Source: Bacillus sp. THAF10 (lineage in GTDB: Bacteria > Bacillota > Bacilli > Bacillales > Bacillaceae_I). From it: a DNA stretch of 64,000 nt. Below are positions 1 through 64,000 of the stretch, piece after piece. Positions within the stretch are counted from its first letter, which is position 1; every line of letters begins with the position of its first letter. A model generated the notes under the pieces. It had not been told where the DNA came from, did not search any database, and saw only the letters and a list, made by a program, of their open reading frames with translations. Location: assembly GCF_009363695.1 (NCBI RefSeq), contig NZ_CP045403.1:2088001-2152000 (forward strand), in the 5' to 3' direction. The position numbers and the translations under genes are program-made.

Positions 1-10
1 GATGGACCCC

Positions 11-1006
11 CTAAAAGTTCATTACTTTTTTCACTGCAGCGATAATTCTTTCTTTTGTAGGAAGGTAATAGTCTTCAAATCCGAAGTAAGGTACTGGGAC
101 ATCAAACCCAGTGACTCGTTCTGTTGGTGCTTTTTGAAAAAGAAAAGAAGTTTCATTAATAATAGCCATCACGTCCCCACTGACGCTCGTTTGTGCATGT
201 GCTTCATGAACAATGACGGTTCTTCCTGTTTTCTGTACAGATTCACTTATGATTTCTTTATCGATTGGATACAAGCTTCTGAGGTCAATAACGTCACACG
301 TTATTCCGTCTGCTTTCAACTCCTTAGCAGCCTGCATGGCGACAGGAATCATGGCACCCCAAGCAATAACAGAAACATCTTCCCCCTCTTGACATCGTTT
401 TCCTTTTCCAATTTCCACCGTATAATGACCTTCCGGTACCTCATCTCTTACAGATCTGTAACAACGCATGGGTTCTAGAAAAAGAACAGGATCAGGGTCT
501 TCAATAGCCGCAATTAACAAACCCTTAGCATCATAAGGATTTGATGGACAAACCACCTTAATACCAGGCATATGTGTGAACAAAGCTTCGGTGCTATCAG
601 AATGAATTTCTGGTGCTCTAACACCTGCTCCATATGGTGCCCTAATGACCATGGGGACTGTATAATGACCCATCGTTCTTGCTCTGATTCTCGAAGCATG
701 AGTCATAATCTGCTCATAGGCTGGATAGATAAATCCTAAGAACTGAATTTCTGCTACAGGTTTAAACCCATTTACAGCCATGCCAATTGCTGCTCCAATA
801 AAACCTGCCTCACTAAGAGGTGTATCAAGGACGCGTTCTTCCCCATGCTTCTGTTGTAGGCCGTCGGTTGCACGGAAGACTCCACCATTAACACCAATGT
901 CTTCTCCCATCAAAAGAACATTTTCGTCAAGGGAAAGCATGGTATCTAGACCATCTGTAATTGCCTGAACCATCGTTAGTGTTTTCGTCTTTACTGCCGT
1001 TTCCAT
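11..1006 (-). CDS. 2-oxoacid dehydrogenase E1 component, beta subunit (probable phenylpyruvate/branched-chain 2-oxoacid type)
   Basis: This is the E1 beta subunit of a thiamine-diphosphate 2-oxoacid dehydrogenase complex, which with E1 alpha decarboxylates a 2-oxoacid and passes the acyl group to E2. The 331-residue length is typical. Visible family signatures are the N-terminal MGEDIG block (about residues 33-38), DTPLSEAGFIGAAIG (about 61-75, containing the TPP-activating Glu) and the transketolase C-terminal domain with VIDLRSLYPID. Its ATG overlaps the stop of the E1 alpha gene by one base, so the two are translationally coupled. E2 and E3 genes are not in the window and presumably lie beyond position 1. 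The substrate cannot be read from the sequence. Its place behind phenylalanine dehydrogenase suggests phenylpyruvate, but a generic branched-chain or pyruvate enzyme is not excluded. Confidence 0.88.
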   Translation of the reverse strand: METAVKTKTLTMVQAITDGLDTMLSLDENVLLMGEDIGVNGGVFRATDGLQQKHGEERVLDTPLSEAGFIGAAIGMAVNGFKPVAEIQFLGFIYPAYEQIMTHASRIRARTMGHYTVPMVIRAPYGAGVRAPEIHSDSTEALFTHMPGIKVVCPSNPYDAKGLLIAAIEDPDPVLFLEPMRCYRSVRDEVPEGHYTVEIGKGKRCQEGEDVSVIAWGAMIPVAMQAAKELKADGITCDVIDLRSLYPIDKEIISESVQKTGRTVIVHEAHAQTSVSGDVMAIINETSFLFQKAPTERVTGFDVPVPYFGFEDYYLPTKERIIAAVKKVMNF

Positions 1007-2070
1007 TATGCTTCACCTCTTAGCACTTGAAGAAGTTCTTTTTTCTGTTGCTGTATTCCCCATGTAGGTTTTTCAAATACATAATCAAACATATCTGCTG
1101 GATTCGCTTTCGGGAAATTCTCCATTTCTATAATGGCTTCATCTATTTCTTTAGAAAGCTCTTGTAACAATGCGTCTTTTGCCTCTTCATTTAACCAGCC
1201 ATTCTTATTCATAAATCTTTCTAAACGGAGAATAGGATCATTTTCTCGCTTTTGTTCACTGTCCGTTTGATTCCTATACTTTGTTGGATCATCCGCTGTT
1301 GTATGTGCGCCATATCTCCATGTAAGTGCCTCTATCAATGTTGGTCCATCACCATTTCTAGCCCGTTCTACTGCCTTTAGAGTATAAAAATAAACAGCAA
1401 AAATATCATTTCCATCTATACGCAAACTAGGAATATCATAAGAAAGCCCTTTTTGTGCAATCGTTTTTGTTTTCATTTGTTTGGTAAGTGGGACAGAAAT
1501 GGCATATTCGTTATTTTGGTTGAAAAACACAACAGGTGCTCCTAAGACACTGGCAAAGTTTAAGCCCTCATGAAAATCACCCTCTGAAGTTGCTCCATCA
1601 CCAAAATACACGATACTGACATTATCTGTTCCCTTTCTTTTTTCTGCATAAGCTGCTCCAACTGCATGAGGAAGCTGGGTAGCGATAGGGATTCCTGGTG
1701 GAAACACTTTTTTTCCATTTGCAGGGATGCAGCCTTCATTTCTGCCGTTCCAGAAAAGGAGAATATTTAACAGAGAATGACCAAATGTCATCGTTGCACC
1801 ATGATCTCGGTAGGTTGGAAACATCCAATCGTCGCTCCCCAAGGAAAGCGCACTCCCTACCTGGGAAGCCTCCTGACCTTCAAAAGGTGCATAGGTACCT
1901 ATTCTTCCTTGACGCTGAAGGCTAACCGCCTTTTTGTCAAACATGCGGATACGTTGCATATGTCGGTACATCGTTTTACCAAGCTCTTCTGTAATTTTCG
2001 ATTCATAGTCTTTATCAATAATATTTCCTTCATTATCCATTATTTGATGAATAGGAAAATGATCTAACAT
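1006..2070 (-). CDS. 2-oxoacid dehydrogenase E1 component, alpha subunit
   Basis: This is the TPP-binding alpha subunit of the same E1 heterotetramer. Its 354 residues carry the TPP/Mg motif that begins GDGATSEGD at about residue 157 and ends at NN about 186-187, plus the regulatory-loop-like RYGAHTTADDPTKYR (about 252-266). The N-terminal part (QRQGRIGTYAPFEGQEA) resembles pyruvate/branched-chain E1 alpha of Bacillus. The gene starts 18 nt after the phenylalanine dehydrogenase stop and runs directly into E1 beta, so the three genes form one operon. The product would be an acyl-CoA with one carbon less than the 2-oxoacid; from phenylpyruvate this is phenylacetyl-CoA, the entry compound of the paa pathway at 22-33 kb. 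That substrate assignment is inference from context. Confidence 0.88.
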   Translation of the reverse strand: MLDHFPIHQIMDNEGNIIDKDYESKITEELGKTMYRHMQRIRMFDKKAVSLQRQGRIGTYAPFEGQEASQVGSALSLGSDDWMFPTYRDHGATMTFGHSLLNILLFWNGRNEGCIPANGKKVFPPGIPIATQLPHAVGAAYAEKRKGTDNVSIVYFGDGATSEGDFHEGLNFASVLGAPVVFFNQNNEYAISVPLTKQMKTKTIAQKGLSYDIPSLRIDGNDIFAVYFYTLKAVERARNGDGPTLIEALTWRYGAHTTADDPTKYRNQTDSEQKRENDPILRLERFMNKNGWLNEEAKDALLQELSKEIDEAIIEMENFPKANPADMFDYVFEKPTWGIQQQKKELLQVLRGEA

Positions 2071-2088
2071 CGATTTCCCTCCCTTTTG

Positions 2089-3234
2089 TTAAACTCTTAC
2101 TGACCATTTTGGTCGTTTGGAATGGCTGAAAAAGCTATTTCTTCTGCTTCTGTCGACAAGTCTTTGTTCACAGAAATTGTTTGCAGCTTCGACTGTCGTG
2201 ATATTCATTTTATCTGCTTCTTTATATACATCCATTAAGGAATTGTAAATTGCCATCGTTTTTCTCAGTACTCTTTCCTTATTCGGCTCATAAAGCTCAT
2301 CCGCTACTTGGATAAGTCCACCGGCATTGACAATATAGTCAGGTGCATAAAGTATTCCTTTTTCCTGAAGCATCGCACAATGATGATTTTCCAACAGCTG
2401 GTTATTAGCAGAACCAACCACCGCTTTCACTTTTAGCTGCTCAACTGTCTGGTCGTTAATGATGCCACCCAATGCACAAGGGATAAAAATATCAGCCGCT
2501 ACTGAATAAATTTCATCTCCAGCAACCACCTTCAAACCAGCACCCATTTCCCTTGCTTTAAGTTGGAGATTTTCTATTGCTTCCTCATTAATGTCGGTTA
2601 CGTATAAGTCAGCTCCAGCTTGCAAAAGCTGATCAGCAACCTTCGCCCCAACTTTTCCTAGCCCTTGAATGGCATAGCTTTTTCCGTAGAGATTTTTAGA
2701 TCCCCAAAGTGTTAGATTCGTAGCTTCTATTCCATAAAGAACCCCTTGAGCTGTCGGAACAGAGGAATCACCACTGCCTCCATACACTTCATCGACACCA
2801 ACAATACAATTGGTTTCTTTGAGTGCATGAACGAAGTCTTCTGGAGAAGTCCCCATATCAGTACCTGTATAAAAACGTCCATTTAAGGATTCGACAAATT
2901 GACCAAATGCCCGGAAAAGCTCCGGTGTTTTGTCTTTTTTCGGGTCACCTATGATGACTGCTTTTCCTCCACCAAAATCCACATCTGCCGCGGCACATTT
3001 ATAAGTCATGCCTTTGGAAAGCCTTAATACATCATATAATGCCGCATCTACTGATTGATAAGGCTGCATGCGGCATCCACCAAGTGCTGGACCTAATGTT
3101 GTGTTATGTATGGCAATGATAGCTTTTAACCCTGTATCAGGATCGTTACAAAAAACCACTTGTTGATGTTGTTGAATTTTATCGAACATATCGAGCCCCC
3201 CAACTACAGAAGTAAGCGTTTTCATATTTGTCAA
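2089..3234 (-). CDS. pdh: L-phenylalanine dehydrogenase (NAD-dependent)
   Basis: This enzyme catalyses oxidative deamination of L-phenylalanine to phenylpyruvate. It belongs to the Glu/Leu/Phe/Val dehydrogenase family. Several blocks match phenylalanine rather than leucine dehydrogenases: [36 protein letters not shown] and the C-terminal tail [14 protein letters not shown], which closely resembles the Lysinibacillus enzyme as I remember it; leucine dehydrogenases have AAGLNLGGGKTVI, TAEDVGT and AGSADNQL. Numbered from the TTG at 3234, the catalytic lysines are K79 and K91 and the catalytic Asp is D126. The substrate-pocket position 145, Asn in the Lysinibacillus enzyme, is Val here. TTG is chosen because AAAGGGTGG lies 5 nt upstream; a GTG at 3243 overlaps that site and an ATG at 3225 is about 14 nt away. 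A 21-bp palindrome shared with paa promoters lies just upstream. Confidence 0.85.
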
Positions 3235-3272
3235 AATAACCACCCTTTAATCTGTTTTTTTCTATGAAACGT

Positions 3273-3293
3273 ATAACGTTTATTTAACGCTAT
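3273..3293. promoter_or_regulatory. Operator-like palindrome at the pheDH promoter
   Basis: On the plus strand this 21-bp site reads ATAACGTT-N5-AACGCTAT, an inverted repeat with one mismatch. It is almost identical to the site in front of paaA (31427-31447) and has the same half-sites as the one in front of paaK (32809-32829). Its upstream end uses the last two bases of the -10 box, so a bound repressor would block the promoter. Confidence 0.75.
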
Positions 3294-3321
3294 CATATCA
3301 TTCCGTTAAATAAACAGTCAA
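3292..3321 (-). promoter_or_regulatory. Sigma-A promoter of the pheDH-E1 operon
   Basis: On the minus strand the -35 box is TTGACT (3316-3321) and the -10 box TATGAT (3292-3297), with an 18-bp spacer. The spacer contains TGTTTATTTAACGGAAT, which resembles one side of the operator (CGTTTATTTAACGTTAT) and may be a second, weaker site. Confidence 0.7.
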
Positions 3322-3353
3322 TAAATTGCAGAAATTTTATAAATAATCGAATA

Positions 3354-3388
3354 ATAAAAAAGCGGAAAGGATTCTTATCCATTCCACT
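3354..3388 (-). terminator. Rho-independent terminator of the ABC importer operon
   Basis: On the minus strand, AGTGGAATGGAT pairs with ATCCTTTCCGCT (two imperfect pairs) around a 4-nt loop and is followed by TTTTTATTAT. It separates the ABC genes from the pheDH operon, which has its own promoter. Confidence 0.75.
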
Positions 3389-3395
3389 TAAAAAC

Positions 3396-4190
3396 CTAAC
3401 TGAGCAATGCGCGGTCATTGGTCATCTTTTGACCTCTGATTCGTTGAAATTCAGCTAGTAGCCTCTCAATTGTGAGCGTCTTTTTCTCTTCTTCCCCAAC
3501 TTCTAAAATAATTTGACCCTTGTCCATCATTATTAGTCTATTTCCAAGATCAAGAGCCTGCTGCATGTTATGAGTCACCATAAGAGTAGTTAGGCCTTTA
3601 TCTGCCACAATTTCTTTTGTAATGTTCGTAATTAGTTCAGCTCTGGCAGGATCTAATGCCGCCGTATGCTCATCTAAAAGCAAGATTGCTGGATTTGTGA
3701 ATGTTGCCATCAGTAAAGATAGAGCCTGCCTTTCGCCACCTGACAACAATCCTACTTTAGCCGTCAATCTGTTTTCAAGACCGAGATGAAGGGACTCGAG
3801 TACATCTTTAAAGTAGGTTTTTCTTTTTTTCGTAACCCCGAGCTTTAATGTTCTTGTTTTGTTTCTGGAAAATGCCATGGCAAGGTTTTCTTCAATGGTC
3901 ATGGAAGGTGCTGTACCAGCCATCGGATCCTGAAACACTCTTCCTATATATTTGGCACGCTTATGCTCTGCCATATAGGTTACATTTTTCCCATCAATCT
4001 CAACAGCACCTGTATCAGGTGTTAACACGCCAGATACCATGTTCATCATCGTGGACTTACCTGCCCCGTTACTACCGATGATGGTCACAAAATCTCCCTT
4101 TTTCAGTGAAAGATTGATAGAATCTAGCGCATTTTTTTCATCTAAAGTTCCCTCATTAAAAACCTTGTTAATCTGTGTTAGATGCAGCAC
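3396..4190 (-). CDS. ABC transporter ATP-binding protein of a TrpXYZ-type importer
   Basis: This is the ATPase that energises the adjacent importer. It has Walker A GSNGAGKST near the N terminus, the signature LSGGERQALSL, Walker B AILLLDEH and a switch His in VTHNMQQAL. The GTG at 4190 is chosen because AGGAGGGGGG lies about 10 nt upstream; longer versions start inside the permease gene. It overlaps the permease stop by 23 nt, indicating coupled expression. The family (COG1101-like) works with a COG2984 binding protein and a COG4120-like permease. Known members take up tryptophan or related compounds, so an aromatic amino acid is a reasonable but unproven substrate next to phenylalanine catabolism. 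Confidence 0.85.
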   Translation of the reverse strand: MLHLTQINKVFNEGTLDEKNALDSINLSLKKGDFVTIIGSNGAGKSTMMNMVSGVLTPDTGAVEIDGKNVTYMAEHKRAKYIGRVFQDPMAGTAPSMTIEENLAMAFSRNKTRTLKLGVTKKRKTYFKDVLESLHLGLENRLTAKVGLLSGGERQALSLLMATFTNPAILLLDEHTAALDPARAELITNITKEIVADKGLTTLMVTHNMQQALDLGNRLIMMDKGQIILEVGEEEKKTLTIERLLAEFQRIRGQKMTNDRALLS

Positions 4191-5190
4191 CTTGATTCCC
4201 CCCTCCTGTTGAAGTGGCAAGACTTTGGAGCTTAAGCATCTTTTGCCTTTTTCGCCGCTTTTCTTTCCAGCCTTCTATCAATTTAGGTGTAATAAGTGCG
4301 AGAACAACGATAGTGGCTGTGATGATTTTCAAATCGCCAGTTTCTAAAAATTCCACACGTAGTGCTAAGGTAATCACCACTCTGTAAATAATCGCTCCTC
4401 CAATAACAGCAAGGGTCGTTCTGGCAATCGTTTTTGTACCAAAAATCGCTTCACCGATGATGACAGATGCTAAGCCAATGATAATCATCCCGATTCCCAT
4501 TCCAACATCTGCATACCCACCGTGCTGAGCAATTAATGCTCCAGAAAAAGCAACCATTGCATTAGAGAGACCCAGCCCTAAAATAACGAGGCCATTCGTA
4601 TTTGCGGAAAGACTGCGGATCATCCGTTTATTATCACCTGTTGCTCGCATGGCAAGGCCAACTTCTGTTTTCAAAAACCAATCTGTCACAAATTTAATAG
4701 CAAACGTGACGATTAGCATCACAAAAATGAAACCCCAAGTTCGTGGAAGAAAATTCTCTAATCCGATAGAAATAAAGAGATTATTGATAAATGGATCAAT
4801 GCCAGTCGCATTCCACCAATCTCTCACCCCTGTAAAGAACGTTTCACTGTTTAATAGAGGAACATTGGATCTCCCCATAATTCTTAGGTTAATAGAATAC
4901 AGTGCAATCATCATCAGTATTCCTGAAAGCAAGGCATTGATTCTTCCAAACGTATGTAGTACACCTGTTAAACACCCCGCAAGAAAACCTGCTACCATTG
5001 CCACCATCGTGGCCATGAGTGGACTTTGACCATTCACGATCATCGTAGCAGCCACTGCCGCACCTGTAACAAAACTACCATCTACCGTCAGGTCCGGAAA
5101 ATCAAGGACCCTAAAGGTTAAATATACCCCCAGGGCCATGATTCCGTAGATGATTCCCAATTCGACTGAACCAAAAATAGCTGTAACCAC
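4168..5190 (-). CDS. ABC transporter permease (COG4120/TrpY type)
   Basis: This integral membrane permease of 340 residues has about eight to nine hydrophobic segments, beginning IFGSVELGIIYGIMALGVY and DLTVDGSFVTGAAVAATMI. The DLTVDGSF motif is typical of this family, which is related to the branched-chain amino acid permeases (LivH-like). The C-terminal tail is basic and hydrophilic (EGWKEKRRKRQKM), placing it in the cytoplasm. The start is GTG with GGAG about 11 nt upstream. It lies between the binding lipoprotein gene (24 nt upstream) and the ATPase gene (overlapping). Confidence 0.87.
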   Translation of the reverse strand: MVTAIFGSVELGIIYGIMALGVYLTFRVLDFPDLTVDGSFVTGAAVAATMIVNGQSPLMATMVAMVAGFLAGCLTGVLHTFGRINALLSGILMMIALYSINLRIMGRSNVPLLNSETFFTGVRDWWNATGIDPFINNLFISIGLENFLPRTWGFIFVMLIVTFAIKFVTDWFLKTEVGLAMRATGDNKRMIRSLSANTNGLVILGLGLSNAMVAFSGALIAQHGGYADVGMGIGMIIIGLASVIIGEAIFGTKTIARTTLAVIGGAIIYRVVITLALRVEFLETGDLKIITATIVVLALITPKLIEGWKEKRRKRQKMLKLQSLATSTGGGNQGAASNTD

Positions 5191-5214
5191 GTCCGAATCA
5201 TCTCCTTCATTTAT

Positions 5215-6216
5215 TTATTTACTTTCATCGTGAAATTCTGCAATCTCAGTCCATTCTTCCTTAATTTCTACCCCTTGCGCTTCTGCAGCGTTCGTATTAA
5301 TGACTAGCTTGAGATTTTGAGGGTAAGCAACAGGAATTTCAGAAGGCTTCTTTTCCCCTTTTAAAATTTGCACTGCCATTAGGCCTGTTTCATAGCCAAG
5401 ATCATAATAACTGAATCCAGATGCTGCCACAGCACCAAGCTTCATCGAATCAAGCTCTCCAGCAAACAAAGGGATTTGTTCATTATTTGCAACACCCACT
5501 ACAGTCTGGAATGCAGAGACAACCGTGTTATCCGTTGGGATATAAATGGCATCTACTCTACCGATGAGTGATTCTGCTGCCTGTTGAACTTCTGCTGATG
5601 TGGAAACGGATGCTTCTACTAAGCTCGCGCCTTTCGCTTCAGCTAGTTCTTTAATATTTTTCACCTGTACAACAGAGTTTTGTTCTCCAGCATTATAAAG
5701 GACACCGATGTTTTTTGCTCCGATTTCATCGACAATAAAGTTAATTGTACTTGCAATCGCATCTGGATGTGTATCAGATGTACCCGTAATGTTTTCTCCT
5801 GGTTTATCAAAGGAGGCAACAAGCTCTGCACCTACAGGATCCGTAACGGAAGTAAAAACAATTGGAATTTCCTTTGTTGCTTGCAAAGCACTTTGTGCAC
5901 TTGGAGTGGAGTTGGCAAAAATCAATTCCACTTCATCTGCCACAAATTTGTCTGCAATTGTTTTGTTGTTATTGGGATCTCCGCCGGCAACTTGAACATC
6001 AAATTTAACATTCTCACCTTCTTTATAACCGTTGTCCTCGAGGGCTTTTTTGAAGCCATCAAAGGCCGCATCGAGTGATGGATGCTCCACAATTTGTGTT
6101 ACACCAATCACAATTTGTTCCTTAGAATCTCCCCCTGTAGCGTCTGTTCCACACCCTGCAAGCAAGGCCACACAGGCTAATGAAGCTAACATAGATTTCA
6201 CTTTAAACCGTTTCAT
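5215..6216 (-). CDS. ABC transporter substrate-binding lipoprotein (COG2984/TrpX type)
   Basis: This is the extracytoplasmic solute receptor of the importer. The start at 6216 gives MKRFKVKSM, a hydrophobic stretch and the lipobox LLAGCG, so the mature protein begins at that Cys and is lipid-anchored. AAGGGGGATTAGG lies just upstream; a 22-residue N-terminal extension would bury the signal peptide and is rejected. The mature part (EQIVIGVTQIVEHPSLDAAFDGF ... EGENVKFDVQVAGGDPN) is a typical ABC_sub_bind domain related to LacI-type periplasmic folds. It is the first gene of the three-gene operon. No T-box or other leader structure was recognised in the 260 bp upstream. Confidence 0.88.
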   Translation of the reverse strand: MKRFKVKSMLASLACVALLAGCGTDATGGDSKEQIVIGVTQIVEHPSLDAAFDGFKKALEDNGYKEGENVKFDVQVAGGDPNNNKTIADKFVADEVELIFANSTPSAQSALQATKEIPIVFTSVTDPVGAELVASFDKPGENITGTSDTHPDAIASTINFIVDEIGAKNIGVLYNAGEQNSVVQVKNIKELAEAKGASLVEASVSTSAEVQQAAESLIGRVDAIYIPTDNTVVSAFQTVVGVANNEQIPLFAGELDSMKLGAVAASGFSYYDLGYETGLMAVQILKGEKKPSEIPVAYPQNLKLVINTNAAEAQGVEIKEEWTEIAEFHDESK

Positions 6217-6447
6217 CCTAATCCCCCTTATATATTTATCTGCAAAAGGTAGAAAACCAATTACAGGTGAAACCGCATACAAAAAATGTCAATCCTATGA
6301 TGATAATTAAAACTTTCGTAAATTTATCGTTATATTACCACTTGTTTTAAAATAGTGTCAATATATTCGAAAAATTTAAATAAGTTTATTATTTTAGTAT
6401 AAATACGAGATTAATAGCTAAAATCCTTCTCTTAGTGTTACAGAATT

Positions 6448-6473
6448 TAAAAAAGAGACCCATTAAAGGTCTC
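6448..6473 (-). terminator. Terminator of the nitronate monooxygenase-like gene
   Basis: On the minus strand GAGACC-N7-GGTCTC is followed by TTTTTTAAATTC, immediately after the gene's stop codon. Confidence 0.8.
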
Positions 6474-6480
6474 CTGATTG

Positions 6481-7431
6481 TTATATAAGCGATGATGCTC
6501 TATTTAACTGTTCTTTCGCTTCTTTTACCATTGATTCAACTAGTTCCTGAACTGTTGGAATGGTGGTTATGGCTCCTGAGATTTGCCCTCCATTAATAAA
6601 TCCATTTTGTAAATCGCCCTCCATTGCTCCACGTATATGCTGAATCTCTGTGGTAAGATTGTTGAAGCCCTCTAGGTCAATTCCTTCTTTTTCTTTTTGT
6701 AGAAGTAGATGTGCATATGGGGTTTGTAACACTCTTCTCACACGCCCAACCGATCTCCCAACAATCACTGTTCCTGAATCGTCAGCTTGGAGAATCATAT
6801 TTTTATAGTTTGCATGAAAGGGAGCATCCTTTGTCGCAATAAGTCTTGTTCCCATTTGTACTCCTTGGGCCCCTAATGAAAGCGCTGCTGCCAATCCACG
6901 ACCATCCCCTATTCCCCCAGCAGCCGCAACTGGTATTTCCACCTTTTGAACAATTTGAGGAATCAGTGTCATCGTGGTTGTTTCAAGATTAGAATTGATT
7001 CCTGCAGCTTCATAGCCTTCTGCAACAAGTATATCGGCTCCAGCATTTTCGGCTTTTTGTGCTTGTTTTGGTGATGCAACCACACAAATTACTTTTATAC
7101 CATTCTCTTTTAACTTAGGAATTAATGGAGCTGGGTTTCCAGCAGAAAGAGACACAACTGGTACTTTATGCTTGATGATGAGCATTAGAATGTCTCTCGT
7201 AAATGGAGAGACAGAAATTGCTACATTTACTGCAAATGGTTTAGTCGTTTTATTTTTCGTTTCAAGAATAATCTTCTCCACTTTATCGGGAGGCATGGTC
7301 CCCGCACCAATGGTACCTAATCCCCCTGCATTAGATACAGCAGCCGTAAGTGTGGCATTACTGATATTCCCCATCCCACCTTGAATAATGGGAACCTCTA
7401 TTTGTAAGATCTCTTTTAAGTTGTTTATCAT
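6481..7431 (-). CDS. Nitronate monooxygenase / FabK-like FMN enzyme
   Basis: This is a TIM-barrel FMN enzyme of the 2-nitropropane dioxygenase family, which includes nitronate monooxygenases and enoyl-ACP reductase FabK. The N-terminal VPIIQGGMGNISNATL, the central VAEGYEAAG, the AAAGGIGDGRGLAAALSLGAQGVQMGTRL block (FMN phosphate binding) and the length of 317 residues fit. ATG at 7431 has AGGGGTG about 8 nt upstream; a 46-residue extension seen in frame is not supported. It is divergent from the gamma-carbonic-anhydrase-like gene. The sequence alone does not separate detoxification of nitronates from a fatty-acid role. Confidence 0.82.
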   Translation of the reverse strand: MINNLKEILQIEVPIIQGGMGNISNATLTAAVSNAGGLGTIGAGTMPPDKVEKIILETKNKTTKPFAVNVAISVSPFTRDILMLIIKHKVPVVSLSAGNPAPLIPKLKENGIKVICVVASPKQAQKAENAGADILVAEGYEAAGINSNLETTTMTLIPQIVQKVEIPVAAAGGIGDGRGLAAALSLGAQGVQMGTRLIATKDAPFHANYKNMILQADDSGTVIVGRSVGRVRRVLQTPYAHLLLQKEKEGIDLEGFNNLTTEIQHIRGAMEGDLQNGFINGGQISGAITTIPTVQELVESMVKEAKEQLNRASSLI

Positions 7432-7511
7432 TTCTTTCACCCCTCGTAAAAATAATGTTATACTAATTATAAAATTTAGACAATATCTACATTTACATAG
7501 GAGGGAATGCA

Positions 7512-8030
7512 ATGTTATATCCATATGGTGGAAAGAAGCCTCAACTCGACCGTTCTGTATTTGTTGCACCAGGAGCTAGAATTATTGGCGATGTGACAAT
7601 AGGTGAAGAATCTACAGTTTGGTTTAATGCTGTACTGCGCGGTGACGAGGGTCCAATTACAATTGGTAAAAGATGTAGTATACAGGATAATGTGACCGGA
7701 CACTTATATGAGGGGTTTCCTTTAGTGATTGAGGATGAAGTGACTGTTGGACATACTGCCATTCTTCATGGTTGTACGATCCGCAAACGCTGTATTGTCG
7801 GAATGGGTTCAACAATTCTTGATGGTGCTGATATTGGGGAAGAATGCATAATCGGTGCGAATACCCTCATTCCTCCTGGTAAGAAAATACCTCCCCGTTC
7901 CCTTGTAGTTGGTTCACCAGGAAAAGTCGTTCGGGAGTTAACGGAGAGAGATTTGGAACTTATACAGATGTCCATTGATACCTATGTTCAAAAGGGAAAG
8001 GATTATCAATTGGAATTAAAAGAAGTATAG
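7512..8030 (+). CDS. Gamma-carbonic-anhydrase-like hexapeptide protein (YtoA family)
   Basis: This 172-residue protein has a left-handed beta-helix of hexapeptide repeats. Visible blocks are APGARIIGDVTIGEESTVWF, RGDEGPITIGKRCSIQDN, VGHTAILHGC and SPGKVVRELT. The metal-binding His set of gamma-class enzymes is partly visible (GH in VGHT and LHGC; the first site reads NVTGHLY), so catalytic activity is uncertain. B. subtilis YtoA is the likely counterpart. AGGAGGG sits 7 nt before the ATG. PaaY of phenylacetate clusters has the same fold, but this gene is 14 kb from paa and lacks the shared operator. Confidence 0.8.
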   Translation: MLYPYGGKKPQLDRSVFVAPGARIIGDVTIGEESTVWFNAVLRGDEGPITIGKRCSIQDNVTGHLYEGFPLVIEDEVTVGHTAILHGCTIRKRCIVGMGSTILDGADIGEECIIGANTLIPPGKKIPPRSLVVGSPGKVVRELTERDLELIQMSIDTYVQKGKDYQLELKEV

Positions 8031-8040
8031 ACTATACCCA

Positions 8041-8075
8041 CCGGGCTGATATCGATTCAGCTCGGTATTTTAGTA
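8041..8075 (+). terminator. Terminator after the gamma-carbonic-anhydrase-like gene
   Basis: CCGGGCTGA pairs with TCAGCTCGG (one G-U pair) around a 7-nt loop and is followed by TATTTTAG, a weak T tract. Confidence 0.6.
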
Positions 8076-8276
8076 ACGATAATTATGTTATGTAAACAAT
8101 ACAGTTAGGCTATAGTAAAGAAGACGAGCGACACAAAAGTCCTTAACATTTAGGAGTATGTGTCATTAGCTTATTTCAATAAAGCGCCACTTATATCTAT
8201 TTATTTATACTCTCCAAAGAGATTCGACAAAGAGAAGTACTGCCCGATATTTAAGTATTTAAAGTACGATCACCCT

Positions 8277-8308
8277 ATGCAGCTATCGCTCCTAGATTGT
8301 TTAAGATA
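8277..8308. repeat. Island repeat family copy (ATCGCTCCTAGATTGTTTAAGAT variant)
   Basis: It reads ATCGCTCCTAGATTG then TTTAAGAT, nearly the same as the copy at 15741-15778 and related to the main consensus GCGCCCGATTGTTGAA. Confidence 0.55.
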
Positions 8309-8340
8309 GTATGGTTATTAAGCTCTGCTTATTTATATCA

Positions 8341-8556
8341 TTATTTTTTATATTCAAATACAACTAAATTACAGTTTTCACATCTAAATGCTGGAGTTTT
8401 ACTAATTTGAAAGATTGCATCTTTTATTAATATTTCACTCTCTAAATCAGCGATGATTGAATCAGACGAATCTGACCAACAAATTCTGCGAGGAGAAAAA
8501 ATATATCCCCTCTTCCCCTCATTACTGCATTTAGGACATTTAACAAATTCGTTCAT
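8341..8556 (-). CDS. Small zinc-ribbon protein
   Basis: This 71-residue protein has two Cys pairs, CPKC near the N terminus (about residues 8-11) and CENC near the C terminus (about 60-63), the arrangement of a zinc ribbon. The middle contains YIFSPRRICWSD. It resembles small PF20097-like proteins of Bacillus with unknown function. A GGAGGGG site precedes the ATG. It is the first small gene of the minus-strand accessory island, with no obvious operon partner. Confidence 0.7.
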   Translation of the reverse strand: MNEFVKCPKCSNEGKRGYIFSPRRICWSDSSDSIIADLESEILIKDAIFQISKTPAFRCENCNLVVFEYKK

Positions 8557-8669
8557 AAATGGTTACCCCTCCATTTTCTCTTTTATGTATTCCTAATCCA
8601 AGCAACCTCCCCCATTAACACAAAGGGAATTTTCTTCTTCTACAATCGCTCCAATTTCATTAATAAGTA

Positions 8670-8795
8670 CTATTGAAAAGACTCTCCCATCTTAACTAAT
8701 TGGTCTTTACTCACTTCATTTGGTGTTAATTTATAATTAGTTTTTTTAAGTAAGATCTTCATCCCGCCAAGTAAGAATGCTTTTGCCAGAATCAT
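8670..8795 (-). CDS. Possible small orphan ORF (41 residues) or gene remnant
   Basis: Between two small genes, the minus strand has an open frame from ATG 8795 to TAG 8670 encoding MILAKAFLLGGMKILLKK ... LTPNEVSKDQLVKMGESFQ. Composition looks protein-like (hydrophobic N terminus, charged C terminus), and the frame stays open upstream into the end of the neighbouring gene. No good ribosome binding site precedes the ATG, so it may be the 3' remnant of a larger gene. I do not recognise the family. Confidence 0.3.
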   Translation of the reverse strand: MILAKAFLLGGMKILLKKTNYKLTPNEVSKDQLVKMGESFQ

Positions 8796-8826
8796 TAGAA
8801 AAAAATGTTTCTTGAAGTGTGGTCCT

Positions 8827-9054
8827 TTATAAACTATTAATATAATATCCTATCGCCATAAACAAAAAGAAACTAAATGTCATAACTAGATTAAGGAAAG
8901 CAAGTATATAGTTCTTACCATAGAGGCTGAAAGCAATTCCTATTGGACCTATAATAAATGTGCACATCCAAAAAGGACTAGCAATATGAAAAAATATATT
9001 AGGAATCCAGAGCAATAGACAAATAATAAAGCAAACTATAGACCATCTTTTCAA
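8827..9054 (-). CDS. Small membrane protein, unknown function
   Basis: The most likely start is the TTG at 9054, because AAAGGAG lies 8 nt upstream; a longer frame to 9183 exists but has no comparable site. The product is then 75 residues, beginning MKRWSIVCFIICLLLWIP, with three hydrophobic segments (about 4-20, 25-48 and 55-72). It has no recognisable domain and stands alone in the island. Confidence 0.55.
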   Translation of the reverse strand: MKRWSIVCFIICLLLWIPNIFFHIASPFWMCTFIIGPIGIAFSLYGKNYILAFLNLVMTFSFFLFMAIGYYINSL

Positions 9055-9351
9055 AAAGATTACTCCTTTCAAGCTTATCCCCTTTTCCATGAACGATGAC
9101 CGATTTTGAGGCGACATTGATATCTTCACGACTAAGTTTAACAACTTCGCCTTATCCCAAACTTTCGACAAATTCTCCTTCACTCTCCTAGTTTACATCG
9201 ACTAGAAAGTAGGGTTTATACGATTGTTGAATACTCGCTTTCATTACTTCTGAAACTGCTCTAATCGTTGAATAGCAATGTAATTATCCTCACCATTCAA
9301 AAAAGAAGAATCCCCCTTACTCTTATGGAATAAGAAGGATAAAAAAGTGTG

Positions 9352-10020
9352 TCAACTAATTAGATCAACTATTTTTCCATCCAAGAAATGAACGATTCTT
9401 TCAGCCCGATCTGCGATGGTTTGATCGTGTGTAATGAGAATGACGGTGACGCCGTCTTTATGAATTTCCTCTAGTAGCGAGATGATGTGATGGCTGTTTT
9501 CTGAATCAAGGTTTCCTGTTGGTTCATCAGCAAGTATAATGGATGGTTCTGTCACTAGTGCTCTTGCAATGGCAACACGTTGCTGCTCCCCGCCTGACAG
9601 ACGGGAAGGCAAATGATGGATGCGGTGCCCAAGGCCTACCCTAATTAACGCTTCTTCCGCTTTAGATCTTATTTCTTTATTAGAAAAAAACTTAAGCAAC
9701 GGCATCATCACATTTTCTAATGCGGTGGCAGAAGATAATAACTGAAACTGTTGAAAAATATAGCCTATTTTTTCAGATCTGATTTTGGCTAGCTGGGCTT
9801 CCTTTAGTTGATGAATCGGCTGTTCCTGAATCCAAATCTCTCCGTTATTAATGGATTCTAACCCACCTATGGCATGTAATAGAGTGGATTTTCCTGAACC
9901 AGACGGGCCGGTAATGGCAACATAAGAACCCTTTTGGATAGATAGGTTGACACCTTTTAATATATTCAGCTTTTCATGGTCCAGCTTGTAATGCTTTTCG
10001 ACATCCTTTAGAATTATCAT
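9352..10020 (-). CDS. ABC transporter ATP-binding protein (MacB/LolD type)
   Basis: This ATPase of 222 residues belongs to the class that works with FtsX-like permeases. It has Walker [10 protein letters not shown] (about 37-45), Q-loop YIFQQFQLL, signature [15 protein letters not shown] and Walker [14 protein letters not shown], which is the hallmark of the MacB/LolD family. It starts 13 nt after the permease gene ends and forms an operon with it. Such pairs act as mechanotransmission exporters or as detoxification and lantibiotic-resistance modules. The island location and the short secreted peptide gene upstream suggest peptide export or immunity, which is inference. An imperfect hairpin with a T tract at about 9298-9345 is its likely terminator. 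Confidence 0.88.
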
Positions 10021-10033
10021 TTCTTCCCACCTC

Positions 10034-12577
10034 CTAAGCTGCGTGTTGATCTTTTACTGTTCCCTTCATATCAATGAATCTTGAAATAATGAACGTGCAC
10101 AACAAAAACAGGCCGATAGATACTAAAATGGCTAAACCATAAATCCAAAGCGGCAAGGATATCTCTGTCCATGCATAAATTGCCCAGAAGGCACTCAGCG
10201 AACCGACCATGGACCCTGTCAAAGCAATGAAACTAGCTTCCAGCCCTAAGAATAGTTCAATTTGTTTTTGTGACCATCCAATGGAGCGCATAATAAAGAA
10301 TTCCTTTCTCCTCTCGGCTGCATTAAGATAAAGGAGGAAAAAAATGCTTACGATGGTAAGAGTTAATCCCCCGAAAATGAACATCTTCTGATAGGATTGA
10401 ATCTCCAAATCTATCGTTTCCCCAAGCACACTCAAAAACAGAAAATCAGACATTCCTTGCTGGGTTGCAGTAAAAAGAATACCGATAAATAGGGTTAGAG
10501 ACAAGGAGCCTGCTAGCAAGCCGAATCGCAATGGCCTTCTCATTACTTGATGGAACACATATGTGCCAATGCTATTTATCGCTAGTAGTCCTCCCCCGCG
10601 CCAATGACCATTTTCCCCTGAAACACTGGCTCGTGGAGATTTACTCAACGCTTTTCTGCTACCAGTTACATATCCAACCGAAATAATGAAAATAAATATC
10701 CCCCATATGAGAAGGAAGTCCAAGGCTCCTAACAGCTGAAAGTACAGGTCAGCAAAGACGATGGAAAGCAAGCCCACGGAGCTGAGTGCCACAATTTCAA
10801 AAGCCAAACTAATCATAATCTTCTTTCGGGGCCAGCCAATCGAACGCAATGTCGAGAATTCTGTTGCGCGCTTTAAAAGGCTGTGGGTGATGGTCGTGTA
10901 GATGAAAATAAAGCAGATGATGAGCAGATAGAGAAATAGCCATTTGTTAGTCTCATTCATCTGCTTTTCGATGCTCCAGTTTACCCCCTGCTGCTGCCAG
11001 GCTTCCTCTACGGTCCCAACCTCGCCTTCCGCTGTACCTTCGAGTTCGATATGGACTTTTCCACCGGCAGAGCCAAGCATGATTTCCACATGGTGTCCCG
11101 TTTGTTCCATGATTTCTTGAGCGACCTGCTCTATTTTCCGCTGGCTCTCCTCAGACCTTTCCTCCACTCCCTCTACTAAAACCCTTACGGATGAAAGTGG
11201 TGGCGTGTTTTGATAATAATATTTTGCTACTTCAATAGAGGTAAGCAGGTCCGGTGCTCCCGGATAGTAGGCACTTTTTAACGGTATCGGAATCAATGGA
11301 GTGGGCTCGACAGATTTCCCCGCTCCATCTTTCAGGATCGTGCTGTGATGAGGGGTGTAAATATCGACCGGATCCCCTTCCTCCCAAGAGGTTTCCACCA
11401 CAGGCTTAATTTTTGCTGCATCATAATAGCCAATAATGTTTGGTGTGACTTGCATGTCCTCATCACCATATTTTTGACGATAGCTAGGAAAGTCGATGGT
11501 AAATTCCGCGAATTCTGGCGGTGGAAAACGCTTAGCTGTAACGGTCGGAATCGTGTTCGCCCCGGTAGTTTTCGTTTCGTATAGCAACGGGCTGTACTTA
11601 TACAAGGTCGAATAGGTGGAATAGGGCACAGGATTTTCTTGAATATTGTATTTATCAATGAACAGCTCTACCTTCTTATTTTTCCACTTCTCCGAATAGG
11701 TAGGAAGACTAATGGAAGCGATCGTTTCCCGTGGTAGATTATATAAGTAGTTCTCCACTCCTCCACTCAAATCTTGCTCCATGACAGTATCAGGAACCTT
11801 TATCCGACTAACCTCAAAGGACTCCTCCACAGCATATCCTTGATTTCGCAACGCCAAAAAAGGAATATGCGGCAAAAACTCCCCTCGCTTTATCGTCTCA
11901 TTCAAGAGAGAAAGATCCACATCGGTGCTTTCTGAGAGCTGAAACAAACGCTCTTCTGCTTCTGGATCAATGGCAACCACCAACAATTCATTGGGATAGC
12001 GAAAATGAGTACCTGGTGGAACTTGGATGCGGAAGCCTTCTGGAATGTTCTTTTCTTCATTAAAACGCTGAAACAGCAGCGAATCTTCCATTTCAGGCTC
12101 ATAATAATTGGTCACATATTCTTCTGTATGAAAATGATATTCCCGCAACCCATCAAAAGCCTTCTTCTCTCCCTTGACTATATAGAATTCACCAGGAATG
12201 GCATCTTCGGCTTGCACATTTAAAAAGTCACCCTGATAAAAACCAATGATTGCTAGTGGCGCGGCTGTTTCCACACCAGAAATCCCGCGAATCACCTCTA
12301 GATCTTCTAGTGACATGCCCCCGTAGCTGGCAATATTCGATTGTGGTGGCACCCAACCACCTTCTAGAGCCCTTTTCTCGCTCACTTCCTTAGGTAGTAC
12401 CAAGATATCGTATTGATATCTCCAATGCTCCTCTAGGTTCTTGTTCGCAGTCAAAGTCATTTGATCAGATACGGCCAATGCACCAATATAACCAAATCCA
12501 ACAACATTTAAGATAATGAATATAACAAAAAACAAAATAGCTCTTTCTCTAAAAGAAGATTTTATGTAATGAAACAT
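10034..12577 (-). CDS. FtsX-like ABC transporter permease (large, 847 residues)
   Basis: This is a membrane component of a MacB-like exporter. It has an N-terminal transmembrane helix (about 12-33), a large extracytoplasmic domain (about 40-540, rich in Pro/Glu segments), then two FtsX-type membrane blocks: LFLYLLIICFIFIYTTITHS with TLRSIGWPRKKI, and FIFGGLTLTIVSIFFLLYL with IMRSIGWSQKQIE. The repeated RSIGW motif is typical of FtsX domains. GGAGGG precedes the ATG by 8 nt. Base composition looks clearly richer in G+C than the small genes to its right, hinting at a different origin. The closest functional group I can name is bacteriocin-associated or lactococcin-972-group permeases, with moderate confidence only. 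Confidence 0.82.
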   Translation of the reverse strand: MFHYIKSSFRERAILFFVIFIILNVVGFGYIGALAVSDQMTLTANKNLEEHWRYQYDILVLPKEVSEKRALEGGWVPPQSNIASYGGMSLEDLEVIRGISGVETAAPLAIIGFYQGDFLNVQAEDAIPGEFYIVKGEKKAFDGLREYHFHTEEYVTNYYEPEMEDSLLFQRFNEEKNIPEGFRIQVPPGTHFRYPNELLVVAIDPEAEERLFQLSESTDVDLSLLNETIKRGEFLPHIPFLALRNQGYAVEESFEVSRIKVPDTVMEQDLSGGVENYLYNLPRETIASISLPTYSEKWKNKKVELFIDKYNIQENPVPYSTYSTLYKYSPLLYETKTTGANTIPTVTAKRFPPPEFAEFTIDFPSYRQKYGDEDMQVTPNIIGYYDAAKIKPVVETSWEEGDPVDIYTPHHSTILKDGAGKSVEPTPLIPIPLKSAYYPGAPDLLTSIEVAKYYYQNTPPLSSVRVLVEGVEERSEESQRKIEQVAQEIMEQTGHHVEIMLGSAGGKVHIELEGTAEGEVGTVEEAWQQQGVNWSIEKQMNETNKWLFLYLLIICFIFIYTTITHSLLKRATEFSTLRSIGWPRKKIMISLAFEIVALSSVGLLSIVFADLYFQLLGALDFLLIWGIFIFIISVGYVTGSRKALSKSPRASVSGENGHWRGGGLLAINSIGTYVFHQVMRRPLRFGLLAGSLSLTLFIGILFTATQQGMSDFLFLSVLGETIDLEIQSYQKMFIFGGLTLTIVSIFFLLYLNAAERRKEFFIMRSIGWSQKQIELFLGLEASFIALTGSMVGSLSAFWAIYAWTEISLPLWIYGLAILVSIGLFLLCTFIISRFIDMKGTVKDQHAA

Positions 12578-12596
12578 GACTAATCCCTCCGATTGG

Positions 12597-12883
12597 TTGG
12601 GAGTTAATACTTCTATCTAAAACAATAATTCTATGTTATTGAATTGGACAGGTAGAACCATCTGAAAGAAGTCTATATTGTTGAGTAACCTAATTCCAAT
12701 TCCCACCTATACAAGAATAGTAAGTATTATGTGTAACACAATTTGATCCCCCATGGTGAGCATCAGCTCCAAGCGGACTCACAAAAAAAGTTGTTACTAG
12801 TAAAGCACTACATAAAAACATAGTTAATTTCTTGTTACATAGAATATAACCTCTGCTTTTACATTTTTGGTATTAACTCCCAA
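12597..12883. repeat. 287-bp segment bounded by a perfect 14-bp inverted repeat
   Basis: TTGGGAGTTAATAC at 12597-12610 is repeated in inverse as GTATTAACTCCCAA at 12870-12883. The enclosed segment contains the short secreted peptide gene. It may be a miniature mobile unit or paired regulatory sites; no flanking target-site duplication was recognised. Confidence 0.5.
12690..12821 (-). CDS. Short secreted Cys-containing peptide, start apparently frameshifted
   Basis: From ATG 12821 the frame encodes 43 residues: a hydrophobic core (MFLCSALLVTTFFVSPLGADA) ending in an AxA-like signal peptidase site, then a 22-residue mature part, AHHGGSN-C-VTHNTYYS-C-IGGNWN, with two Cys. AGAGG with ideal 9-nt spacing precedes a different ATG at 12840 that is followed at once by TAA. 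Removing one T at 12837 would join that ATG to this frame as MNKKLTMFLC..., a standard signal peptide. Hence the gene is either inactivated by a one-base insertion, wrongly read here, or started at a rare codon. It lies 112 nt upstream of the FtsX-type permease on the same strand, so it may be the exported peptide. Confidence 0.5.
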   Translation of the reverse strand: MFLCSALLVTTFFVSPLGADAHHGGSNCVTHNTYYSCIGGNWN

Positions 12884-13053
12884 TATCAGGCTACCTTTTT
12901 CCTAATACCTTTTCAATAGTTTTTAGAAAATTAATAATATTCTTATAGGAATATATAAGCAATACGCCTTATTTAGTATTTTTCCACGTCTTGCATATCT
13001 TATAATTTCAAGAAGCTCGACCATATTCCCTTCGTCCTAAAGAGTCTTCTTTG
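12884..13053. other. Intergenic stretch upstream of the secreted-peptide unit
   Basis: No supported gene. The minus strand has a 33-codon frame (13024 to 12923) with AAGGG before its ATG, but its composition is not persuasive. Confidence 0.4.
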
Positions 13054-13104
13054 AAAAAAGAGCGCTAATCCTTGTTACAGGATCGCGCCCGAATGTGGAA
13101 TAAA
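13054..13104 (-). terminator. Island repeat / terminator after the dienelactone hydrolase-like gene
   Basis: On the minus strand GGGCGCGATCC-N8-GGATTAGCGCTC forms a hairpin followed by TTTTTTC. It is almost the same hairpin as the one at 18929-18985, 6 kb away behind an unrelated gene. Confidence 0.75.
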
Positions 13105-13108
13105 CAAC

Positions 13109-13702
13109 TCAGTTCGTTTTAATGAAGTTTAATGTTTCTCTAAATGTATATTGTGCTGATTCTACATTGTATTTAGGTGAATATGGATCGCCAAATCCGT
13201 GGTGACCCTTGCATATATGTACATCTATATTCTTTTTATCTAATGTTAAAATTAGTTCATCAACATTAAATGATTTTTCTTCTTTCGGGAAAAATAGCAG
13301 TGTTGAACATTTTGGAGATATATTAACATAGTCTCTAATACGTGAACCATAGTATCCAACAATACCTTCGACACACTCTTCCTTACTACACAACCAAGCA
13401 ACAGTTGCCCCTACACTAAATCCAATGATAAATATTTTTGAGTACTCATCTTGATTATCTAATATTATATTTTTTACTTTTTGTAGTGTATTTGTGAAAC
13501 CTACAACATCCATAAAATTACGATAAGCTTCTTCCTCTTGTGAATAGTCAAAAGGTATTTCTTGTTCTAATAAATTTGGACAAATCACATCAAAATTTTG
13601 TTCTGATAATAACTCACATAAATCTGTCATATGTTGGTTAATACCATAAATTTCGTGTACTACAATAATTAAATTTTCAGATTTGTTTTGTATTTTTATC
13701 AC
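13109..13702 (-). CDS. Dienelactone hydrolase-like alpha/beta hydrolase
   Basis: This 197-residue protein has the dienelactone hydrolase pattern: VVHEIYG near residue 15, the nucleophile elbow GFSVGA (about 105-110, with Ser where classical enzymes have Cys) and the catalytic His in KGHHGFGDP (about 165-173). GTG at 13702 has AGGAG about 10 nt upstream. It is smaller than typical members (about 230) and its substrate is unknown. Despite the aromatic-ring context elsewhere in the window it stands as a single-gene unit with its own island-type terminator and does not belong to paa. Confidence 0.78.
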   Translation of the reverse strand: MIKIQNKSENLIIVVHEIYGINQHMTDLCELLSEQNFDVICPNLLEQEIPFDYSQEEEAYRNFMDVVGFTNTLQKVKNIILDNQDEYSKIFIIGFSVGATVAWLCSKEECVEGIVGYYGSRIRDYVNISPKCSTLLFFPKEEKSFNVDELILTLDKKNIDVHICKGHHGFGDPYSPKYNVESAQYTFRETLNFIKTN

Positions 13703-13792
13703 CTTTTACACTCCTATAATGATTTTCACTCGTTTAATTAATACCATATTAATTCATTCTTCTACCAATCTGCCCTTTTGTTAAATAACAAA

Positions 13793-13825
13793 GGCGATGC
13801 CCCTAATTTATGCATCGCCCCCGAT
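13793..13825 (-). terminator. Island repeat hairpin after the 114-residue orphan gene region
   Basis: On the minus strand GGGCGATGC-N11-GCATCGCC is followed by TTTGTT; the flanking bases CGTAAATCGGGGGCG and AAAAGGGCAG match the island repeat pattern. A second copy of the repeat core (GGCGCCCGATT) follows at 13849-13880. Confidence 0.6.
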
Positions 13826-13889
13826 TTACGAAGACGATTAATTCTTGTCTTATTGAAGAAAGGCGCCCGATTTTTAAATATACTATTAT

Positions 13890-14234
13890 TTAAATCCCGA
13901 AGTGGATCATATATCTCTTTTCTTCATTTGATTTAGAAACTTTTGCTGCTAAGTCTGTAAGATTGCTTGACTCTTTGAAACTCGGAGAAGATACAATAAC
14001 TTCATAAAATAATGTTAAAGATTCTGGTGGAATAATCGTAACTCCACAATATGCTAGTCCGAATCCTAGTCTTTCATACGAATGGAAATAGCTCTTCATC
14101 ATTTTTAAGCTCTCTGAAAAGTTTTGAATGAGATCATCATCCACTGAAATACAACTATATTCTTCTGGAGAGTAGTAACTATAATCTTTTCGAATATTAA
14201 AATCCTCAATAATTCCAAACTCATGAAACGGCAT
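13890..14234 (-). CDS. Orphan protein, 114 residues
   Basis: I do not recognise this protein. It is soluble and slightly acidic, with an N-terminal segment MPFHEFGIIEDF, aromatic residues in the middle (SYYSPEEYSC, SYFHSYERLGFGLAYCG) and no signal peptide or membrane segment. AAAGGGG precedes the ATG with good spacing. Size and composition resemble immunity-type proteins of bacterial toxin islands, but nothing proves that. Confidence 0.6.
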   Translation of the reverse strand: MPFHEFGIIEDFNIRKDYSYYSPEEYSCISVDDDLIQNFSESLKMMKSYFHSYERLGFGLAYCGVTIIPPESLTLFYEVIVSSPSFKESSNLTDLAAKVSKSNEEKRYMIHFGI

Positions 14235-14300
14235 AATTTTATATCCCCTTTCACATTTATTAGTTATTCGCTAGAGAATGAAATATAAGTCCTCGCTGTA

Positions 14301-14332
14301 GTTAAACATTTGCGCCCGATAATTGAATAAAG
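14301..14332. repeat. Island repeat family copy
   Basis: GTTAAACATTTGCGCCCGAT then AATTGAATAAAG, between the 114-residue orphan and the 81-residue membrane protein. Confidence 0.65.
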
Positions 14333-14344
14333 GTGTATTGCCTC

Positions 14345-14590
14345 TTATCGGATAAATAGCCATTTGGTAAATTTTACCATCAAACTAATAACGAGCGAAA
14401 GAATTGTATAAATCACTACCCAGATAAAGAATGATTCATTAAATAATGTAAACATTAAGATTGCAAAAACAACTAATGTTAACGCTGGAACTATAAACCA
14501 CTTTTTAAACAAAAGAATCCCAATGATTGAAGCTACAATAACAGCAGCAGGGAAAATGAAAAGTACCAATAAAAATTCCATTTTTTTCAC
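14345..14590 (-). CDS. Small membrane protein, 81 residues
   Basis: Almost the whole protein is hydrophobic: three segments at about 4-26, 29-47 and 51-73, with a basic C terminus (KFTKWLFIR), so the C terminus is probably cytoplasmic. No family recognised. It stands alone between two copies of the island repeat. Confidence 0.6.
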   Translation of the reverse strand: MKKMEFLLVLFIFPAAVIVASIIGILLFKKWFIVPALTLVVFAILMFTLFNESFFIWVVIYTILSLVISLMVKFTKWLFIR

Positions 14591-14640
14591 CTCATTTTAT
14601 TAAGTCCATCGGAGAGTTCCTCAACAATTTAGCTCGAATA

Positions 14641-14764
14641 CGGCGCAACCGTTTAAAACAATCGCGCCCTATAGTTGAGGATCTTCAATTAATATCTTAT
14701 TAAAGAAAAGCCCCTAGATTGCTGAAGATTGTTATTGAACTAAAGCACCCTTTAGTTGAAGTTC
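14641..14764. repeat. Three tandem copies of the island repeat, one forming a long hairpin
   Basis: Copies lie at about 14651-14681, 14696-14730 and 14731-14764, with cores CGCGCCCTATAGTTGAGG, AAAGCCCCTAGATTGCTGAA and AAAGCACCCTTTAGTTGAA. The first forms a 13-bp stem (GGCGCAACCGTTT with AAACAATCGCGCC, allowing G-U pairs). The third is an internal palindrome ACTAAAG-N4-CTTTAGT. Confidence 0.65.
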
Positions 14765-15278
14765 AAACTTTTTCAATTCCATTTCCAGTTACAATAAAAT
14801 GATAATTATTTTTTTTCCGATTAAAGAGTCTCCAATGTTCACTTTGTTCATCTTCTTCGGAACTATCTGGAAATACTTCTAAATTGTAACCCCCAGACAA
14901 GGTAACATTAAATCCACCGACTTCATCAGAAACAATTTGTAAAACTTCTATTTGTCTATTGTCTTTTGTAAAATGTTTAATACGTTCATCAAATCTATTG
15001 TTGCCTTGTATATCCCAGTCGAAATCCTCATTTTTTTCAACCCATTGTGAGTATGGAGTATAGAAATCCCTAGAAGCAACAACAATTTTGTTTCCTAAAG
15101 TAATTCTCCACGAACATTGGATATGTAAAGCATATTCTGCTGTTTCCTCGGTTCTGCTCCTTCGGACTATTTGAACTATGTCCCCAAAACCAAGCCAAAA
15201 GAGGTTTGATGCCCGTCCTGCATACTGTAATTTCAAACCAACTAATTTTCCTATTTGAGATTTAATTTCTTCTCTCAT
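14763..15278 (-). CDS. Orphan protein, 171 residues
   Basis: No recognised family. It has no signal peptide or membrane segment and looks like a beta-rich soluble protein, with IGKLVGLKLQYAGRASNLFWLGFG near the N terminus and an acidic linker (PDSSEEDEQSEHW) before the C terminus. Small Bacillus proteins of this appearance often occur singly in variable regions. The promoter inside the 83-bp repeat at 15362-15444 (TTGTCA-N17-AATAAT) reads into this gene, which makes it an independent transcription unit. Confidence 0.6.
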   Translation of the reverse strand: MREEIKSQIGKLVGLKLQYAGRASNLFWLGFGDIVQIVRRSRTEETAEYALHIQCSWRITLGNKIVVASRDFYTPYSQWVEKNEDFDWDIQGNNRFDERIKHFTKDNRQIEVLQIVSDEVGGFNVTLSGGYNLEVFPDSSEEDEQSEHWRLFNRKKNNYHFIVTGNGIEKV

Positions 15279-15361
15279 ACCTGACCCCTTTAATACAGAA
15301 ATTTAGACTAACATATTCTAAATTTACCATCTATCATTCTTGAACTAAACTGCCCTTTAAA

Positions 15362-15444
15362 TTAATACCAATTATTTCAAATATCCTCAGATCTGACAAT
15401 CATTTTTCAAGACAAAAAGGACGCAATATTAGATTATTGCGCCC
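15362..15444 (-). repeat. 83-bp direct repeat, copy A: terminator plus promoter module
   Basis: Identical over 83 bp to 16953-17035. On the minus strand it begins with the hairpin GGGCGCAATA-ATCTAA-TATTGCGTCC and TTTTTG (terminator of the gene upstream), then carries TTGTCA (15394-15399), a 17-bp spacer and AATAAT (15371-15376), a promoter for the next gene. Its edge holds the recurring island motif GCGCCC followed by AATTGCGGAA. Confidence 0.85.
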
Positions 15445-15480
15445 AATTGCGGAAGATTCGATTCCAAGATAACTATACAT

Positions 15481-15514
15481 TTCTTCAACTATAGCCCTAG
15501 GTTGTTTAATAAAG
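15481..15514. repeat. Island repeat family copy (inverted orientation)
   Basis: TTCTTCAACTATAGCCCTAG then GTTGTTTAATAAAG, adjacent to the 3' end of the 60-residue membrane protein gene. Confidence 0.55.
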
Positions 15515-15522
15515 ATTGAATG

Positions 15523-15705
15523 TTATGTTAGTTTTTTTGTTCTTGATAAAATCTCTGAAACACCTATCGCTATACCTGCATTAAGCATTACTAATAAAGA
15601 ACCTACCATTGTGGTACCTTCATAATCAGAAAAAAAATTCATTACAAAAAATATAAAACTAAAGAAAAATACGATAATACCAAATACAAATAAAAACCTA
15701 TCCAT
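15523..15705 (-). CDS. Small membrane protein, 60 residues
   Basis: Starting at ATG 15705 (AGGAG 8 nt upstream) the protein is MDRFLFVFGIIVFFFSF..., with two transmembrane helices (about 3-25 and 35-52) and a short basic tail SRTKKLT. A GTG three codons further out overlaps the ribosome binding site. No family recognised. Confidence 0.55.
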   Translation of the reverse strand: MDRFLFVFGIIVFFFSFIFFVMNFFSDYEGTTMVGSLLVMLNAGIAIGVSEILSRTKKLT

Positions 15706-15740
15706 ATAACTCACTCCTATATAGCTTTTTCTTAAGGCCT

Positions 15741-15778
15741 ACTATGCTGCAATCGCTCCTAGATTGCTTAAGATCGTT
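15741..15778. repeat. Island repeat family copy (ATCGCTCCTAGATTG variant)
   Basis: TGCTGCAATCGCTCCTAGAT then TGCTTAAGATCG; the same variant as at 8277-8308. Confidence 0.55.
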
Positions 15779-15798
15779 ATTGTAGATCACACACTAGT

Positions 15799-16323
15799 TC
15801 AATAAGGTGATTGAATAACTATATTTTTCTTTAAGGAGAATAACATTTCTAAAGCATCTGAGAGTATATCCTGTTGTCTTTCTATTTCATCTAGTTCTTT
15901 CTTTACTTTTAATATACAATTTAATAGAACTTCATCGTCAATTTTTGATTTAATACTTTCTTCGATTAGTTGATAAGAATTCATTTGGACTTCGTAGTTA
16001 CCTGTTAGCAAATGATAAATCAGTGTTTCAAGGTGGGGCGAACAATCGAATGGCTTCAATGCATAAAGCAAGGTACCTCTATACCCCAAAGTTTTCGGGT
16101 CATTTATCATTTCTATTAATGGTTCTACTGCTACTTCGTTTCTAATATCACTTAGGGAAAGTGCAATTGAATTTCTTAACATATGATTATGAGTGCATTT
16201 TAAATAATGTATGAGTAGGGGAATAGCTTCATTTTGTTTATTTTTCCCGATTTGCTCTAACAAACTGTATACTACATCTTGATTATCATTTTCTAATGCT
16301 TTTCGTAACAATTCTATTTCCAT
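15799..16323 (-). CDS. HEAT-repeat-like protein
   Basis: This 174-residue alpha-helical protein has HEAT-like units: NDNQDVVYSLLEQIGKNKQ, NEAIPLLIHYLKC, NSIALSLSDIRNEVAVEPLI and GYRGTLLYALKPFDCSPHLE. Such proteins are protein-protein interaction scaffolds; some Bacillus versions are immunity proteins. It is soluble, with no catalytic motif. It stands alone in the island, after a repeat copy and before a site-2-protease-like gene, without clear co-transcription. Confidence 0.72.
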   Translation of the reverse strand: MEIELLRKALENDNQDVVYSLLEQIGKNKQNEAIPLLIHYLKCTHNHMLRNSIALSLSDIRNEVAVEPLIEMINDPKTLGYRGTLLYALKPFDCSPHLETLIYHLLTGNYEVQMNSYQLIEESIKSKIDDEVLLNCILKVKKELDEIERQQDILSDALEMLFSLKKNIVIQSPY

Positions 16324-16432
16324 TTATTAAAACCCCTTCATCTAACTTTGTTCAGCAAAAGCAGCCATTACACGCAATAAACGCGTTACTAAATAAAAGC
16401 CCTATTTTCTTTAATAAAGAGATTGATAATCG

Positions 16433-16900
16433 TTACTTTCTTAAAAGTCGTAACAGTTGCAGTCCATCAGACGGATGACCATTTAAAGACCCCATCCAAC
16501 GAGGATAAGTCATAGGAAATATTGTAAAAAAAAACATGGAAAGATTTAAATATGTTGCTCCTAAAAAAAATAAACGTAAATCTCCTTGAGGTACCAAAAA
16601 CGCTATCAATCCAAATATAAACACAAGTAATAACGACATGACAGGTCCACCTGCCAAAGCTCCAATCCTCTGACTTTTGTTTAAATTTCCTTTCCAATAA
16701 GCGAAGCCTACATATGACCAAACTATATGAAAGTGAAGCCTTCCTATACTGAAGTTTTCTTTATTTTCCTTATTTCTTTTTCCAAGATAAATATGCACGT
16801 CAGACTTTGAAAGGGAAACAACTCCTAAACCATGACCTATTTCATGCAATAGGACACATATTGGGATAACCAAAATATAAAAAAGTATAAATAATAGCAT
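16433..16900 (-). CDS. Site-2 protease-like membrane metalloprotease (M50 family)
   Basis: This 155-residue protein has an N-terminal membrane segment containing the zinc motif HEIGH (about 19-23), further hydrophobic segments (about 86-105 and 112-128), and near the C terminus NGHPSDGLQLLRLL, matching the conserved Asp-Gly of M50 proteases. All three metal-ligand elements are therefore present. Size fits short SpoIVFB/YwmF-like forms. The 83-bp repeat copy B with its promoter lies 53 nt upstream. The substrate is unknown. Confidence 0.75.
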   Translation of the reverse strand: MLLFILFYILVIPICVLLHEIGHGLGVVSLSKSDVHIYLGKRNKENKENFSIGRLHFHIVWSYVGFAYWKGNLNKSQRIGALAGGPVMSLLLVFIFGLIAFLVPQGDLRLFFLGATYLNLSMFFFTIFPMTYPRWMGSLNGHPSDGLQLLRLLRK

Positions 16901-16952
16901 TTTAATCCCCCTTACTTAATATTGTTCTTACTCAACAATCCTGCCTTTTAAC

Positions 16953-17035
16953 TTAATACCAATTATTTCAAATATCCTCAGATCTGACAATCATTTTTCA
17001 AGACAAAAAGGACGCAATATTAGATTATTGCGCCC
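16953..17035 (-). repeat. 83-bp direct repeat, copy B: terminator plus promoter module
   Basis: Exact copy of 15362-15444. The promoter elements fall at 16985-16990 (TTGTCA) and 16962-16967 (AATAAT), reading into the M50 protease gene. The hairpin ends the HELGH gene at 17121. Flanks differ from copy A (CGATTGCTGAAATT here, AATTGCGGAAGATT there), which marks the repeat boundaries. Confidence 0.85.
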
Positions 17036-17120
17036 GATTGCTGAAATTGTAATATGACATACATCGGGAGGTGATATTGCAGATACGTCCCCCTTGAAGT
17101 TTTAAAAAAAATCTTATTTC

Positions 17121-17564
17121 TTATGGATGCTCTATGGTCTCAGCAAACAAATCAAGCATATACTCTCTATTATTTTCTGCTCCTTCTTCTGCATCTTCAT
17201 CATCAAGTTCGTCATCAATCCATTGATAATAGTGTCCTAACTCATGAGCAAACGTTCCAAGAATAGCCCAGAGAGCATTATCTTGACCACTCTCTCCAAG
17301 TAATTCTGAATAGTCACCAGTAGCGATCCTTATATATGGTTCTTCATTTTTGTAGTAGGGTCCAAAAAATGTACCCGATACTAATTCTTTATCAGTCTGA
17401 CTTTTAATTTGATAATCTTTTTTTAGATAAACAACAACTCGAATAGGAAATTCAAATTCTTTCCTTAACCATTTTGCAAATCCCAGACAAGCCCTTCTAA
17501 CTTCTGAATGAACTCCTTGTTCACATCTTATTCTTAACCCTTGTCGTGGGTAACCGTTTTTCAT
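17121..17564 (-). CDS. Zincin-like protein with HELGH motif
   Basis: This 147-residue protein contains AHELGHYYQWIDDE (about 107-120), an HExxH zinc-binding motif. The acidic downstream stretch DDEDAEEGAENNREYMLDLFAE could supply the third ligand. There is no signal peptide, so it acts in the cytoplasm. It looks like a single-domain metallopeptidase of the ImmA/IrrE or SprT-like superfamily level; a precise family cannot be assigned. AGAGGTGG precedes the ATG. Confidence 0.68.
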   Translation of the reverse strand: MKNGYPRQGLRIRCEQGVHSEVRRACLGFAKWLRKEFEFPIRVVVYLKKDYQIKSQTDKELVSGTFFGPYYKNEEPYIRIATGDYSELLGESGQDNALWAILGTFAHELGHYYQWIDDELDDEDAEEGAENNREYMLDLFAETIEHP

Positions 17565-17713
17565 ATAACCACCTCTAGCCCCTGTTTCAATAACCAGCCA
17601 TTAAACTAAATAAAATTATGTCTAATTTTCATCACTTTTAAATGAAACATTCGATTAAATGGCACTAAATTCAAATAAGTGCTGTTCATTGCTGCAGGAA
17701 AGCGCCATATTGT

Positions 17714-18286
17714 TTAATAAGACTTGTTAATTTCTTGTAATAATAATTCTAAATCGAAATTTATATTGCTTCTTGTTTCTTCGTCAAACTCTCCCATTTC
17801 TTGTTTTACAGGGTATTTCTGTTTTTTCATTATATAGTGCTTTAATTTTAAAAAGGAACTTAAGGGAAAATCAAAATCATACCATTCTTCTCTGTAACCA
17901 ATAATTCCGTGTCTTTTTATTAGGGCATCTATTTCAATCAAAACAGTTCTTAAAAAATCATCATACGGGTACTCAGTTTTTATTAATGTTCGAGAGTTTT
18001 CTTTGTTGTATTCATCTTCAAAATACATTACCTCAACAATTAGTTTGTGATTTGCTTTTAATTCAAAAGACCACACAATTCCCTCTGGTTCACCCTGCCA
18101 TTCACATTCAGTTTTTTTCATTACCTCATCTTTAGGAACACAAAAAGAATTTAAATACATTAATGATTTTAGAAAGTCATCTAAACAGTCAGTTAAATAA
18201 CTTGCTGTAAACTCCAATTTTTGCGAGTTAACTTCAACAATGCAAGTTGCCCATCCAATTCCACTAAGATAATATTTGAACTCCAT
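17714..18286 (-). CDS. Orphan protein, 190 residues, paralogue of the broken gene at 20659-21105
   Basis: Soluble, no known domain. The N-terminal half (GIGWATCIVEVNSQKLEFTA then SYLTDCLDDFLKSLM) matches the product of 20833-21105 (WASGIIGTNKNKFEFVCSYL then FSDPLEKLLNSV), so the two are members of one family of unknown function. Both contain a Trp-rich central piece (CEWQGEPEGIVWSFEL versus LDEPIEYKWEFKL). Such families recur in Bacillus accessory regions and are often paired with toxins, but none is visible here. Confidence 0.62.
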   Translation of the reverse strand: MEFKYYLSGIGWATCIVEVNSQKLEFTASYLTDCLDDFLKSLMYLNSFCVPKDEVMKKTECEWQGEPEGIVWSFELKANHKLIVEVMYFEDEYNKENSRTLIKTEYPYDDFLRTVLIEIDALIKRHGIIGYREEWYDFDFPLSSFLKLKHYIMKKQKYPVKQEMGEFDEETRSNINFDLELLLQEINKSY

Positions 18287-18344
18287 TAAACCTCACCTTA
18301 TCTGATATAAAACCAACTATTTTTCTCTTACAATTCGTTCTTTT

Positions 18345-18376
18345 TACTTTAGAAACGCGCCCGATTGTTGAAGATA
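18345..18376. repeat. Island repeat family copy, closest to consensus
   Basis: TTTACTTTAGAAACGCGCCC then GATTGTTGAAGAT, between the NUDIX gene and the 190-residue orphan. Confidence 0.65.
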
Positions 18377-18394
18377 AGTTTTAAGAAAAACGTA

Positions 18395-18826
18395 CTATAC
18401 AAACAAGTCTTTATCGGAGAATAGCTTGTCTTTAACATAATTTACTTGCTCTATCATATGACCTATATTTCCTTCTCCAGCATATAAGGACATATCAAAA
18501 AAGTTATTATCTAAATTAGACCAATAAAGAATATTTTCATTTCCAGAAACTAGTACATCTCGTTTTAATCTACCAACATATACTTCAACATAACAATCTT
18601 GTAGAAAGTATTTAAAATCCATTAAGTGATGAAGATTTATGTCCTCACTGGAAATATTAGTTTCTTCATGAAGTTCTCTATAAGCAGCATCTATACCTTT
18701 TTCTCCATCTTCAATTTTTCCGCCTACTAAATTACTTAAGCCTTTATAAGGGTTTTTCAATCTTTCACACATTAACAACTTGTCCATATCTTTGTTATAA
18801 ACCATCAATACATTATAACCTTGCAT
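18395..18826 (-). CDS. NUDIX hydrolase
   Basis: This 143-residue enzyme hydrolyses a nucleoside diphosphate linked to another moiety. The NUDIX box GGKIEDGEKGIDAAYRELHE then ETNI (about 36-59) fits Gx5Ex7REUxEExGU except that Asn replaces the last Gly. The N-terminal MVYNKDMDKLLMCERLKNPY resembles 8-oxo-dGTP-type members. The promoter TTGTAG-N17-AATAAT with the same TTGGxATTAA extension as the 83-bp repeats lies at 18873-18901, so this gene too is a separate unit. Confidence 0.85.
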   Translation of the reverse strand: MQGYNVLMVYNKDMDKLLMCERLKNPYKGLSNLVGGKIEDGEKGIDAAYRELHEETNISSEDINLHHLMDFKYFLQDCYVEVYVGRLKRDVLVSGNENILYWSNLDNNFFDMSLYAGEGNIGHMIEQVNYVKDKLFSDKDLFV

Positions 18827-18872
18827 ATTATCACTTCCTTGTTGAATTAGACTACCCTACTGGTTAATGCCA

Positions 18873-18901
18873 ATTATTTCATAAGCTAAAAATTCCTACA
18901 A
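18873..18901 (-). promoter_or_regulatory. Island-type promoter upstream of the NUDIX gene
   Basis: TTGTAG (18896-18901), a 17-bp spacer and AATAAT (18873-18878), followed by TTGGCATTAA. The spacer length and the AATAATTGG(T/C)ATTAA end match the promoters inside the two 83-bp repeats although the rest differs. Confidence 0.6.
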
Positions 18902-18928
18902 TAAACTATTTTTCTATTTAGCCCATAT

Positions 18929-18985
18929 AAAAACGAGCGCTGATCCTTGTTCCTGGATCGCGCCCGATAATTGAATACAATTATT
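18929..18985 (-). terminator. Island repeat / terminator after the GNAT gene
   Basis: On the minus strand TATTCAATTATCGGGCGC begins the repeat; GGGCGCGATCC-N8-GGATCAGCGCTC forms a hairpin and TTTTT follows. Nearly identical to 13054-13104. Confidence 0.75.
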
Positions 18986-19010
18986 GTTTAATATGGATAG
19001 GTATTTCAAA

Positions 19011-19589
19011 TTAAAAATACTTTTCAAAACAAACGCACTGATGAATTCGTTTATTATTTTTAAATTGGTCAATTTCGTTCCCGACATAGTGAGCAAAAGC
19101 ATTTATTACGTATAGATTGTGCACGTTTTTTTGAATTTTATTGTCCATTTCATCGCCTTCAAAATATACGTGGTAATACGATTCAACCATATTAAAATTC
19201 ATAGATTGATACCAGTTTTGAACCCATAGATCATCTCTTGTCCAAGCCTCAAAACGATTTAAGCCAATTTTCTTAGCTTTATATTCTGCCGCACTCAGTA
19301 GTTGTTGACCGATTCCTTGCCTATAAAAATCAGGGTGTACTGCAATGTGCCAAATCATTCCGCCTAGCCCTTTACCCCTAGAGCAAACTGATCGTTCTTT
19401 TTTTTCATATTCGATATCAATAAGCCCAACAATTTGGCCATCTAATTCTGCAACGAGCTCAATTGCAGGATTTTCATATTGTTCTTTCTTATTTAACACA
19501 TTATCAAAATAGGCTGTTTGTAAAAAAGCAAGTGTTCGGCATCTTACCCATCCAATTTCATCATTAGCTGTGTATCCTCTAATAATCAC
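19011..19589 (-). CDS. GNAT family N-acetyltransferase
   Basis: This 192-residue protein has the GNAT fold: IRGYTANDEIGWVRCR at the start, IVGLIDIEYE (strand 4), HIAVHPDFYRQGIGQQLL (motif A, acetyl-CoA binding RQGIGQ, about 86-103) and FEAWTRDD with the WYQSMNF end typical of the family. The substrate is unknown. The C-terminal 35 residues extend past the usual fold. A GGAGG site lies before the ATG. Confidence 0.85.
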   Translation of the reverse strand: MIIRGYTANDEIGWVRCRTLAFLQTAYFDNVLNKKEQYENPAIELVAELDGQIVGLIDIEYEKKERSVCSRGKGLGGMIWHIAVHPDFYRQGIGQQLLSAAEYKAKKIGLNRFEAWTRDDLWVQNWYQSMNFNMVESYYHVYFEGDEMDNKIQKNVHNLYVINAFAHYVGNEIDQFKNNKRIHQCVCFEKYF

Positions 19590-19707
19590 TTATTTCCTCC
19601 TGATTTTAGGAACAACGCAATTTTAGCGGTAATGATACGCTTATCCTTTAAATTAAGTTCACCCCGTAAAACATCTAATCCACCTGGTATTTAACAAGAT
19701 AATTTTA

Positions 19708-20505
19708 TTAAGTATACTGCTCTTTATGCTTCTCTTGGAACACTTTAAAAACATCCTCATATTTTTGGAGCTTTTTTGTATCGGTAGATGAGTTCAAAAA
19801 AGGTTTGCGTTTACCAATAACCATAATATCTTTTCCATCTATAGGATCGTTTAATTTTACATAAGGCGTGAAATAATTACACTTAGTATTAGGAAGGGCA
19901 ACGGATAACCTTGCAAACTCTTCTGTCGGGAACTGATTAGATACTTCAAGTTCCTCTAAATTGATTAAATACGATAAAGGCTCCAAGGATTCATCTTTTA
20001 CCCGTATGTTAGATAAGCCTAAATATTTAAGGGCATTTAGTTGTTTGAGGGGTTCTAGGGTATCAATCTTTAATGTGTTCCATATGCCACCTGATAAATG
20101 TAACTCCTCAAGGGCTTGGCAATGCTGTAAAGGGTCCAAACTGTTTATTCTCTTGAAATCTTCAAGGGACAAAGTCTTTAGATTAATATTTTTTTTTAAA
20201 TCCCACAACTTGGTCGTTTTTGTATTCCAGCATAAATATAATGTTTCAGTACCTGAAAGAAGCTCCAATGAAGATAAATCTTCTACCCTCATTTCGTAAA
20301 CATAAAGTGTTTTAGGCCTTACAGATTGAAGAATTAAATCAAACTCTTCTTGATTTACACTGAACAACCATAACTTTTCAATACCAGACAAATCCTTCAG
20401 TCGTTCAAGATTTTTGGTTTTTCCTTGTATAGCAATCTCAGCTGGAACCTCTTCAAATTGATTTAGATCTTTAATAAAATCTGGTTGTTCTCCAATAGGA
20501 AACAT
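19708..20505 (-). CDS. Leucine-rich-repeat-like protein
   Basis: This 265-residue protein consists of irregular leucine-rich repeats, for example LERLKDLSGIEKLWLF, LSSLELLSGTETLYLCW, NLKTLSLEDFKRINSLDPL, ALEELHLSGGI, ALKYLGLSNIRV and NLEELEVSNQF, spanning about 50-200. The C terminus is charged. There is no signal peptide. LRR proteins of this size act in recognition or as immunity factors; the role here is unknown. Confidence 0.75.
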   Translation of the reverse strand: MFPIGEQPDFIKDLNQFEEVPAEIAIQGKTKNLERLKDLSGIEKLWLFSVNQEEFDLILQSVRPKTLYVYEMRVEDLSSLELLSGTETLYLCWNTKTTKLWDLKKNINLKTLSLEDFKRINSLDPLQHCQALEELHLSGGIWNTLKIDTLEPLKQLNALKYLGLSNIRVKDESLEPLSYLINLEELEVSNQFPTEEFARLSVALPNTKCNYFTPYVKLNDPIDGKDIMVIGKRKPFLNSSTDTKKLQKYEDVFKVFQEKHKEQYT

Positions 20506-20658
20506 TGCTCTTCCCCCAGTAAATTAGATTCGTATTAATTATGATCCTATCTTTTGTTTATGTATAATTACTTTCAATATAATAATTTCTCCTTCATAAA
20601 ACCTTCTCTTTTCTTCAAATAATTTGCTCTAAAATACAAAATTAGCACCGATTCTTAT

Positions 20659-21105
20659 TTAAGAATTACGCCAGTTTAGGTGAAGTTTAAATTCCTTATA
20701 TATACGTTCTATGCGCTCATTAGTTCTGAGATTAGGATCATTACTAATGCATTGAAATAAAGCCTTTAGTAAATCGTAGAGGTTAAAATATTCTTCAAAA
20801 ATTAATTTTGTTTTCAAATCGTACCCTTTTTTTTAAATGTTAATGGATACGTTTTTTTCATCTAATAATTTAAACTCCCACTTATATTCAATCGGTTCAT
20901 CCAACATTGTAAAATCAATTTCTTTCCTTGGAAACGCAGCCAGATTCGGTACGATCTGATAAACAGAATTTAGTAATTTCTCTAAAGGGTCACTAAATAG
21001 GTAGGAACATACGAACTCAAATTTATTTTTATTCGTGCCAATAATGCCTGAAGCCCAAGTATCCCCATTAGTATATTTATATCGAAAATCAATATTGTGG
21101 GACAT
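20659..21105 (-). pseudogene. Orphan gene interrupted by an in-frame stop
   Basis: The intact part (20833-21105, 90 codons) is homologous to the N-terminal half of the 190-residue protein at 17714-18286. It ends at TAA (20833-20835) next to a run of eight A. The same frame then continues without another stop for 57 codons (KKGYDLKTKLIFEEYFNLYD ... NLRTNERIERIYKEF...LNWRNS) to TAA at 20659, with clear coding character. So the gene carries a nonsense mutation, or the stop is bypassed or a sequencing error in the A tract. Full length would be 148 residues. Confidence 0.65.
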
Positions 21106-21225
21106 AGCAACCTCTCCTTTTGTTCCAAAATAAACTTCCCTTCAAGGGCGTAACATTTTAATTATAAGTAATCAAGCTAATTCCCTTTTTTAGACCAGAA
21201 AATGGAAAGATGTAAAAAAACCCCG

Positions 21226-21256
21226 TTCCTTAATAAACGCGCCAGTTTAGTACAAC
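21226..21256. repeat. Island repeat family copy
   Basis: CCTTAATAAACGCGCCAGTT then TAGTACAAC; with AAAACCCCG before it, it precedes the SMI1/KNR4 gene's 3' end. It is the last clear copy on the right. Confidence 0.5.
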
Positions 21257-21268
21257 AAGCAGTTCAAT

Positions 21269-21754
21269 TTATTCATTATAAGCATCACCCAAATATGTAT
21301 AATCATCTTGAAGCCAGTAACATTGTTTACCTCTATTCATTACTATACGATCTAAAAATTCTGTAAAGGAATTGGCAATTATAGGGCAACTACCAGGAAC
21401 ACCGTGAATTTCCCAATGGCTATCATAACATCTACCTAATCTTAACGGGTTTAAGTCAATTGTTAAGTAATCATTATTCTTATCACGACCAATAATATAC
21501 CAATCTGAAGAAATATCATTTTCAGCTTTTTCACCTATTATTACAGGGTTTGCTAATAAAAACTCTTTAGGAGAAACGATTGTTATACCATAATCACAGT
21601 TCGTAAATAATTCAATTCGACCACATATTTTATAAAATTCATATAAATCATCTGGTAATAGATGACCTTTTTCTACAACTGGAAAGCCTAAAGGTGAATG
21701 AACTTTACAATTTGAGAAGTTTTTCACTTTTTCAATTAAATGTCCAAGTTCCAT
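21269..21754 (-). CDS. SMI1/KNR4 family protein
   Basis: This 161-residue protein has the SUKH/SMI1-KNR4 pattern: an N-terminal helix, LGFPVVEKGHLLPDDLYEFY then KICGRIELF (the P-x-x-Y-x-x-C/N-G-like core, about 22-50), a central IVSPKEFLLANPVII, SSDWYIIGRD and the C-terminal IIANSFTEFLDRIV. In bacteria these domains are immunity proteins of polymorphic toxins. No cognate toxin is in the window. It fits the collection of single accessory genes. Confidence 0.78.
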   Translation of the reverse strand: MELGHLIEKVKNFSNCKVHSPLGFPVVEKGHLLPDDLYEFYKICGRIELFTNCDYGITIVSPKEFLLANPVIIGEKAENDISSDWYIIGRDKNNDYLTIDLNPLRLGRCYDSHWEIHGVPGSCPIIANSFTEFLDRIVMNRGKQCYWLQDDYTYLGDAYNE

Positions 21755-22124
21755 ACTAATCCTTCCTTATTCTAAAAAAATTTAAGACAGCCTAAGCAGC
21801 ATATTCCTTTTTTTTATGTCATTTCCTTCTTCACAATCTTTAAATTGTTGCTCCACAATATGGCCCTTTAACGGAAGAAGAGATTATTATGGCTTTTTCA
21901 TTGTTGTTAATACTTTTGTGTCATTTAACGAGGTTTAACCACTATTGTGTCAGGACATTTGTGTCGCCGGTAAAATTTCTAGCTGTTGATTAGAGGTAAT
22001 GGCGTAGACTCCAGCGCGAAAGATGCATTTGTCTGGAGACACAACAGGAGGATCGTAACTCGCCCTGAGGACGCGGGCGAATTTGAGGCAATCAATAGCG
22101 CAGTTCAAAAAAGCCTAAAGTAAA
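21755..22124. other. Non-coding stretch with two GC-rich hairpins (possible mobile-element remnant)
   Basis: No gene is seen. The segment contains three TTGTGTC-like words (about 21910-21965), a hairpin GACTCCAG ... CTGGAGAC (22007-22040) and a second, CGCCC-TGAGGACG-CGGGCG (22061-22079). The composition is more GC-rich than the surrounding island and resembles dispersed repeats of Bacillaceae. It marks the junction between the island and the paa cluster. Confidence 0.5.
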
Positions 22125-22152
22125 AAAGCACTTCTACATCAGCAGAAATGCT
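22122..22152 (-). terminator. Terminator of paaX
   Basis: On the minus strand AGCATTTCTGC-TGAT-GTAGAAGTGCT is followed by TTTTTTAC. The stem begins at the paaX stop codon. Confidence 0.75.
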
Positions 22153-23027
22153 TATTCCATAATGTAAGGATGATTCAATACATCATAACGCTTATCCTTT
22201 AATGCGATTTCATTCCCATCCTCAAAAACTTGTTCAAAAAAGCGTGATGCCGGCTCTGCCAACTCTTTATAATACTCACTAAATAGGGAAGCTGCATGGT
22301 TTCCAAGCCACATGTCTGGAAGTAATTCTTCCGGTAAACCTGGATCCACAAATAAAAACTTCCGATATTCGTGAACAAGCTTTGTTCTTTCAACAAAGCA
22401 TTCCGCATCTGACATTTGCCCTTTTCCAATCTTATTCTTGTCGATAATATATTTTTGGCTATAGTCTTGGATGAATTGTTGATAGCGACCATTTATTTCA
22501 TTCAAATCCCAGCTTTTTAGCACTAGACGCTCGTTTTCATGAGGACCTTGGTATTTGGAAACAAAAAAGTCAACATAGTCTTTAATTTCGTACTTTACCA
22601 AAAGGTCATTCACTTGTTTTTCCAACGGATTTGGCGAAATCCAACAACTGTTAGACAGGGTTCCAAACCCACTCCATATTAGTTCTTTCCGAAGCTCATC
22701 ACGAACATTTCTGATTTCTTCAGGAATCGTGTACATAAGCATCCGCCATTTCCCATCCCACTGTTCGGTTTTCAGCTTAAAGATACGCTTGGCTGCCTCA
22801 TCTATACGTTTCACACCGCGCTCGGTTAAAAAATAATAGCTTTTATTCCCTTTTTTTTCAGCCTGCACCCAGCCTTGTTTGTTCATACGGGAAATGGCCG
22901 CTCTCACTGCTTGGTCGTTATGCCCGAACTCATTTAAAAGTCGAATGAGACTTCCAATCCATATTTTATTGCCATAATGTCGGACATAGTCGCCGTAAAG
23001 AGTAAATATCATTGATCTCGTGTTCAT
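22152..23027 (-). CDS. paaX: PaaX family transcriptional repressor of phenylacetate degradation
   Basis: PaaX-type regulators repress paa genes and are released by phenylacetyl-CoA. This protein begins MNTRSMIFTLYGDYVRHYGN, then the winged helix-turn-helix LNEFGHNDQAVRAAISRMNK (about 33-52) with wing KKGNKSYYFLTERG, and the PaaX central/C-terminal domains (WDGKWRMLMYTIPEE, FGTLSNSCWISPNP, FLFVDPGLPEELLP). The ATG at 23027 is chosen because GAGG lies 9 nt upstream; a start at 23036 would abut that site. It follows paaJ but has its own leader containing TAACGCGTTA. It is the best candidate to bind the shared ATAACG-N9-CGTTAT operators. Confidence 0.9.
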   Translation of the reverse strand: MNTRSMIFTLYGDYVRHYGNKIWIGSLIRLLNEFGHNDQAVRAAISRMNKQGWVQAEKKGNKSYYFLTERGVKRIDEAAKRIFKLKTEQWDGKWRMLMYTIPEEIRNVRDELRKELIWSGFGTLSNSCWISPNPLEKQVNDLLVKYEIKDYVDFFVSKYQGPHENERLVLKSWDLNEINGRYQQFIQDYSQKYIIDKNKIGKGQMSDAECFVERTKLVHEYRKFLFVDPGLPEELLPDMWLGNHAASLFSEYYKELAEPASRFFEQVFEDGNEIALKDKRYDVLNHPYIME

Positions 23028-23092
23028 TATGTACATCCTCTTCCTTTAAAACAGATAGGTAAATATATTACACAAATTTTATTTTATCAGAT

Positions 23093-23102
23093 TAACGCGT
23101 TA
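23093..23102. promoter_or_regulatory. Palindrome TAACGCGTTA in the paaX leader
   Basis: A 10-bp perfect palindrome built from the half-sites TAACG and CGTTA of the regulon operator, but without the 9-bp spacer. It may be a degenerate or alternative site for autoregulation. Confidence 0.4.
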
Positions 23103-23116
23103 TAGAAAAGAGATGC

Positions 23117-23147
23117 CGAAAAATCATAGAGTTTGACCTCTATGATT
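23117..23147 (-). terminator. Terminator at the end of paaJ
   Basis: On the minus strand AATCATAGAG-N6-CTCTATGATT followed by TTTTC; it overlaps the paaJ stop codon and separates paaX transcription from the catabolic operon. Confidence 0.8.
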
Positions 23148-24348
23148 CCTCTATTCCTTCAACGATTGTTGCAATTCCTTGGCCGACACCTACGCACATG
23201 GTAGCCAAACCATACTTGGAGCCTCGTTTTTTCATTTCATGCACGAGAGTGGTTAGGATTCTAGCTCCACTTGCTCCAAGTGGGTGACCAAAAGCAATGG
23301 CACCACCGTTGACATTTACCGTTTCTCTGTTTAATTCAAGCTGTTTGATACACTCTAGGCTTTGTGAGGCAAAGGCTTCATTTAGTTCGACAAGATCTAG
23401 GTCACCTACGGTTAATCCTGCCCGCTGTAACGCTTTTTGCGTTGCTGCTACAGGACCAATCCCCATAATGGATGGTGTTAATCCTGAAACGGCAGAAGTC
23501 ACATATTTTGCTAGGGGGGTGACACCAAGTTCCTTTGCTTTTTCCCTGCTCATTAGTAGTAATGCAGCAGACCCGTCATTCACTCCTGACGCATTCCCAG
23601 CTGTTACAGTACCGCCCTCAAAAATCGGACGAAGCTTACCTAGTTTTTCAAGGGTCGTTTCTGGCCGAGGATGTTCGTCGATAGAAAAAATCGTTTCATT
23701 TCCTTTTCTATCTATCATGCTAACTGGTACAAGTTCGTCGGAAAAACGATTCTCTTCCATCGCCTGTTTCGCTTTTTGTTGACTTTCTATCGCAAACCTG
23801 TCTTGGTCTTCTCTAGAAATCTCGTAATTTTTTGCGACATTTTCCGCTGTTTGCGGCATAGAGTCAGAGCCATACATTTTTTCCAGCTCTTTGTTAGTAA
23901 ATCTCCATCCAATGGTCGTATCGAACATCTCCATATTGCCTCTTGGAAAATCTGCTTCTGGTTTTGCCATCACAAAAGGGGCTCGTGTCATACTTTCTGT
24001 GCCACCAGCAATGTAAATATCGCCTTCGCCTGCCATGATGGCTCTTGCTGCATAATTTACCGCATCTAGGCCTGAACCGCATAGACGATTAATGGTTGTT
24101 CCCGCAACCTCTACAGGTAAGCCTGCGAGTAAGGCACTCATTCTGGCAACATTACGGTTATCCTCTCCAGCCTGATTCGCGTTGCCAAACACTACCTCTT
24201 CTATCTCTTTCGGATTTACAGCCAAATTCCTTGCTAGCAAAGCTTTAATGACAATGGCACCAAGATCATCCGGACGGACAGATTTCAATGCCCCTTTGTA
24301 TTTCCCTATCGGCGTTCTGCAAGCATCAACAATGACAACTTCTCTCAT
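23140..24348 (-). CDS. paaJ: Thiolase, 3-oxoadipyl-CoA / 3-oxo-5,6-dehydrosuberyl-CoA thiolase
   Basis: This enzyme performs the two thiolytic cleavages late in phenylacetate degradation. Its 402 residues show the acyl-binding Cys in NRLCGSGLDAV (C90), GHPLGASGARI with the catalytic His, and CVGVGQG with the second Cys. The N terminus VVIVDACRTPIGKYKGALKS resembles PaaJ/PcaF rather than biosynthetic acetoacetyl-CoA thiolases. It starts 12 nt after paaH and is the last catabolic gene of the operon. General fatty-acid thiolase activity cannot be excluded from sequence alone. Confidence 0.88.
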   Translation of the reverse strand: MREVVIVDACRTPIGKYKGALKSVRPDDLGAIVIKALLARNLAVNPKEIEEVVFGNANQAGEDNRNVARMSALLAGLPVEVAGTTINRLCGSGLDAVNYAARAIMAGEGDIYIAGGTESMTRAPFVMAKPEADFPRGNMEMFDTTIGWRFTNKELEKMYGSDSMPQTAENVAKNYEISREDQDRFAIESQQKAKQAMEENRFSDELVPVSMIDRKGNETIFSIDEHPRPETTLEKLGKLRPIFEGGTVTAGNASGVNDGSAALLLMSREKAKELGVTPLAKYVTSAVSGLTPSIMGIGPVAATQKALQRAGLTVGDLDLVELNEAFASQSLECIKQLELNRETVNVNGGAIAFGHPLGASGARILTTLVHEMKKRGSKYGLATMCVGVGQGIATIVEGIEES

Positions 24349-24360
24349 TCTCTCACCCTC

Positions 24361-25215
24361 TTAGTTGTTATTTTCGTAATCGTATACACCTTTACCTGAT
24401 TTCCGTCCGAGACGTCCTGCTTTTACGTATTTTTCAAGTAATGGAGCAGGTCTGTATTTTTCGCCAAGCTTTTCGTGAAGATATTTTAAATTATTTAGTC
24501 GTGTATCAAGGCCAACAAGATCACCAAGCTCAAACGGTCCCATAGGATAATTCAAGCCTAATTTAATGGCTTTATCAATTTCTTCTGGTGAACCTACCCC
24601 TTCTTGAAGCATATAAAAGGCTTCATTCCCAACAAGGGCACTGATACGACTAGTTACAAATCCTGGGAACTCATTGACTACAACGGTTTCCTTACCCATA
24701 TTTTCCGCAACCTGTCGAATATAAGCAGCTGTTTCATCACTTGTTTCAAGACCTCTGACAATTTCAACGAGCTTCATTTTATGGACAGGATTGAAAAAAT
24801 GCATCGCAATTACTTTTTCTGGCCGCTTTGTGAAACTAGCAATTTCGGTAGGACTCATAGTGGAAGTGTTCGATGCAAAATAACACGTCGCAGGAGCTAT
24901 CGCATCTATTTGTTCAAACACTGATTTTTTAATGGCCATATTTTCAGGGACAGCTTCAATGATAAGGCTAGCATTATCACAAGAATCTTTTAAGCTAGTA
25001 GAATAAAAGAGATTTTCACGAAACATTGTAAGTTGTGAATCTGTTACTTTTCCTCTTTCTATTCCCTTTTCATTGATTTTTTCAAGCTCGACTTTGGCAC
25101 TGTTAAGCTGTTGGTCACTTACATCCACAAGCGTCGTTTGATAGCCACCAAGGGCGCTTACGTAAGCAATGCCACGCCCCATCACGCCAGATCCGATGAC
25201 AACTATTTTTTCCAT
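24361..25215 (-). CDS. paaH: 3-hydroxyacyl-CoA dehydrogenase (3-hydroxyadipyl-CoA dehydrogenase)
   Basis: This NAD-dependent dehydrogenase oxidises 3-hydroxyadipyl-CoA to 3-oxoadipyl-CoA. It has the Rossmann motif VIGSGVMGRGIAYV (about 5-18), SNTSTMSPTEIA, AMHFFNPVHKMKLVEI with the catalytic His, and GFVTSRISA with the C-terminal helical domain. ATG 25215 has AGGAGG 9 nt upstream; an upstream in-frame ATG would overlap it. Length 284 fits PaaH/Hbd. A strong hairpin with a T tract lies between the preceding aldehyde dehydrogenase and this gene. Confidence 0.88.
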   Translation of the reverse strand: MEKIVVIGSGVMGRGIAYVSALGGYQTTLVDVSDQQLNSAKVELEKINEKGIERGKVTDSQLTMFRENLFYSTSLKDSCDNASLIIEAVPENMAIKKSVFEQIDAIAPATCYFASNTSTMSPTEIASFTKRPEKVIAMHFFNPVHKMKLVEIVRGLETSDETAAYIRQVAENMGKETVVVNEFPGFVTSRISALVGNEAFYMLQEGVGSPEEIDKAIKLGLNYPMGPFELGDLVGLDTRLNNLKYLHEKLGEKYRPAPLLEKYVKAGRLGRKSGKGVYDYENNN

Positions 25216-25242
25216 ATGTAAAATTCCTCCTAACATGTTGTG

Positions 25243-25276
25243 AAAAAGAGCAAAGAGGACTAGCCTCTTTGCTCTT
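25243..25276 (-). terminator. Terminator-like hairpin inside the paa operon (ALDH / paaH junction)
   Basis: On the minus strand AAGAGCAAAGAGG-N5-CCTCTTTGCTCTT forms a perfect 13-bp stem followed by TTTC. It lies after the ALDH stop and only 28 nt before paaH, leaving no room for a promoter, so paaH/paaJ depend on read-through unless a promoter lies within the ALDH gene. Confidence 0.75.
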
Positions 25277-25293
25277 GAATGGTTGTTATCCCA

Positions 25294-26811
25294 TTAGACA
25301 CCGAACGGATTTAGTGGACGGCTTCCAAAGTAGGAAATAATACTTTTTGTTTCTGTGTATAAGTCTAATGTTTCAATGCAAAGCTCACGTCCGAAACCAG
25401 ATTGCTTATATCCTCCAAATGGAGTCCCAGGGAATGCGGAGAATGGGCAATTCACCATAACGATTCCAGCTTGGATTTGTTTTGCAACGCGTGTTGCACG
25501 AGCATGGTTTGTAGTCCAAATTGCTGAGCCAAGGCCATATTCGCTATCATTTGCTAGTTTTACTGCTTCCTTTTCGTCACTAAACGGCATCACGACAACA
25601 ACTGGTCCGAAGATTTCTTCTTTTACTGCTTTCATTTCATGGGTAACTCCTGTAATGATGGTCGGCTCATACCAATATCCATTTTCATAGCCTTCTACAT
25701 TTGCAACCTTGCCACCAAGTACAACGTTTGCGCCATCTTCTTTGGCAGATTGAACATACCCATCTATCACATCAAGCTGGGCTTGATTGATAACCGCCCC
25801 GATATGTGTTTCCTTCGCAAAAGGATCTCCCAATTGAAGCTTCTTAGCTTTTTCCACGAATTTTTCCATGAACACATCATAAATGCTTTCGTGGACATAT
25901 AAACGGGAGCGTGCTTCACAAGATTGACCGGTGTTATAGAAAATACCAAACAAGGAACCATCCACTGCTGCATCGATATCTGCATCTTCAAACACAACAT
26001 TTGGAGATTTTCCACCAAGCTCAAGCGTTACACGCTTTAACGTTTGAGAAGCTTTTTCCATAATGTCTTTACCGATTGGCGTGGAGCCTGTAAAAGCAAC
26101 TTTATCGACATTTGGATGCTCTACTAGATAGTTACCAACCTCAGAGCCTGCTCCAGGAATGATGTTTACCACTCCTTCTGGAACACCAGCTTCCACGCAG
26201 ATTTCGCCTACTACAATTGCCGTTAAAGGAGTTAAGGTAGCAGGTTTTACTATAACCGAACATCCAACTGCAATGGCAGGTGCGATTTTCCACGCTGCCA
26301 TCATTAATGGGTAGTTCCATGGAATGATTTGTGCGCAAACGCCAACTGGTTCTTTTTCTGTGAAGTTTTGGAATTGTCCTGGCACATTATTAACGGCACC
26401 ACGATGGCCAACAATGGCTCCAGCATAGAATTCGAAGTCTTCAATGGCTTGCATTACCTGACCTTGGGCAGCAGATAACGATTTCCCTGTGTCTAGAATC
26501 TCTAACTCTACTAGTTCATTAAAACGAGAGCGCATGATCGAAGCAATTTTATTTAAGGTTCTTGCTCTTTTGTTTAACGGTGCAAGTTTCCATTTTCCTT
26601 TGTCAAAAGCAAGACGCGCGGCTTGGATCGCTTTTTCCGCATCTTCTTTCCCAGCTTTTGCAATTGTTGCAATCGCTTCACCTGTTGCAGGGTTGTAAGT
26701 AGTAAATGTTTCTCCTGAGACGCTGTCCATTCTCTGGCCACCGATAATTAGTTGATAGGAGTCACGCTTCATTTGTAACATTTCCATTTTTTCTTCTTTT
26801 ACAGTTGCCAT
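25294..26811 (-). CDS. Aldehyde dehydrogenase of the phenylacetate pathway (PaaZ-ALDH function without hydratase domain)
   Basis: This 505-residue NAD(P)-dependent aldehyde dehydrogenase has PWNYP (N165), E264 in ELGGKSP and the catalytic Cys C298 in NTGQSCEA. In the known pathway 3-oxo-5,6-dehydrosuberyl-CoA semialdehyde is oxidised by the ALDH domain of PaaZ, which is fused to a MaoC-like hydratase domain in E. coli (about 680 residues). Here the protein ends after the ALDH domain, so ring opening of oxepin-CoA must come from another protein, possibly one of the two crotonases. It starts 22 nt after paaG. A broad-specificity betaine-type enzyme is the alternative. Confidence 0.82.
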   Translation of the reverse strand: MATVKEEKMEMLQMKRDSYQLIIGGQRMDSVSGETFTTYNPATGEAIATIAKAGKEDAEKAIQAARLAFDKGKWKLAPLNKRARTLNKIASIMRSRFNELVELEILDTGKSLSAAQGQVMQAIEDFEFYAGAIVGHRGAVNNVPGQFQNFTEKEPVGVCAQIIPWNYPLMMAAWKIAPAIAVGCSVIVKPATLTPLTAIVVGEICVEAGVPEGVVNIIPGAGSEVGNYLVEHPNVDKVAFTGSTPIGKDIMEKASQTLKRVTLELGGKSPNVVFEDADIDAAVDGSLFGIFYNTGQSCEARSRLYVHESIYDVFMEKFVEKAKKLQLGDPFAKETHIGAVINQAQLDVIDGYVQSAKEDGANVVLGGKVANVEGYENGYWYEPTIITGVTHEMKAVKEEIFGPVVVVMPFSDEKEAVKLANDSEYGLGSAIWTTNHARATRVAKQIQAGIVMVNCPFSAFPGTPFGGYKQSGFGRELCIETLDLYTETKSIISYFGSRPLNPFGV

Positions 26812-26833
26812 TTTCTCATCTCCTAAAAGAATA

Positions 26834-27607
26834 TTATTTACCTTGGAAAGCGGGCTTTCTTTTCTCGATAAAAGAAGTAACTCCTTCTTTATGATCTATA
26901 GAAAGTCCGGCAATTCGTTGGCAATATGCTTCATGTTCTAAATAGTCATCATAGTTCATGTTCCAGCCTGCGCTAATAGAACGTTTAATTAGTGCGATGG
27001 CTTGAGTTGGCATCGAGGCGATACGCTCGGCAAATCGTGACACTTCTGATTCCCATTCATCCATAGAGAAAACCTTGGTTGCTAGCCCTAGTTCTTTGGC
27101 TTCGTCCGCTTTTACTTTTTCACCAAATACAGCAAGTTCTAATGCTTTGGCATTGCCAATGAGCTTAGGGAGAAAATAAAGGTTACCTGAGTCAGGGACA
27201 AGGCCTACATGGATAAATGCCTGTACAAAGCTCGCCTTTTCAGAAACTAAGCGAAAGTCGCATGCAAGAGCCAAGCTGAACCCCGCTCCAGCTGCGACGC
27301 CATTCACAGCAGCAATCACAGGCTTCTCACATGTAGCAAGCGCTTTCATCATTGGCCCGTATCTTGTGCGAAGAACCTCCCCATGATCCATGTTCTCGTC
27401 TACTTCTGCAAGGTCTTGACCAGAGGAGAAAGCTCTTCCTTCGCCTGTAATAACAACCGCTCTTGTTTCAGAATCAGAATTTGCTTGTTTTAGTGCCTTT
27501 GCAATCTCTTTGTTCATTTGCTCTGTAAAAGCATTCAGCTTATCTGGTCTGTTCATGATGATCCAAGCAACATTGTTTTTTAGTTCCACACGAATGGTTT
27601 CAAACAT
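26834..27607 (-). CDS. paaG: 1,2-epoxyphenylacetyl-CoA isomerase (crotonase family)
   Basis: PaaG isomerises ring-1,2-epoxyphenylacetyl-CoA to oxepin-CoA and also shifts double bonds of later intermediates. The crotonase fold is clear (EGRAFSSGQDL, VNGVAAGAGFSLALACD). The catalytic Asp is visible in GLVPDSGNLYFLPKL (D139), as in E. coli PaaG (GLIPDCGG), while the two Glu of hydratases are absent, supporting an isomerase rather than a hydratase. Length 257. It lies between paaF and the aldehyde dehydrogenase with short gaps. Confidence 0.85.
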   Translation of the reverse strand: MFETIRVELKNNVAWIIMNRPDKLNAFTEQMNKEIAKALKQANSDSETRAVVITGEGRAFSSGQDLAEVDENMDHGEVLRTRYGPMMKALATCEKPVIAAVNGVAAGAGFSLALACDFRLVSEKASFVQAFIHVGLVPDSGNLYFLPKLIGNAKALELAVFGEKVKADEAKELGLATKVFSMDEWESEVSRFAERIASMPTQAIALIKRSISAGWNMNYDDYLEHEAYCQRIAGLSIDHKEGVTSFIEKRKPAFQGK

Positions 27608-27619
27608 TGGACTGCCCCC

Positions 27620-28399
27620 TTATTCGCCTTTAAAGTGTGGCTTGCGCTTTTCCTGAAAAGCACGCATTCCTTCTTTTTGATCTTGTGAGGCAAAAAGCAA
27701 ATAAAAATTCTTTCTTTCATATTGCATTCCTTCATAAATGGAATAATCCACTGCTTTATGAACGGATTCCTTTATCAGGCGCAAGGAAAGCGGAGGTTGC
27801 TTAGCAATCTTGTTAGCAAACTTTACTGTTTCTTCCATTAGAAGTTCGTTTGCGATTACTCGATTAATGACACCATAATGCAAAGCTTCCTTTGCGGTCA
27901 TTCTGTCACCAGTTAAGAGCCATTCCATTGCTTTTGATTTTCCCATTAGCTTGGTTAACCGTTGTGTCCCACCAGCCCCAGGCATCACACCAAGGCTGAT
28001 TTCCGGAAAACCAAATTCAGCATTGTGCCCTGCAAAAAGAATGTCACAGCAAAGCGCAAGCTCAAAGCCGCCACCAAGTGCAAAGCCCTGAACCGCACCA
28101 ACTATTGGTTTTTTCACCCAAGCAAGACGGTCCCATTCGGTAAATTGATTTAATAATTCAAGGTCGATGGCGCTTGCTTCTGCCATCTCGTCAATATCAG
28201 CGCCTGCTGCAAAAGCCCGGCCGTTTCCTGAGAGAACAATCACTTTTACCTCATCATTTCGATCAAATTCTTCCATGGTGGTCACAATTTCTGTTACCAT
28301 TGGACGATTAATCGCATTTAACACCTTTGGACGGTTTAATTTGATGATCCCGATACTGCCTTCAACTGAGACCTCAATAAAACCTAATTCCTTATTCAT
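27620..28399 (-). CDS. paaF: Enoyl-CoA hydratase (2,3-dehydroadipyl-CoA hydratase)
   Basis: Crotonase of 259 residues with both catalytic Glu of enoyl-CoA hydratases: E113 in ALGGGFELALCCD and E133 in FGFPEISLGVMPGAGGTQRL. In the paa pathway PaaF hydrates 2,3-dehydroadipyl-CoA to 3-hydroxyadipyl-CoA. Its start overlaps the end of the EthD-like gene by 8 nt, showing translational coupling. Because no hydratase domain is fused to the aldehyde dehydrogenase, this enzyme could also have to cover oxepin-CoA hydrolysis; that is speculation. Confidence 0.86.
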   Translation of the reverse strand: MNKELGFIEVSVEGSIGIIKLNRPKVLNAINRPMVTEIVTTMEEFDRNDEVKVIVLSGNGRAFAAGADIDEMAEASAIDLELLNQFTEWDRLAWVKKPIVGAVQGFALGGGFELALCCDILFAGHNAEFGFPEISLGVMPGAGGTQRLTKLMGKSKAMEWLLTGDRMTAKEALHYGVINRVIANELLMEETVKFANKIAKQPPLSLRLIKESVHKAVDYSIYEGMQYERKNFYLLFASQDQKEGMRAFQEKRKPHFKGE

Positions 28400-28700
28400 T
28401 CACTTCTTCACCAATCATCAATGTTACAAGGTCACCTGCAAACTTCATAAGATCCTTTCCAGAAGCCTTAGCCTCATCTGTTCTCATTGCTGTTTTTAGT
28501 GCATCATGACTGTCGTAATACATTTCACACATTAAATAATATTTTCCTTCGCCACCCATTGGACTACCAACTACTTTTGTCACTTCCATCTTGCGAAGAC
28601 CAGGGATCTTTGCCGTAATCGGTGCATGTGTATCAAAATAATGTTGATCAAAAGCTTCTTTGTTTTCCGGGTGTTTGTAAAGTGCGATAAGTTTTACCAT
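28392..28700 (-). CDS. EthD-family small protein within the paa operon
   Basis: This 102-residue dimeric ferredoxin-like (alpha/beta barrel) protein of the EthD family begins MVKLIALYKHPENKEAFDQH then YFDTHAPITAKIPGL, the conserved H-x-P-x-x-x-x-x-P-G pattern. EthD proteins accompany aromatic or ether monooxygenases and have poorly defined roles. Its position between paaD and paaF, overlapping paaF, suggests a function with the ring epoxidase or an unstable intermediate. It is not part of the E. coli paa set. Confidence 0.8.
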   Translation of the reverse strand: MVKLIALYKHPENKEAFDQHYFDTHAPITAKIPGLRKMEVTKVVGSPMGGEGKYYLMCEMYYDSHDALKTAMRTDEAKASGKDLMKFAGDLVTLMIGEEVNE

Positions 28701-28726
28701 CGTAAATCTCTCCTTTTATATGTAGT

Positions 28727-28747
28727 CACCTTACAAAAGGTAAGGTG
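28727..28747 (-). other. Stable hairpin between paaD and the EthD-like gene
   Basis: CACCTTAC-N5-GTAAGGTG without a T tract. It may set mRNA processing or protect an end; it is not an obvious terminator. Confidence 0.45.
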
Positions 28748-28754
28748 GTGTAGC

Positions 28755-29240
28755 TTACATCATGGTTGATACAGGTTTCATTGCTTCAAAGGGGTTCTTG
28801 CAGCCCTTGCAATAAAGAATACTTCTGCAGGCGGTAGGCCCAAAGATGTTATCTAAGGTAGTATAGGTGGAGCCACAATAAGGGCAATCTACATGCCATT
28901 GTCCTGTTTCATCCATCAGAGGTGGCGGAGCGATTCCAAATTCGATTAGATTCTTTCTGCCCTCTTCTGTAATTCTGTCAGATGTCCAGGGTGGCTGGTA
29001 TATAAATTCCACCTTCATCTCTTTTACCCCTTCTAAACAGCTTAGTTCTTTTTCTAGATTTTTCTTAATAATGTCTAGTGCTGGGCACCCCATAAAGGTT
29101 GGAAGCAATTTTATTTCCAAACACTCGCCATCCAGTTTTACTTCTTCCACCATTCCAAGGTCTACGATACTGATAGAATCAATCTCGGGGTCCTTCACTT
29201 TCTGTAGTGCTGCCCATATTTCGTTGTTATTTGTTTGCAT
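28755..29240 (-). CDS. paaD: PaaD, MIP18/DUF59 protein with C-terminal zinc-ribbon, assembly factor of the ring epoxidase
   Basis: PaaD is needed for maturation of the PaaABC epoxidase complex. The protein has an N-terminal MIP18/DUF59 domain (KVKDPEIDSISIVDLGMVEE, LLPTFMGCPALDIIKKNLE) and a C-terminal four-Cys ribbon, CPYCGST ... CRSILYCKGC. ATG 29240 (MQTNNNEIW) is preferred, 19 nt after the paaC stop; a start at 29282 would lie within paaC. The Cys residues suit transient Fe-S or iron handling, which is family knowledge. Confidence 0.86.
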   Translation of the reverse strand: MQTNNNEIWAALQKVKDPEIDSISIVDLGMVEEVKLDGECLEIKLLPTFMGCPALDIIKKNLEKELSCLEGVKEMKVEFIYQPPWTSDRITEEGRKNLIEFGIAPPPLMDETGQWHVDCPYCGSTYTTLDNIFGPTACRSILYCKGCKNPFEAMKPVSTMM

Positions 29241-29259
29241 TTCACTCAGTCCTTTTGCC

Positions 29260-30081
29260 TTACCAGACAGCTGCTGGATCACTGTTGTATACTTCCGCTA
29301 ACGTCTTTAAGGCCTCTTCTAAGTCCGAAGTATGCTCTCCATTTCTCCCATTGCCGCTTTTCATTTTCGTGTTGGTTTCAAGTGATAGGTTGGCTCTTTC
29401 AAACATCGCACTCAATTCGGATACAAATCGTTGACGAAGCGCATCTTCTGAATCTAGTAAGTTAAAAGAAGTCATCTTTTCTCCAGATGGCCCAAGATGA
29501 ATCACACCTTCGAATTCTTCCATCACCAGTTGTATTGCTGCCACCATTCTGCTTTTAGCATCTCCATTTGCATTACATAGTTGGACAAACCAGGTTTTCC
29601 AATGTAGAAGATGATAATAGAGCTCCATATTTACTTTAATTGCTATATGCTTTAATGGCTCATAGGAAGAGTTTTTCAAGGATTCGACCTTAATTTTTTT
29701 TAGCATGGTGTAAAAACAGTTCCTCACAACGGTGAAGGCCCAATCGTATTTTGGTTCCGTAAGATACGTTCCACTACCATTCACTTTTTCTAGTAAAATA
29801 GCATTCACTCTTTCCTTTACACTTCTACCATGGGCAAGAACGTCCATATTTCCTTCACCAAGCTCTTCTAATAGCTGATAGAACATGGATGCATGGCCCA
29901 TGGTGTCTTGATTTATGGAGGAAAAAGCAACATCCTCTTCAATATGAGGTGCTAATCCTAGCCACTCCGATCCCCTGTAAGCGATGATAAAATCATCATC
30001 TGCGAGTTGAAAGAGTAATGAAGTTAGAGCTTGATAATACTCAGAATTTTGTTTCGCCTCTGCAGGGCTTGTAATAATCAT
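29260..30081 (-). CDS. paaC: Phenylacetyl-CoA epoxidase structural subunit PaaC
   Basis: PaaC is the non-catalytic ferritin-like subunit that forms a heterodimer with PaaA. The 273 residues are mostly helical. Recognisable family blocks include LTSLLFQLADDDFIIAYRGS then EWLGLAPHIEEDVAF (about 16-52) and VNMELYYHLLHWKTWFVQL. It overlaps paaB by four bases (ATGA), so the two are translationally coupled. Confidence 0.88.
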   Translation of the reverse strand: MIITSPAEAKQNSEYYQALTSLLFQLADDDFIIAYRGSEWLGLAPHIEEDVAFSSINQDTMGHASMFYQLLEELGEGNMDVLAHGRSVKERVNAILLEKVNGSGTYLTEPKYDWAFTVVRNCFYTMLKKIKVESLKNSSYEPLKHIAIKVNMELYYHLLHWKTWFVQLCNANGDAKSRMVAAIQLVMEEFEGVIHLGPSGEKMTSFNLLDSEDALRQRFVSELSAMFERANLSLETNTKMKSGNGRNGEHTSDLEEALKTLAEVYNSDPAAVW

Positions 30082-30425
30082 TGCTGCTTTTTCCCTCCCC
30101 AGGACATGATCTCCTTTTCATCAAGCATGCCTTGTTCATAATGACGCCATTTTTTCTTTAAATAACCATAGCCTTTTGTATTACGATAATCTTTGTTGTC
30201 AATTCGTTGTAGGGTTTCTTTTTCCTCTTGGGTCATTTTGCGAATATGTGAACGCTCAATCACCCATATATCCACTGCAGGCTCACGACGCATAAAGTTC
30301 TCTTGTGCCATTACAAGCGCGATTTCTTTGTTTGGAGCGAGCAAACTGAATTGATATTGCATGGGAGATGTATGCGATCGTTTGCTGAACACTTCGAATT
30401 CCTTATAAAAACCTTTTGTACTCAT
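30078..30425 (-). CDS. paaB: Phenylacetyl-CoA epoxidase subunit PaaB
   Basis: This small 115-residue subunit bridges PaaAC heterodimers. It has the conserved YKEFEVFSKRSHTSPMQYQF then SLLAPNKEIALVMAQENFM (N-terminal) and VDIWVIERSHI. It begins 14 nt after paaA. In E. coli PaaB is 95 residues; the extra C-terminal part here (GYGYLKKKWRHYEQG) is typical of Gram-positive forms as far as I recall. Confidence 0.88.
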   Translation of the reverse strand: MSTKGFYKEFEVFSKRSHTSPMQYQFSLLAPNKEIALVMAQENFMRREPAVDIWVIERSHIRKMTQEEKETLQRIDNKDYRNTKGYGYLKKKWRHYEQGMLDEKEIMSWGGKKQQ

Positions 30426-30439
30426 AAGTTAAGCCCCCT

Positions 30440-31408
30440 TTACCCTGCGTTTGTTTCGGAGCTTAGTGCTTCTCGAACCCATGCATTATTTTCATGCGCG
30501 ATGATCCTTAAACGCAATCGATCTTTTGATTTTGGTCCATTGTTTCGGATGATTTCTTTAAAATTGCTCCAGTCTGGCTGCTGATAGATCCATTTCTGTT
30601 CCTTTTCGTCATAACGCATGGTTGTATCAGGAAGAGTTAGACCTAGCGAGAGCACGCGAGGAATATATTTGGTGAAAAAGTCCTGTCGCAGCTCTTCATT
30701 GCTCTTCGTTCTAATTCCATATTTCATGGTGACATCTTGTTTGGAGGTACCGGTTGTGGAAGCATCTGCCGGGCCAAAGAACATTAATAACGCTTCCCAC
30801 CATCTGTTGATAGAATCTTGTATCATATCCCGTTGCTCTTTTGTGCCTTCTGCAAGTGCCATAATAATGGCCTCTCCATGCTGAGCATGAAAAACTTCTT
30901 CGGCACAAATTCGTTTTAATGATCTCGCGTAAGGGCCGTAGGAGGCATCGAGCATGTTCGTTTGCGAAATAATTGCAGCTCCATCTACAAGCCAGCCAAT
31001 TAATCCAGCATCTCCCCAAGTTGGCGCTTCCATATGAAACACATTATGAAACTTTAAATCTCCTGAAAATAGATCTTGCATGATTTCTTCTCTAGACTTA
31101 CCGTAGGGAGCCATTAAGTCCTCCGCTACACGTAGTAAAAGCTGTCCGTGCCCCATCTCATCCTGCACCTTTGCCATGATTCCTAGTTTTCGCTTTAATG
31201 TAGGAGCTTTTGGTACCCATTCCTTTTCTGGAAGCGCTCCCATTATTTCGCTGATTGCATGCATGGATATTAATTTAATCAATGTCTTACGGTACTCTTC
31301 TGGCATCCAATCATCTGCTTCAATTTTTTCGCCGTTCTGTATGCGCATCATAAAATGTTCGTGCTTTTCATCATCTGTTAAGCGGTCAAACACACTTGCG
31401 TTTGTCAA
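30440..31408 (-). CDS. paaA: Phenylacetyl-CoA epoxidase catalytic subunit PaaA
   Basis: PaaA is the di-iron oxygenase subunit that forms ring-1,2-epoxyphenylacetyl-CoA with O2. Its 322 residues show two carboxylate-His metal motifs, DEMGH (83-87) and EEVFH (170-174), in the ferritin-like four-helix core, and HMEAPTWGDAGLIGWLVDG between them. The start is TTG at 31408 with AGGAGG 9 nt upstream. It is the first gene of the paaABCD operon and is preceded by a sigma-A promoter whose -10 overlaps the regulon operator. No PaaE-type FAD/2Fe-2S reductase gene follows, so the electron donor is not encoded here. Confidence 0.92.
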   Translation of the reverse strand: MTNASVFDRLTDDEKHEHFMMRIQNGEKIEADDWMPEEYRKTLIKLISMHAISEIMGALPEKEWVPKAPTLKRKLGIMAKVQDEMGHGQLLLRVAEDLMAPYGKSREEIMQDLFSGDLKFHNVFHMEAPTWGDAGLIGWLVDGAAIISQTNMLDASYGPYARSLKRICAEEVFHAQHGEAIIMALAEGTKEQRDMIQDSINRWWEALLMFFGPADASTTGTSKQDVTMKYGIRTKSNEELRQDFFTKYIPRVLSLGLTLPDTTMRYDEKEQKWIYQQPDWSNFKEIIRNNGPKSKDRLRLRIIAHENNAWVREALSSETNAG

Positions 31409-31426
31409 AATGGCCGCCTCCTATTT

Positions 31427-31447
31427 ATAACGTTTATTTAACGTTAT
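31427..31447. promoter_or_regulatory. Operator-like palindrome at the paaA promoter
   Basis: ATAACGTT-N5-AACGTTAT, perfect 8-bp arms. It starts on the last two bases of the -10 box, exactly as at the pheDH promoter. Confidence 0.8.
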
Positions 31448-31474
31448 TATATATTAATGTTATACGATTATCAA
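31446..31474 (-). promoter_or_regulatory. Sigma-A promoter of the paaABCD operon
   Basis: On the minus strand TTGATA (31469-31474), a 17-bp spacer and TATAAT (31446-31451). The leader to the TTG start of paaA is about 30 nt and contains the operator. Confidence 0.8.
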
Positions 31475-31493
31475 CTCAGAAATTTCAGAAATA

Positions 31494-32783
31494 TTAAACC
31501 GTCACTTGTCTTTTATCAATCACTCGGACAGCTTTCCCTTCTGAGCGAGGAATTGTTTTTGGTGGAACGATGCTCACTTTCAGTTGTACATAACATGAGG
31601 AGTGTAAAGCTCTTTCGATTTTTTTCTCGAGCATCTGCTTATCGTAGTGCTCCATTTTTGCTTCTACAAACACTTCCATCGAATCCAAACTTTTATCTTT
31701 CTGGATAACAATTTGGTAGTGAGGGGCAACCTCCTCTATTTTCAACAGAACATGTTCAATTTGTGAGGGATAGACATTGACTCCTCTAACAATCAACATA
31801 TCGTCCACCCTTCCCTTTACTCGTGACATTTTGGTGGAGGTTCTTCCACATATGCACCTCTCTTTTTTTATGGAAGCAATATCTCCAGTACGGTACCGGA
31901 TAACTGGCATAGCTTCTTTCGTAAGGGAAGTGAAAACAAGTTCTCCTTCTTCTCCCTCAGGTAAAACTTCCCCAGTGTTTGGATCAATTACTTCTATATA
32001 AAAGTGATCTTCAGCCACATGTAGACCATCTTGTGCCTCATGACATTCCATCGCAACTCCCGGTCCAATCACCTCACTAAGTCCATAAATATCGCAAGCC
32101 TTAATGTCAAAAGTTTTTTCAAGTGTATGTCGCATCTCCTCTGACCAAGGCTCTGCACCAAAGATTCCGTATTTTAATGAGGTTTCCTTTGGATCAACCC
32201 CCATTTCTTTCATTTTTTCTGCGATGTTTAGCATATAGGATGGGGTTCCACAAATCACAGTAGGCTGGAAATCTTGAATAAGCTGGATTTGTCTATCCGT
32301 ATTTCCCCCAGAAACGGGTGTTGTCATCATTCCGAGTGTTTCACTCCCATAATGAAGGCCAAGACCACCTGTGAAAAGACCATAGCCATAGGCATTATGT
32401 AACACCTCGCCTTGTTTTCCTCCAGCCATTGAAATGGCCCTAGCAACGATCCCTCCCCACATATCGATATCATTTTTAGAGTAAGCAACAACTGTTGGTT
32501 TTCCGCTAGTACCTGATGATGCGTGCAGTCTGACAATTTCATTAGGAGACAGGGCAAACATTCCGAACGGATAATGGTCTCTTAAATCTTTTTTGGTTGT
32601 AAAAGGAAGTTTCTTTATGTCATCTAAGAAGTGAATATCGGAGGGAAGCAGATTATGTTCGAATAGTTTCTTTTGATAAAAAGAGACATTTTTATAGACA
32701 TGTTGAACCGTTTGCTGAAGCCTGATTAACTGCAAATCTCTTATTTGCTCGTGTGTAAAAGTTTCTACAGCATGTAAAATCAT
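31494..32783 (-). CDS. paaK: Phenylacetate-CoA ligase
   Basis: PaaK activates phenylacetate to phenylacetyl-CoA with ATP. The 429-residue protein has the AMP-binding P-loop SSGTSGKPTVVAYSKND (about 89-105), YGLSEVIGPG, the RYRTGD motif and the GRVDDMLIVRGVNVYPSQIE block (PaaK C-terminal lid). It starts at ATG 32783 and has its own promoter region with the shared operator at 32809-32829. With the dehydrogenase route from phenylalanine the cell would make phenylacetyl-CoA directly; PaaK serves free phenylacetate. Confidence 0.92.
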   Translation of the reverse strand: MILHAVETFTHEQIRDLQLIRLQQTVQHVYKNVSFYQKKLFEHNLLPSDIHFLDDIKKLPFTTKKDLRDHYPFGMFALSPNEIVRLHASSGTSGKPTVVAYSKNDIDMWGGIVARAISMAGGKQGEVLHNAYGYGLFTGGLGLHYGSETLGMMTTPVSGGNTDRQIQLIQDFQPTVICGTPSYMLNIAEKMKEMGVDPKETSLKYGIFGAEPWSEEMRHTLEKTFDIKACDIYGLSEVIGPGVAMECHEAQDGLHVAEDHFYIEVIDPNTGEVLPEGEEGELVFTSLTKEAMPVIRYRTGDIASIKKERCICGRTSTKMSRVKGRVDDMLIVRGVNVYPSQIEHVLLKIEEVAPHYQIVIQKDKSLDSMEVFVEAKMEHYDKQMLEKKIERALHSSCYVQLKVSIVPPKTIPRSEGKAVRVIDKRQVTV

Positions 32784-32808
32784 AATAATAACACCTTCCG
32801 TTTCTTAT

Positions 32809-32829
32809 ATAACGATTTTATGTCGTTAT
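32809..32829. promoter_or_regulatory. Operator-like palindrome upstream of paaK
   Basis: ATAACGA-N7-TCGTTAT, perfect 7-bp arms extended by one more T/A pair outside. Half-sites and spacing (ATAACG-N9-CGTTAT) match the sites at 3273 and 31427. The paaK promoter is less clear: TTGAAT at about 19 bp from AATTAT. Confidence 0.75.
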
Positions 32830-32921
32830 AATTATTTCTGTCACATAAGTAGATTCAACCTAAAAATAACCCCGCACTTAAGTAATGTCAACTGAAAATT
32901 CAGATTTTTTTCCGCAAAAAA

Positions 32922-32948
32922 ACAGAAGCAATAATAGTTGCCTCTGTT
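32922..32948 (-). terminator. Terminator of bshB2
   Basis: On the minus strand ACAGAGGCAA-N7-TTGCTTCTGT followed by TTTTTTT. Confidence 0.85.
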
Positions 32949-32957
32949 CACTCTACT

Positions 32958-33623
32958 TTATCCTTTATATGTCCAAAAAGTTTCCCTGTACAACCAATCT
33001 TCAATTTCAGGAGCATTTTCTTGCAATTGTTTTTCCATTAGTTCTACCCAACCACTTGTTTGGGATTTATGTGCCTTGATTGCATTTAGCTTATCTTCTG
33101 CCACTGAGCGGATGTCAATGACCACATCTGGTTCTCCTAGTAATTCTACACTGTTTTTTAATATCGCTTTTCCATAAACAGTTGGCCGCGCATCCTCAGG
33201 TATCCTATTTACAGCAATGGCTACAGCATTACTCATTGCATCATGATCAGGATGTACGCCGTGACCAGGATAAAAAGTAAGAATAAGGGTTGGCTGCAAC
33301 TCTTTCAATGCCTCTTCCACAATATCTGCTAAATACTCTTCATCTTCAAATTCCAACGTTTTATCATGAAGACCGAGCATTCTTAAATCCGTAATTCCCA
33401 TCACTTCACAAGCTTTTAGAAGTTCTTTCTTTCTCACTTCTGGTAATGTTTCTCGATTGGCAAAAAGAGGATTGCCAAGGTTTCTCCCCATTTGGCCTAA
33501 TGTACCGCATAAATATGTAACAGGAACCCCACTTTGCGTAAAAAGCTTGATTGTTCCAGATGAACTAAAAGCTTCATCGTCAGGATGAGGAAAAACTACT
33601 AGTACATGCTTTTCTGCTTCCAT
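32958..33623 (-). CDS. bshB2: Bacillithiol biosynthesis deacetylase BshB2
   Basis: This enzyme is a zinc-dependent LmbE-type deacetylase that removes the acetyl group from GlcNAc-malate (and may act on bacillithiol conjugates). It has PHPDDEAFSSSGTI (zinc ligands H-P-D-D, about 12-25) and the second metal site GHGVHPDHDAM (about 119-129). Its 221 residues match B. subtilis YojG. It is 15 nt downstream of the yojF-like gene, the same pairing as yojF-yojG. Confidence 0.9.
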   Translation of the reverse strand: MEAEKHVLVVFPHPDDEAFSSSGTIKLFTQSGVPVTYLCGTLGQMGRNLGNPLFANRETLPEVRKKELLKACEVMGITDLRMLGLHDKTLEFEDEEYLADIVEEALKELQPTLILTFYPGHGVHPDHDAMSNAVAIAVNRIPEDARPTVYGKAILKNSVELLGEPDVVIDIRSVAEDKLNAIKAHKSQTSGWVELMEKQLQENAPEIEDWLYRETFWTYKG

Positions 33624-33638
33624 CTTCTTCTCTCCTCC

Positions 33639-33980
33639 CTAAAATGGACTTTCACTAATTTGAAGGGCAACCGCTAATTTCCCCTCAGGATTAAGTCCTG
33701 CCATCAGTAATCGGTTTTTGTCATCCACTTCATAATGCGTAACTCCCTCGGCATATACCCAGCCATGGGCAAGTTTAAGACCAACTCTATAAGGACCATT
33801 CCCTGCAAGTTTTGCCCTCTCAAATGTAAGTGGAACATTACGGATAAACGCGCCAACTGCCTGGCCGGTATTATGATGTCCAGCGTAAGCACCATTTGTT
33901 GTTTCAAGATGAACAAATACGTTTGTATCCACGAATGTATTTAATTGGTCCTGAACCAATTTTTGATCAATAAGCTTCAT
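33639..33980 (-). CDS. yojF: YojF family protein (DUF1806)
   Basis: Small protein encoded immediately upstream of bshB2 as in B. subtilis. It contains VFVHLETTNGAYAGHHNTGQ, FERAKLAGNGPYRVGLKLAH then GWVYAEGVTHYE. Function unknown; the conserved pairing suggests a link to bacillithiol metabolism. The ATG at 33980 (MKLIDQKLV) is preferred over an earlier in-frame ATG at 33992 because of the GGAGGATACC just before it. Confidence 0.82.
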   Translation of the reverse strand: MKLIDQKLVQDQLNTFVDTNVFVHLETTNGAYAGHHNTGQAVGAFIRNVPLTFERAKLAGNGPYRVGLKLAHGWVYAEGVTHYEVDDKNRLLMAGLNPEGKLAVALQISESPF

Positions 33981-33999
33981 GGTATCCTCCAATATTAAT

Positions 34000-34167
34000 T
34001 ATGTATTCTTTATACTAGTGTAATACAGGCGGGTATGGAAAGAAACTTGTTTGCTCACAACAAAAGCGCAATGCGCCTTCTTTGCTAGTCGCTGGCGAAT
34101 GGAGCTGGACGCTACTACTTTTGTTCCAAATATCCACAAACATGTTTTTTATAATTTCCTAAACATT
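34000..34167. other. Intergenic region with a GC-rich repeat-like piece
   Basis: No gene is supported. The piece AAAAGCGCAATGCGCCTT and the following CGCTGGCGAATGGAGCTGGA look like dispersed intergenic repeats seen in many Bacillaceae. Confidence 0.4.
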
Positions 34168-34194
34168 AAAAAAGAAGTGGGCTATTGCCACTTC
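34168..34194 (-). terminator. Terminator of the mhqD-like gene
   Basis: On the minus strand GAAGTGGC-N4-GCCCACTTC followed by TTTTTTAA. Confidence 0.85.
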
Positions 34195-34202
34195 TCCATT
34201 CC

Positions 34203-34796
34203 TTAATATTTCTCATACCATTTTTTTGATTCCTGCACTTCAGAAGCAGTCAATTGATGGCCTTGGTTCTCCCAGTATACCGTTACTTCTGAACCTGCAG
34301 ATTGTAGCATTTCACTCAGTTCCTCTGTTTCACTTGCGGGACATATTGGGTCGTTTTTTCCTGCACCTATAAATACTGGTACTCCATTTAAGTCAGGAAG
34401 GTCCATCCCTCTCCTTGGTACCATCGGGTGATAAAGAATAGCCCCTTTTAACGCATCTTTATAATGAAAAAGCAGGCTTCCTGCAATATTCGCACCATTC
34501 GAATAGCCTACTGCTACGACGTTTGAGCGTTCAAATTGATATTTTTCTGCGGACTCATCAAGAAAATCATGAAGCTCACTAGTTCGGAATATTAAATCCT
34601 CCTCATCAAATATCCCTTCTTGAAGACGTCTGAAAAATCGTGGCATGCCATTTTCCAACACATTGCCTCTTACACTAAGGACAGATGCTTCCCTGTCTAT
34701 CATTTCTGCAAGCGGCAACAGATCTTCTTCATTTCCGCCTGTTCCATGAAGTAATAACAATACATTTTCCGATCCTTTTTTAAATACATGTTTCAC
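34203..34796 (-). CDS. mhqD: Carboxylesterase/phospholipase-like hydrolase (MhqD family)
   Basis: This alpha/beta hydrolase of 197 residues has the oxyanion segment LLLHGTGGNEEDLLPLAE (about 14-31), nucleophile GYSNGAN (about 97-103), GKNDPICP with the acidic residue and GHQLT with the catalytic His. It resembles B. subtilis MhqD (YodD), a hydrolase induced by quinones and catechols, though here it is not next to mhqO/E. Gene name is given by similarity only. Confidence 0.72.
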   Translation of the reverse strand: MKHVFKKGSENVLLLLHGTGGNEEDLLPLAEMIDREASVLSVRGNVLENGMPRFFRRLQEGIFDEEDLIFRTSELHDFLDESAEKYQFERSNVVAVGYSNGANIAGSLLFHYKDALKGAILYHPMVPRRGMDLPDLNGVPVFIGAGKNDPICPASETEELSEMLQSAGSEVTVYWENQGHQLTASEVQESKKWYEKY

Positions 34797-34882
34797 GCCT
34801 TATTCCTCCTTCGAATAATATCTTGAATTCGAGATTAATTTAGTATAGTGGAAAAAGGCCATTCCGTCAAACCATTCATCTT

Positions 34883-36031
34883 TTACCTTATTTGTTTTAA
34901 GAGATATTCTAAATCAAGAGCCCATGGTTCTTCTAAAGAAGCACGATACATTTTGAAGGTAACCACTTTTGCATCAGTTCCTGTTGAATCCCTGTGAATA
35001 TATAGCTTTACCTGAATGGGATAATAAAGCTTCGTATCTGCATCTTGTTTTTCAGGTAGATCTGATAACCTTTTCAACAGTTCGATTTCTTCTAGGTACT
35101 TGATATTTTCTGCCAAGGTTGCCCTATTTTTATCATCTAATACCGAGGCAAGAATAAACCAATCATGCTGATGTATCGATAAAACTGCGGCATCGACGAT
35201 CTCACCTGGGGATAATTTTTCGGTATGATCGAGCCACTCCCCTGCTGCCTTCTTTATCATGATTGAATGGGCATGGTCCATCTTTCTTGACTTGTGTGTA
35301 ATACTGTCTTGAAAGTGAATACAAAAATGTCCAGGAAAACCATTTTGTAATGCTCCTGCACCGTGTGGCATTCCATGCATAGAAGCAGCATATTTCTCAT
35401 CTTCTGATAGAATTAATATCGCTCTTCTGTCCCAACTCCACGTACCACGATAAATTTCCTTCATTATTTTCGTATCTTTCTTGGTTAATGGCTGTACATC
35501 TGCATGATAAGAACCTGCCCGGCGTTGTACGTGAAAAGACTTTCCTGTATCAAGATCCAATACTTCAAATTTACTGTAACGAGGAAGCACACTGTTTGCT
35601 TCATTCCACGTTATTAAATCACCGTAATGCTTGTTATAAAGCTTCTTCATATCCTTTGAGAGTTGCTTCGCTGCTTTATTGGGTAGAATTAATATAGCTT
35701 TTTTTTCTTTTACATCATAGATATTCATTTGATGGTCTACTGCATATTTTCTTTTCCCTTTTATCGTAATGAATATATCGGTAGGAGGTACGGGGTAGGT
35801 GATTTTCTCCCAATCCCCACGTAAAATAGCCTTTTTCACTTCTTTAGGCAGGCTCATCTTAGTAGAATAGCGAGACTCAGTTGAAGTTTGAGCTTGGTAA
35901 TAATCCTTTAAGCTTTCAGCTGCCCCCTCATGCGGGAGGAATGAACTAAAAAAGAAACACAGAGATGTTAATGCACAAATGACAAAACCAAAATAAAACT
36001 TTTTCACAATAATACCTCCTGAGAAGATCAT
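34883..36031 (-). CDS. Secreted protein of unknown function with a GMPHGAG...FPGHFCIHF domain
   Basis: The N terminus KKFYFGFVICALTSLCFFFS is a signal peptide (probable ATG/GTG choices lie within the first ten residues). The mature protein has a middle segment PRYSKFEVLDLDTGKSFHVQ followed by RRAGSYHADVQPLTKKDTKI, WSWDRRAILI and the conserved HGMPHGAG ... NGFPGHFCIHF block with His and Cys residues that look catalytic or metal-binding. I have seen this block in other secreted firmicute proteins but do not know a function. Single gene, minus strand. Confidence 0.7.
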   Translation of the reverse strand: MIFSGGIIVKKFYFGFVICALTSLCFFFSSFLPHEGAAESLKDYYQAQTSTESRYSTKMSLPKEVKKAILRGDWEKITYPVPPTDIFITIKGKRKYAVDHQMNIYDVKEKKAILILPNKAAKQLSKDMKKLYNKHYGDLITWNEANSVLPRYSKFEVLDLDTGKSFHVQRRAGSYHADVQPLTKKDTKIMKEIYRGTWSWDRRAILILSEDEKYAASMHGMPHGAGALQNGFPGHFCIHFQDSITHKSRKMDHAHSIMIKKAAGEWLDHTEKLSPGEIVDAAVLSIHQHDWFILASVLDDKNRATLAENIKYLEEIELLKRLSDLPEKQDADTKLYYPIQVKLYIHRDSTGTDAKVVTFKMYRASLEEPWALDLEYLLKQIR

Positions 36032-36137
36032 AAAAAGTACCTTTGTATTTTGTCATAAAGTGAAATAAAGTATGTTGAGTTTTTTTTCGAGCACATTAAG
36101 AGTAAATATTTTAATTTGTTAAGTAGGGTGAAAACTA

Positions 36138-36869
36138 GTGGTTCAGGCATTGATATGGGGAATGGTTGCAGGAGGAGCACTTCTTTTAGGAGCGCTATCG
36201 GGCCTATTTTTACCAATTCCAAGAAGAATAACGGCTTTTATAATGGCTTTTGGGACAGGCGTATTAATTGGTGCTGCTTCCTTCGAGCTTTTAGGAAAGA
36301 TAGAAGAAAAAGCAGGCTACAGTTACGTTATTATCGGATTTTCACTTGGTGCTATTGTGTTTACGGTTTTGGAAATGTTCATTAGTAAAAAAGGCGGAAA
36401 AGATAGAAAGCTTTCAAGGCAAAAGCAAGTAAGCTACTCTGGTATGGCAATATTTATTGGCAGCATCATGGATTCTATTCCTGAATCGGTGATCATTGGG
36501 GTTAGTTTTCTTAAAACGAATACAGTTAGCTGGGTCATAGTTATTGCCATCTTTATAAGTAATTTTCCTGAGGCTTTATCGAGTTCCATCGGTTTAAAAA
36601 AGGATGGCTACTCGATTAAAAAAATTCTATTTATGTGGACGATTGTTTTTGCATTAACCTCTTTAAGCTCCTTTTTTGGGTTTATTGTTTTTCGTGAGTT
36701 AAATGCCTTGTATATCTATTTAGTAAGTGGATTAGCTGCAGGAGGAATCATTGCAATGGTGGCTTCGACGATGATGCCAGAAAGCTTTGAAGAAGGTGGA
36801 CCGGTAGTTGGTTTACTTACAGCTCTTGGTTTGCTTACATCCTTTATTCTTTCTTCTGGAATCATTTAA
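36138..36869 (+). CDS. ZIP family metal transporter
   Basis: This 243-residue membrane protein has eight predicted helices and the ZIP signatures GAASFELLGKIEEKAG (helix II region), SIMDSIPESVIIGVSF (about 112-127, helix IV metal site H/D-S-x-P-E) and NFPEALSSSIGL (helix V). The pair PES / PEA places metal-binding Glu as in ZupT-like proteins, but the usual His is Asp. GTG start with AGGGTG 7 nt upstream. Likely transports divalent metal; direction and metal are not deducible. Confidence 0.83.
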   Translation: MVQALIWGMVAGGALLLGALSGLFLPIPRRITAFIMAFGTGVLIGAASFELLGKIEEKAGYSYVIIGFSLGAIVFTVLEMFISKKGGKDRKLSRQKQVSYSGMAIFIGSIMDSIPESVIIGVSFLKTNTVSWVIVIAIFISNFPEALSSSIGLKKDGYSIKKILFMWTIVFALTSLSSFFGFIVFRELNALYIYLVSGLAAGGIIAMVASTMMPESFEEGGPVVGLLTALGLLTSFILSSGII

Positions 36870-36872
36870 AAC

Positions 36873-36897
36873 CTCCCCAAAATCCTATTGGGGAGGT
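36873..36897. terminator. Terminator between the convergent ZIP and yodJ genes
   Basis: CCTCCCCAA-N7-TTGGGGAGG; a short T tract follows only on the minus strand, so it mainly serves yodJ. Confidence 0.75.
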
Positions 36898-36912
36898 AAA
36901 CGTTGACACTCA

Positions 36913-37779
36913 TTATTGTTTAACTGCTCGGTCAAAAAACTCTTCTAGCGTTAAGTTATTCTCATGGATGTACGCTGCAACTTCTTTTCCTACATAGCGT
37001 AAATGCCATGGCTCATATTGATACCCTGTAATTGGTTCTCCCTCTTCAGGATAACGAATAATAAAACCATGCTTACTTGCATGTTCTTTCACCCATTTTC
37101 CTTCAGGGGTCTTTCCAAACTCTTCTGTTAAATCAAGTGCTGCACTCCTGCTAGAAATATCCATTGAGAGGCCAGTTTGGTGCTCACTATGTCCAGGAAT
37201 TGCAGAAACTGCATTTGTTTTCTTTTCCCCCCATTTTTTTATATAGGAGTTATAAATACCATATTGGGTTTCATAGGAGCGATAACCAGAAACAGCAAAA
37301 ATTTCTACATTTTCAGCTTGTGCAGCTTGAAACAATTGTTCAAGCGCCCTAGCTGCTTCTTCTCGCATGTACTTCTTTTCATAATCCCCTTCAAAGGAAA
37401 ATGGTACATCTGGAATGGTTAAATCCTTTGGAACATAATCGGCAGGTAATGATTGTTGCTTGTTTACAAGGACCAGCATATTATCTACGTTTTCGATAAC
37501 CTTCTCATCATTTAAAACCGTGAAATAGGATGCTTCTAATACGTATTGATTTTCATTTTTTTCAGGAATTTCAGGTTGTGATGTATTATTTTTTTCATCC
37601 TCTGAGTTTTCTTCGGTTGGTTTTTCTTCAGGGTTTTTTTCTTCTGGTTCATCCGTTATTTCTTCTTGCGTATCATTTGTGAAGTATTCCCAGAACTTCC
37701 AGTTGATTTGATCCATTTTATTTGTGCAACCAGTTAATAGCATTAGTATAATTAAGACAGAAAAATGCTTCGTTTTCAT
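36913..37779 (-). CDS. yodJ: D-alanyl-D-alanine / L,D-carboxypeptidase lipoprotein (peptidase M15B)
   Basis: Cell-wall carboxypeptidase of the VanY/LdcB family. The N terminus FSVLIILMLLTGCTN is a lipoprotein signal (lipobox LTGC). An acidic, Glu/Pro-rich linker (about 38-70) follows, then the zinc peptidase domain with GYRSYETQYGIYN, PGHSEHQTGLSMDIS (zinc ligands His and Asp) and EPWHLRYVG (catalytic Glu and zinc His). Position next to deoD is the same as for yodJ in B. subtilis. Confidence 0.87.
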   Translation of the reverse strand: MKTKHFSVLIILMLLTGCTNKMDQINWKFWEYFTNDTQEEITDEPEEKNPEEKPTEENSEDEKNNTSQPEIPEKNENQYVLEASYFTVLNDEKVIENVDNMLVLVNKQQSLPADYVPKDLTIPDVPFSFEGDYEKKYMREEAARALEQLFQAAQAENVEIFAVSGYRSYETQYGIYNSYIKKWGEKKTNAVSAIPGHSEHQTGLSMDISSRSAALDLTEEFGKTPEGKWVKEHASKHGFIIRYPEEGEPITGYQYEPWHLRYVGKEVAAYIHENNLTLEEFFDRAVKQ

Positions 37780-37886
37780 TACCTATCACCTTTTTATTAT
37801 TCTGAAAAAATAAAAGCCCCACGAATGTGAAGCATCTCATTTAGTGTACCATTAAACCTGATTTTCGTAAAAAGTTTTCCCTTCGT

Positions 37887-38288
37887 TTATCCTTTTAATA
37901 TGTGAACATGCACTTTTCTCGTACGAGGACCGTCAAATTCACAAAAGAAAATTCCTTGCCATGTTCCTAACACAAGTTTTCCATCTTGAACGATGATTTG
38001 CTGTGAGCTCCCCAACGTCATTGCCTTTAAATGTGCTGCCGTGTTACCTTCCATATGTTGATAGTTTGGATGCTCCCAAGGATAGACCTCATTTAGTTTC
38101 ATTATGACATCAGAAACAACATCTGGGTCCGCATTTTCGTTTATTGTTATCCCTGCAGTTGTGTGAGGACAATACACGGTGATGATGCCAGTTTTTATAC
38201 CAGATCTTAATAACAATTCCTCGACACTCCTTGTAATATCCTGCCATTCATCACGTTTTCCAGTTTGAAGTTGGAATGAAAAATGCAT
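37887..38288 (-). CDS. YjbQ family protein (UPF0047)
   Basis: This 133-residue protein has the conserved TVYCPHTTAGITINENADPD (about 40-59) and GNTAAHLKAMTLGSSQ, then LGTWQGIFFCEFDGPRTRKV. Members show weak thiamine phosphate synthase activity in vitro but their role is unknown. ATG 38288 has TAGGAGG 8 nt upstream; a six-residue extension is not supported. Confidence 0.85.
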   Translation of the reverse strand: MHFSFQLQTGKRDEWQDITRSVEELLLRSGIKTGIITVYCPHTTAGITINENADPDVVSDVIMKLNEVYPWEHPNYQHMEGNTAAHLKAMTLGSSQQIIVQDGKLVLGTWQGIFFCEFDGPRTRKVHVHILKG

Positions 38289-38304
38289 CTTATTCCTCCT
38301 AAAC

Positions 38305-38340
38305 AAAAATACCCATGGCGCAATATCACCTATGGGTATT
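38305..38340 (-). terminator. Terminator of deoD
   Basis: On the minus strand AATACCCATAGG-N10-CCATGGGTATT followed by TTTG. It lies between deoD and the yjbQ-like gene. Confidence 0.8.
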
Positions 38341-38348
38341 CGTTGTCA

Positions 38349-39053
38349 TTATTTTTTTATTACAGCTTCAAGTGCTACTTCCATCATGTCACTGAAGGTC
38401 GTTTGACGCTCTTCTGAAGTTGTTTCTTCTCCAGTAAGAATATGATCACTTACTGTAAGAACACTCAATGCATTACGTCCGTATTTAGCAGCCAAAGTGT
38501 ACAGGGCTGCAGATTCCATTTCTATTGCAAGGATTCCGTATTTTGCCCATTTTTCTAGCTCACCATTATCGTTATAGAACATATCTGCAGTAAAAACGTT
38601 CCCAACCTTTAAGTTAAGACCCTTTTCCACTCCAACATCATAAGCCTTCTTTAATAATTCAAAGTTAGCTGTAGGTGCATAGTCCACTCCACCAAAAGTA
38701 AGGCGGTTCATTTGGGAATCTGTAGATGCGCTCATCGCTAAAATAACATCTCGCACCTTCACGTCTTTTTGAATCGCTCCACACGTTCCAACACGAATCA
38801 AATTTTGTACGTTGTACTCGTTCATGAGTTCGTTAACATAAATGGATATGGAAGGAACTCCCATTCCGGTACCTTGAACAGAGATTCTTTCACCTTTATA
38901 CGTTCCAGTATACCCAAGCATACCTCTTACTTCGTTATAACAAACTGCATCTTCTAAAAATGTCTCTGCAATGTATTTTGCACGCAAAGGGTCTCCTGGC
39001 AGTAAAATCGTTTCTGCGATTTCCCCTTGTTTTGCACCAATATGTACGCTCAT
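38349..39053 (-). CDS. deoD: Purine nucleoside phosphorylase DeoD
   Basis: Cleaves purine (deoxy)ribonucleosides with phosphate in salvage. The 234-residue protein has [20 protein letters not shown] then [29 protein letters not shown] (phosphate/ribose site), RVGTCGAIQ and [10 protein letters not shown] (ribose-binding E-M-E) with SDHILTGE, where Asp binds the purine. It matches bacterial hexameric PNP. AGGAGG precedes the ATG. Confidence 0.95.
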
Positions 39054-39219
39054 ATTGTAACCTCCTAATAAGACTTACCTTGTCAATTATAACAAAACCT
39101 ACTATACCATATATTACCCATGTTTCAAAAGAATCTCTCTAAAAAATAGCGCATTCAATTTGTTTTTTTGACGGAAAATATAAAAGCAAGAAATCAGTAC
39201 AACTGGATGGTGAAAATTT

Positions 39220-39327
39220 TTGAAGAAAAAACTTGAACAGGCTGTCGAGCATGCTAATGCTACAAATACAACTAAAAAGAAAACGGCAGAGCCCCATACT
39301 GCTAAGCGTGATAAAAAGCAAAGCTAA
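39220..39327 (+). CDS. Tiny basic protein, 35 residues
   Basis: TTG start with GGATGGTG 7 nt upstream. The product MKKKLEQAVEHANATNTTKK...KRDKKQS is very basic and hydrophilic. It lies just upstream of another tiny basic gene with a strong ribosome binding site. Size and composition recall small spore or DNA-associated proteins, but I do not recognise it. Confidence 0.5.
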   Translation: MKKKLEQAVEHANATNTTKKKTAEPHTAKRDKKQS

Positions 39328-39345
39328 TACAAAGGAGTGTCTATT

Positions 39346-39489
39346 ATGGGTAAAAAGCATCGCAATCGAGTCAACGGACAGAAAAAGAATAATCATATAC
39401 CTCCTGAGGGAATCGTGGCTGAGCACGAAGCACATAAAAAAGAACATTCAGCTAAAGGGAGAAAAAACGGCCCTGGGAATCATATGTAA
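39346..39489 (+). CDS. Tiny basic protein, 47 residues
   Basis: ATG with AAAGGAG 8 nt upstream. The product begins MGKKHRNRVNGQKKNNHIPP and ends KGRKNGPGNHM, rich in Lys, Asn and His. No hydrophobic segment. Together with the preceding 35-residue gene it forms a small plus-strand unit ended by the hairpin at 39490. The family is unknown to me; a spore-core or nucleic-acid-binding role is only a guess. Confidence 0.6.
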   Translation: MGKKHRNRVNGQKKNNHIPPEGIVAEHEAHKKEHSAKGRKNGPGNHM

Positions 39490-39533
39490 AAAAAGTTATG
39501 GGCAAGGATAACTTTGCCCATAACTTTTTTCTG
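39490..39533. terminator. Bidirectional terminator
   Basis: AAAAAAGTTATGGGCAA-N8-TTTGCCCATAACTTTTTT, T tracts on both strands; it ends the tiny basic genes and yodL. Confidence 0.9.
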
Positions 39534-39536
39534 CCT

Positions 39537-39851
39537 TTACCTGACCACTACTCGATTTATTCTCTTCCATCCACCAAACTCAAGGCGATAATAGGATATT
39601 CCCAATGTCCCTTCATCAATCATAATAATATCGCCAGTTGCAATAAAACGACCTGGGTAATCTTTTGGAATGGAGTCTGTTACATTAAATTTTCTATAAA
39701 CCCTTTCCACTGCTTCTAGGTGACTGCTTCCCTCCATTGTTAAACGGAAGATCGGAGCATACCCTTTTGACTCACCGTAATTTGGTGTCTGCATAATGGT
39801 GACATCATACTCTCCAGTTCCTAGTTTCATCATTCTTTTCAGTGCAAGCAT
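39537..39851 (-). CDS. yodL: YodL family protein
   Basis: Corresponds in position and size (104 residues) to B. subtilis YodL, a sporulation-associated protein reported to affect MreB-dependent cell shape. Contains YDVTIMQTPNYGESKGYAPI and FIATGDIIMIDEGTLGISYY. ATG 39851 is used because GGAGGGG lies 8 nt upstream; a GTG three codons earlier overlaps that site. Confidence 0.8.
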   Translation of the reverse strand: MLALKRMMKLGTGEYDVTIMQTPNYGESKGYAPIFRLTMEGSSHLEAVERVYRKFNVTDSIPKDYPGRFIATGDIIMIDEGTLGISYYRLEFGGWKRINRVVVR

Positions 39852-39963
39852 TCTCTTCACCCCTCCGCCAATATCTATATAACAATATTAGAAATTGACC
39901 GTGTCGAATCCTTCATAGAAAAACAACAAGTTTTGTCGAAAGAGAAGTTTTTTTATATTTTTG

Positions 39964-39997
39964 CAAAAAAAAACGACAGGATGCTTGATCCTGTCGC
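39964..39997 (-). terminator. Terminator of yozD
   Basis: On the minus strand GCGACAGGATC-AAGC-ATCCTGTCG (about 9-10 bp stem) followed by TTTTTTTTT. Confidence 0.9.
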
Positions 39998-40038
39998 TTA
40001 ATGGAAAATATTGGTGATTAATGTGGTAAAGAAGAGTT

Positions 40039-40206
40039 TTATTCTATTTCTTCATCGATGATGCATTTTTCAAGAAGATAATCGAACATAATATCCGCCA
40101 AATCTTCTATTTCACCTTCAGCTGGAACATACCCCCGCCTTACCAGCTCATTGTAAAAGAATTCGGCGATCTCCTCTGTATCAATAATTACCTCGATTTC
40201 TTTCAC
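40039..40206 (-). CDS. yozD: YozD family protein, 55 residues
   Basis: GTG start with GGGGTGAT a few bases upstream. The acidic product includes IDTEEIAEFFYNELVRRGYV and EDLADIMFDYLLEKCIIDEE, which matches B. subtilis YozD in sequence style, size and position between yodL and yodN. Function unknown. Confidence 0.78.
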   Translation of the reverse strand: MKEIEVIIDTEEIAEFFYNELVRRGYVPAEGEIEDLADIMFDYLLEKCIIDEEIE

Positions 40207-40387
40207 AATATCACCCCTTTTTTAAGGTTTATGTAAGCCTATATTTATATATGTCTTATTATCTATATTAATCTATCGTAATAGTCGTTTTCCATCTTTA
40301 TTTTGTAAATAGTTCGTATAAATTATTCTAAGCGCGCATAGATTGTGACATGAGGACAAGCATTGAAAATTCAGGGAGGTCGTTAAG

Positions 40388-40543
40388 ATGAAGAACTATT
40401 TATCCAATCTGGAAAAATTAGGAGACGAAGAAGTATTATTACCTTTGTTAGATAAGATTTCAGACAGACTAGTGTGGATTGCTGCTGTCACATGTGGACC
40501 ATTTTTTATTTATTTACTTTTTCAGTTCTCCTTATTTTTCTAA
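40388..40543 (+). CDS. Small single-pass membrane protein, 51 residues
   Basis: AGGGAGG 7 nt before the ATG. The protein begins MKNYLSNLEKLGDEEVLLPL and ends in a hydrophobic helix (about 28-50, WIAAVTCGPFFIYLLFQFSL). Its last 12 bases overlap the 3' end of the convergent yodN gene. Not recognised; a real gene is likely because of the strong ribosome binding site. Confidence 0.55.
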   Translation: MKNYLSNLEKLGDEEVLLPLLDKISDRLVWIAAVTCGPFFIYLLFQFSLFF

Positions 40544-41239
40544 TTGACTATGTTTTTTTCCATCCATGTATTTCTTTAAGTTTTTCATTACAAGATTCAT
40601 AACCTCTTTGTATTCCTCATCACCAAATATATCATATAGCACTTTGTAATCATTATAAACATCCAATAAGCCATCAATAATCCGTTGATACTCTTTACTG
40701 TATTCTTCTTTTTTGAAATGTTTATTAGATCCTGTCATTGGATTATACAACTCCAAGCTCGTATTTTCTTTGTTGAACATATAGGATAAACCCAGCTTAT
40801 GAATGAGAATTTCGGCTTGTTCATGGTGGACTACCATTGTTAATTCTTCTTCTCCAGCTTCTAGCCACTCCCCATCAGACAATCGTGTAAGTTCATAAAT
40901 AATATCTTCCCATGAATCCTCTTTATATCGCCAAATTTCTGTGCGAAAGCCGACAATTTTAAATAACTCTTTCCCATACCCGGCAACCTTTACAATGTCG
41001 CCAATAAAATACATATATTTGATGTCTAATCTCTCTGTCACAAGCACCTTGCCTTCATACTCTGATACGAATGCAAGTGTTTCTTCTTGATATAGTCCTT
41101 CACTTGAATTGACCTCATATACATACGCTCCATCTATTAGCTTCATGTCCGTCACTTTACCGACAGTTCCATAGATGGTGATGACCACAATATCGCCAAT
41201 TTTGTATTTTGGTTTATTTGGTTTTTTGTTCTTTCCCAT
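40532..41239 (-). CDS. yodN: YodN family protein
   Basis: This 235-residue protein corresponds by position and size to B. subtilis YodN. It begins with a basic segment (MGKNKKPNKPKYKIGDIVVI) followed by two beta-rich SH3-like stretches (GDIVVITIYGTVGKVTDMKL, GDIVKVAGYGKELFKIVGF) and an acidic helical C-terminal half. No catalytic motif; function unknown. Confidence 0.75.
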   Translation of the reverse strand: MGKNKKPNKPKYKIGDIVVITIYGTVGKVTDMKLIDGAYVYEVNSSEGLYQEETLAFVSEYEGKVLVTERLDIKYMYFIGDIVKVAGYGKELFKIVGFRTEIWRYKEDSWEDIIYELTRLSDGEWLEAGEEELTMVVHHEQAEILIHKLGLSYMFNKENTSLELYNPMTGSNKHFKKEEYSKEYQRIIDGLLDVYNDYKVLYDIFGDEEYKEVMNLVMKNLKKYMDGKKHSQLEK

Positions 41240-41349
41240 ATCAACTTCTCCCCATTTACTCCTGTGGCTTTAGTAGTAATGTATTATATGCAAGGAAGGG
41301 GAAAATCGCCAAAGGTCAAAAGCAAAAAGTACCCCTTAATGTACGAAAT

Positions 41350-41387
41350 ACAAAAAATGCGCCCACTTTTGTGAGCGCATTTTTTCA
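41350..41387 (-). terminator. Terminator of yozE
   Basis: AAAATGCGCYCAC-N4-GTGRGCGCATTTTTT on either strand, with a T tract on both sides. Confidence 0.88.
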
Positions 41388-41389
41388 GC

Positions 41390-41608
41390 CTAAATATCTT
41401 GCTTATATAATTCCCAAGCCTTATCAAAGGTTGACATGCTGTCAAGGTACTGTCCATTCACTTCAAGATAACTACTGATTTCATGATAATCAAATGAATT
41501 TTTTGGAAAAGCATGATCCTCGTAAGCATTAATTGCAAATAAACTGATTTCATCTTTTTGAAGGGCATGACGGTATTTCATCATGTAGTGATAAAAGGAC
41601 TTATTCAT
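41390..41608 (-). CDS. yozE: YozE family protein (UPF0346)
   Basis: This 72-residue all-helical SAM-domain-like protein begins MNKSFYHYMMKYRHALQKDE and ends STFDKAWELYKQDI, characteristic of YozE. ATG 41608 with GGGTGG 7 nt upstream; a nine-residue extension has no support. Function unknown. Confidence 0.88.
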   Translation of the reverse strand: MNKSFYHYMMKYRHALQKDEISLFAINAYEDHAFPKNSFDYHEISSYLEVNGQYLDSMSTFDKAWELYKQDI

Positions 41609-41664
41609 AATTGAACCACCCATTTTTTCTACCATTCTACATGATTTAAATGATAGCGCAAGAC

Positions 41665-41946
41665 TTAACTTGTGAAATCAAAATAGTTGCGTTTTAATAA
41701 TCTTGGCAGAGCCATTAATTCCTCAAAGCTCAAAACAGCCTTTAATTTCTTTGTATCTATTAAAAACAACTGATCCTCGATTTCCTTTGTTATACTCTCT
41801 TTCTGATACTCCATTCCACAGTCTGGGCACATCACAGATGGTGTTTTGGAAATAGAAATGGCTTTTGTGCCATCAGGAAGTTCCCAATAAACTGTACAGG
41901 TGGAGGGTACTGCATTTGTACCATTACACCATTCGCACGTATGCAT
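41665..41946 (-). CDS. yokU: YokU family zinc-finger protein
   Basis: This 93-residue protein has two Cys pairs, CEWC (about 4-7) and CPDCG (about 38-42), a YgiT-type zinc finger followed by a helical part (ITKEIEDQLFLIDTKKLKAV). It lies 9 nt after kamA, in the same order as in B. thuringiensis/B. subtilis relatives, and may be transcribed with kamA from the sigma-54 promoter. Confidence 0.85.
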   Translation of the reverse strand: MHTCEWCNGTNAVPSTCTVYWELPDGTKAISISKTPSVMCPDCGMEYQKESITKEIEDQLFLIDTKKLKAVLSFEELMALPRLLKRNYFDFTS

Positions 41947-41955
41947 AAAATCCCC

Positions 41956-43377
41956 CTAACTACTTTCTGATTTATTCTCTTCTTCTAAGGAAGTGTATTT
42001 TTTCTGCTGCGCTTGAAACTTTTTCTCCTTCAATTCATCCCGTTTGTCTCTTTTATCCTTTAATGAAGAGTGACTCGGATTTAACTCATAGTCTTTTCGG
42101 CGATTTAGGCGATTCAGCCCTTCTGGAACAAGGTTAAATTGCGAATCATTCATCAAGGAAGCAATTCCGATATTGGAACGTTTGGACTCCATATCAGCAT
42201 AAATTTCGCTAAAATAATCTTCTGCTCTTCCTGGCACATAATTTTCTGGCTCTGGATAAGTAGTAATCACTCCTTCAAAGTTACGGAGCACTACCTTGTT
42301 AGCACTTTGGGAAATGATATAATTTGGCTGAACAGCAATTTTCCCCCCTCCACCAGGTGCATCCACAACAAAAGTAGGAACCGCATATCCACTTGTATGT
42401 CCCCTTAAGCCCTCGATAATTTCCAGACCTTTGGAGATTGGCGCACGAAAATGCCCTATTCCTTCTGATAAATCACATTGATAAATGTAATAAGGCCGGA
42501 CACGAATTTTCACAAGGTCATGCATTAGTTTTTTCATAATTGGAACGCTGTCATTAATACCTGCAAGAATAACTGCTTGATTTCCAACAGGCACTCCTGC
42601 ATTCACCAGCATTTCACATGCTTCTTTGGACTCTTCCGTAATTTCTATTGAGGTATTGAAGTGCGTATTTAGCCATACTGGATGGTATTTTTTTAAGATA
42701 TTACATAGATTTTCTGTTATCCTTTGCGGGAAAACAACGGGTGCTCTTGTGCCAATACGGATAATTTCAAGATGCGGTATAGCACGGAGGTTTTTTAGAA
42801 TATACTCTAAAATTTGGTCATTAATAAGTAGACCATCACCTCCAGAAATTAAACAGTCTCTAATTTGATCATTCGCTGCAATATAGGCAATGGCTTCATC
42901 TAATTGTTTTTTTGGTACTCCCATTCCAATTTGACCAGAGAATCTCCTTCTTGTGCAATAGCGACAATACATGGAACACTGGTTGGTTACTAAAAATAAC
43001 ACACGATCGGGATATCTATGTGTTAATCCTGGTACTGGAGAGTCCTCATCCTCATGTAACGGATCTTCCAAGTCATACTTTGTTTTATAAATTTCCTTAG
43101 ACACCGGAACCGATTGCATTCTAATAGGACACCGCGGATCATCAGGATTCATGAGAGAAGCATAGTATGGTGTGATATTTAATGGAATGGTTTTTGTGGA
43201 GATTTTGACTCCTTCTTCTTCCTCAGGTGTTAAATTAATTACTTTTTTTAAATCTTCTAATGTTCTTATGGTATTAGTGAGCTGCCAGATCCAGTCATTC
43301 CATTGTTCCTCTGTTACTTCCTTCCACAGTTCTATCTCTTTCCAATGCTTGGCTGGCTTATATAAATCCATTTTCAT
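41956..43377 (-). CDS. kamA: L-lysine 2,3-aminomutase
   Basis: Radical-SAM, PLP-dependent enzyme converting L-lysine to beta-lysine. The 4Fe-4S motif CSMYCRYC gives C134, C138, C141 (CxxxCxxC). Further signatures are SGGDGLLINDQILEYILKNL, RIGTRAPVVFPQRI and the PLP Lys in VDAPGGGGKIAVQPNYI. Its 473 residues match B. subtilis KamA. A canonical -24/-12 promoter lies 27-43 nt upstream of the ATG and the RocR/KamR-type activator gene is immediately upstream, so transcription depends on sigma-54. Confidence 0.94.
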   Translation of the reverse strand: MKMDLYKPAKHWKEIELWKEVTEEQWNDWIWQLTNTIRTLEDLKKVINLTPEEEEGVKISTKTIPLNITPYYASLMNPDDPRCPIRMQSVPVSKEIYKTKYDLEDPLHEDEDSPVPGLTHRYPDRVLFLVTNQCSMYCRYCTRRRFSGQIGMGVPKKQLDEAIAYIAANDQIRDCLISGGDGLLINDQILEYILKNLRAIPHLEIIRIGTRAPVVFPQRITENLCNILKKYHPVWLNTHFNTSIEITEESKEACEMLVNAGVPVGNQAVILAGINDSVPIMKKLMHDLVKIRVRPYYIYQCDLSEGIGHFRAPISKGLEIIEGLRGHTSGYAVPTFVVDAPGGGGKIAVQPNYIISQSANKVVLRNFEGVITTYPEPENYVPGRAEDYFSEIYADMESKRSNIGIASLMNDSQFNLVPEGLNRLNRRKDYELNPSHSSLKDKRDKRDELKEKKFQAQQKKYTSLEEENKSESS

Positions 43378-43403
43378 TTCTATCTCCTCCCTTAACCTAC
43401 CTA

Positions 43404-43420
43404 TGCAATAACCGTGCCAA
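43404..43420 (-). promoter_or_regulatory. Sigma-54 (-24/-12) promoter of kamA
   Basis: On the minus strand TTGGCACGGTTATTGCA: TGGCAC, then GGTTA, then TTGC, an essentially perfect match to TGGCAC-N5-TTGCW. The ribosome binding site GGGAGGAG and kamA ATG follow within 30 nt. Confidence 0.9.
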
Positions 43421-43473
43421 CTACACGAAAGCCTAGTTATTACTTACTATATGAAAAAGAAGGGAACTTGTTA

Positions 43474-43505
43474 TCAAAAAAAGTGCCAGTTATTTGGCAC
43501 TTTCC
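43474..43505 (-). terminator. Terminator of the sigma-54 activator gene
   Basis: AAAGTGCCA-N6-TGGCACTTTTTTT on the minus strand; the stem includes the stop codon region. It isolates kamA from the upstream operon, leaving the -24/-12 promoter to drive it. Confidence 0.88.
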
Positions 43506-44869
43506 ATTTTGGATAATTTATATTGCAGTGTTTGCCTAGGTATTTTCAATAATTTTGCTGCTTTCATAATATTGCCATTAGCTTGACGTATTGCTTCTTT
43601 AATTAAGCCTTCTTCCGTTTCCTGTAAGACTGACCTTAGGGCCAAATTAGTTCGGAGTTGGAGTGTATCTGTATTATCGGTATAGAATTTTCCAGGAATA
43701 TGCTTGGTGGTAATTTGTCCTTTTTCTGCCTTTAACAAAAGATAATCAAGGGTGTTTAATAGCTCTCTTACATTACCAGGCCAACGATAGGATTGAAGCA
43801 TGTCTAGCACTTGTGGGATTATAGATATTTTTGGGTGTTTTTTTAATCTGTTTGAGATTAAAAAATCAATATCTGCTGGTCTTGTACGTAAAGGTGGGAT
43901 ATATACAGGGCAGGTATTTAGCCTGAAAAAGAGATCTTCTCTTAACTTGCCTTCTGCCACACACTTCTCCGGCATTTCATTCATGGCTGTTATAATACGA
44001 ACATCCACTTTAACGGCTGTTGTACCACCTACCCTTCGAACATACCCATCTTCAATTACTCGAAGAAGTTTGGCTTGAAGCTCTTTTGGCATGGAGTTCA
44101 TTTCATCTAAGAAAAGAGAGCCGCCATCTGCCATTTCAAATAGACCTGGCCTATCAGCTGCTCCAGTATAGCTCCCCTTCGCAGTACCAAAGAGGATGCT
44201 CTCTAAAAGTGTTTCTGGTATGGCACCACAGTTTTGAGCGATAAATGGAGCATGCCTTCTCGGGGATGCATGATGTATCCCTTGTGCAATAATTTCCTTT
44301 CCAGTCCCAGTTTCCCCACAGACTAAAATTGGAAACGAGGTGTTAGCAAACATGGTGACTTCTTTTAACAGCTGCATACATTCAGGTTCTACGGTTAGAA
44401 AATCACGTAGAGAGTATGTGAGTGTATAGGAGCTTGCTTGTGTTTTTTTTCCACTCTTTAGTACTTTTGATTGAAGGTCTAACAGGTTATTGGATAGTGT
44501 CTTCAATTGCCCATAGTTCTTAGCAATTTCCACCGCTCCTAGCATAGTCCCATCGTAGATAATGGGAAGAGTCGTGTTTACGGTTTCGACCAGCTGGCCT
44601 TTTTTATTTTCAAAGCGTTGATTTTTATGATAGATGGGATTTTTGGTTTTTAACACTTTCAAAATGGTGCTCGTTTCCTCCGTTAAAGAGGGAAACACTG
44701 AGAGGATATGCTTTCCAAGCACCTCCTCTTGATTCATTCCATCATGACTTGCTGCTACTTTATTATAGTAAATTGTCTTTCCTTCCTTATCAACAGCATG
44801 AATCGCTTCGTCAATTCCATCCAAAATTGCTCGTAACATTTCCTTTGATAAATTTTGAGTCTCTATCAT
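43490..44869 (-). CDS. kamR: Sigma-54-dependent transcriptional activator (RocR/KamR type)
   Basis: Enhancer-binding protein controlling the adjacent kamA promoter. From ATG 44869: PAS domain (about 8-120), AAA+ domain with Walker A GETGTGKE (185-192), the sigma-54 contact loop GSYTGA (232-237, the GAFTGA element) and Walker B SLFLDE (251-256), then a Fis-type helix-turn-helix IREANGNIMKAAKLLKIPRQ-like end (here IRQANGNIMKAAKLLKIPRQ). AGGCGGTG precedes the ATG; an in-frame start at 44920 lies in yodP. It is 10 nt after yodP. The name follows the B. thuringiensis kam locus as I remember it. Confidence 0.88.
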   Translation of the reverse strand: MIETQNLSKEMLRAILDGIDEAIHAVDKEGKTIYYNKVAASHDGMNQEEVLGKHILSVFPSLTEETSTILKVLKTKNPIYHKNQRFENKKGQLVETVNTTLPIIYDGTMLGAVEIAKNYGQLKTLSNNLLDLQSKVLKSGKKTQASSYTLTYSLRDFLTVEPECMQLLKEVTMFANTSFPILVCGETGTGKEIIAQGIHHASPRRHAPFIAQNCGAIPETLLESILFGTAKGSYTGAADRPGLFEMADGGSLFLDEMNSMPKELQAKLLRVIEDGYVRRVGGTTAVKVDVRIITAMNEMPEKCVAEGKLREDLFFRLNTCPVYIPPLRTRPADIDFLISNRLKKHPKISIIPQVLDMLQSYRWPGNVRELLNTLDYLLLKAEKGQITTKHIPGKFYTDNTDTLQLRTNLALRSVLQETEEGLIKEAIRQANGNIMKAAKLLKIPRQTLQYKLSKMESAK

Positions 44870-44879
44870 GTTACACCGC

Positions 44880-45788
44880 CTAACTTTCGGCAGATGATGC
44901 CGAATAATCGGCAGAGCCATTGGTTAGATTTTTGTTCCATACATTCATATCTTCTATATTGTTATAAATGTAGCAATTGTTTTTTAATCTCCCAGAATAC
45001 GAATACGATAATGCTTGAAGGGTTGCATTCATCCCAAAGGATAATGATCTCGCGATAGAATAGCTGCAAAAAATTTGTTTTTTCACTAATTCTTTTTCTA
45101 ATGCTAAAATAATATGTTTCATGTAACCACCGCCTCGGTTATCAGGCAAGGTCGCGCAATCTGTAATTTCGGCATTCATATAGGTCAGATTAATTTCTGC
45201 AGAGGCTGCTGCGATAATAGTTGAACCTCGTTCCACAATCATAAAAATTGTCCCAAGATTCATTTGCTGTTTTATATAATCGGGATTTTCTATAGGAACG
45301 GGATAAATTTTAAAAACAGAGGCATATAGCGTGGATAGTTTCACTGCATCCGCTTCGTTTGCTAGCCTTAAGGTTAAGTTAGAGTCCAGTTCAGCTAATA
45401 TACTGGAATATTTCTTTTTGTAGACCGCCTCCAATATATCGTCTTCCTCACACCATTTATCGCTATTATATCTTTCTATAGAAGCATATTTGCAAAGAAA
45501 GAACATATCACTACCTAAAAAATACTGTGGCACAACTGCTTCTAATACGAATCCCTGTTCCATTAGTGCTTGCACTTGTTCATATCTGGATTTAACAATG
45601 ATTTTTTCTACATAAGAATCCTTATTTCTATTGATTTGATCAACAATATTGACAAGATCTCCTCTGATGTCTTCAATCTTTAAGCGTTTGTTATAGTAAT
45701 CTTTGTACCCTTCCAGATAGAAGGATTCGTTCAATAAATTTATTTCTCTTCCCGTTTTATTTGACATGTAATCCCTCCTATTTATCAT
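44880..45788 (-). CDS. yodP: Beta-lysine N-acetyltransferase (YodP/AblB)
   Basis: GNAT-family enzyme that acetylates beta-lysine. The C-terminal half has LRLANEADAVKLSTLYASVF and the acetyl-CoA motif TDCATLPDNRGGGYMKHIIL (about 212-231). The N-terminal half (NLLNESFYLEGYKDYYNKRL) is specific to the AblB family. The kamA-yodP pair makes N-epsilon-acetyl-beta-lysine in archaea; in bacilli the product's use is unknown. It may start at a Met some codons downstream (MSNKTGREI). Confidence 0.86.
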   Translation of the reverse strand: MINRRDYMSNKTGREINLLNESFYLEGYKDYYNKRLKIEDIRGDLVNIVDQINRNKDSYVEKIIVKSRYEQVQALMEQGFVLEAVVPQYFLGSDMFFLCKYASIERYNSDKWCEEDDILEAVYKKKYSSILAELDSNLTLRLANEADAVKLSTLYASVFKIYPVPIENPDYIKQQMNLGTIFMIVERGSTIIAAASAEINLTYMNAEITDCATLPDNRGGGYMKHIILALEKELVKKQIFCSYSIARSLSFGMNATLQALSYSYSGRLKNNCYIYNNIEDMNVWNKNLTNGSADYSASSAES

Positions 45789-45831
45789 TTCGCCATAAAG
45801 TAAGAAAATCCCCTAAAAAAAAGGAGATTTT

Positions 45832-47109
45832 TTATTGAAGAGATTCATCTGACATCCCACACCATTCAATGAGCAGATAAGCGATGATTTCCGCAGCTTC
45901 CATCATTTGGTCAATACTAATGTATTCATTTGGAAAGTGTGCAACTTCTGTTGTTCCAGGACCAAAAATAATAGTGGGGGTATCCATTAAGGATGAAAAC
46001 AATCCTCCATCTGTTCCCCATGGAGAAGCCTCTAAAATGGCCATTTGTTTCCTAACTTTCTCTATACTGTTTTGTAGTACCTTAATAAAGGAATGATTCA
46101 TCTCTATTTCACCAGGAACCCATTGGGCACCAAACCACTCAAGTCGAACAGGATGGAGAGTGAACCAATCATCATGTTTAGATAGTAAAGAAAGTTCATG
46201 ACGGAATTCTTCTTTTACTTCTTCTAATGTTTCATGAGGTCCGACACCAATGCGCCCTTCTAGTTTAATTAAATCTGGTACGGAAGATGGCCAGCTTCCC
46301 CCCTCAATTTTTCCAATGTTAATAGGAAGTGGAATAGGTATATGCTGAAACAATGGATCAGTCACTCGAAGATTTCGTTTCTTTTCAAGTTCCTTAATTG
46401 TGTTGATGACTGTTAAAGCTTTTTCAAGAGCACTTACCCCTTCATATCTTGTCCCGCCATGTGCTGATTTCCCTTTTACATAAATCCGAAACCACATCGA
46501 GCCTTGTTGTTTTGGGAAAATTTTCATATTTGTCGGTTCCGGAATTAATACCGCATCTGCTTTGTACCCTCGTAGGATAGTAGCTAATGTCCCTGCTCCA
46601 CCACTTTCTTCTTCTATCACGCTTTGAAAAATAACATCTCCCTTTAACCTGATTCCTAACTCTTTTAACAAAGTAATTGCCATAAGTAATGAAACATTTC
46701 CACCTTTCATATCGGTGGTCCCTCGCCCAAACACTTTACCGTCTTCTACTTTTCCTTCGTAGGGATCATGGCTCCATTGTTTTAGGTCCCCTTCAGGTAC
46801 AACATCGATATGCCCATTTAATATAATCGATTGCCCACCGCCCGTTCCACGCCAGATTGCCACGACGTTTGGAGAATCTTGAAAAGTCTCTCTTGCTGAA
46901 ACAAAGTTAGGATGGGTTTGCAGCTCTTTTATATCTGGCTCCCAAATATCAATCTCTAAACCGATTTCTCTGCAGGCCTCCACCACAACTGCTTGGGCAC
47001 TGCTTTCAAACCCCGATATACTTCTTTCTTGAACAAGTTTTTGCAGAAGTTTGATAGCTTTACTTTTGTTTTTTTGCAGCCAAGTCTTTATCTCTTCTGA
47101 GTAATTCAT
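45832..47109 (-). CDS. yodQ: M20 family deacylase (YodQ, ArgE/DapE type)
   Basis: Zinc-dependent deacetylase-like enzyme of 425 residues. Metal-binding motifs are GHIDVVPEGD (about 98-107), GRGTTDMKGG (about 130-139, bridging Asp), EEESGGAGT (catalytic Glu) and the C-terminal FGPGTTEVAHFPNEYI. ATG 47109 is preferred: AAGGG lies 9 nt upstream, whereas earlier Met codons overlap it. It may remove the acetyl group added by YodP or act on a downstream intermediate. Fourth gene of the yodT-S-R-Q-P-kamR operon. Confidence 0.86.
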   Translation of the reverse strand: MNYSEEIKTWLQKNKSKAIKLLQKLVQERSISGFESSAQAVVVEACREIGLEIDIWEPDIKELQTHPNFVSARETFQDSPNVVAIWRGTGGGQSIILNGHIDVVPEGDLKQWSHDPYEGKVEDGKVFGRGTTDMKGGNVSLLMAITLLKELGIRLKGDVIFQSVIEEESGGAGTLATILRGYKADAVLIPEPTNMKIFPKQQGSMWFRIYVKGKSAHGGTRYEGVSALEKALTVINTIKELEKKRNLRVTDPLFQHIPIPLPINIGKIEGGSWPSSVPDLIKLEGRIGVGPHETLEEVKEEFRHELSLLSKHDDWFTLHPVRLEWFGAQWVPGEIEMNHSFIKVLQNSIEKVRKQMAILEASPWGTDGGLFSSLMDTPTIIFGPGTTEVAHFPNEYISIDQMMEAAEIIAYLLIEWCGMSDESLQ

Positions 47110-47181
47110 CTCTCCCATCCCTTCACCAAAATAGTTTGACAACCTGTCTTTCTCTCTAGGTAGAATTTAGGTTTAAGTGAG

Positions 47182-47826
47182 TTATGGTGTTTGTATAAAA
47201 TTAGCATCTGTTTTGTCTATGATCTCTTTAAGGGTAACTTCAGGCATAAGTTCTTTTAACGTGATACCTGCTTCTGTTACTTCCATCACCCCAAGCTCTG
47301 TAATAATCATATGAACACAGGAGGGTGTGGTGATAGGCAATGAACATGTTTTTACTATTTTGGAATTTCCATATTTATCACAATGGTTCATTAACACGAT
47401 TACTTTTTTTGCTTTTTGCGAAAGCTCCATCGCACCACCCATACCCGGAACTCTTTTTCCTGGGACAATCCAGTTTGCTAAGTCTCCTTTTTCACTCACT
47501 TGTAAGGAGCCTAAAATGGTTACATCTAGTTTTCCTCGTCTAATCATGCCAAATGCCATGGCACTATCAAAATAAGAAGCTCCTTTAGTAATAGTCACGG
47601 GATATCCTGCAGCATTGCATAAATTTTCATCCTCTTGCCGTGCTTTAGGCGAACTTCCCATTCCTAAAATTCCATTTTCAGCATGGAAAAAGACATGATA
47701 TCCCTCGGGTAAATGATTTGGAACTAATGATGGAATTCCGATACCAAGATTTACAACCATTCCATTTTTTATTTCTTTAGCTGCTCTTTTGGCAATGAGG
47801 TTCCGTACGTCTCTTCCCAAACCCAT
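47182..47826 (-). CDS. yodR: CoA-transferase subunit B (YodR)
   Basis: Beta subunit of a 3-oxoacid/butyrate-acetoacetate-type CoA transferase. It has IAKRAAKEIKNGMVVNLGIG then IPSLVPNHLP, the catalytic Glu in AENGILGMG (about 50-58) and PGKRVPGMGGAMEL. Starts at ATG 47826 inside the end of yodS (58-nt overlap), with GAGGGGG about 10 nt upstream. Works with YodS on a CoA ester in the lysine-derived pathway. Confidence 0.88.
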   Translation of the reverse strand: MGLGRDVRNLIAKRAAKEIKNGMVVNLGIGIPSLVPNHLPEGYHVFFHAENGILGMGSSPKARQEDENLCNAAGYPVTITKGASYFDSAMAFGMIRRGKLDVTILGSLQVSEKGDLANWIVPGKRVPGMGGAMELSQKAKKVIVLMNHCDKYGNSKIVKTCSLPITTPSCVHMIITELGVMEVTEAGITLKELMPEVTLKEIIDKTDANFIQTP

Positions 47827-48512
47827 GTCCAATTGACCCCCTCACTTTGAACCATATAATCTACGTACACTCCTGGCGTGACAATAATTTCTGGGTCTAA
47901 AAATCCAAGCGGGACAAATTCCTCTACTTCCACAATGGTGATCGTCCCTGCCATTGCCACTAAAGGATTCGTATTTCTAGCGCTTTTATCAAACACTAAA
48001 TTCCCATAGGGATCTGCTTGTTTAGCATAGATAATGGAAACATCAGCAGTCAAAGCTGACTCAAGGATGTAAGGAGAATTGTTTACAGTGAGAATGGTCT
48101 TTTCTTTCGTAACAATTTCATTGGTGATGCCAACATCAACAAGAATGCCTCCTAACCCTACACCTCCTGCACGAATCCTTTCCACCAGTGTGCCTTGCGG
48201 TGAAAATTCTACTTCAAGCATATTATCCGTCATGAGTCTACCAGCCACCGGATTAGAACCAATATGAGAAGCGATCAATTTTTTTACTGCTCCTTCGCAT
48301 ACTACTTTTCCAATTCCTATGGTTGGAAAACCTGCATCATTCCCAATTAAGGTGAGGTCACTGACACCCGCTTCAAGAATCAGGTCTACTAGTCCTGGCG
48401 GTGTTCCTACTCCTCCAAATCCGCCAAACATGATGGTCATTCCATCGTGGAAAAACGGTTTTACATCCTCTTTTTTTACCATTTTTTTAAAGCTGTTTTC
48501 TATTTTTTTCAC
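47769..48512 (-). CDS. yodS: CoA-transferase subunit A (YodS)
   Basis: Alpha subunit partner of YodR, 247 residues, with MIMFGGFGGVGTPPGLVD-like glycine-rich start (here GMTIMFGGFGGVGTPPGLVD), GVGLGGILVDVG and ADPYGNLVFDKSARNTNPLV. It follows yodT by 13 nt. Confidence 0.88.
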   Translation of the reverse strand: MKKIENSFKKMVKKEDVKPFFHDGMTIMFGGFGGVGTPPGLVDLILEAGVSDLTLIGNDAGFPTIGIGKVVCEGAVKKLIASHIGSNPVAGRLMTDNMLEVEFSPQGTLVERIRAGGVGLGGILVDVGITNEIVTKEKTILTVNNSPYILESALTADVSIIYAKQADPYGNLVFDKSARNTNPLVAMAGTITIVEVEEFVPLGFLDPEIIVTPGVYVDYMVQSEGVNWTWVWEETYGTSLPKEQLKK

Positions 48513-48525
48513 ATTTCAGCACCCC

Positions 48526-49857
48526 TTATAAGTATCCTTGTAGTTCACTTAGGGTCATTTCTAGGATATCTATTAATTCATCGATTTCTTGTTTTGTAAT
48601 GGAAAGTGGAGGGGCAATGATAATCGCATCTCCTCCTACTCCTTCCACTCCCGCTGAGGCAGGATAAATAAGCAATCCATTCTTTTGGGCAATTTCTATT
48701 ACTCTTGTCGTGACTGCTTTTTCTGAAGCAAATGGATATTTCGTTGTATCATCTGAGACCATTTCCATTCCAAGTAAAAGTCCTCTGCCTCTAACATCTC
48801 CGATAAAAGAAAACATACTTTGTAGTTTTTCTAACCTTTCTTTCAAGTAATCTCCCATTTTTGCTCCATTTTCTACAAGCTTTTCTTTCTTTATATATCC
48901 AAGAACAGCATTGGCTACTGCGGCAGATTGTGGATTGGCACTATAGGTATGCCCGCTCATAATAATTTTTGAGCCACTTATAATACTTTGGACAATTCTG
49001 TCACTTACAAGTGTTGCGGCAATTGGGCTATAACCTGCGCTCATCCCCTTTCCAATACAGATAATATCTGGAGTTACTCCCCAATGTTCAATTGCAAACA
49101 TGGTTCCTGTTCTGCCTATCCCAGTCATCACTTCATCTGCAATAAAATGAACATTGTATTCGGCACAGATTTTTGCAACCTCTTCATAATATCCATCAGG
49201 AGGACAAACTGCGCCAGCAGCCGCACCAATAATTGGCTCAGCCACAAAAGCGGCAACCCTGTCTTCCCCTATTTCTTGTATAGCTCTTTCTAAATCTTTC
49301 GCACATTTCAGCTTACAGGTAGGGTAAGAAAGATTAAACGGGCATCTATAACAATATGGTGGTTCAACAATTGGAGACTTCTCTAATAACGGTTCAAATC
49401 TTTTTCTTCTTTCAGCATGTCCAGATAAAGACAAAGCACCGATTGTAATCCCATGATAGCTTTTCCACCTTGAGATAATTTGGTTTTTATTTTCCAATCC
49501 ATTTTCCTGCCAGTATTGAACAGAGATTTTCATTGCCGTTTCAAGGGCTTCTGTTCCACTATTGACAAAAAAAGACCAATTAACATCACCAGGAGCAAGC
49601 CCCATTAACTCAGAGGCAAGGTTTTCAGCTGCCTCACTCGTAAATTGGGAACGGTATACAAATGAAACCTTTGCCGCTTGATCTGCCATTGCATCAATCA
49701 CAGCTTGTACATGATGGCCGATGCTTGCTGTGACTGCGCCAGAGGAACCGTCTAAATATTTCTTTCCATCCCTATCATATAAATAGACACCATTTCCATG
49801 ACTTATTACTGGATATTCTTTATCCAAAAGCGGCTTAATAAGGTAGGACTGATCCAT
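48526..49857 (-). CDS. yodT: Class III PLP aminotransferase (YodT)
   Basis: First gene of the yod/kam operon. The 443-residue aminotransferase has DGSSGAVTASIGHHVQAVID, FVNSGTEALETAMKI (PLP phosphate), HFIADEVMTGIGRTG (Asp that contacts PLP) and the PLP Lys in ICIGKGMSAGYSPIAA. GGGG lies upstream of ATG 49857. A Cys-rich insert CYRCPFNLSYPTCKLKC (about 163-179) is unusual and could bind metal. In B. subtilis the operon is sporulation-specific (sigma-E); I could not make out a convincing sigma-E box here. Confidence 0.88.
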   Translation of the reverse strand: MDQSYLIKPLLDKEYPVISHGNGVYLYDRDGKKYLDGSSGAVTASIGHHVQAVIDAMADQAAKVSFVYRSQFTSEAAENLASELMGLAPGDVNWSFFVNSGTEALETAMKISVQYWQENGLENKNQIISRWKSYHGITIGALSLSGHAERRKRFEPLLEKSPIVEPPYCYRCPFNLSYPTCKLKCAKDLERAIQEIGEDRVAAFVAEPIIGAAAGAVCPPDGYYEEVAKICAEYNVHFIADEVMTGIGRTGTMFAIEHWGVTPDIICIGKGMSAGYSPIAATLVSDRIVQSIISGSKIIMSGHTYSANPQSAAVANAVLGYIKKEKLVENGAKMGDYLKERLEKLQSMFSFIGDVRGRGLLLGMEMVSDDTTKYPFASEKAVTTRVIEIAQKNGLLIYPASAGVEGVGGDAIIIAPPLSITKQEIDELIDILEMTLSELQGYL

Positions 49858-49980
49858 AAACGATTACCCCTTTCTCATTCAATATGTAACCGTTTACTAG
49901 CTTTTCTCAACATAATGAAAGCTAGCTTATTACTATTCTATGATTAGGATAGAAATTCTTTCGTGTTTAAACTGGAAATA

Positions 49981-50015
49981 AAAAAAAACCTCACCCGGCA
50001 TCCCAGGTGAAGCTC
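49981..50015 (-). terminator. Terminator of the yjcZ-like gene
   Basis: On the minus strand TTCACCTGG-N4-CCGGGTGAGG followed by TTTTTTTT. Confidence 0.85.
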
Positions 50016-50025
50016 TGTTTTTTTA

Positions 50026-50169
50026 TTATTTGCAGTAGCAAGCTCCTACAATAATTAGCAAAATGAATAGCACAACAATCAATACAAATGGATTTCCACA
50101 GCCGTATGCAGGTGCTACCTGCTGGGGGTAACCGCAAGGTCCACAAGTGTAGTAACAGTAATCATGCAT
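50026..50169 (-). CDS. YjcZ-type tiny sporulation membrane protein, 47 residues
   Basis: The product has a Cys/Tyr/Pro-rich head (MHDYCYYTCGPCGYPQQVAP) and the hydrophobic tail FVLIVVLFILLIIVGA that defines the tiny transmembrane YjcZ family of Bacillus spores. ATG 50169 has AGGAG 8 nt upstream; an ATG two codons earlier is too close to it. Confidence 0.88.
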   Translation of the reverse strand: MHDYCYYTCGPCGYPQQVAPAYGCGNPFVLIVVLFILLIIVGACYCK

Positions 50170-50254
50170 GGTCATCACTCCTGTTTTATATTTACACTTC
50201 TACACTATGAACATAGGTGGCTGTCCCGTATGTGCGAATGCCCATTTTTACATA

Positions 50255-51739
50255 CTATTTATTTTGTTCCATTTTATCAATCACCAATACCATGTTTTTT
50301 AAAGTATGTTCAATATGGTTATTATCATTTGTTACCTGTTCTACACTTGCACTTATTTCTTCAAGACCAGCCGTCGCTTCCTCCATCAATGCTGCAAACT
50401 CACCTGTATAGTGGTCTGTGTTGGTTGTTTTTTCCTGAACAGTTTTAGCAAAATGATGAAAGTCTTTAACATCCGTAAGTAAGTTTGCTAACGTTTCACT
50501 GATTTGATGGAAGAATTGATTTACTTCATTGGTTGCTTCTACATTTTTTGTCATTTCTCTTACATTCATTTGCAGCTTAAGCAAAACTTCTTCCTTTGTT
50601 TCATTCAAAGAAGCAAGATTTTCGGTTATTTCTTTCGTGGTTTCACCTGTTAAACTTGCTAGCTTTCTGATTTCCTCTGCTACAACGGCGAATCCCCTGC
50701 CTGCCTCTCCAGCTCTTGCCGCTTCAATGGAAGCATTCAAAGCAAGCAGATTGGTTTGCTCTGTAATATTTTTAATATGCTGTGTTAACGTATTTGTGTC
50801 GTCAATTTTTTCTGTTAATACACGGAAAACATTATCCATTTCTTTTACATCCCGAGAAAAGGCACTCATGTTTTCTGTAAGCCCTACAGCCTTTAATTGA
50901 CCTTGTCCTGCAGTAGATTTTGTCGTATTTGTATAATCATATAATCCGTTTGATTTAGTGACAATGTGATCCATCAATGAGGTGACATCATTTGTGAGTT
51001 CCGCAATGCTGCTAATTTGGTCCGTTTGTCTTTGACTCCCTACTGACAGTTCTTGAATGGTCAAGGATATCTCTCTTTGTGATTGGATATTCAAACTTAA
51101 TCTTTCATGAACATTATTTATGTGTTTAATTAACTGCAATGCATCTTGCTGGAAGCTATCTTGCTTTTTCTGTCTCTCTTCATTAGCTGTTTTCATGTCA
51201 TTAACAATTCCTTCAAATTGTACAAATAATCGGTTGCCTATTCTCACCTGTACGATTGTTACAACAAACAATAATACAAAAAGCAGGATGATATTACCTA
51301 CTTGGCCTTCAATAAGGAGATTACCTTTTAAAAAGGAGTATAAGGAAAACCCAAACAACATAAGACTTCCTACTCCTCCAACAAAAAACACCCTTTTGTT
51401 AAAATAAATGGTTGCAATCACAAGAACAAAAAAAGGTAGGATAAAACCTGATAAAGATGCCCCTCGTCCAACCAAAATAATAAAAAACACAATAAATGTA
51501 ACACTGACTGTAAAATAAGGAACGCATTGATGAAACCATTTGTTCCATTTGGTTAACCCAAACATCACGATACTTAAGCAAAATGCTACAATTAAGGTGT
51601 ACGTTATTAAATCTGCAGCAGGAACGAGAATGTTCACTAACAAACCCGCGCCATAGGAAAAGAACACGACGAAAAACATAAGCTTATTCTTTTTTAATAA
51701 GTCTTGAAACTTCAACTCTTCTACACTTAAAACCGACAT
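50255..51739 (-). CDS. Methyl-accepting chemotaxis-like signalling protein with six-helix N-terminal domain
   Basis: This 494-residue protein has six hydrophobic helices in the first ~165 residues ([51 protein letters not shown] and so on) without a large extracellular domain, followed by a coiled-coil and the MCP signalling hairpin tip [20 protein letters not shown] then [17 protein letters not shown]. It senses an unknown signal within the membrane or cytoplasm. ATG 51739 follows GGGGGAA at 6 nt. Confidence 0.87.
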
Positions 51740-51884
51740 TGCATTTCCCCCACTCATCTTTCCTTGCTTCTCTCTATTTGTAATACATTCTTCATCAACG
51801 TTTCTCTATCCTGCAAGTTTTGTAGAAAATTGGGGAAAAAAAATAACCTTTTATCTCAAAAGATAAAAGGCAAATGGAATATTC

Positions 51885-52838
51885 TTAGTCAAATAGCTTT
51901 TTGTAATCAGCGTATCCCTCTTTATCAAGGTCTTCTACAGGTATGAATTTTAGTGCTGCAGAATTTATGCAGTATCGTAAACCACCTTTTTCAACTGGAC
52001 CGTCTTCAAATACGTGCCCAAGATGGGAGTCTCCGTTTTTGCTTCTGACTTCTGTACGAACCATTCGGTGACTTACATCCATTTCTTCTTTTATGGTTGT
52101 TGTATCAATTGGCTTCGTAAAGCTTGGCCATCCGCAGCCTGCATCATATTTATCTTTTGAACTAAACAATGGTTCACCTGACACGATGTCTACATATATT
52201 CCTTCTTGTGTGTGGTTATAATATTCATTTTGAAAAGGTGGCTCTGTTCCATTATTTTGCGTCACTTCATATTGCATAGGTGTTAGCTTATTTTTCAATT
52301 CATCACTTGGTTTTTTCCAATGCTTTTTGATAAAAGCTTCCCTCCCAGATCCTTTTGCATACATTTTATAGCGAAATGGATTCTTTTTATAGTAATCCTG
52401 ATGATATTCTTCTGCAGGATAGAACGGCTTTGCCGGTAGTATCTGTGTAGCAATCGGAGCTGTAAATCTTCCACTCTTCTCCAATTGCCTTTTAGACTCT
52501 TCTGCTTTTTGCTGTTGCTCGCTTGAATGATAGAAAATTGCTGTTCTATAAGAGTCTCCTCTGTCATGAAACTGGCCGCCCGCATCGGTAGGATCAATTT
52601 GATTCCAAAAGAGTTCCAACAGCTTTTCATAAGAATAAACATTTGGATTAAATAAGATCTGCACCGCTTCATAATGCCCTGTGGTTTCTGAACACACTTC
52701 TTTATACGTTGGATTTTCTTTGTGTCCCCCTGTGTATCCAGAAACGACTCGTTCAATTCCATCGTGCTCATCAAACGGTTTTACCATACACCAAAAACAT
52801 CCGCCAGCAAACGTTGCAAGCTCTAAGTTATCGCTCAT
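51885..52838 (-). CDS. msrAB: Bifunctional peptide methionine sulfoxide reductase MsrAB
   Basis: Repairs both S- and R-methionine sulfoxide in proteins. N-terminal MsrA domain with the catalytic GCFWC (C14) and [17 protein letters not shown]-terminal MsrB domain (about 175-317) with CGWPSF, HLGHVF and the catalytic Cys in [14 protein letters not shown]. The zinc Cys pairs of MsrB are reduced: CGWPSF keeps one. ATG 52838 has GAGGTGGG upstream. B. subtilis has separate msrA and msrB, so this is a fused form. It is divergent from the CobW gene. Confidence 0.92.
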
Positions 52839-52971
52839 AATTCCCACCTCAATCATTATTTATTTGCATTATATCAAGAACGAAGTGGGAATCCTAATGG
52901 ATTGCTTTCTAAGTATGACCGTTTTTAGATCCTATGATAAAATGAATAACGATGAAAGAGGAGGCCTACAA

Positions 52972-53892
52972 ATGAAAAAGAAAATCGAAGTTTACATTTT
53001 GGCTGGATTTTTAGGTAGTGGAAAAACTACATTATTAACACAAATGCTTGAAACAGAGCAAAATGCGAATAGAAAAGTTGCGGTCGTCATGAATGAATTA
53101 GGGCAAGTATCGATAGATTCTGATGCGATTCCAAAAAACACTCCACTTTCAGAGCTGTTTGACGGTTGTATTTGCTGTACGATACAAGAAAAATTGGAAT
53201 CCACTCTCCAGGGTTTACTACTAAATGAAGACTTGGATGCTATCTATATAGAAACAACAGGAGCCGCTCATCCGATAGAAGTTCTTGATACGGTCCTATC
53301 CCCAATTTTTGCGGAGAGTTTTGTTGACCCAAAAATAATTACTCTTCTAGATTTATTAAGATGGCAAGATCAAAATAATCTTTCTATTCAAATCAAACAG
53401 CTAATTCGAGAACAAGTAAGACACGCTGATTTGTTAATTGTAAATAAAATGGACTTAGTAAGTGAAGCAGACACAGCGAGCATGTTATATGAAATTCAAT
53501 CAATAAATCCAAATGCGACTACCTTGTTAACTAACTATGCCAAAATCCCACCTTATAGCTGGAAGCATACAAAAAGTTTGGAAAAAGAAGAACATGAAGT
53601 TTCCCATGTAAAGGAACAGCTTAACCTTAAATCGTTTGTTTACCAGTTTCAGTCTGCGATAGATTTAGATGAATTTGAGAATTGGTTAAGGCAGCTTCCT
53701 GATTCCGTATACCGGATAAAAGGTTATCTACGCTTTGAACACACGTCTAGCATCTATCTCTTTCAATATTCCTATGGGACCCCTTTATATATGAAAGAAA
53801 TGGTTAAGGTTCCTTTGAATCTAGTATTGATTGGCGAAAATTTAGACCAGCAAATGCTAAGAGACCAACTTCAGCACCTAGAAAGAAAATAG
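52972..53892 (+). CDS. CobW/YjiA-type G3E GTPase (putative metal chaperone)
   Basis: G3E-family P-loop GTPase of 306 residues with Walker A GFLGSGKTT (12-20), the metal-binding motif GCICC (65-69, CxCC), ETTGAAHP (Walker B region) and NKMDLV (guanine specificity), and a CobW C-terminal domain. ATG 52972 with AGGAGG 8 nt upstream; longer frames run into the divergent msrAB gene. Such proteins deliver Zn or Co; no Zur box was recognised. Confidence 0.87.
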   Translation: MKKKIEVYILAGFLGSGKTTLLTQMLETEQNANRKVAVVMNELGQVSIDSDAIPKNTPLSELFDGCICCTIQEKLESTLQGLLLNEDLDAIYIETTGAAHPIEVLDTVLSPIFAESFVDPKIITLLDLLRWQDQNNLSIQIKQLIREQVRHADLLIVNKMDLVSEADTASMLYEIQSINPNATTLLTNYAKIPPYSWKHTKSLEKEEHEVSHVKEQLNLKSFVYQFQSAIDLDEFENWLRQLPDSVYRIKGYLRFEHTSSIYLFQYSYGTPLYMKEMVKVPLNLVLIGENLDQQMLRDQLQHLERK

Positions 53893-53990
53893 TCTTTCCC
53901 CCTTCCCTTTCATGCTAGGTAAGCGTATGAACATTTAGCCTACCTTTGAATATCTTAGTATAGGAGTGACTGTTAAGGGGAGGGAAAGTT

Positions 53991-54839
53991 TTGATAGAAG
54001 TTGCAGGAAAATCGTTGGATGAATCCATGCTTAATCTAGAAGAAAGCTTCCAAAAAGACATTCTAAATATTTTGTTAGATGATTCATCCATCCATGAGTA
54101 TGATAGTGTAGAGGAACTAAAATTTGAACTTGCTTATCGTCAAAATTTAGTAATTAGTGGTACCGCCATGAGCGAAGGGGAGGCCCGTTTTGAAACCTTT
54201 GCTGGTGCGACGTGTAACCCTGACTTTTGGCAATTGACCCCTAACGGAGGCTTTTTATTAAAAAAAACAGTCTCTCCTTCTGATGCAATTATTGATATAT
54301 TTACCAATAGTTCTAATTATGCCTTTGAATGTGCAACAGCCATGGTCATTAACTTATATCATGGGCTGTTATTAACTATAGGAAAACGGCTTTTTGATAA
54401 GCTTTTCAAGGAACTTTACTTATACAGCTGGCATTTTGATGCAGATCTTGTAATGGACTCTTCTCACACCTACCACCTTATCCCGGGAGATATCGTATAC
54501 TTTGATAATCCAGATTACAACCCAATGACCTTTTGGTGGAGAGGTGAAAATGCCTTATATATGGGAAGTGATCAATATTTTGGTCATGGTATTGGAATCC
54601 AATCAAAAAAGTACATTGTTGACTTTTTAAACAGTACAGCGTTACCTGAGGCGACCCGTCCAGCGACGTTAACAGATTATGTGGCCCGTCCGGATTTTCG
54701 ACAATTATCAAAAATTCTAGGTACAGTTTATATGCAGTCGGAAAGAAAGCAGCAACATACCATCATTCATCATAATAAATCTTCCATTTCCTGTCATAGA
54801 TATTTACAGCTATTACACAATCTTTATTTTTCAACATGA
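53991..54839 (+). CDS. tgl: Protein-glutamine gamma-glutamyltransferase (spore coat transglutaminase)
   Basis: Cross-links spore coat proteins. 282 residues, a little longer than B. subtilis Tgl (245), with catalytic Cys C114 in YAFECATAMVI and the conserved SSHTYHLIPGDIVYFDNPDY (His and Asp region) and WRGENALYMGSDQYFGHGIG. TTG start with AGGGGAGGG 7 nt upstream. The last ~40 residues (RKQQHTIIHHNKSSISCHRY) are an unusual His-rich extension. Confidence 0.9.
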   Translation: MIEVAGKSLDESMLNLEESFQKDILNILLDDSSIHEYDSVEELKFELAYRQNLVISGTAMSEGEARFETFAGATCNPDFWQLTPNGGFLLKKTVSPSDAIIDIFTNSSNYAFECATAMVINLYHGLLLTIGKRLFDKLFKELYLYSWHFDADLVMDSSHTYHLIPGDIVYFDNPDYNPMTFWWRGENALYMGSDQYFGHGIGIQSKKYIVDFLNSTALPEATRPATLTDYVARPDFRQLSKILGTVYMQSERKQQHTIIHHNKSSISCHRYLQLLHNLYFST

Positions 54840-54842
54840 TTT

Positions 54843-54876
54843 AGACTAACTCTATGTTAAAGTTGGTCTTTTTTTC
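54843..54876 (+). terminator. Terminator of tgl, overlapping the 3' end of the fbpA-like gene
   Basis: AGACTAACT-N9-AGTTGGTCT (one G-U pair) followed by TTTTTTT. Confidence 0.8.
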
Positions 54877-55027
54877 TTGGTAAAATTAACGTACTGTATT
54901 CTTTTTTCAATTCACTAAGTGTATAGGCTGACAATTGCTTCTGATGGACAAAGTAACCCGCTTTCACAAGCGCATCGATATAGTATTCTCTTGCAAACGT
55001 GATAGCTTGGTGTAATTTCCCTGCCAT
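54857..55027 (-). CDS. FbpA-type small Fur-regulated basic protein, 56 residues
   Basis: The product MAGKLHQAITFAREYYIDAL then VKAGYFVHQKQLSAYTLSEL matches the YYIxxLxxAGxF...LYxLTLSEL pattern of the FbpA family, RNA-chaperone-like helpers of iron-sparing regulation in B. subtilis. AGGGGGGAG precedes the ATG. No Fur box was recognised upstream. Its stop lies inside the tgl terminator. Confidence 0.72.
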   Translation of the reverse strand: MAGKLHQAITFAREYYIDALVKAGYFVHQKQLSAYTLSELKKEYSTLILPRKKDQL

Positions 55028-55083
55028 TGTACTCCCCCCCTTTTGTAGATATTAACAAGCAATAGAAGAAATTTCAGTCACTT

Positions 55084-55100
55084 TGTAAGGTCTTATGACA
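55084..55100. promoter_or_regulatory. TnrA-like box, distal
   Basis: TGTAAGGTCTTATGACA, two mismatches to TGTNANATTTTNTNACA. Confidence 0.5.
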
Positions 55101-55126
55101 TCAATTTGAATGATGGTGTTTTTATT

Positions 55127-55143
55127 TGTAAGGTTTTCTAACA
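55127..55143. promoter_or_regulatory. TnrA box upstream of tnrA
   Basis: TGTAAGGTTTTCTAACA, one mismatch to the TnrA consensus TGTNANATTTTNTNACA. A -10 box TATAAT lies at 55174-55179 with no good -35; the box is centred about 51 bp before the inferred start site, the usual distance for TnrA activation. Confidence 0.72.
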
Positions 55144-55212
55144 ACAAAAGTTTCCTTATCATAGAAATCCTTTATAATGTATGTATGCAGTGAAGTGAGG
55201 ATGTGAGAACCT

Positions 55213-55536
55213 GTGAGTCAGGAAGAAACACCACTGAAAGACCGAAAAGTTATTTCTATTGGGACTGTCAGAGATTTAACAGGATTATCCGAGCGTCAAA
55301 TTCGATATTATGAGGAAAGGAAACTCATCTTCCCAGCCCGAAATGGATCTGGTATTCGAAAGTATTCCTTTGCGGATGTAGAAAGATTAATGGAAATTGC
55401 AAATCAAATGGAGGAAGGAGTACAAACTCACGAAATACGAAGGGAATGGAAAAAGAAAGAAAAAGAGCATGAAAACTGGAAAAAGCAAATGCTAAAAGGA
55501 CAAATTCAGGCACATTTCAAACAAAACAGGCCGTAA
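55213..55536 (+). CDS. tnrA: Nitrogen regulator TnrA (MerR/GlnR family)
   Basis: Global nitrogen-limitation regulator. 107 residues: MerR-type helix-turn-helix ([20 protein letters not shown] then [12 protein letters not shown], about 13-44), [17 protein letters not shown], and the short C-terminal tail [11 protein letters not shown] that in TnrA binds feedback-inhibited glutamine synthetase. The tail and the absence of glnA next to it distinguish it from GlnR. GTG start. Confidence 0.9.
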
Positions 55537-55569
55537 AAAGACTTTTCCCATCAGAAAGGTCTTTTTGTT
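55534..55569 (+). terminator. Terminator of tnrA
   Basis: AAAAAGACTTTT-N8-AAAGGTCTTTTTG directly after the stop codon. Confidence 0.85.
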
Positions 55570-55643
55570 TGTTTAGAAACTGGTCACTTTCTATCCTATC
55601 GGGTATGCTAGCAGTAATGATTTAATAAAGGTTGGTTGAAAGT

Positions 55644-57407
55644 ATGTTTGAATTACTTCTAACGATGTTTGAAAGACTTGGTATCATTGTTACAGTTGCA
55701 TTTATTATGACTCGCCTCTCATTTTTTCGGCAGCTCGTTAATAGACAAGAAATTGACCGAAAACAACAATGGATGGCCATTGGATTTTTTGGTTTTTTCG
55801 GCATCATCGGTACCTATACAGGTCTTACCTTTGATACAGAAACGCTAGGCTTTAATCGTTGGATATCAGAATTAAATCAATCTGAAGCTATTGCTAATTC
55901 AAGAGTGATTGGGATTGTGATGGCTGGATTGCTTGGAGGGTACAAAGTAGGAATTGGTGCTGGAGTCATTGCTGGCATCCATCGCATGAGTCTTGGTGGA
56001 TTTACTGCCTTCTCCTGTGGTTTTTCAGCAATTATTGCAGGTGTTTTAGCAGGATTTATCCGCAGCAAATATAAAGGTAAACGAATTAGTGTAATCCTTG
56101 CGTTGTTAACTGGCGCTTTAGCAGAATCTATTCAAATGGGCATTATTCTTCTTTTTTCCCATCCATTTGAAAGAGCATTAAATCTAGTAGAAAGTATCGG
56201 CCTTCCGATGATTTTAGCTAATGGAATAGGTTCTGCTCTTTTTTTCCTAATTATATTAGCAGTCATTAACGAAGAAGAAAAAGTCGGCGCCACCCAAGCA
56301 CAAAAAGCTCTTACCCTTGCTGAAAGTACTCTTTCTCATTTGCGTACAGGTTTACATAAGGAATCTGCTCAAGCAGCATGTAAAATTATCTTTAAAGAAG
56401 TAGATGCTATTGCAGTAGCGATGACGGATAAAACTCAAATTCTTGCTCATATTGGAATTGCGGATGACCATCATCAAATCGGAACAACTGTTCAGACAAA
56501 TAGCACAAAAAAGGTGTTAGAGCACGGAAAATTGTTAGTTGTAGACAAAAAAGACATCCATTGTAAAAATCCAACTTGCCCTTTAGGTGCAGTCGTAATT
56601 GCACCATTAAAGAAGCGTGAAAATACTATTGGCACCTTAAAGTTTTACTTTTCATCTAAAAAGGATATTAACAATGTAGTCATACAGCTAATAAAAGGAT
56701 TAAGCTCTTTGATGAGCCATCAACTGGAAATTTCTGATGCTGAAAAAGCATCAAAGCTAGCAAAAGAAGCCGAAATAAAGGCATTACAAGCTCAAATCAA
56801 TCCACACTTTTTATTTAACTCTTTAAATATTATTGTCTCTTTAATTAGAACGAATCCAATGCAAGCAAGGAAGCTGCTTCTTTCATTATCACACTTTTTC
56901 AGACAAAACCTGATTGCTACTACGGCAAAATGGACCACCTTAGAAAATGAATTAAAGCATGTCAAAGCTTATCTTGCTATTGAAGAGGCTAGGTTTGTAG
57001 ATAGACTTCGAGTATCTTATAAGGTAGATGAACAAGCTCTACCCTACCTAATTCCGCCTCTTTCCTTACAACCAATTGTCGAAAATGCCGTAAAGCATGG
57101 ATTAAAGGATCTACAGAAAAATGCAGAAATCACCATTGCTATTACAAATCAAAATGACTCAATCCATGTTTGTATTACAGATAATGGGATTGGAATAAAC
57201 AATGAAAAAATAGCGCTTCTAGGAAAAGAGATTCCCCCTTCTGCCACAGGGACTGGGCTTGGGTTGTACAATATTAACAAGCGATTAATGATGATGTATG
57301 GAGAAGCTGCTAAGCTATACTTTAACAGTGAAGCAAATGACGGAACAGCGGTCTCTTTTACTATTGCAAAAAAGTTAAAGGATGTAGGAGCTAATGACAA
57401 GAATTAA
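55644..57407 (+). CDS. lytS: LytS-type sensor histidine kinase
   Basis: Membrane sensor of the LytS/BtsS family, associated with pyruvate sensing. Six hydrophobic segments form the 5TM-5TMR_LYT domain (NRWISELNQSEAIANSRVIG, GGYKVGIGAGVIAGIHRMSL), followed by a GAF domain (about 225-355) and a His_kinase domain with QINPHFLFNSLNII (phosphorylated His) and HATPase motifs NAVKHGL, DNGIGI and GTGLGLYN. ATG 55644 is chosen over TTG 55632 for spacing to AAAGGTTGG. The stop overlaps lytT. Confidence 0.9.
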   Translation: MFELLLTMFERLGIIVTVAFIMTRLSFFRQLVNRQEIDRKQQWMAIGFFGFFGIIGTYTGLTFDTETLGFNRWISELNQSEAIANSRVIGIVMAGLLGGYKVGIGAGVIAGIHRMSLGGFTAFSCGFSAIIAGVLAGFIRSKYKGKRISVILALLTGALAESIQMGIILLFSHPFERALNLVESIGLPMILANGIGSALFFLIILAVINEEEKVGATQAQKALTLAESTLSHLRTGLHKESAQAACKIIFKEVDAIAVAMTDKTQILAHIGIADDHHQIGTTVQTNSTKKVLEHGKLLVVDKKDIHCKNPTCPLGAVVIAPLKKRENTIGTLKFYFSSKKDINNVVIQLIKGLSSLMSHQLEISDAEKASKLAKEAEIKALQAQINPHFLFNSLNIIVSLIRTNPMQARKLLLSLSHFFRQNLIATTAKWTTLENELKHVKAYLAIEEARFVDRLRVSYKVDEQALPYLIPPLSLQPIVENAVKHGLKDLQKNAEITIAITNQNDSIHVCITDNGIGINNEKIALLGKEIPPSATGTGLGLYNINKRLMMMYGEAAKLYFNSEANDGTAVSFTIAKKLKDVGANDKN

Positions 57408-58122
57408 GACAATCATTGTTGATGATGAACGGTACAGTAGAGATGAGCTAAAGCATTTATTGCAGGAATATGATCACATCAACGTGGTCGGAGAAGCTGC
57501 TTCAGGAGAGGATGCATTAGTTCTTTGTATGCAACAACTGCCCGCTGTCGTTTTTTTAGATATTGAAATGCCAAAAATGAGTGGATTAGAGGTAGCGAAG
57601 CATTTGAAGGAGTTAAAAAATCCTCCTCTTATTGTATTTGCAACTGCCTATCCAGATTTTGCATTAGAAGCATTTCGCCATGAAGCCATTGACTATCTAT
57701 TAAAACCTTATGAGGAAGAACAGGTAAATGAAACGATACAGCGAATGATAAAATATCTTCAGCCAAACCAGTACATGCCCGTATCAACTAGTAATGCCAA
57801 ACTGGCAGTAGAACTTGAACATGAGATATTTTATTTAGATCCCTTAGAAATTCTCTATATTAGCAGAGAAGAAAGAGTATCTCGTATTTTTACAAAGGAT
57901 GGACATTATGAATCCAAGCTTGCTTTAAAGGAATTAGAGGAACGTTTAAGTAGCTATCCTTTTTTTCGCATTCACAAAAGCTATATAGTAAACCTAAACC
58001 ATGTTTCTAAATTGATTCCATGGTTCAATGGGGCTTATATGTTAGAGCTAGCTGGAAGTAAAGAAAAGCTTTCTGTTAGTCGAAATTATGTAAAGTCGCT
58101 CCGCAGCAAACTCGAGCTATGA
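57394..58122 (+). CDS. lytT: LytTR-family response regulator
   Basis: Partner of the LytS-type kinase. Receiver domain with the acidic pocket DDE (10-12), phosphoacceptor Asp in VVFLDIEMP (about 55) and Lys in YLLKPY; C-terminal LytTR DNA-binding domain with ILYISREERVSRIFTKDG and FFRIHKSYIVNLNHV. ATG overlaps lytS by 14 nt. The 21-bp-spaced direct repeats just downstream, in front of cstA, are its probable target. Confidence 0.9.
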   Translation: MTRIKTIIVDDERYSRDELKHLLQEYDHINVVGEAASGEDALVLCMQQLPAVVFLDIEMPKMSGLEVAKHLKELKNPPLIVFATAYPDFALEAFRHEAIDYLLKPYEEEQVNETIQRMIKYLQPNQYMPVSTSNAKLAVELEHEIFYLDPLEILYISREERVSRIFTKDGHYESKLALKELEERLSSYPFFRIHKSYIVNLNHVSKLIPWFNGAYMLELAGSKEKLSVSRNYVKSLRSKLEL

Positions 58123-58141
58123 CATCTTAACTAGCAATATC

Positions 58142-58172
58142 AACATGTTACGTTCCATAATGAACATGTTAC
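58142..58172. promoter_or_regulatory. LytTR-type direct repeats upstream of cstA
   Basis: AACATGTTAC occurs at 58142-58151 and again at 58163-58172, exactly 21 bp (two helical turns) apart. A TATAAT -10 box lies at 58206-58211 without a good -35, so activation by LytT at about -61 is likely. Confidence 0.75.
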
Positions 58173-58247
58173 ACAAAAACAACTCAAATGAAAGCCTTTT
58201 CATTTTATAATGACCTTACTCCAAAAAAAGAGAGGGGTCATTTCTTT

Positions 58248-59693
58248 ATGTACACATTTCTTGCAGGTATTTTACTATTAGTGTTAGGGTATTTCATTTA
58301 CGGAAAATTTATCGAAAAAGTGTTTGGGATTAAAGAAAATAGAAATACTCCAGCATACACAAACCAGGACGGTGTCGACTACTTACCAATGGGAAAAAAT
58401 AAAAATTCCCTCATCCAGTTATTGAATATTGCTGGTGTAGGCCCAATTTTCGGTCCCATTCTTGGGGCACTTTATGGACCGGTAGCATTCTTATGGATTG
58501 TGCTTGGTTGTATTTTTGCAGGCGCTGTTCATGATTATTTAACAGGAATGATTTCTATCAGAAACCGTGGTGCTCACCTGCCAGAACTTGCAGGGAAATT
58601 CCTCGGCAAATTTATGAAGCATATTGTAAACGCATTCGCTATTTTGTTGTTAGTTTTAGTAGGTACCGTTTTTGTCACGGCACCCGCTGGTCTCATTCAT
58701 AGTCTCACTAACGGAGGTATTGCACTAGGAATTATTCTAATGGTCATCTTCGTTTACTATATTTTTGCAACCATGCTGCCTATTGATAAAATTATCGGCA
58801 GAGTTTATCCACTTTTTGGCGCACTTTTATTAATCAGTGCCGTAGGTGTAGGTGGTGCCTTAGTAGTAACAGGGCAGCCAATCCCTGAATTAAGCTTTAC
58901 AAACATGCATCCTGACAATGTACCTATCTTTCCATTACTATTCTTAACTATTTCATGTGGAGCATTATCTGGGTTTCATGCAACACAAACTCCCATTATT
59001 TCAAGAACCACCCAAAATGAAAAACAGGGACGTAGAATTTTCTATGGCATGATGATTGCAGAAGGAATAATTGCCATGATTTGGGCAGCTGCGGGTATGA
59101 GCTTATTTAATGGCTCTGAAGGACTAAATGCAATATTAGCTAATGGAGGACCAGGTGCGGTAGTAAATGAAGTAGCTACCACCATGCTTGGAGCTATTGG
59201 TGGTACACTTGCAGTAATCGGAGTAATCATCCTTCCCATTACATCTGGAGATACCGCTTTCCGCAGTGCACGAATGATTATCGCTGACTATATTCACATA
59301 CCACAAAAGAAAATAGCTAGTCGAATGTGGATTGCGCTTCCTTTGTTTGCGATTTCTTATGTTCTGACTAAAATTGATTTTGAACTATTATGGAGATATT
59401 TTTCATGGGCAAACCAATCAACAGCAGTCATTGCATTATGGGTTGGGGCAATGTACTTGTTCATTGCCAAAAAGCAATATTATATAGCAATGATTCCAGC
59501 TATTTTCATGACAATGGCAACCACCACGTATATTCTAAATGCCCCTATAGGGTTTGGCTTGCCAATTGAAGCCTCCTACATCGGAGCTGCCATGTTTACT
59601 ATTGTGGTAATCGGAATGTTTTATATAAAGGCGATTGCCTCAAGAAAAGCAAATTTGGAATTAGATGTGAGGGAATCCTCCAAGGCGGCATAA
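58248..59693 (+). CDS. cstA: CstA family carbon-starvation protein / pyruvate transporter
   Basis: Multi-pass membrane protein of 481 residues with the CstA family blocks LNIAGVGPIFGPILGALYGP, GAVHDYLTGMISIRNRGAHL and FHATQTPIISRTTQNEKQGR. In E. coli, relatives BtsT and CstA import pyruvate and BtsSR (LytS/LytTR type) control btsT. The gene order lytS-lytT-cstA matches that logic. ATG 58248 has AGAGGGG about 10 nt upstream; a 20-residue extension is not hydrophobic and is rejected. Short version compared with E. coli CstA (701). Confidence 0.9.
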   Translation: MYTFLAGILLLVLGYFIYGKFIEKVFGIKENRNTPAYTNQDGVDYLPMGKNKNSLIQLLNIAGVGPIFGPILGALYGPVAFLWIVLGCIFAGAVHDYLTGMISIRNRGAHLPELAGKFLGKFMKHIVNAFAILLLVLVGTVFVTAPAGLIHSLTNGGIALGIILMVIFVYYIFATMLPIDKIIGRVYPLFGALLLISAVGVGGALVVTGQPIPELSFTNMHPDNVPIFPLLFLTISCGALSGFHATQTPIISRTTQNEKQGRRIFYGMMIAEGIIAMIWAAAGMSLFNGSEGLNAILANGGPGAVVNEVATTMLGAIGGTLAVIGVIILPITSGDTAFRSARMIIADYIHIPQKKIASRMWIALPLFAISYVLTKIDFELLWRYFSWANQSTAVIALWVGAMYLFIAKKQYYIAMIPAIFMTMATTTYILNAPIGFGLPIEASYIGAAMFTIVVIGMFYIKAIASRKANLELDVRESSKAA

Positions 59694-59695
59694 CG

Positions 59696-59740
59696 AACAA
59701 AACCTGACTCTATCGAAGGAGTCAGGTTTTGTTTTTTGTA
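59696..59740 (+). terminator. Terminator of cstA
   Basis: AAAACCTGACTC-N8-GAGTCAGGTTTT followed by GTTTTTT. Confidence 0.9.
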
Positions 59741-59803
59741 TAGGGGGTAGCGTCAGTAAAATGCGGATTGACTATGTTTAGAAAATTCGATTCCCTCCAC
59801 TTT

Positions 59804-61120
59804 TTATCTTATCGGTAAGAGAATCCGGAATACCACCCCACTGGGGACATTTCGTTCTGCCGTTATCTCGCCGCCATGCCCCTCTACAATCGTCTTTGTG
59901 ATGGCAAGGCCGATGCCAGAGCCGTCACTTTCCCCACTATAAAAACGTTCAAATACCTTGTTTTCTTCTCCGGGTGAAAAGCCTTTTCCATCATCACGAA
60001 ATTCAATTACCAGTTTGCTCGCCACTTCCATACTTTGAATTGTTACGTTTGTTTTTGCGTAGCGAATGCCATTACCCAAGAGATTGATGAACGCCTGTTT
60101 GAGCTTTTCCCCATCCAGATCGTAACTCCCCGCAGCATTGCTCTCCAAAACCAAACTAATCCCATTTTGCTTGGCTAGTGCCTGGACAGAATCAATCGCA
60201 TCCTCTAACAAGACACCTATCTTTATAGAAGAAAAACGAAAGGTGTCCTCTACGTTTTCCAGCTTGGTCAAATAACTGATCTGATCCACCAGCTTTTTCA
60301 GGCGCTGACTTTCGTTCACAATAATGTGGAGGCTGTCCTTCACGTCGTCTCCCTTCACCACCCCATCCAGAATTCCTTCCGCATTGCCTTGGATTGCCAT
60401 GAGCGGTGTTTTTAATTCGTGCGATGCGTTTTGAAAGAAGAGCTTTTGCTGTGAATCATAGTTTCTTAGCTTTTTGGTCAGCGCTTCAAAACTATCTGCA
60501 AGCTCCTTCACCTCATCGTTCGTATCAATGGCGAGAGGTTCCACCTCCCCTTTTAATGAAAATTTGCGCATATGCTCCGTCAGCTTCCTTATCGGACCGG
60601 TTATCTTCCGCTGAAACACCAGACAAATCAGTAAGGCGATGATGGAGGAAAAAACAAATCCGACACGCTGGGATTGTTTCATCATTCCGTTCAACTCCTG
60701 GACATCCTCAACCTTTGCGACCAGCACGACAAAGCCCTTCCTCTCTCCTGATTCCCCGAGTATCGGGACACTCTCAGAAATATATTCCCGCTCTGATTCC
60801 CTAATATCCTCAAGAGTTGCTTCATCCAGGTTGGTAAAGAGCACCTCCTGTTTCGGGGTCAGGACGATGACCTGGGTCGTCAATAGCTTACTTACCGCTG
60901 AGAGCTTCACTTTATTCCGCAGCTTGGCCCGGATGTTGTCCGATGTGAGGGGATCTGGCTTGAGCCAGTTACTCATTAAAGCTGCATCCTCCCTTAACCG
61001 CTCCCTAGTCTCCTGAACCAGGTAATGCTGGGATATATAACGGAACGACAGACTGGAAATAATCAAAATGAGGACGACCAATAACAAATAAGAAAAGTAT
61101 AGCTTTGTCCCGATTTTCAT
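59804..61120 (-). CDS. Sensor histidine kinase (OmpR-partner type)
   Basis: 438 residues from ATG 61120, directly after the response-regulator stop. Helix 1 (about 5-27), an extracytoplasmic sensor of about 130 residues, helix 2, a HAMP domain (RKITGPIRKLTEHMRKFSLK), HisKA with NASHELKTPLMAIQGN, and HATPase motifs NLLGNGIRYA, DDGKGFS, and GSGIGLAITKTIVEGHGG. A classical transmembrane kinase. The signal is unknown. Composition is more GC-rich than the lytS region. Confidence 0.9.
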   Translation of the reverse strand: MKIGTKLYFSYLLLVVLILIISSLSFRYISQHYLVQETRERLREDAALMSNWLKPDPLTSDNIRAKLRNKVKLSAVSKLLTTQVIVLTPKQEVLFTNLDEATLEDIRESEREYISESVPILGESGERKGFVVLVAKVEDVQELNGMMKQSQRVGFVFSSIIALLICLVFQRKITGPIRKLTEHMRKFSLKGEVEPLAIDTNDEVKELADSFEALTKKLRNYDSQQKLFFQNASHELKTPLMAIQGNAEGILDGVVKGDDVKDSLHIIVNESQRLKKLVDQISYLTKLENVEDTFRFSSIKIGVLLEDAIDSVQALAKQNGISLVLESNAAGSYDLDGEKLKQAFINLLGNGIRYAKTNVTIQSMEVASKLVIEFRDDGKGFSPGEENKVFERFYSGESDGSGIGLAITKTIVEGHGGEITAERNVPSGVVFRILLPIR

Positions 61121-61121
61121 C

Positions 61122-61790
61122 TTAATCATCCATTCGATAGCCATAGCCCCAGATGGTCGTGATCTCCAAGGAAGAGCCATGCTGACTTAATTTTTTCCGG
61201 ATCCTTTTCACCAAATCGTCGATAATACGGCCATCCCCAACAAAATCATACCCGCAGATCTTCTCGATTAAATGCTCCCTTGTAAACGGTTGCTCTTTAT
61301 GTAATGCAAGAAACGCAAATAGGTCGTACTCCCGCATAGTCAGGACGACCTCCTCCCCTGCACATTCAAGATAACGCCTAGCCGGAATCAAATTCACATC
61401 CCTAATGACCAAGGTCTCCTCGGCTGTCGTTTTATTCATTCGTTTGATGATGTTTTTAATCCGGACAATCAACTCCCGGGGGCTGAAAGGCTTCGTCAAA
61501 TAATCATCTCCGCCAATTTCAAGCCCGAGAATTCGGTCAAACTCCTCATCCTTGGCAGACACAAAAATGATCGGTATCTCGCTTCGCTTCCTGATGTCCT
61601 TGCACAGCTCCAACCCATCCATCCCAGGCATCATGATATCCAGCACAATCAGATCAGGAGAAAGCCTTTGGATCTCAGACACCACCTGCTCCCCTTTGGA
61701 AAACAATGTAACCTTATAGCCTTCATTCACCAAATACTTCTCCAGAATGTCCCGAATGTTTTTCTCATCATCGACAACAAACACATGCAT
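61122..61790 (-). CDS. OmpR/PhoB family response regulator
   Basis: Receiver domain with DDEKN, phosphoacceptor Asp in DLIVLDIMMPGMDG and KPFSPREL; C-terminal winged helix (LTMREYDLFAFLALHKEQPF, VDLVKRIRKKL-like DDLVKRIRKKL, TIWGYGYRMDD). Start MHVFVVDDE at 61790 is typical for the family; an ATG at 61811 with AGGAAAG 5 nt upstream is an equally possible start. Forms an operon with the kinase (1-nt gap). Confidence 0.9.
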   Translation of the reverse strand: MHVFVVDDEKNIRDILEKYLVNEGYKVTLFSKGEQVVSEIQRLSPDLIVLDIMMPGMDGLELCKDIRKRSEIPIIFVSAKDEEFDRILGLEIGGDDYLTKPFSPRELIVRIKNIIKRMNKTTAEETLVIRDVNLIPARRYLECAGEEVVLTMREYDLFAFLALHKEQPFTREHLIEKICGYDFVGDGRIIDDLVKRIRKKLSQHGSSLEITTIWGYGYRMDD

Positions 61791-62030
61791 GCACACACAC
61801 CACTCTTCCATCTATCTTTCCTATCATAGATTATATCAAAAATACAGTATTCGCATAAATTGTTGCTTTTCACGTATCTAAGTCTATCACGGAAGATAGG
61901 GATTATTGTGCTCTTTTCCCTGTTCAACCATATTAATTTCTATGAAGCGTTGGTATATCGTGCAGTAAAAATTCCAAAAACATGATTTTTTACGGGCAGT
62001 AGCAACAAACTTTACAAAAAGAGCCTAACA

Positions 62031-62060
62031 AAAAGAGACAGGGCAAGGCTCCCTATCTCT
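62031..62060 (-). terminator. Terminator of the coiled-coil protein gene
   Basis: On the minus strand AGAGATAGGG-N7-CCCTGTCTCT followed by TTTTTG. Confidence 0.85.
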
Positions 62061-62070
62061 ATACCAAGAA

Positions 62071-62592
62071 TTATTCGCTAAGCAGAGCAATCAATTGGTC
62101 AAGAATCTCCAACTCGTCCTGAAGCTTCTCGTTCACCTGCTCTCCTAGTAAACGAAGCTCCTCGAACTTCTCTTCAGACCTATCTTCTTTTGATGTCGGT
62201 TTCTTTTCCTTCATCTCTTCGTGGATCGCTGTTATTTCATCCTGGACTGCCTTCATTTGCTGTCGTAATTCGTTCACCTCGGTCGCCTTTTCACTATCCT
62301 CAGAAAGGCTCGCTTCTAAGGCAAGGTCCAGCAACTGGTCCTTTTTCTCCCCAATTTGTTTTCTTATTTCCAAACGTTCACTTTTCATTTCTTTTCTCGC
62401 TTGCAGTTCATCCTTGTGTTCCTTCAAAAAATTTAAGCGATGCTTTAGCTTCTCCCTTCCCTCAAGCTCCGTGACCTGCTCGATGGGAGTTTCCAGATTA
62501 GCCTCCTCTTCTGCTGCAGAAGTAGCGTTCACCCCATACATCCCACCACCAATCACAGCCGCTGTCAATACAGCAATCATTCCTTTTTTCAT
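62071..62592 (-). CDS. Secreted coiled-coil protein, unknown function
   Basis: The N terminus MKKGMIAVLTAAVIGGGMYG then VNATSAAEE is a signal peptide with an Ala-x-Ala site. The rest (about 30-173) is almost entirely charged helix (LKHRLNFLKEHKDELQARKE, EVNELRQQMKAVQDEITAIH) and predicted coiled coil, without Cys. It resembles envelope chaperone-like proteins (Spy/CpxP type) in style only. It lies upstream of the two-component operon on the same strand, so it may be a target or sensor partner. Confidence 0.7.
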   Translation of the reverse strand: MKKGMIAVLTAAVIGGGMYGVNATSAAEEEANLETPIEQVTELEGREKLKHRLNFLKEHKDELQARKEMKSERLEIRKQIGEKKDQLLDLALEASLSEDSEKATEVNELRQQMKAVQDEITAIHEEMKEKKPTSKEDRSEEKFEELRLLGEQVNEKLQDELEILDQLIALLSE

Positions 62593-62899
62593 CTTAACTC
62601 CTCCTTACGTGTTATATCTTACAGTTTCAGTATAGGCAGGAGTTGTGGAAGAGCCTTGGTGGAATTGTGTGAAAAGGATGTGAAAAAGGGACCGCTTAGA
62701 GAAATGTCCCTTTAGCACCTCCTTAAACAGGTAATTTATCCGGATTTGGGATGATATACATTTCCTTGATCTGAAAATCAAAGGTACAAAAACCTAACAC
62801 ACTATGCACCATGTCAGAAAGGTACGTTACAATTTGAAAAGTGCTATTGTATAAAAAGTCATGGTAAAGAAAACGCTATAATAAAAAGGAGGCGTTTGA
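62593..62899. other. Divergent intergenic region with a possible gene remnant
   Basis: It holds a hairpin AAAGGGAC ... GTCCCTTT (62684-62714, T tract on the minus strand), a short minus-strand open frame at 62723-62812, and the promoter region of the plus-strand zinc-ribbon gene (TATAAT at about 62876). Confidence 0.5.
62723..62812 (-). pseudogene. Possible remnant of a small gene
   Basis: ATG 62812 to TAA 62723 encodes MVHSVLGFCTFDFQIKEMYI then IPNPDKLPV; the frame is open for about 20 more codons upstream with protein-like sequence (TFQIVTYLSD) but no start codon. A terminator-like hairpin follows the stop. Likely the 3' part of a decayed gene; not recognised. Confidence 0.25.
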
Positions 62900-63148
62900 A
62901 TGTCATCCCCTTATTTGTGTCCAAACTGCAAAACAAATCGTTCTCGCTTTAACATTATTGAACAAAACGCAAAATCAGTGAAGCTTCATCCACAAACAGG
63001 TGAACTGATGGAGGAATATAGTGCAGAGAAGCTAGACCCATTTCATCTACCTTACAAAGGGCCTGTACAAAAAGTGCAATGTGCCACATGTGGATTAATC
63101 GAGGATGAGCAACTGTTTATAAAACGTGCTGAAATCCAAAACGGATAA
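62900..63148 (+). CDS. Small zinc-ribbon protein, 82 residues
   Basis: Two Cys pairs, CPNC (about 8-11) and CATC (about 60-63), frame a short beta-rich segment (KSVKLHPQTGELMEEYSAEK), the layout of a zinc ribbon. AGGAGG precedes the ATG by 7 nt. No family name can be given; it is conserved-looking and monocistronic, ended by a strong bidirectional hairpin. Confidence 0.75.
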   Translation: MSSPYLCPNCKTNRSRFNIIEQNAKSVKLHPQTGELMEEYSAEKLDPFHLPYKGPVQKVQCATCGLIEDEQLFIKRAEIQNG

Positions 63149-63178
63149 AGGGATGGATATCCATCCCTTTATCCGTTT
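63137..63178. terminator. Bidirectional terminator between convergent genes
   Basis: A perfect palindrome around GGATATCC: AAAACGGATAAAGGGATGGA pairs with its complement, with T runs on both strands. Confidence 0.88.
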
Positions 63179-63191
63179 TTATATTGGCACA

Positions 63192-63989
63192 TTAATCTAG
63201 AGATTTGATAAAGTCTCTTATTGTCTCAATCAATTGCTTAGGTTCCTCTAGCATGCTCATATGTCCAGAGTCTTCTAAAAGTCTTTTTGTTACATGATTC
63301 CCCTCTTTTACGAAGGTTTTTTCTTTAGGAATAATTTGATCATTTTCTCCTGCAACCAATAAAAGCTTGCCTTGATAATCTTTTAGAAAGGGAATCATAT
63401 CCCTTCTATTTTTCATGGCATTTAATGCTCCAATTGCGCCTTGTGGCTTTGTTTTTAAGCCAAGAACCTTGGTAAACTCCACTTCTCCTTTGTGGGTTTC
63501 TAAGTTTTCTGGGGAGAACAGCTTTGGAACTAAATCATCTAAAAAGTTTTCCATCCCCTCGTCTAAAATCCGTCTCTTCCCTTTTTCTCTCCCCTCTTTA
63601 GCCTCCTCATTGTCAGAGTGTGGGGTGGAATGAACTAAACCTAAACCGTTTATGAGAGCTGGATTGTTCTTTGCTAACTGTAAAGCAACATATCCACCTA
63701 GTGAATGACCTATTACTGTTGCTTCTTCAATTTCTAAGCTCTCGAGTAATACTTTTACATCATCTGCCATATCCTCAATGGTAAATTCATTTTCTGCTAC
63801 AGCAGAATCTCCATGGCCTCTTAAATCAACGGCAATAATCCGGTATCTATCTTCAAGCTCATCGATGACATATTTCCAATATTCATGAGAACCACAAAAT
63901 CCATGAAGCAACACAATTGCATGCCCTACTCCTTGGTCTTCATAATGCAATGAGATATCATCTTTAATTACTTTTTCATATTCTGCCAT
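63192..63989 (-). CDS. Alpha/beta hydrolase
   Basis: 265 residues with VLLHGFCGSHEYW (oxyanion, about 27-39), DLRGHGDS, nucleophile GHSLGGY (about 95-101), the acid in AGENDQIIP and the catalytic His in EDSGHMSMLEEP. It is a typical esterase-like or MenH-like hydrolase; substrate unknown. The second of two adjacent ATG codons (63989) has better spacing to AGGGG. The upstream region lies outside the window. Confidence 0.85.
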   Translation of the reverse strand: MAEYEKVIKDDISLHYEDQGVGHAIVLLHGFCGSHEYWKYVIDELEDRYRIIAVDLRGHGDSAVAENEFTIEDMADDVKVLLESLEIEEATVIGHSLGGYVALQLAKNNPALINGLGLVHSTPHSDNEEAKEGREKGKRRILDEGMENFLDDLVPKLFSPENLETHKGEVEFTKVLGLKTKPQGAIGALNAMKNRRDMIPFLKDYQGKLLLVAGENDQIIPKEKTFVKEGNHVTKRLLEDSGHMSMLEEPKQLIETIRDFIKSLD

Positions 63990-64000
63990 CATATGCCCCT

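Follow-up and report, generated by a model that had tools for sequence, protein, structure and literature searches.

A palindrome of the form ATAACG-N9-CGTTAT was found at the promoters of pheDH, paaA and paaK in the 64,000-nucleotide stretch of DNA analysed here (the window; all features described below lie on the reverse strand). It is conserved at these promoters and at that of an ABC transporter operon across Bacillaceae, which suggests that one repressor acts on the whole phenylalanine route, from import to ring breakage. PaaX is probably this repressor, controlling the transporter, the pheDH operon, the paaA operon and paaK through the palindrome and being released by phenylacetyl-CoA. 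The full reading, which we hold to be slightly favoured as a whole, combines a dedicated catabolic phenylpyruvate dehydrogenase complex in Bacillaceae, PaaX acting via a new operator with three half-sites at paa promoters (ATAACA-N10-ATAACG-N9-CGTTAT), phenylacetyl-CoA as the sole signal governing uptake and deamination of phenylalanine, its oxidative entry and the cleavage of its ring, and a carbon-status override by CcpA at pheDH. Among the papers listed in literature searches of a library with few subscription journals (20 of 110 in one listing), no title or abstract dealt with a PaaX operator in Bacillus or a pheDH-E1-E2-E3 operon.

The original prediction placed the palindrome at three sites, of which those at the paaA operon (31427..31447) and at paaK (32809..32829) match in full (12/12), while the one at the pheDH operon (3273..3293) matches at 11/12, with CGCTAT instead of CGTTAT. 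The window holds no other copy of at least 11/12, in line with the claim that no other good copy was present, but a weaker one (9/12) was found at 6313..6333. The pheDH and paaA sites share 20 of their 21 bases, spacer counted, and are placed identically, as had been proposed: each starts at the penultimate base of the -10 box, TATGAT in the predicted pheDH promoter (TTGACT-N18-TATGAT, 3292..3321) and TATAAT in that of paaA (TTGATA-N17-TATAAT, 31446..31474), both read from the sequence. This placement fits a repressor. A third half-site lies 16 bp upstream of the palindrome at pheDH (TTAACG, 3304..3309) and at paaA (ATAACA, 31458..31463), as it does at most paa promoters of relatives; inspection of the paaK promoter sequence revealed no clear one.

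Sixty simulations of the window (first-order Markov) gave on average 0.10 and at most two palindromes of at least 11/12, and none at 12. Within the 4.09 Mb genome, exact copies are confined to the paaA and paaK sites. Twelve places besides the pheDH site have one mismatch, so the 11/12 copy at pheDH is not exceptional on its own. At up to two mismatches the palindrome is not enriched genome-wide (141 for the forward vs 221 for the reversed pattern). The longer pattern ATAWCGTT-N5-AACGTTAT has its two best places in the genome at paaA (0 mismatches) and pheDH (1), with 3 mismatches at paaK, and is likewise not enriched there (54 forward vs 71). Support for an operator therefore comes from position and conservation, not from number.

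The lack of enrichment counts in favour of chance palindromes in AT-rich promoters, or of a likeness due to the close kinship of the relatives, but conservation makes this extremely improbable. A scan directly upstream of pheDH in 80 relatives had returned no copy of at least 11/12 (best 10), which taken alone would have spoken against the idea, but in 79 of them a gene for a FlK-like thioesterase, missing upstream of pheDH in the window genome, precedes pheDH and the operator mostly stands before that gene. The pheDH set comprised these 79 loci (L081 has no thioesterase gene). The TrpX set comprised 72 of the 80 loci, eight without a match being left out, and the paaK set 25 of 30 genomes, five with only distant homologues as best hits (L168-L172) being left out; among the 25 paaK genes, that of G030 is broken in its draft assembly, and the paaA of G044 is fragmented. 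Copies of at least 10/12 were present at 67/79 pheDH operons (12/79 fell below), 47/72 TrpX-type transporter operons, 18/30 paaA and 17/25 paaK, against 0, 1, 0 and 0 in the reversed-sequence controls. After thinning by similarity the counts were 19/32, 31/51, 14/27 and 14/22, far ahead of the best of 119 permuted half-sites on the same sets (2, 4, 2 and 5); at paaK with at least 11/12, the lead over the permuted half-sites shrinks to 4 vs 2. A site at paaA or at paaK directly upstream was found in 29 of 30 genomes. The site also keeps to the promoter both with and without the thioesterase gene, and it is found across many genera. A scan run without a control set found the operator absent near pheDH in 14 of 30 PaaX-positive genera. 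The original prediction, which had staked itself on conservation upstream of pheDH, paaA and paaK orthologues, thus withstood the scan of relatives.

The weaker copy at 6313..6333 is a fourth, degenerate predicted operator with one perfect half. In front of the transporter operon (3396..6282) it overlaps the -10 box in the same promoter geometry as at pheDH and paaA, and relatives hold conserved sites at that place. Family searches assigned the operon a TrpX-like binding protein (5215-6282; 281.5 bits against the TrpX model, under the cut-off of 390), a permease (4168-5190) and an ATPase (3396-4220). With this operon and the whole E1-E2-E3 complex behind pheDH joining it, the regulon looks larger than first proposed.

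Cre-like sites, scored with a consensus that we take to be that of the CcpA site, were identified at the start of pheDH (TGAAAACGCTTACT, 3211..3224, 13/14; at least 13/14 in 73/80 relatives) and at the start of the transporter gene (6268..6281, 13/14; at least 13/14 in 34/72). The former may add a layer of catabolite repression through CcpA. The region counted for comparison in the thioesterase set (71/79) coincides in part with that of the cre site at pheDH and hence does not serve as a control. A cre site at HPPD was rejected because the inside-gene control (31/71) exceeded the upstream count (12/71).

The operon behind the paaA site (22152..31408; family searches, gaps of -23 to 103 bp) has the order paaABCD-EthD-paaFG-aldehyde dehydrogenase-paaH-paaJ-paaX, and paaK (31494..32783), for phenylacetate-CoA ligase, scored 633.8 bits, just under the cut-off of 646.3. 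The last operon gene, paaX (22152..23036), encodes the proposed repressor; its family match is full-length (TIGR02277, 350.2 bits vs a cut-off of 264.55; Pfam domains PaaX, PaaX_M and PaaX_C; PDB 8a39, E 5.6e-44), and PaaX is the only regulator recognised in 40 scanned ORFs of the window. Among pheDH-holding genomes PaaX does not discriminate (match in 26/26, over the cut-off in 25), and PaaX-negative genomes were therefore sampled. pheDH was found in 34 of 44 PaaX-positive genomes vs 1 of 80 PaaX-negative ones, the latter being named by elimination and representing 80 of the 156 without a PaaX match (loci for 30 of the 35 pheDH matches). The lone PaaX-negative pheDH genome has no E1 gene adjacent and no copy of at least 10/12 in the 1.5 kb upstream. 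Since all nine PaaX-positive genomes with paaA and no pheDH carry the site at paaA, the site goes with PaaX and paa, not with pheDH.

The co-occurrence of PaaX and paaA is too tight to tell PaaX apart from another regulator of the same genes, and the palindrome might be the operator of another regulator, such as a TetR-type PaaR, with PaaX as a passenger or a second layer. In the available text of PMC6651687, PaaR of Thermus recognises AACnAACGTTnGTT and is responsive to phenylacetyl-CoA; the PaaR sites described there contain AACG/CGTT half-sites. According to a survey (PMC13186573), as far as its available text goes, several Bacilli have both PaaX and PaaR. The palindrome is also unlike the E. 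coli PaaX site, given as TGATTC-N27-GAATCA in the accessible part of PMC9493321; at up to three mismatches that site occurs 50 times in the window vs 49 expected, and none of these overlaps the four promoters. Nevertheless, the PaaR consensus at up to two mismatches is not enriched in the window either (3 vs 3.5 expected) and misses all four promoters. The scan of the 40 window ORFs recognised PaaX alone and no TetR gene, no TetR gene was seen by eye in six relatives, and visual inspection of the transporter's surroundings revealed no other regulator in five of these; the sixth (L029, a locus without paaX) has an Ada-like, AraC-type gene amid DNA-repair genes there. On the window ORFs and relatives covered, we consider another regulator quite unlikely and PaaX the probable binder of the palindrome.

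The product of 2089..3243 belongs to the Glu/Leu/Phe/Val dehydrogenase family, with leucine dehydrogenase as its best solved-structure match. It has G and L where the genome's leucine-dehydrogenase-like paralogue has A and V, at what we take to be the substrate-specificity positions; family and PheDH-type pocket residues together mark it as a predicted phenylalanine dehydrogenase. Behind it, the operon codes for a full third 2-oxoacid dehydrogenase complex, identified by family search and, for E1 alpha, by comparison with the genome's other two: E1 alpha (1006..2070), E1 beta (11..1006) and, beyond the window start, E2 (lipoyl and E3-binding domains) and E3, followed by HPPD, aminotransferase, flavin reductase, FAH and HGD-like genes (locus L014). 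The proposal of one regulon for aromatic amino acids agrees with what is seen for phenylalanine; the homogentisate (tyrosine) genes are only possible members, as they run in the same direction as the pheDH operon but behind a 106-bp gap without a site of at least 10/12.

The complex is likely a phenylpyruvate dehydrogenase, judging from its context and its difference from the other two complexes, which are PDH and BKD by gene order, and phenylacetaldehyde and free phenylacetate may be bypassed, as first proposed. Alternatively, it could act on pyruvate, branched-chain substrates or 4-hydroxyphenyl-pyruvate, with phenylpyruvate passing via phenylacetaldehyde and phenylacetate to PaaK and phenylacetyl-CoA. 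The NCBIfam label of E1 alpha is pyruvate dehydrogenase, above cut-off, the nearest solved structures for E1 alpha and beta are pyruvate dehydrogenase E1, the paa operon contains an aldehyde dehydrogenase gene with no assigned step, and the homogentisate genes come after those of the complex. Against these points, the genome already holds the two other complexes, to whose E1 alpha that of the operon is 39% and 37% identical; 36 positions of E1 alpha (77 operon orthologues) and 20 of E1 beta (76 orthologues) are conserved (>97%) yet unlike both. In 79 of 80 loci pheDH is followed by E1 alpha, the remaining contig ending there, as it is in 25 of 30 genera examined in addition. Another substrate is thus unlikely, and one of the other complexes, lying beside the leucine-dehydrogenase-like gene, offers a parallel for the pairing of an amino-acid dehydrogenase with the complex that suits it.

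The proposed course would be as follows. Without substrate, PaaX dimers would cover the -10 box and the start site at the four promoters and exclude RNA polymerase. The TrpX-type ABC transporter would bring in phenylalanine, PheDH would deaminate it to phenylpyruvate, and the E1-E2-E3 complex would oxidise this to phenylacetyl-CoA. Phenylacetyl-CoA would then release PaaX from its operators, so that the end product of the upper steps switches on uptake, the upper steps themselves and ring degradation at once. PaaK would channel in free phenylacetate, and the cre-like site at pheDH would add catabolite repression. Phenylalanine dehydrogenase is an enzyme used in biotechnology, and if the model holds it gains a defined physiological setting. 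A function would also be predicted for a complex now labelled pyruvate or 2-oxoisovalerate dehydrogenase in databases, as read from names among the 120 best hits listed, and PaaX regulons would become readable from sequence in Bacillaceae.

The layout resembles the Bacillus bkd operon, in which leucine dehydrogenase is found with the branched-chain complex. In both, and similarly at this genome's bkd-like locus, an amino-acid dehydrogenase gene adjoins those of a 2-oxoacid dehydrogenase complex, but bkd serves branched-chain substrates and the bkd-like locus has no palindrome at up to one mismatch. For E. coli and Pseudomonas, the available text of PMC9493321 describes PaaX as a GntR-type repressor with phenylacetyl-CoA as inducer. 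The same repressor family stands beside the paa genes here, with proposed control of the paa operon and predicted competition with RNA polymerase as at some promoters there; the operator differs from that described for E. coli, being ATAACG-N9-CGTTAT, often with a half-site 16 bp upstream, and the regulon would extend to phenylalanine import and deamination. Thermus thermophilus PaaR, as far as PMC6651687 could be consulted, likewise has sites at paa promoters that are palindromes with AACG/CGTT halves, but belongs to the TetR family, has another spacing and has a consensus that misses the promoters here. Direct oxidation of phenylpyruvate to phenylacetyl-CoA, which we infer for the present complex, is described in the available text of PMC5109826 and PMC13290082 for arylpyruvate:ferredoxin oxidoreductases, which are anaerobic, ferredoxin-linked and of another enzyme type. 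PglB/PglC is described as a pyruvate-dehydrogenase-like E1 alpha/beta pair proposed for the same conversion in phenylglycine biosynthesis for pristinamycin (PMC7089894, PMC10685826, as far as available); that system is biosynthetic, with pglA-E described without E2/E3, whereas the one here would be a catabolic E1-E2-E3 complex behind pheDH.

The palindrome ATAACG-N9-CGTTAT, scored over 12 positions, was present at all three places named in the original prediction, perfectly in front of paaA (31427-31447) and paaK (32809-32829) and with one mismatch in front of pheDH (3273-3293). These were the only matches of at least 11/12 in the window; 60 first-order simulations averaged 0.10 such matches and never exceeded 2. 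Genome-wide, the exact palindrome was confined to the two perfect window copies, one-mismatch versions like the pheDH copy occurred at 12 further places, and the pattern as such was not enriched. The identical seat claimed for two of the sites was also found: read from the sequence on the gene strand, the promoters are TTGACT-N18-TATGAT (pheDH) and TTGATA-N17-TATAAT (paaA), and in both the palindrome starts with the last two -10 bases. The -10 box of paaK was less clear. A weaker copy (6313-6333) has an equivalent seat on a TTGACA-N18-TAATAT promoter, 5' of a TrpX-like gene that opens an ABC transporter operon.

By its closest named relatives (93% PheDH identity), the genome would be placed in Sutcliffiella. 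Downstream of the operator, pheDH, E1 alpha and E1 beta lie on the minus strand, followed by E2 and E3 past the window start and, 106 bp after E3 and outside the window, by genes like those for HPPD, an aminotransferase, a flavin reductase, FAH and homogentisate dioxygenase. The paa operon reads paaABCD-EthD-paaFG-ALDH-paaH-paaJ-paaX, with paaK in front of it under a separate operator. Its aldehyde dehydrogenase gene (25294-26811) had no match there in several Cytobacillus loci (L047 and L069 among them). A PaaY-like gene (7512-8030) is separated from paaX by about 13 kb (8827-21754) containing an ABC exporter-like pair and genes for dienelactone hydrolase-like, HEAT, GNAT, LRR and SUKH (SMI1/KNR4) proteins. 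This stretch may be an insertion carrying immunity-type genes; in relatives that have paaX and TrpX on one locus, the two are just a few kb apart.

Most of the 80 named pheDH loci shared one arrangement: paaX, transporter, operator, thioesterase, pheDH, E1, E2, E3, HPPD etc. A loss of the palindrome at pheDH in relatives was considered, as a scan directly upstream gave no site of at least 11/12, and was rejected, because an FlK-like thioesterase gene intervenes and the site mostly precedes that gene. This gene, perhaps encoding a phenylacetyl-CoA thioesterase, lies between operator and pheDH in 79 of the loci L017-L096 (about 9599-9982 in L017) and is absent from that position in the window genome. 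Scanned accordingly, the relatives kept the palindrome at the pheDH, paaA and paaK orthologues as predicted, with copies of at least 10/12 upstream of the thioesterase gene in 67/79 loci, TrpX in 47/72, paaA in 18/30 and paaK in 17/25 (reversed sequence 0, 1, 0 and 0). In similarity-thinned sets, controlled by the best of 119 permuted half-sites, the counts at thioesterase/pheDH, TrpX, paaA and paaK were 19/32, 31/51, 14/27 and 14/22 for at least 10/12 (permuted best 2, 4, 2 and 5), and 12, 14, 9 and 4 for at least 11/12 (permuted best 1, 1, 1 and 2).

Twelve paaA genes had no site; 11 of these are preceded, at a distance of about 115 bp or less, by a co-directional paaK, and each such paaK (one interrupted in its draft) carries a palindrome of at least 10/12, so that 29/30 genomes are covered at paaA or paaK. 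The exception, Bacillus coahuilensis (L095), has a PaaX frame with stops and a fragmentary paaA; 10/12 palindromes persist at its pheDH-operon and trpX promoters, and it is thus no clean natural knock-out. Its pheDH-operon genes were still detected. For 30 further loci from PaaX-positive genomes, one per genus, an uncontrolled scan covered 1.5 kb or less upstream of pheDH; in 16 the palindrome matched at 10/12 or better no more than about 760 bp from the gene, and in 14 no such match turned up.

In the thinned sets, an extra half-site ATAAC (at least 4/5 letters) was found 16 bp upstream of the palindrome at 18/21 paaA (8 exact), 9/12 paaK (7 exact), 3/7 pheDH-operon (none exact) and 1/14 trpX promoters. 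The three-part pattern occurred in the window only at pheDH (one mismatch) and paaA (none), with 0.05 expected, and was absent at paaK. The third half-site may hold a second dimer at paa promoters.

PaaX scored above the family cut-off in 127/299 genomes of the order. PheDH (E <= 1e-130) was found in 34/44 PaaX-positive vs 1/80 PaaX-negative genomes (Fisher p ~2e-20, uncorrected for kinship), and the lone PaaX-negative pheDH had no operator within 1.5 kb upstream and no adjacent complex. PaaA (E <= 1e-60) occurred in 9/10 PaaX-positive genomes without pheDH, in 0/66 PaaX-negative genomes and in 0/4 with only a sub-cut-off PaaX relative. All nine pheDH-less paaA genes had a palindrome of at least 10/12 within 70 bp, and the site therefore tracks PaaX and paa also in genomes that lack pheDH. 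PaaX was the only regulator recognised among 40 scanned window ORFs; near the transporter no other was seen by eye in 5/6 relatives, and the sixth (L029, no paaX on the locus) had an Ada-like AraC-type gene amid repair genes. Neither the E. coli PaaX site nor the Thermus PaaR site was enriched in the window. PaaX is thus the best candidate binder, with an operator unlike that of E. coli PaaX.

At the positions which we take to set Phe against Leu, PheDH carries G (in a ten-residue stretch) and L (NAGGLIQ), as opposed to A and V in the genome's leucine-dehydrogenase-like protein. The genome encodes two further 2-oxoacid dehydrogenase complexes, named PDH and BKD by gene order, the BKD operon being adjoined by the leucine-dehydrogenase-like gene. 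The E1 alpha behind pheDH shares 39% and 37% identity with its counterparts in these two, and 36 of its positions (>97% conserved in 77 orthologues), like 20 of E1 beta (76 orthologues), are unlike both. Database names among the best 120 E1 alpha matches listed were pyruvate dehydrogenase or 2-oxoisovalerate dehydrogenase; phenylpyruvate is the probable substrate of the E1-E2-E3 complex. No E3 match was found in the complex operon of L053, L055, L057, L060, L061, L065, L066, L075, L076, L078 and L080, where the complex may draw on an E3 encoded elsewhere in the genome.

Cre-like sites, scored against the cre consensus, lie at the starts of pheDH (3211-3224) and the TrpX-like gene (6268-6281) and are kept in many relatives. 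At pheDH, at least 13/14 positions matched in 73/80 loci, exactly in 50 (inside-gene controls 0/80); the transporter start had a site in 34/72 relatives (control 0), paaA in 0/30 (control 1) and paaK in 2/25 (control 0). This distribution suggests that CcpA would control the upper route only.

The operator linkage originally predicted is real. The description that fits it best is a regulon of the PaaX type that also takes in phenylalanine import and oxidative entry and uses a new operator, to which PaaX is predicted to bind. The chemistry from phenylpyruvate to phenylacetyl-CoA has precedent, as it has been proposed for the pyruvate-dehydrogenase-like PglB/C in Streptomyces (PMC7089894); arylpyruvate:ferredoxin oxidoreductases are reported to carry out the same conversion anaerobically (PMC5109826, PMC13290082). 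The E. coli PaaX operator is reported as TGATTC-N27-GAATCA (PMC9493321) and differs from the palindrome conserved here.
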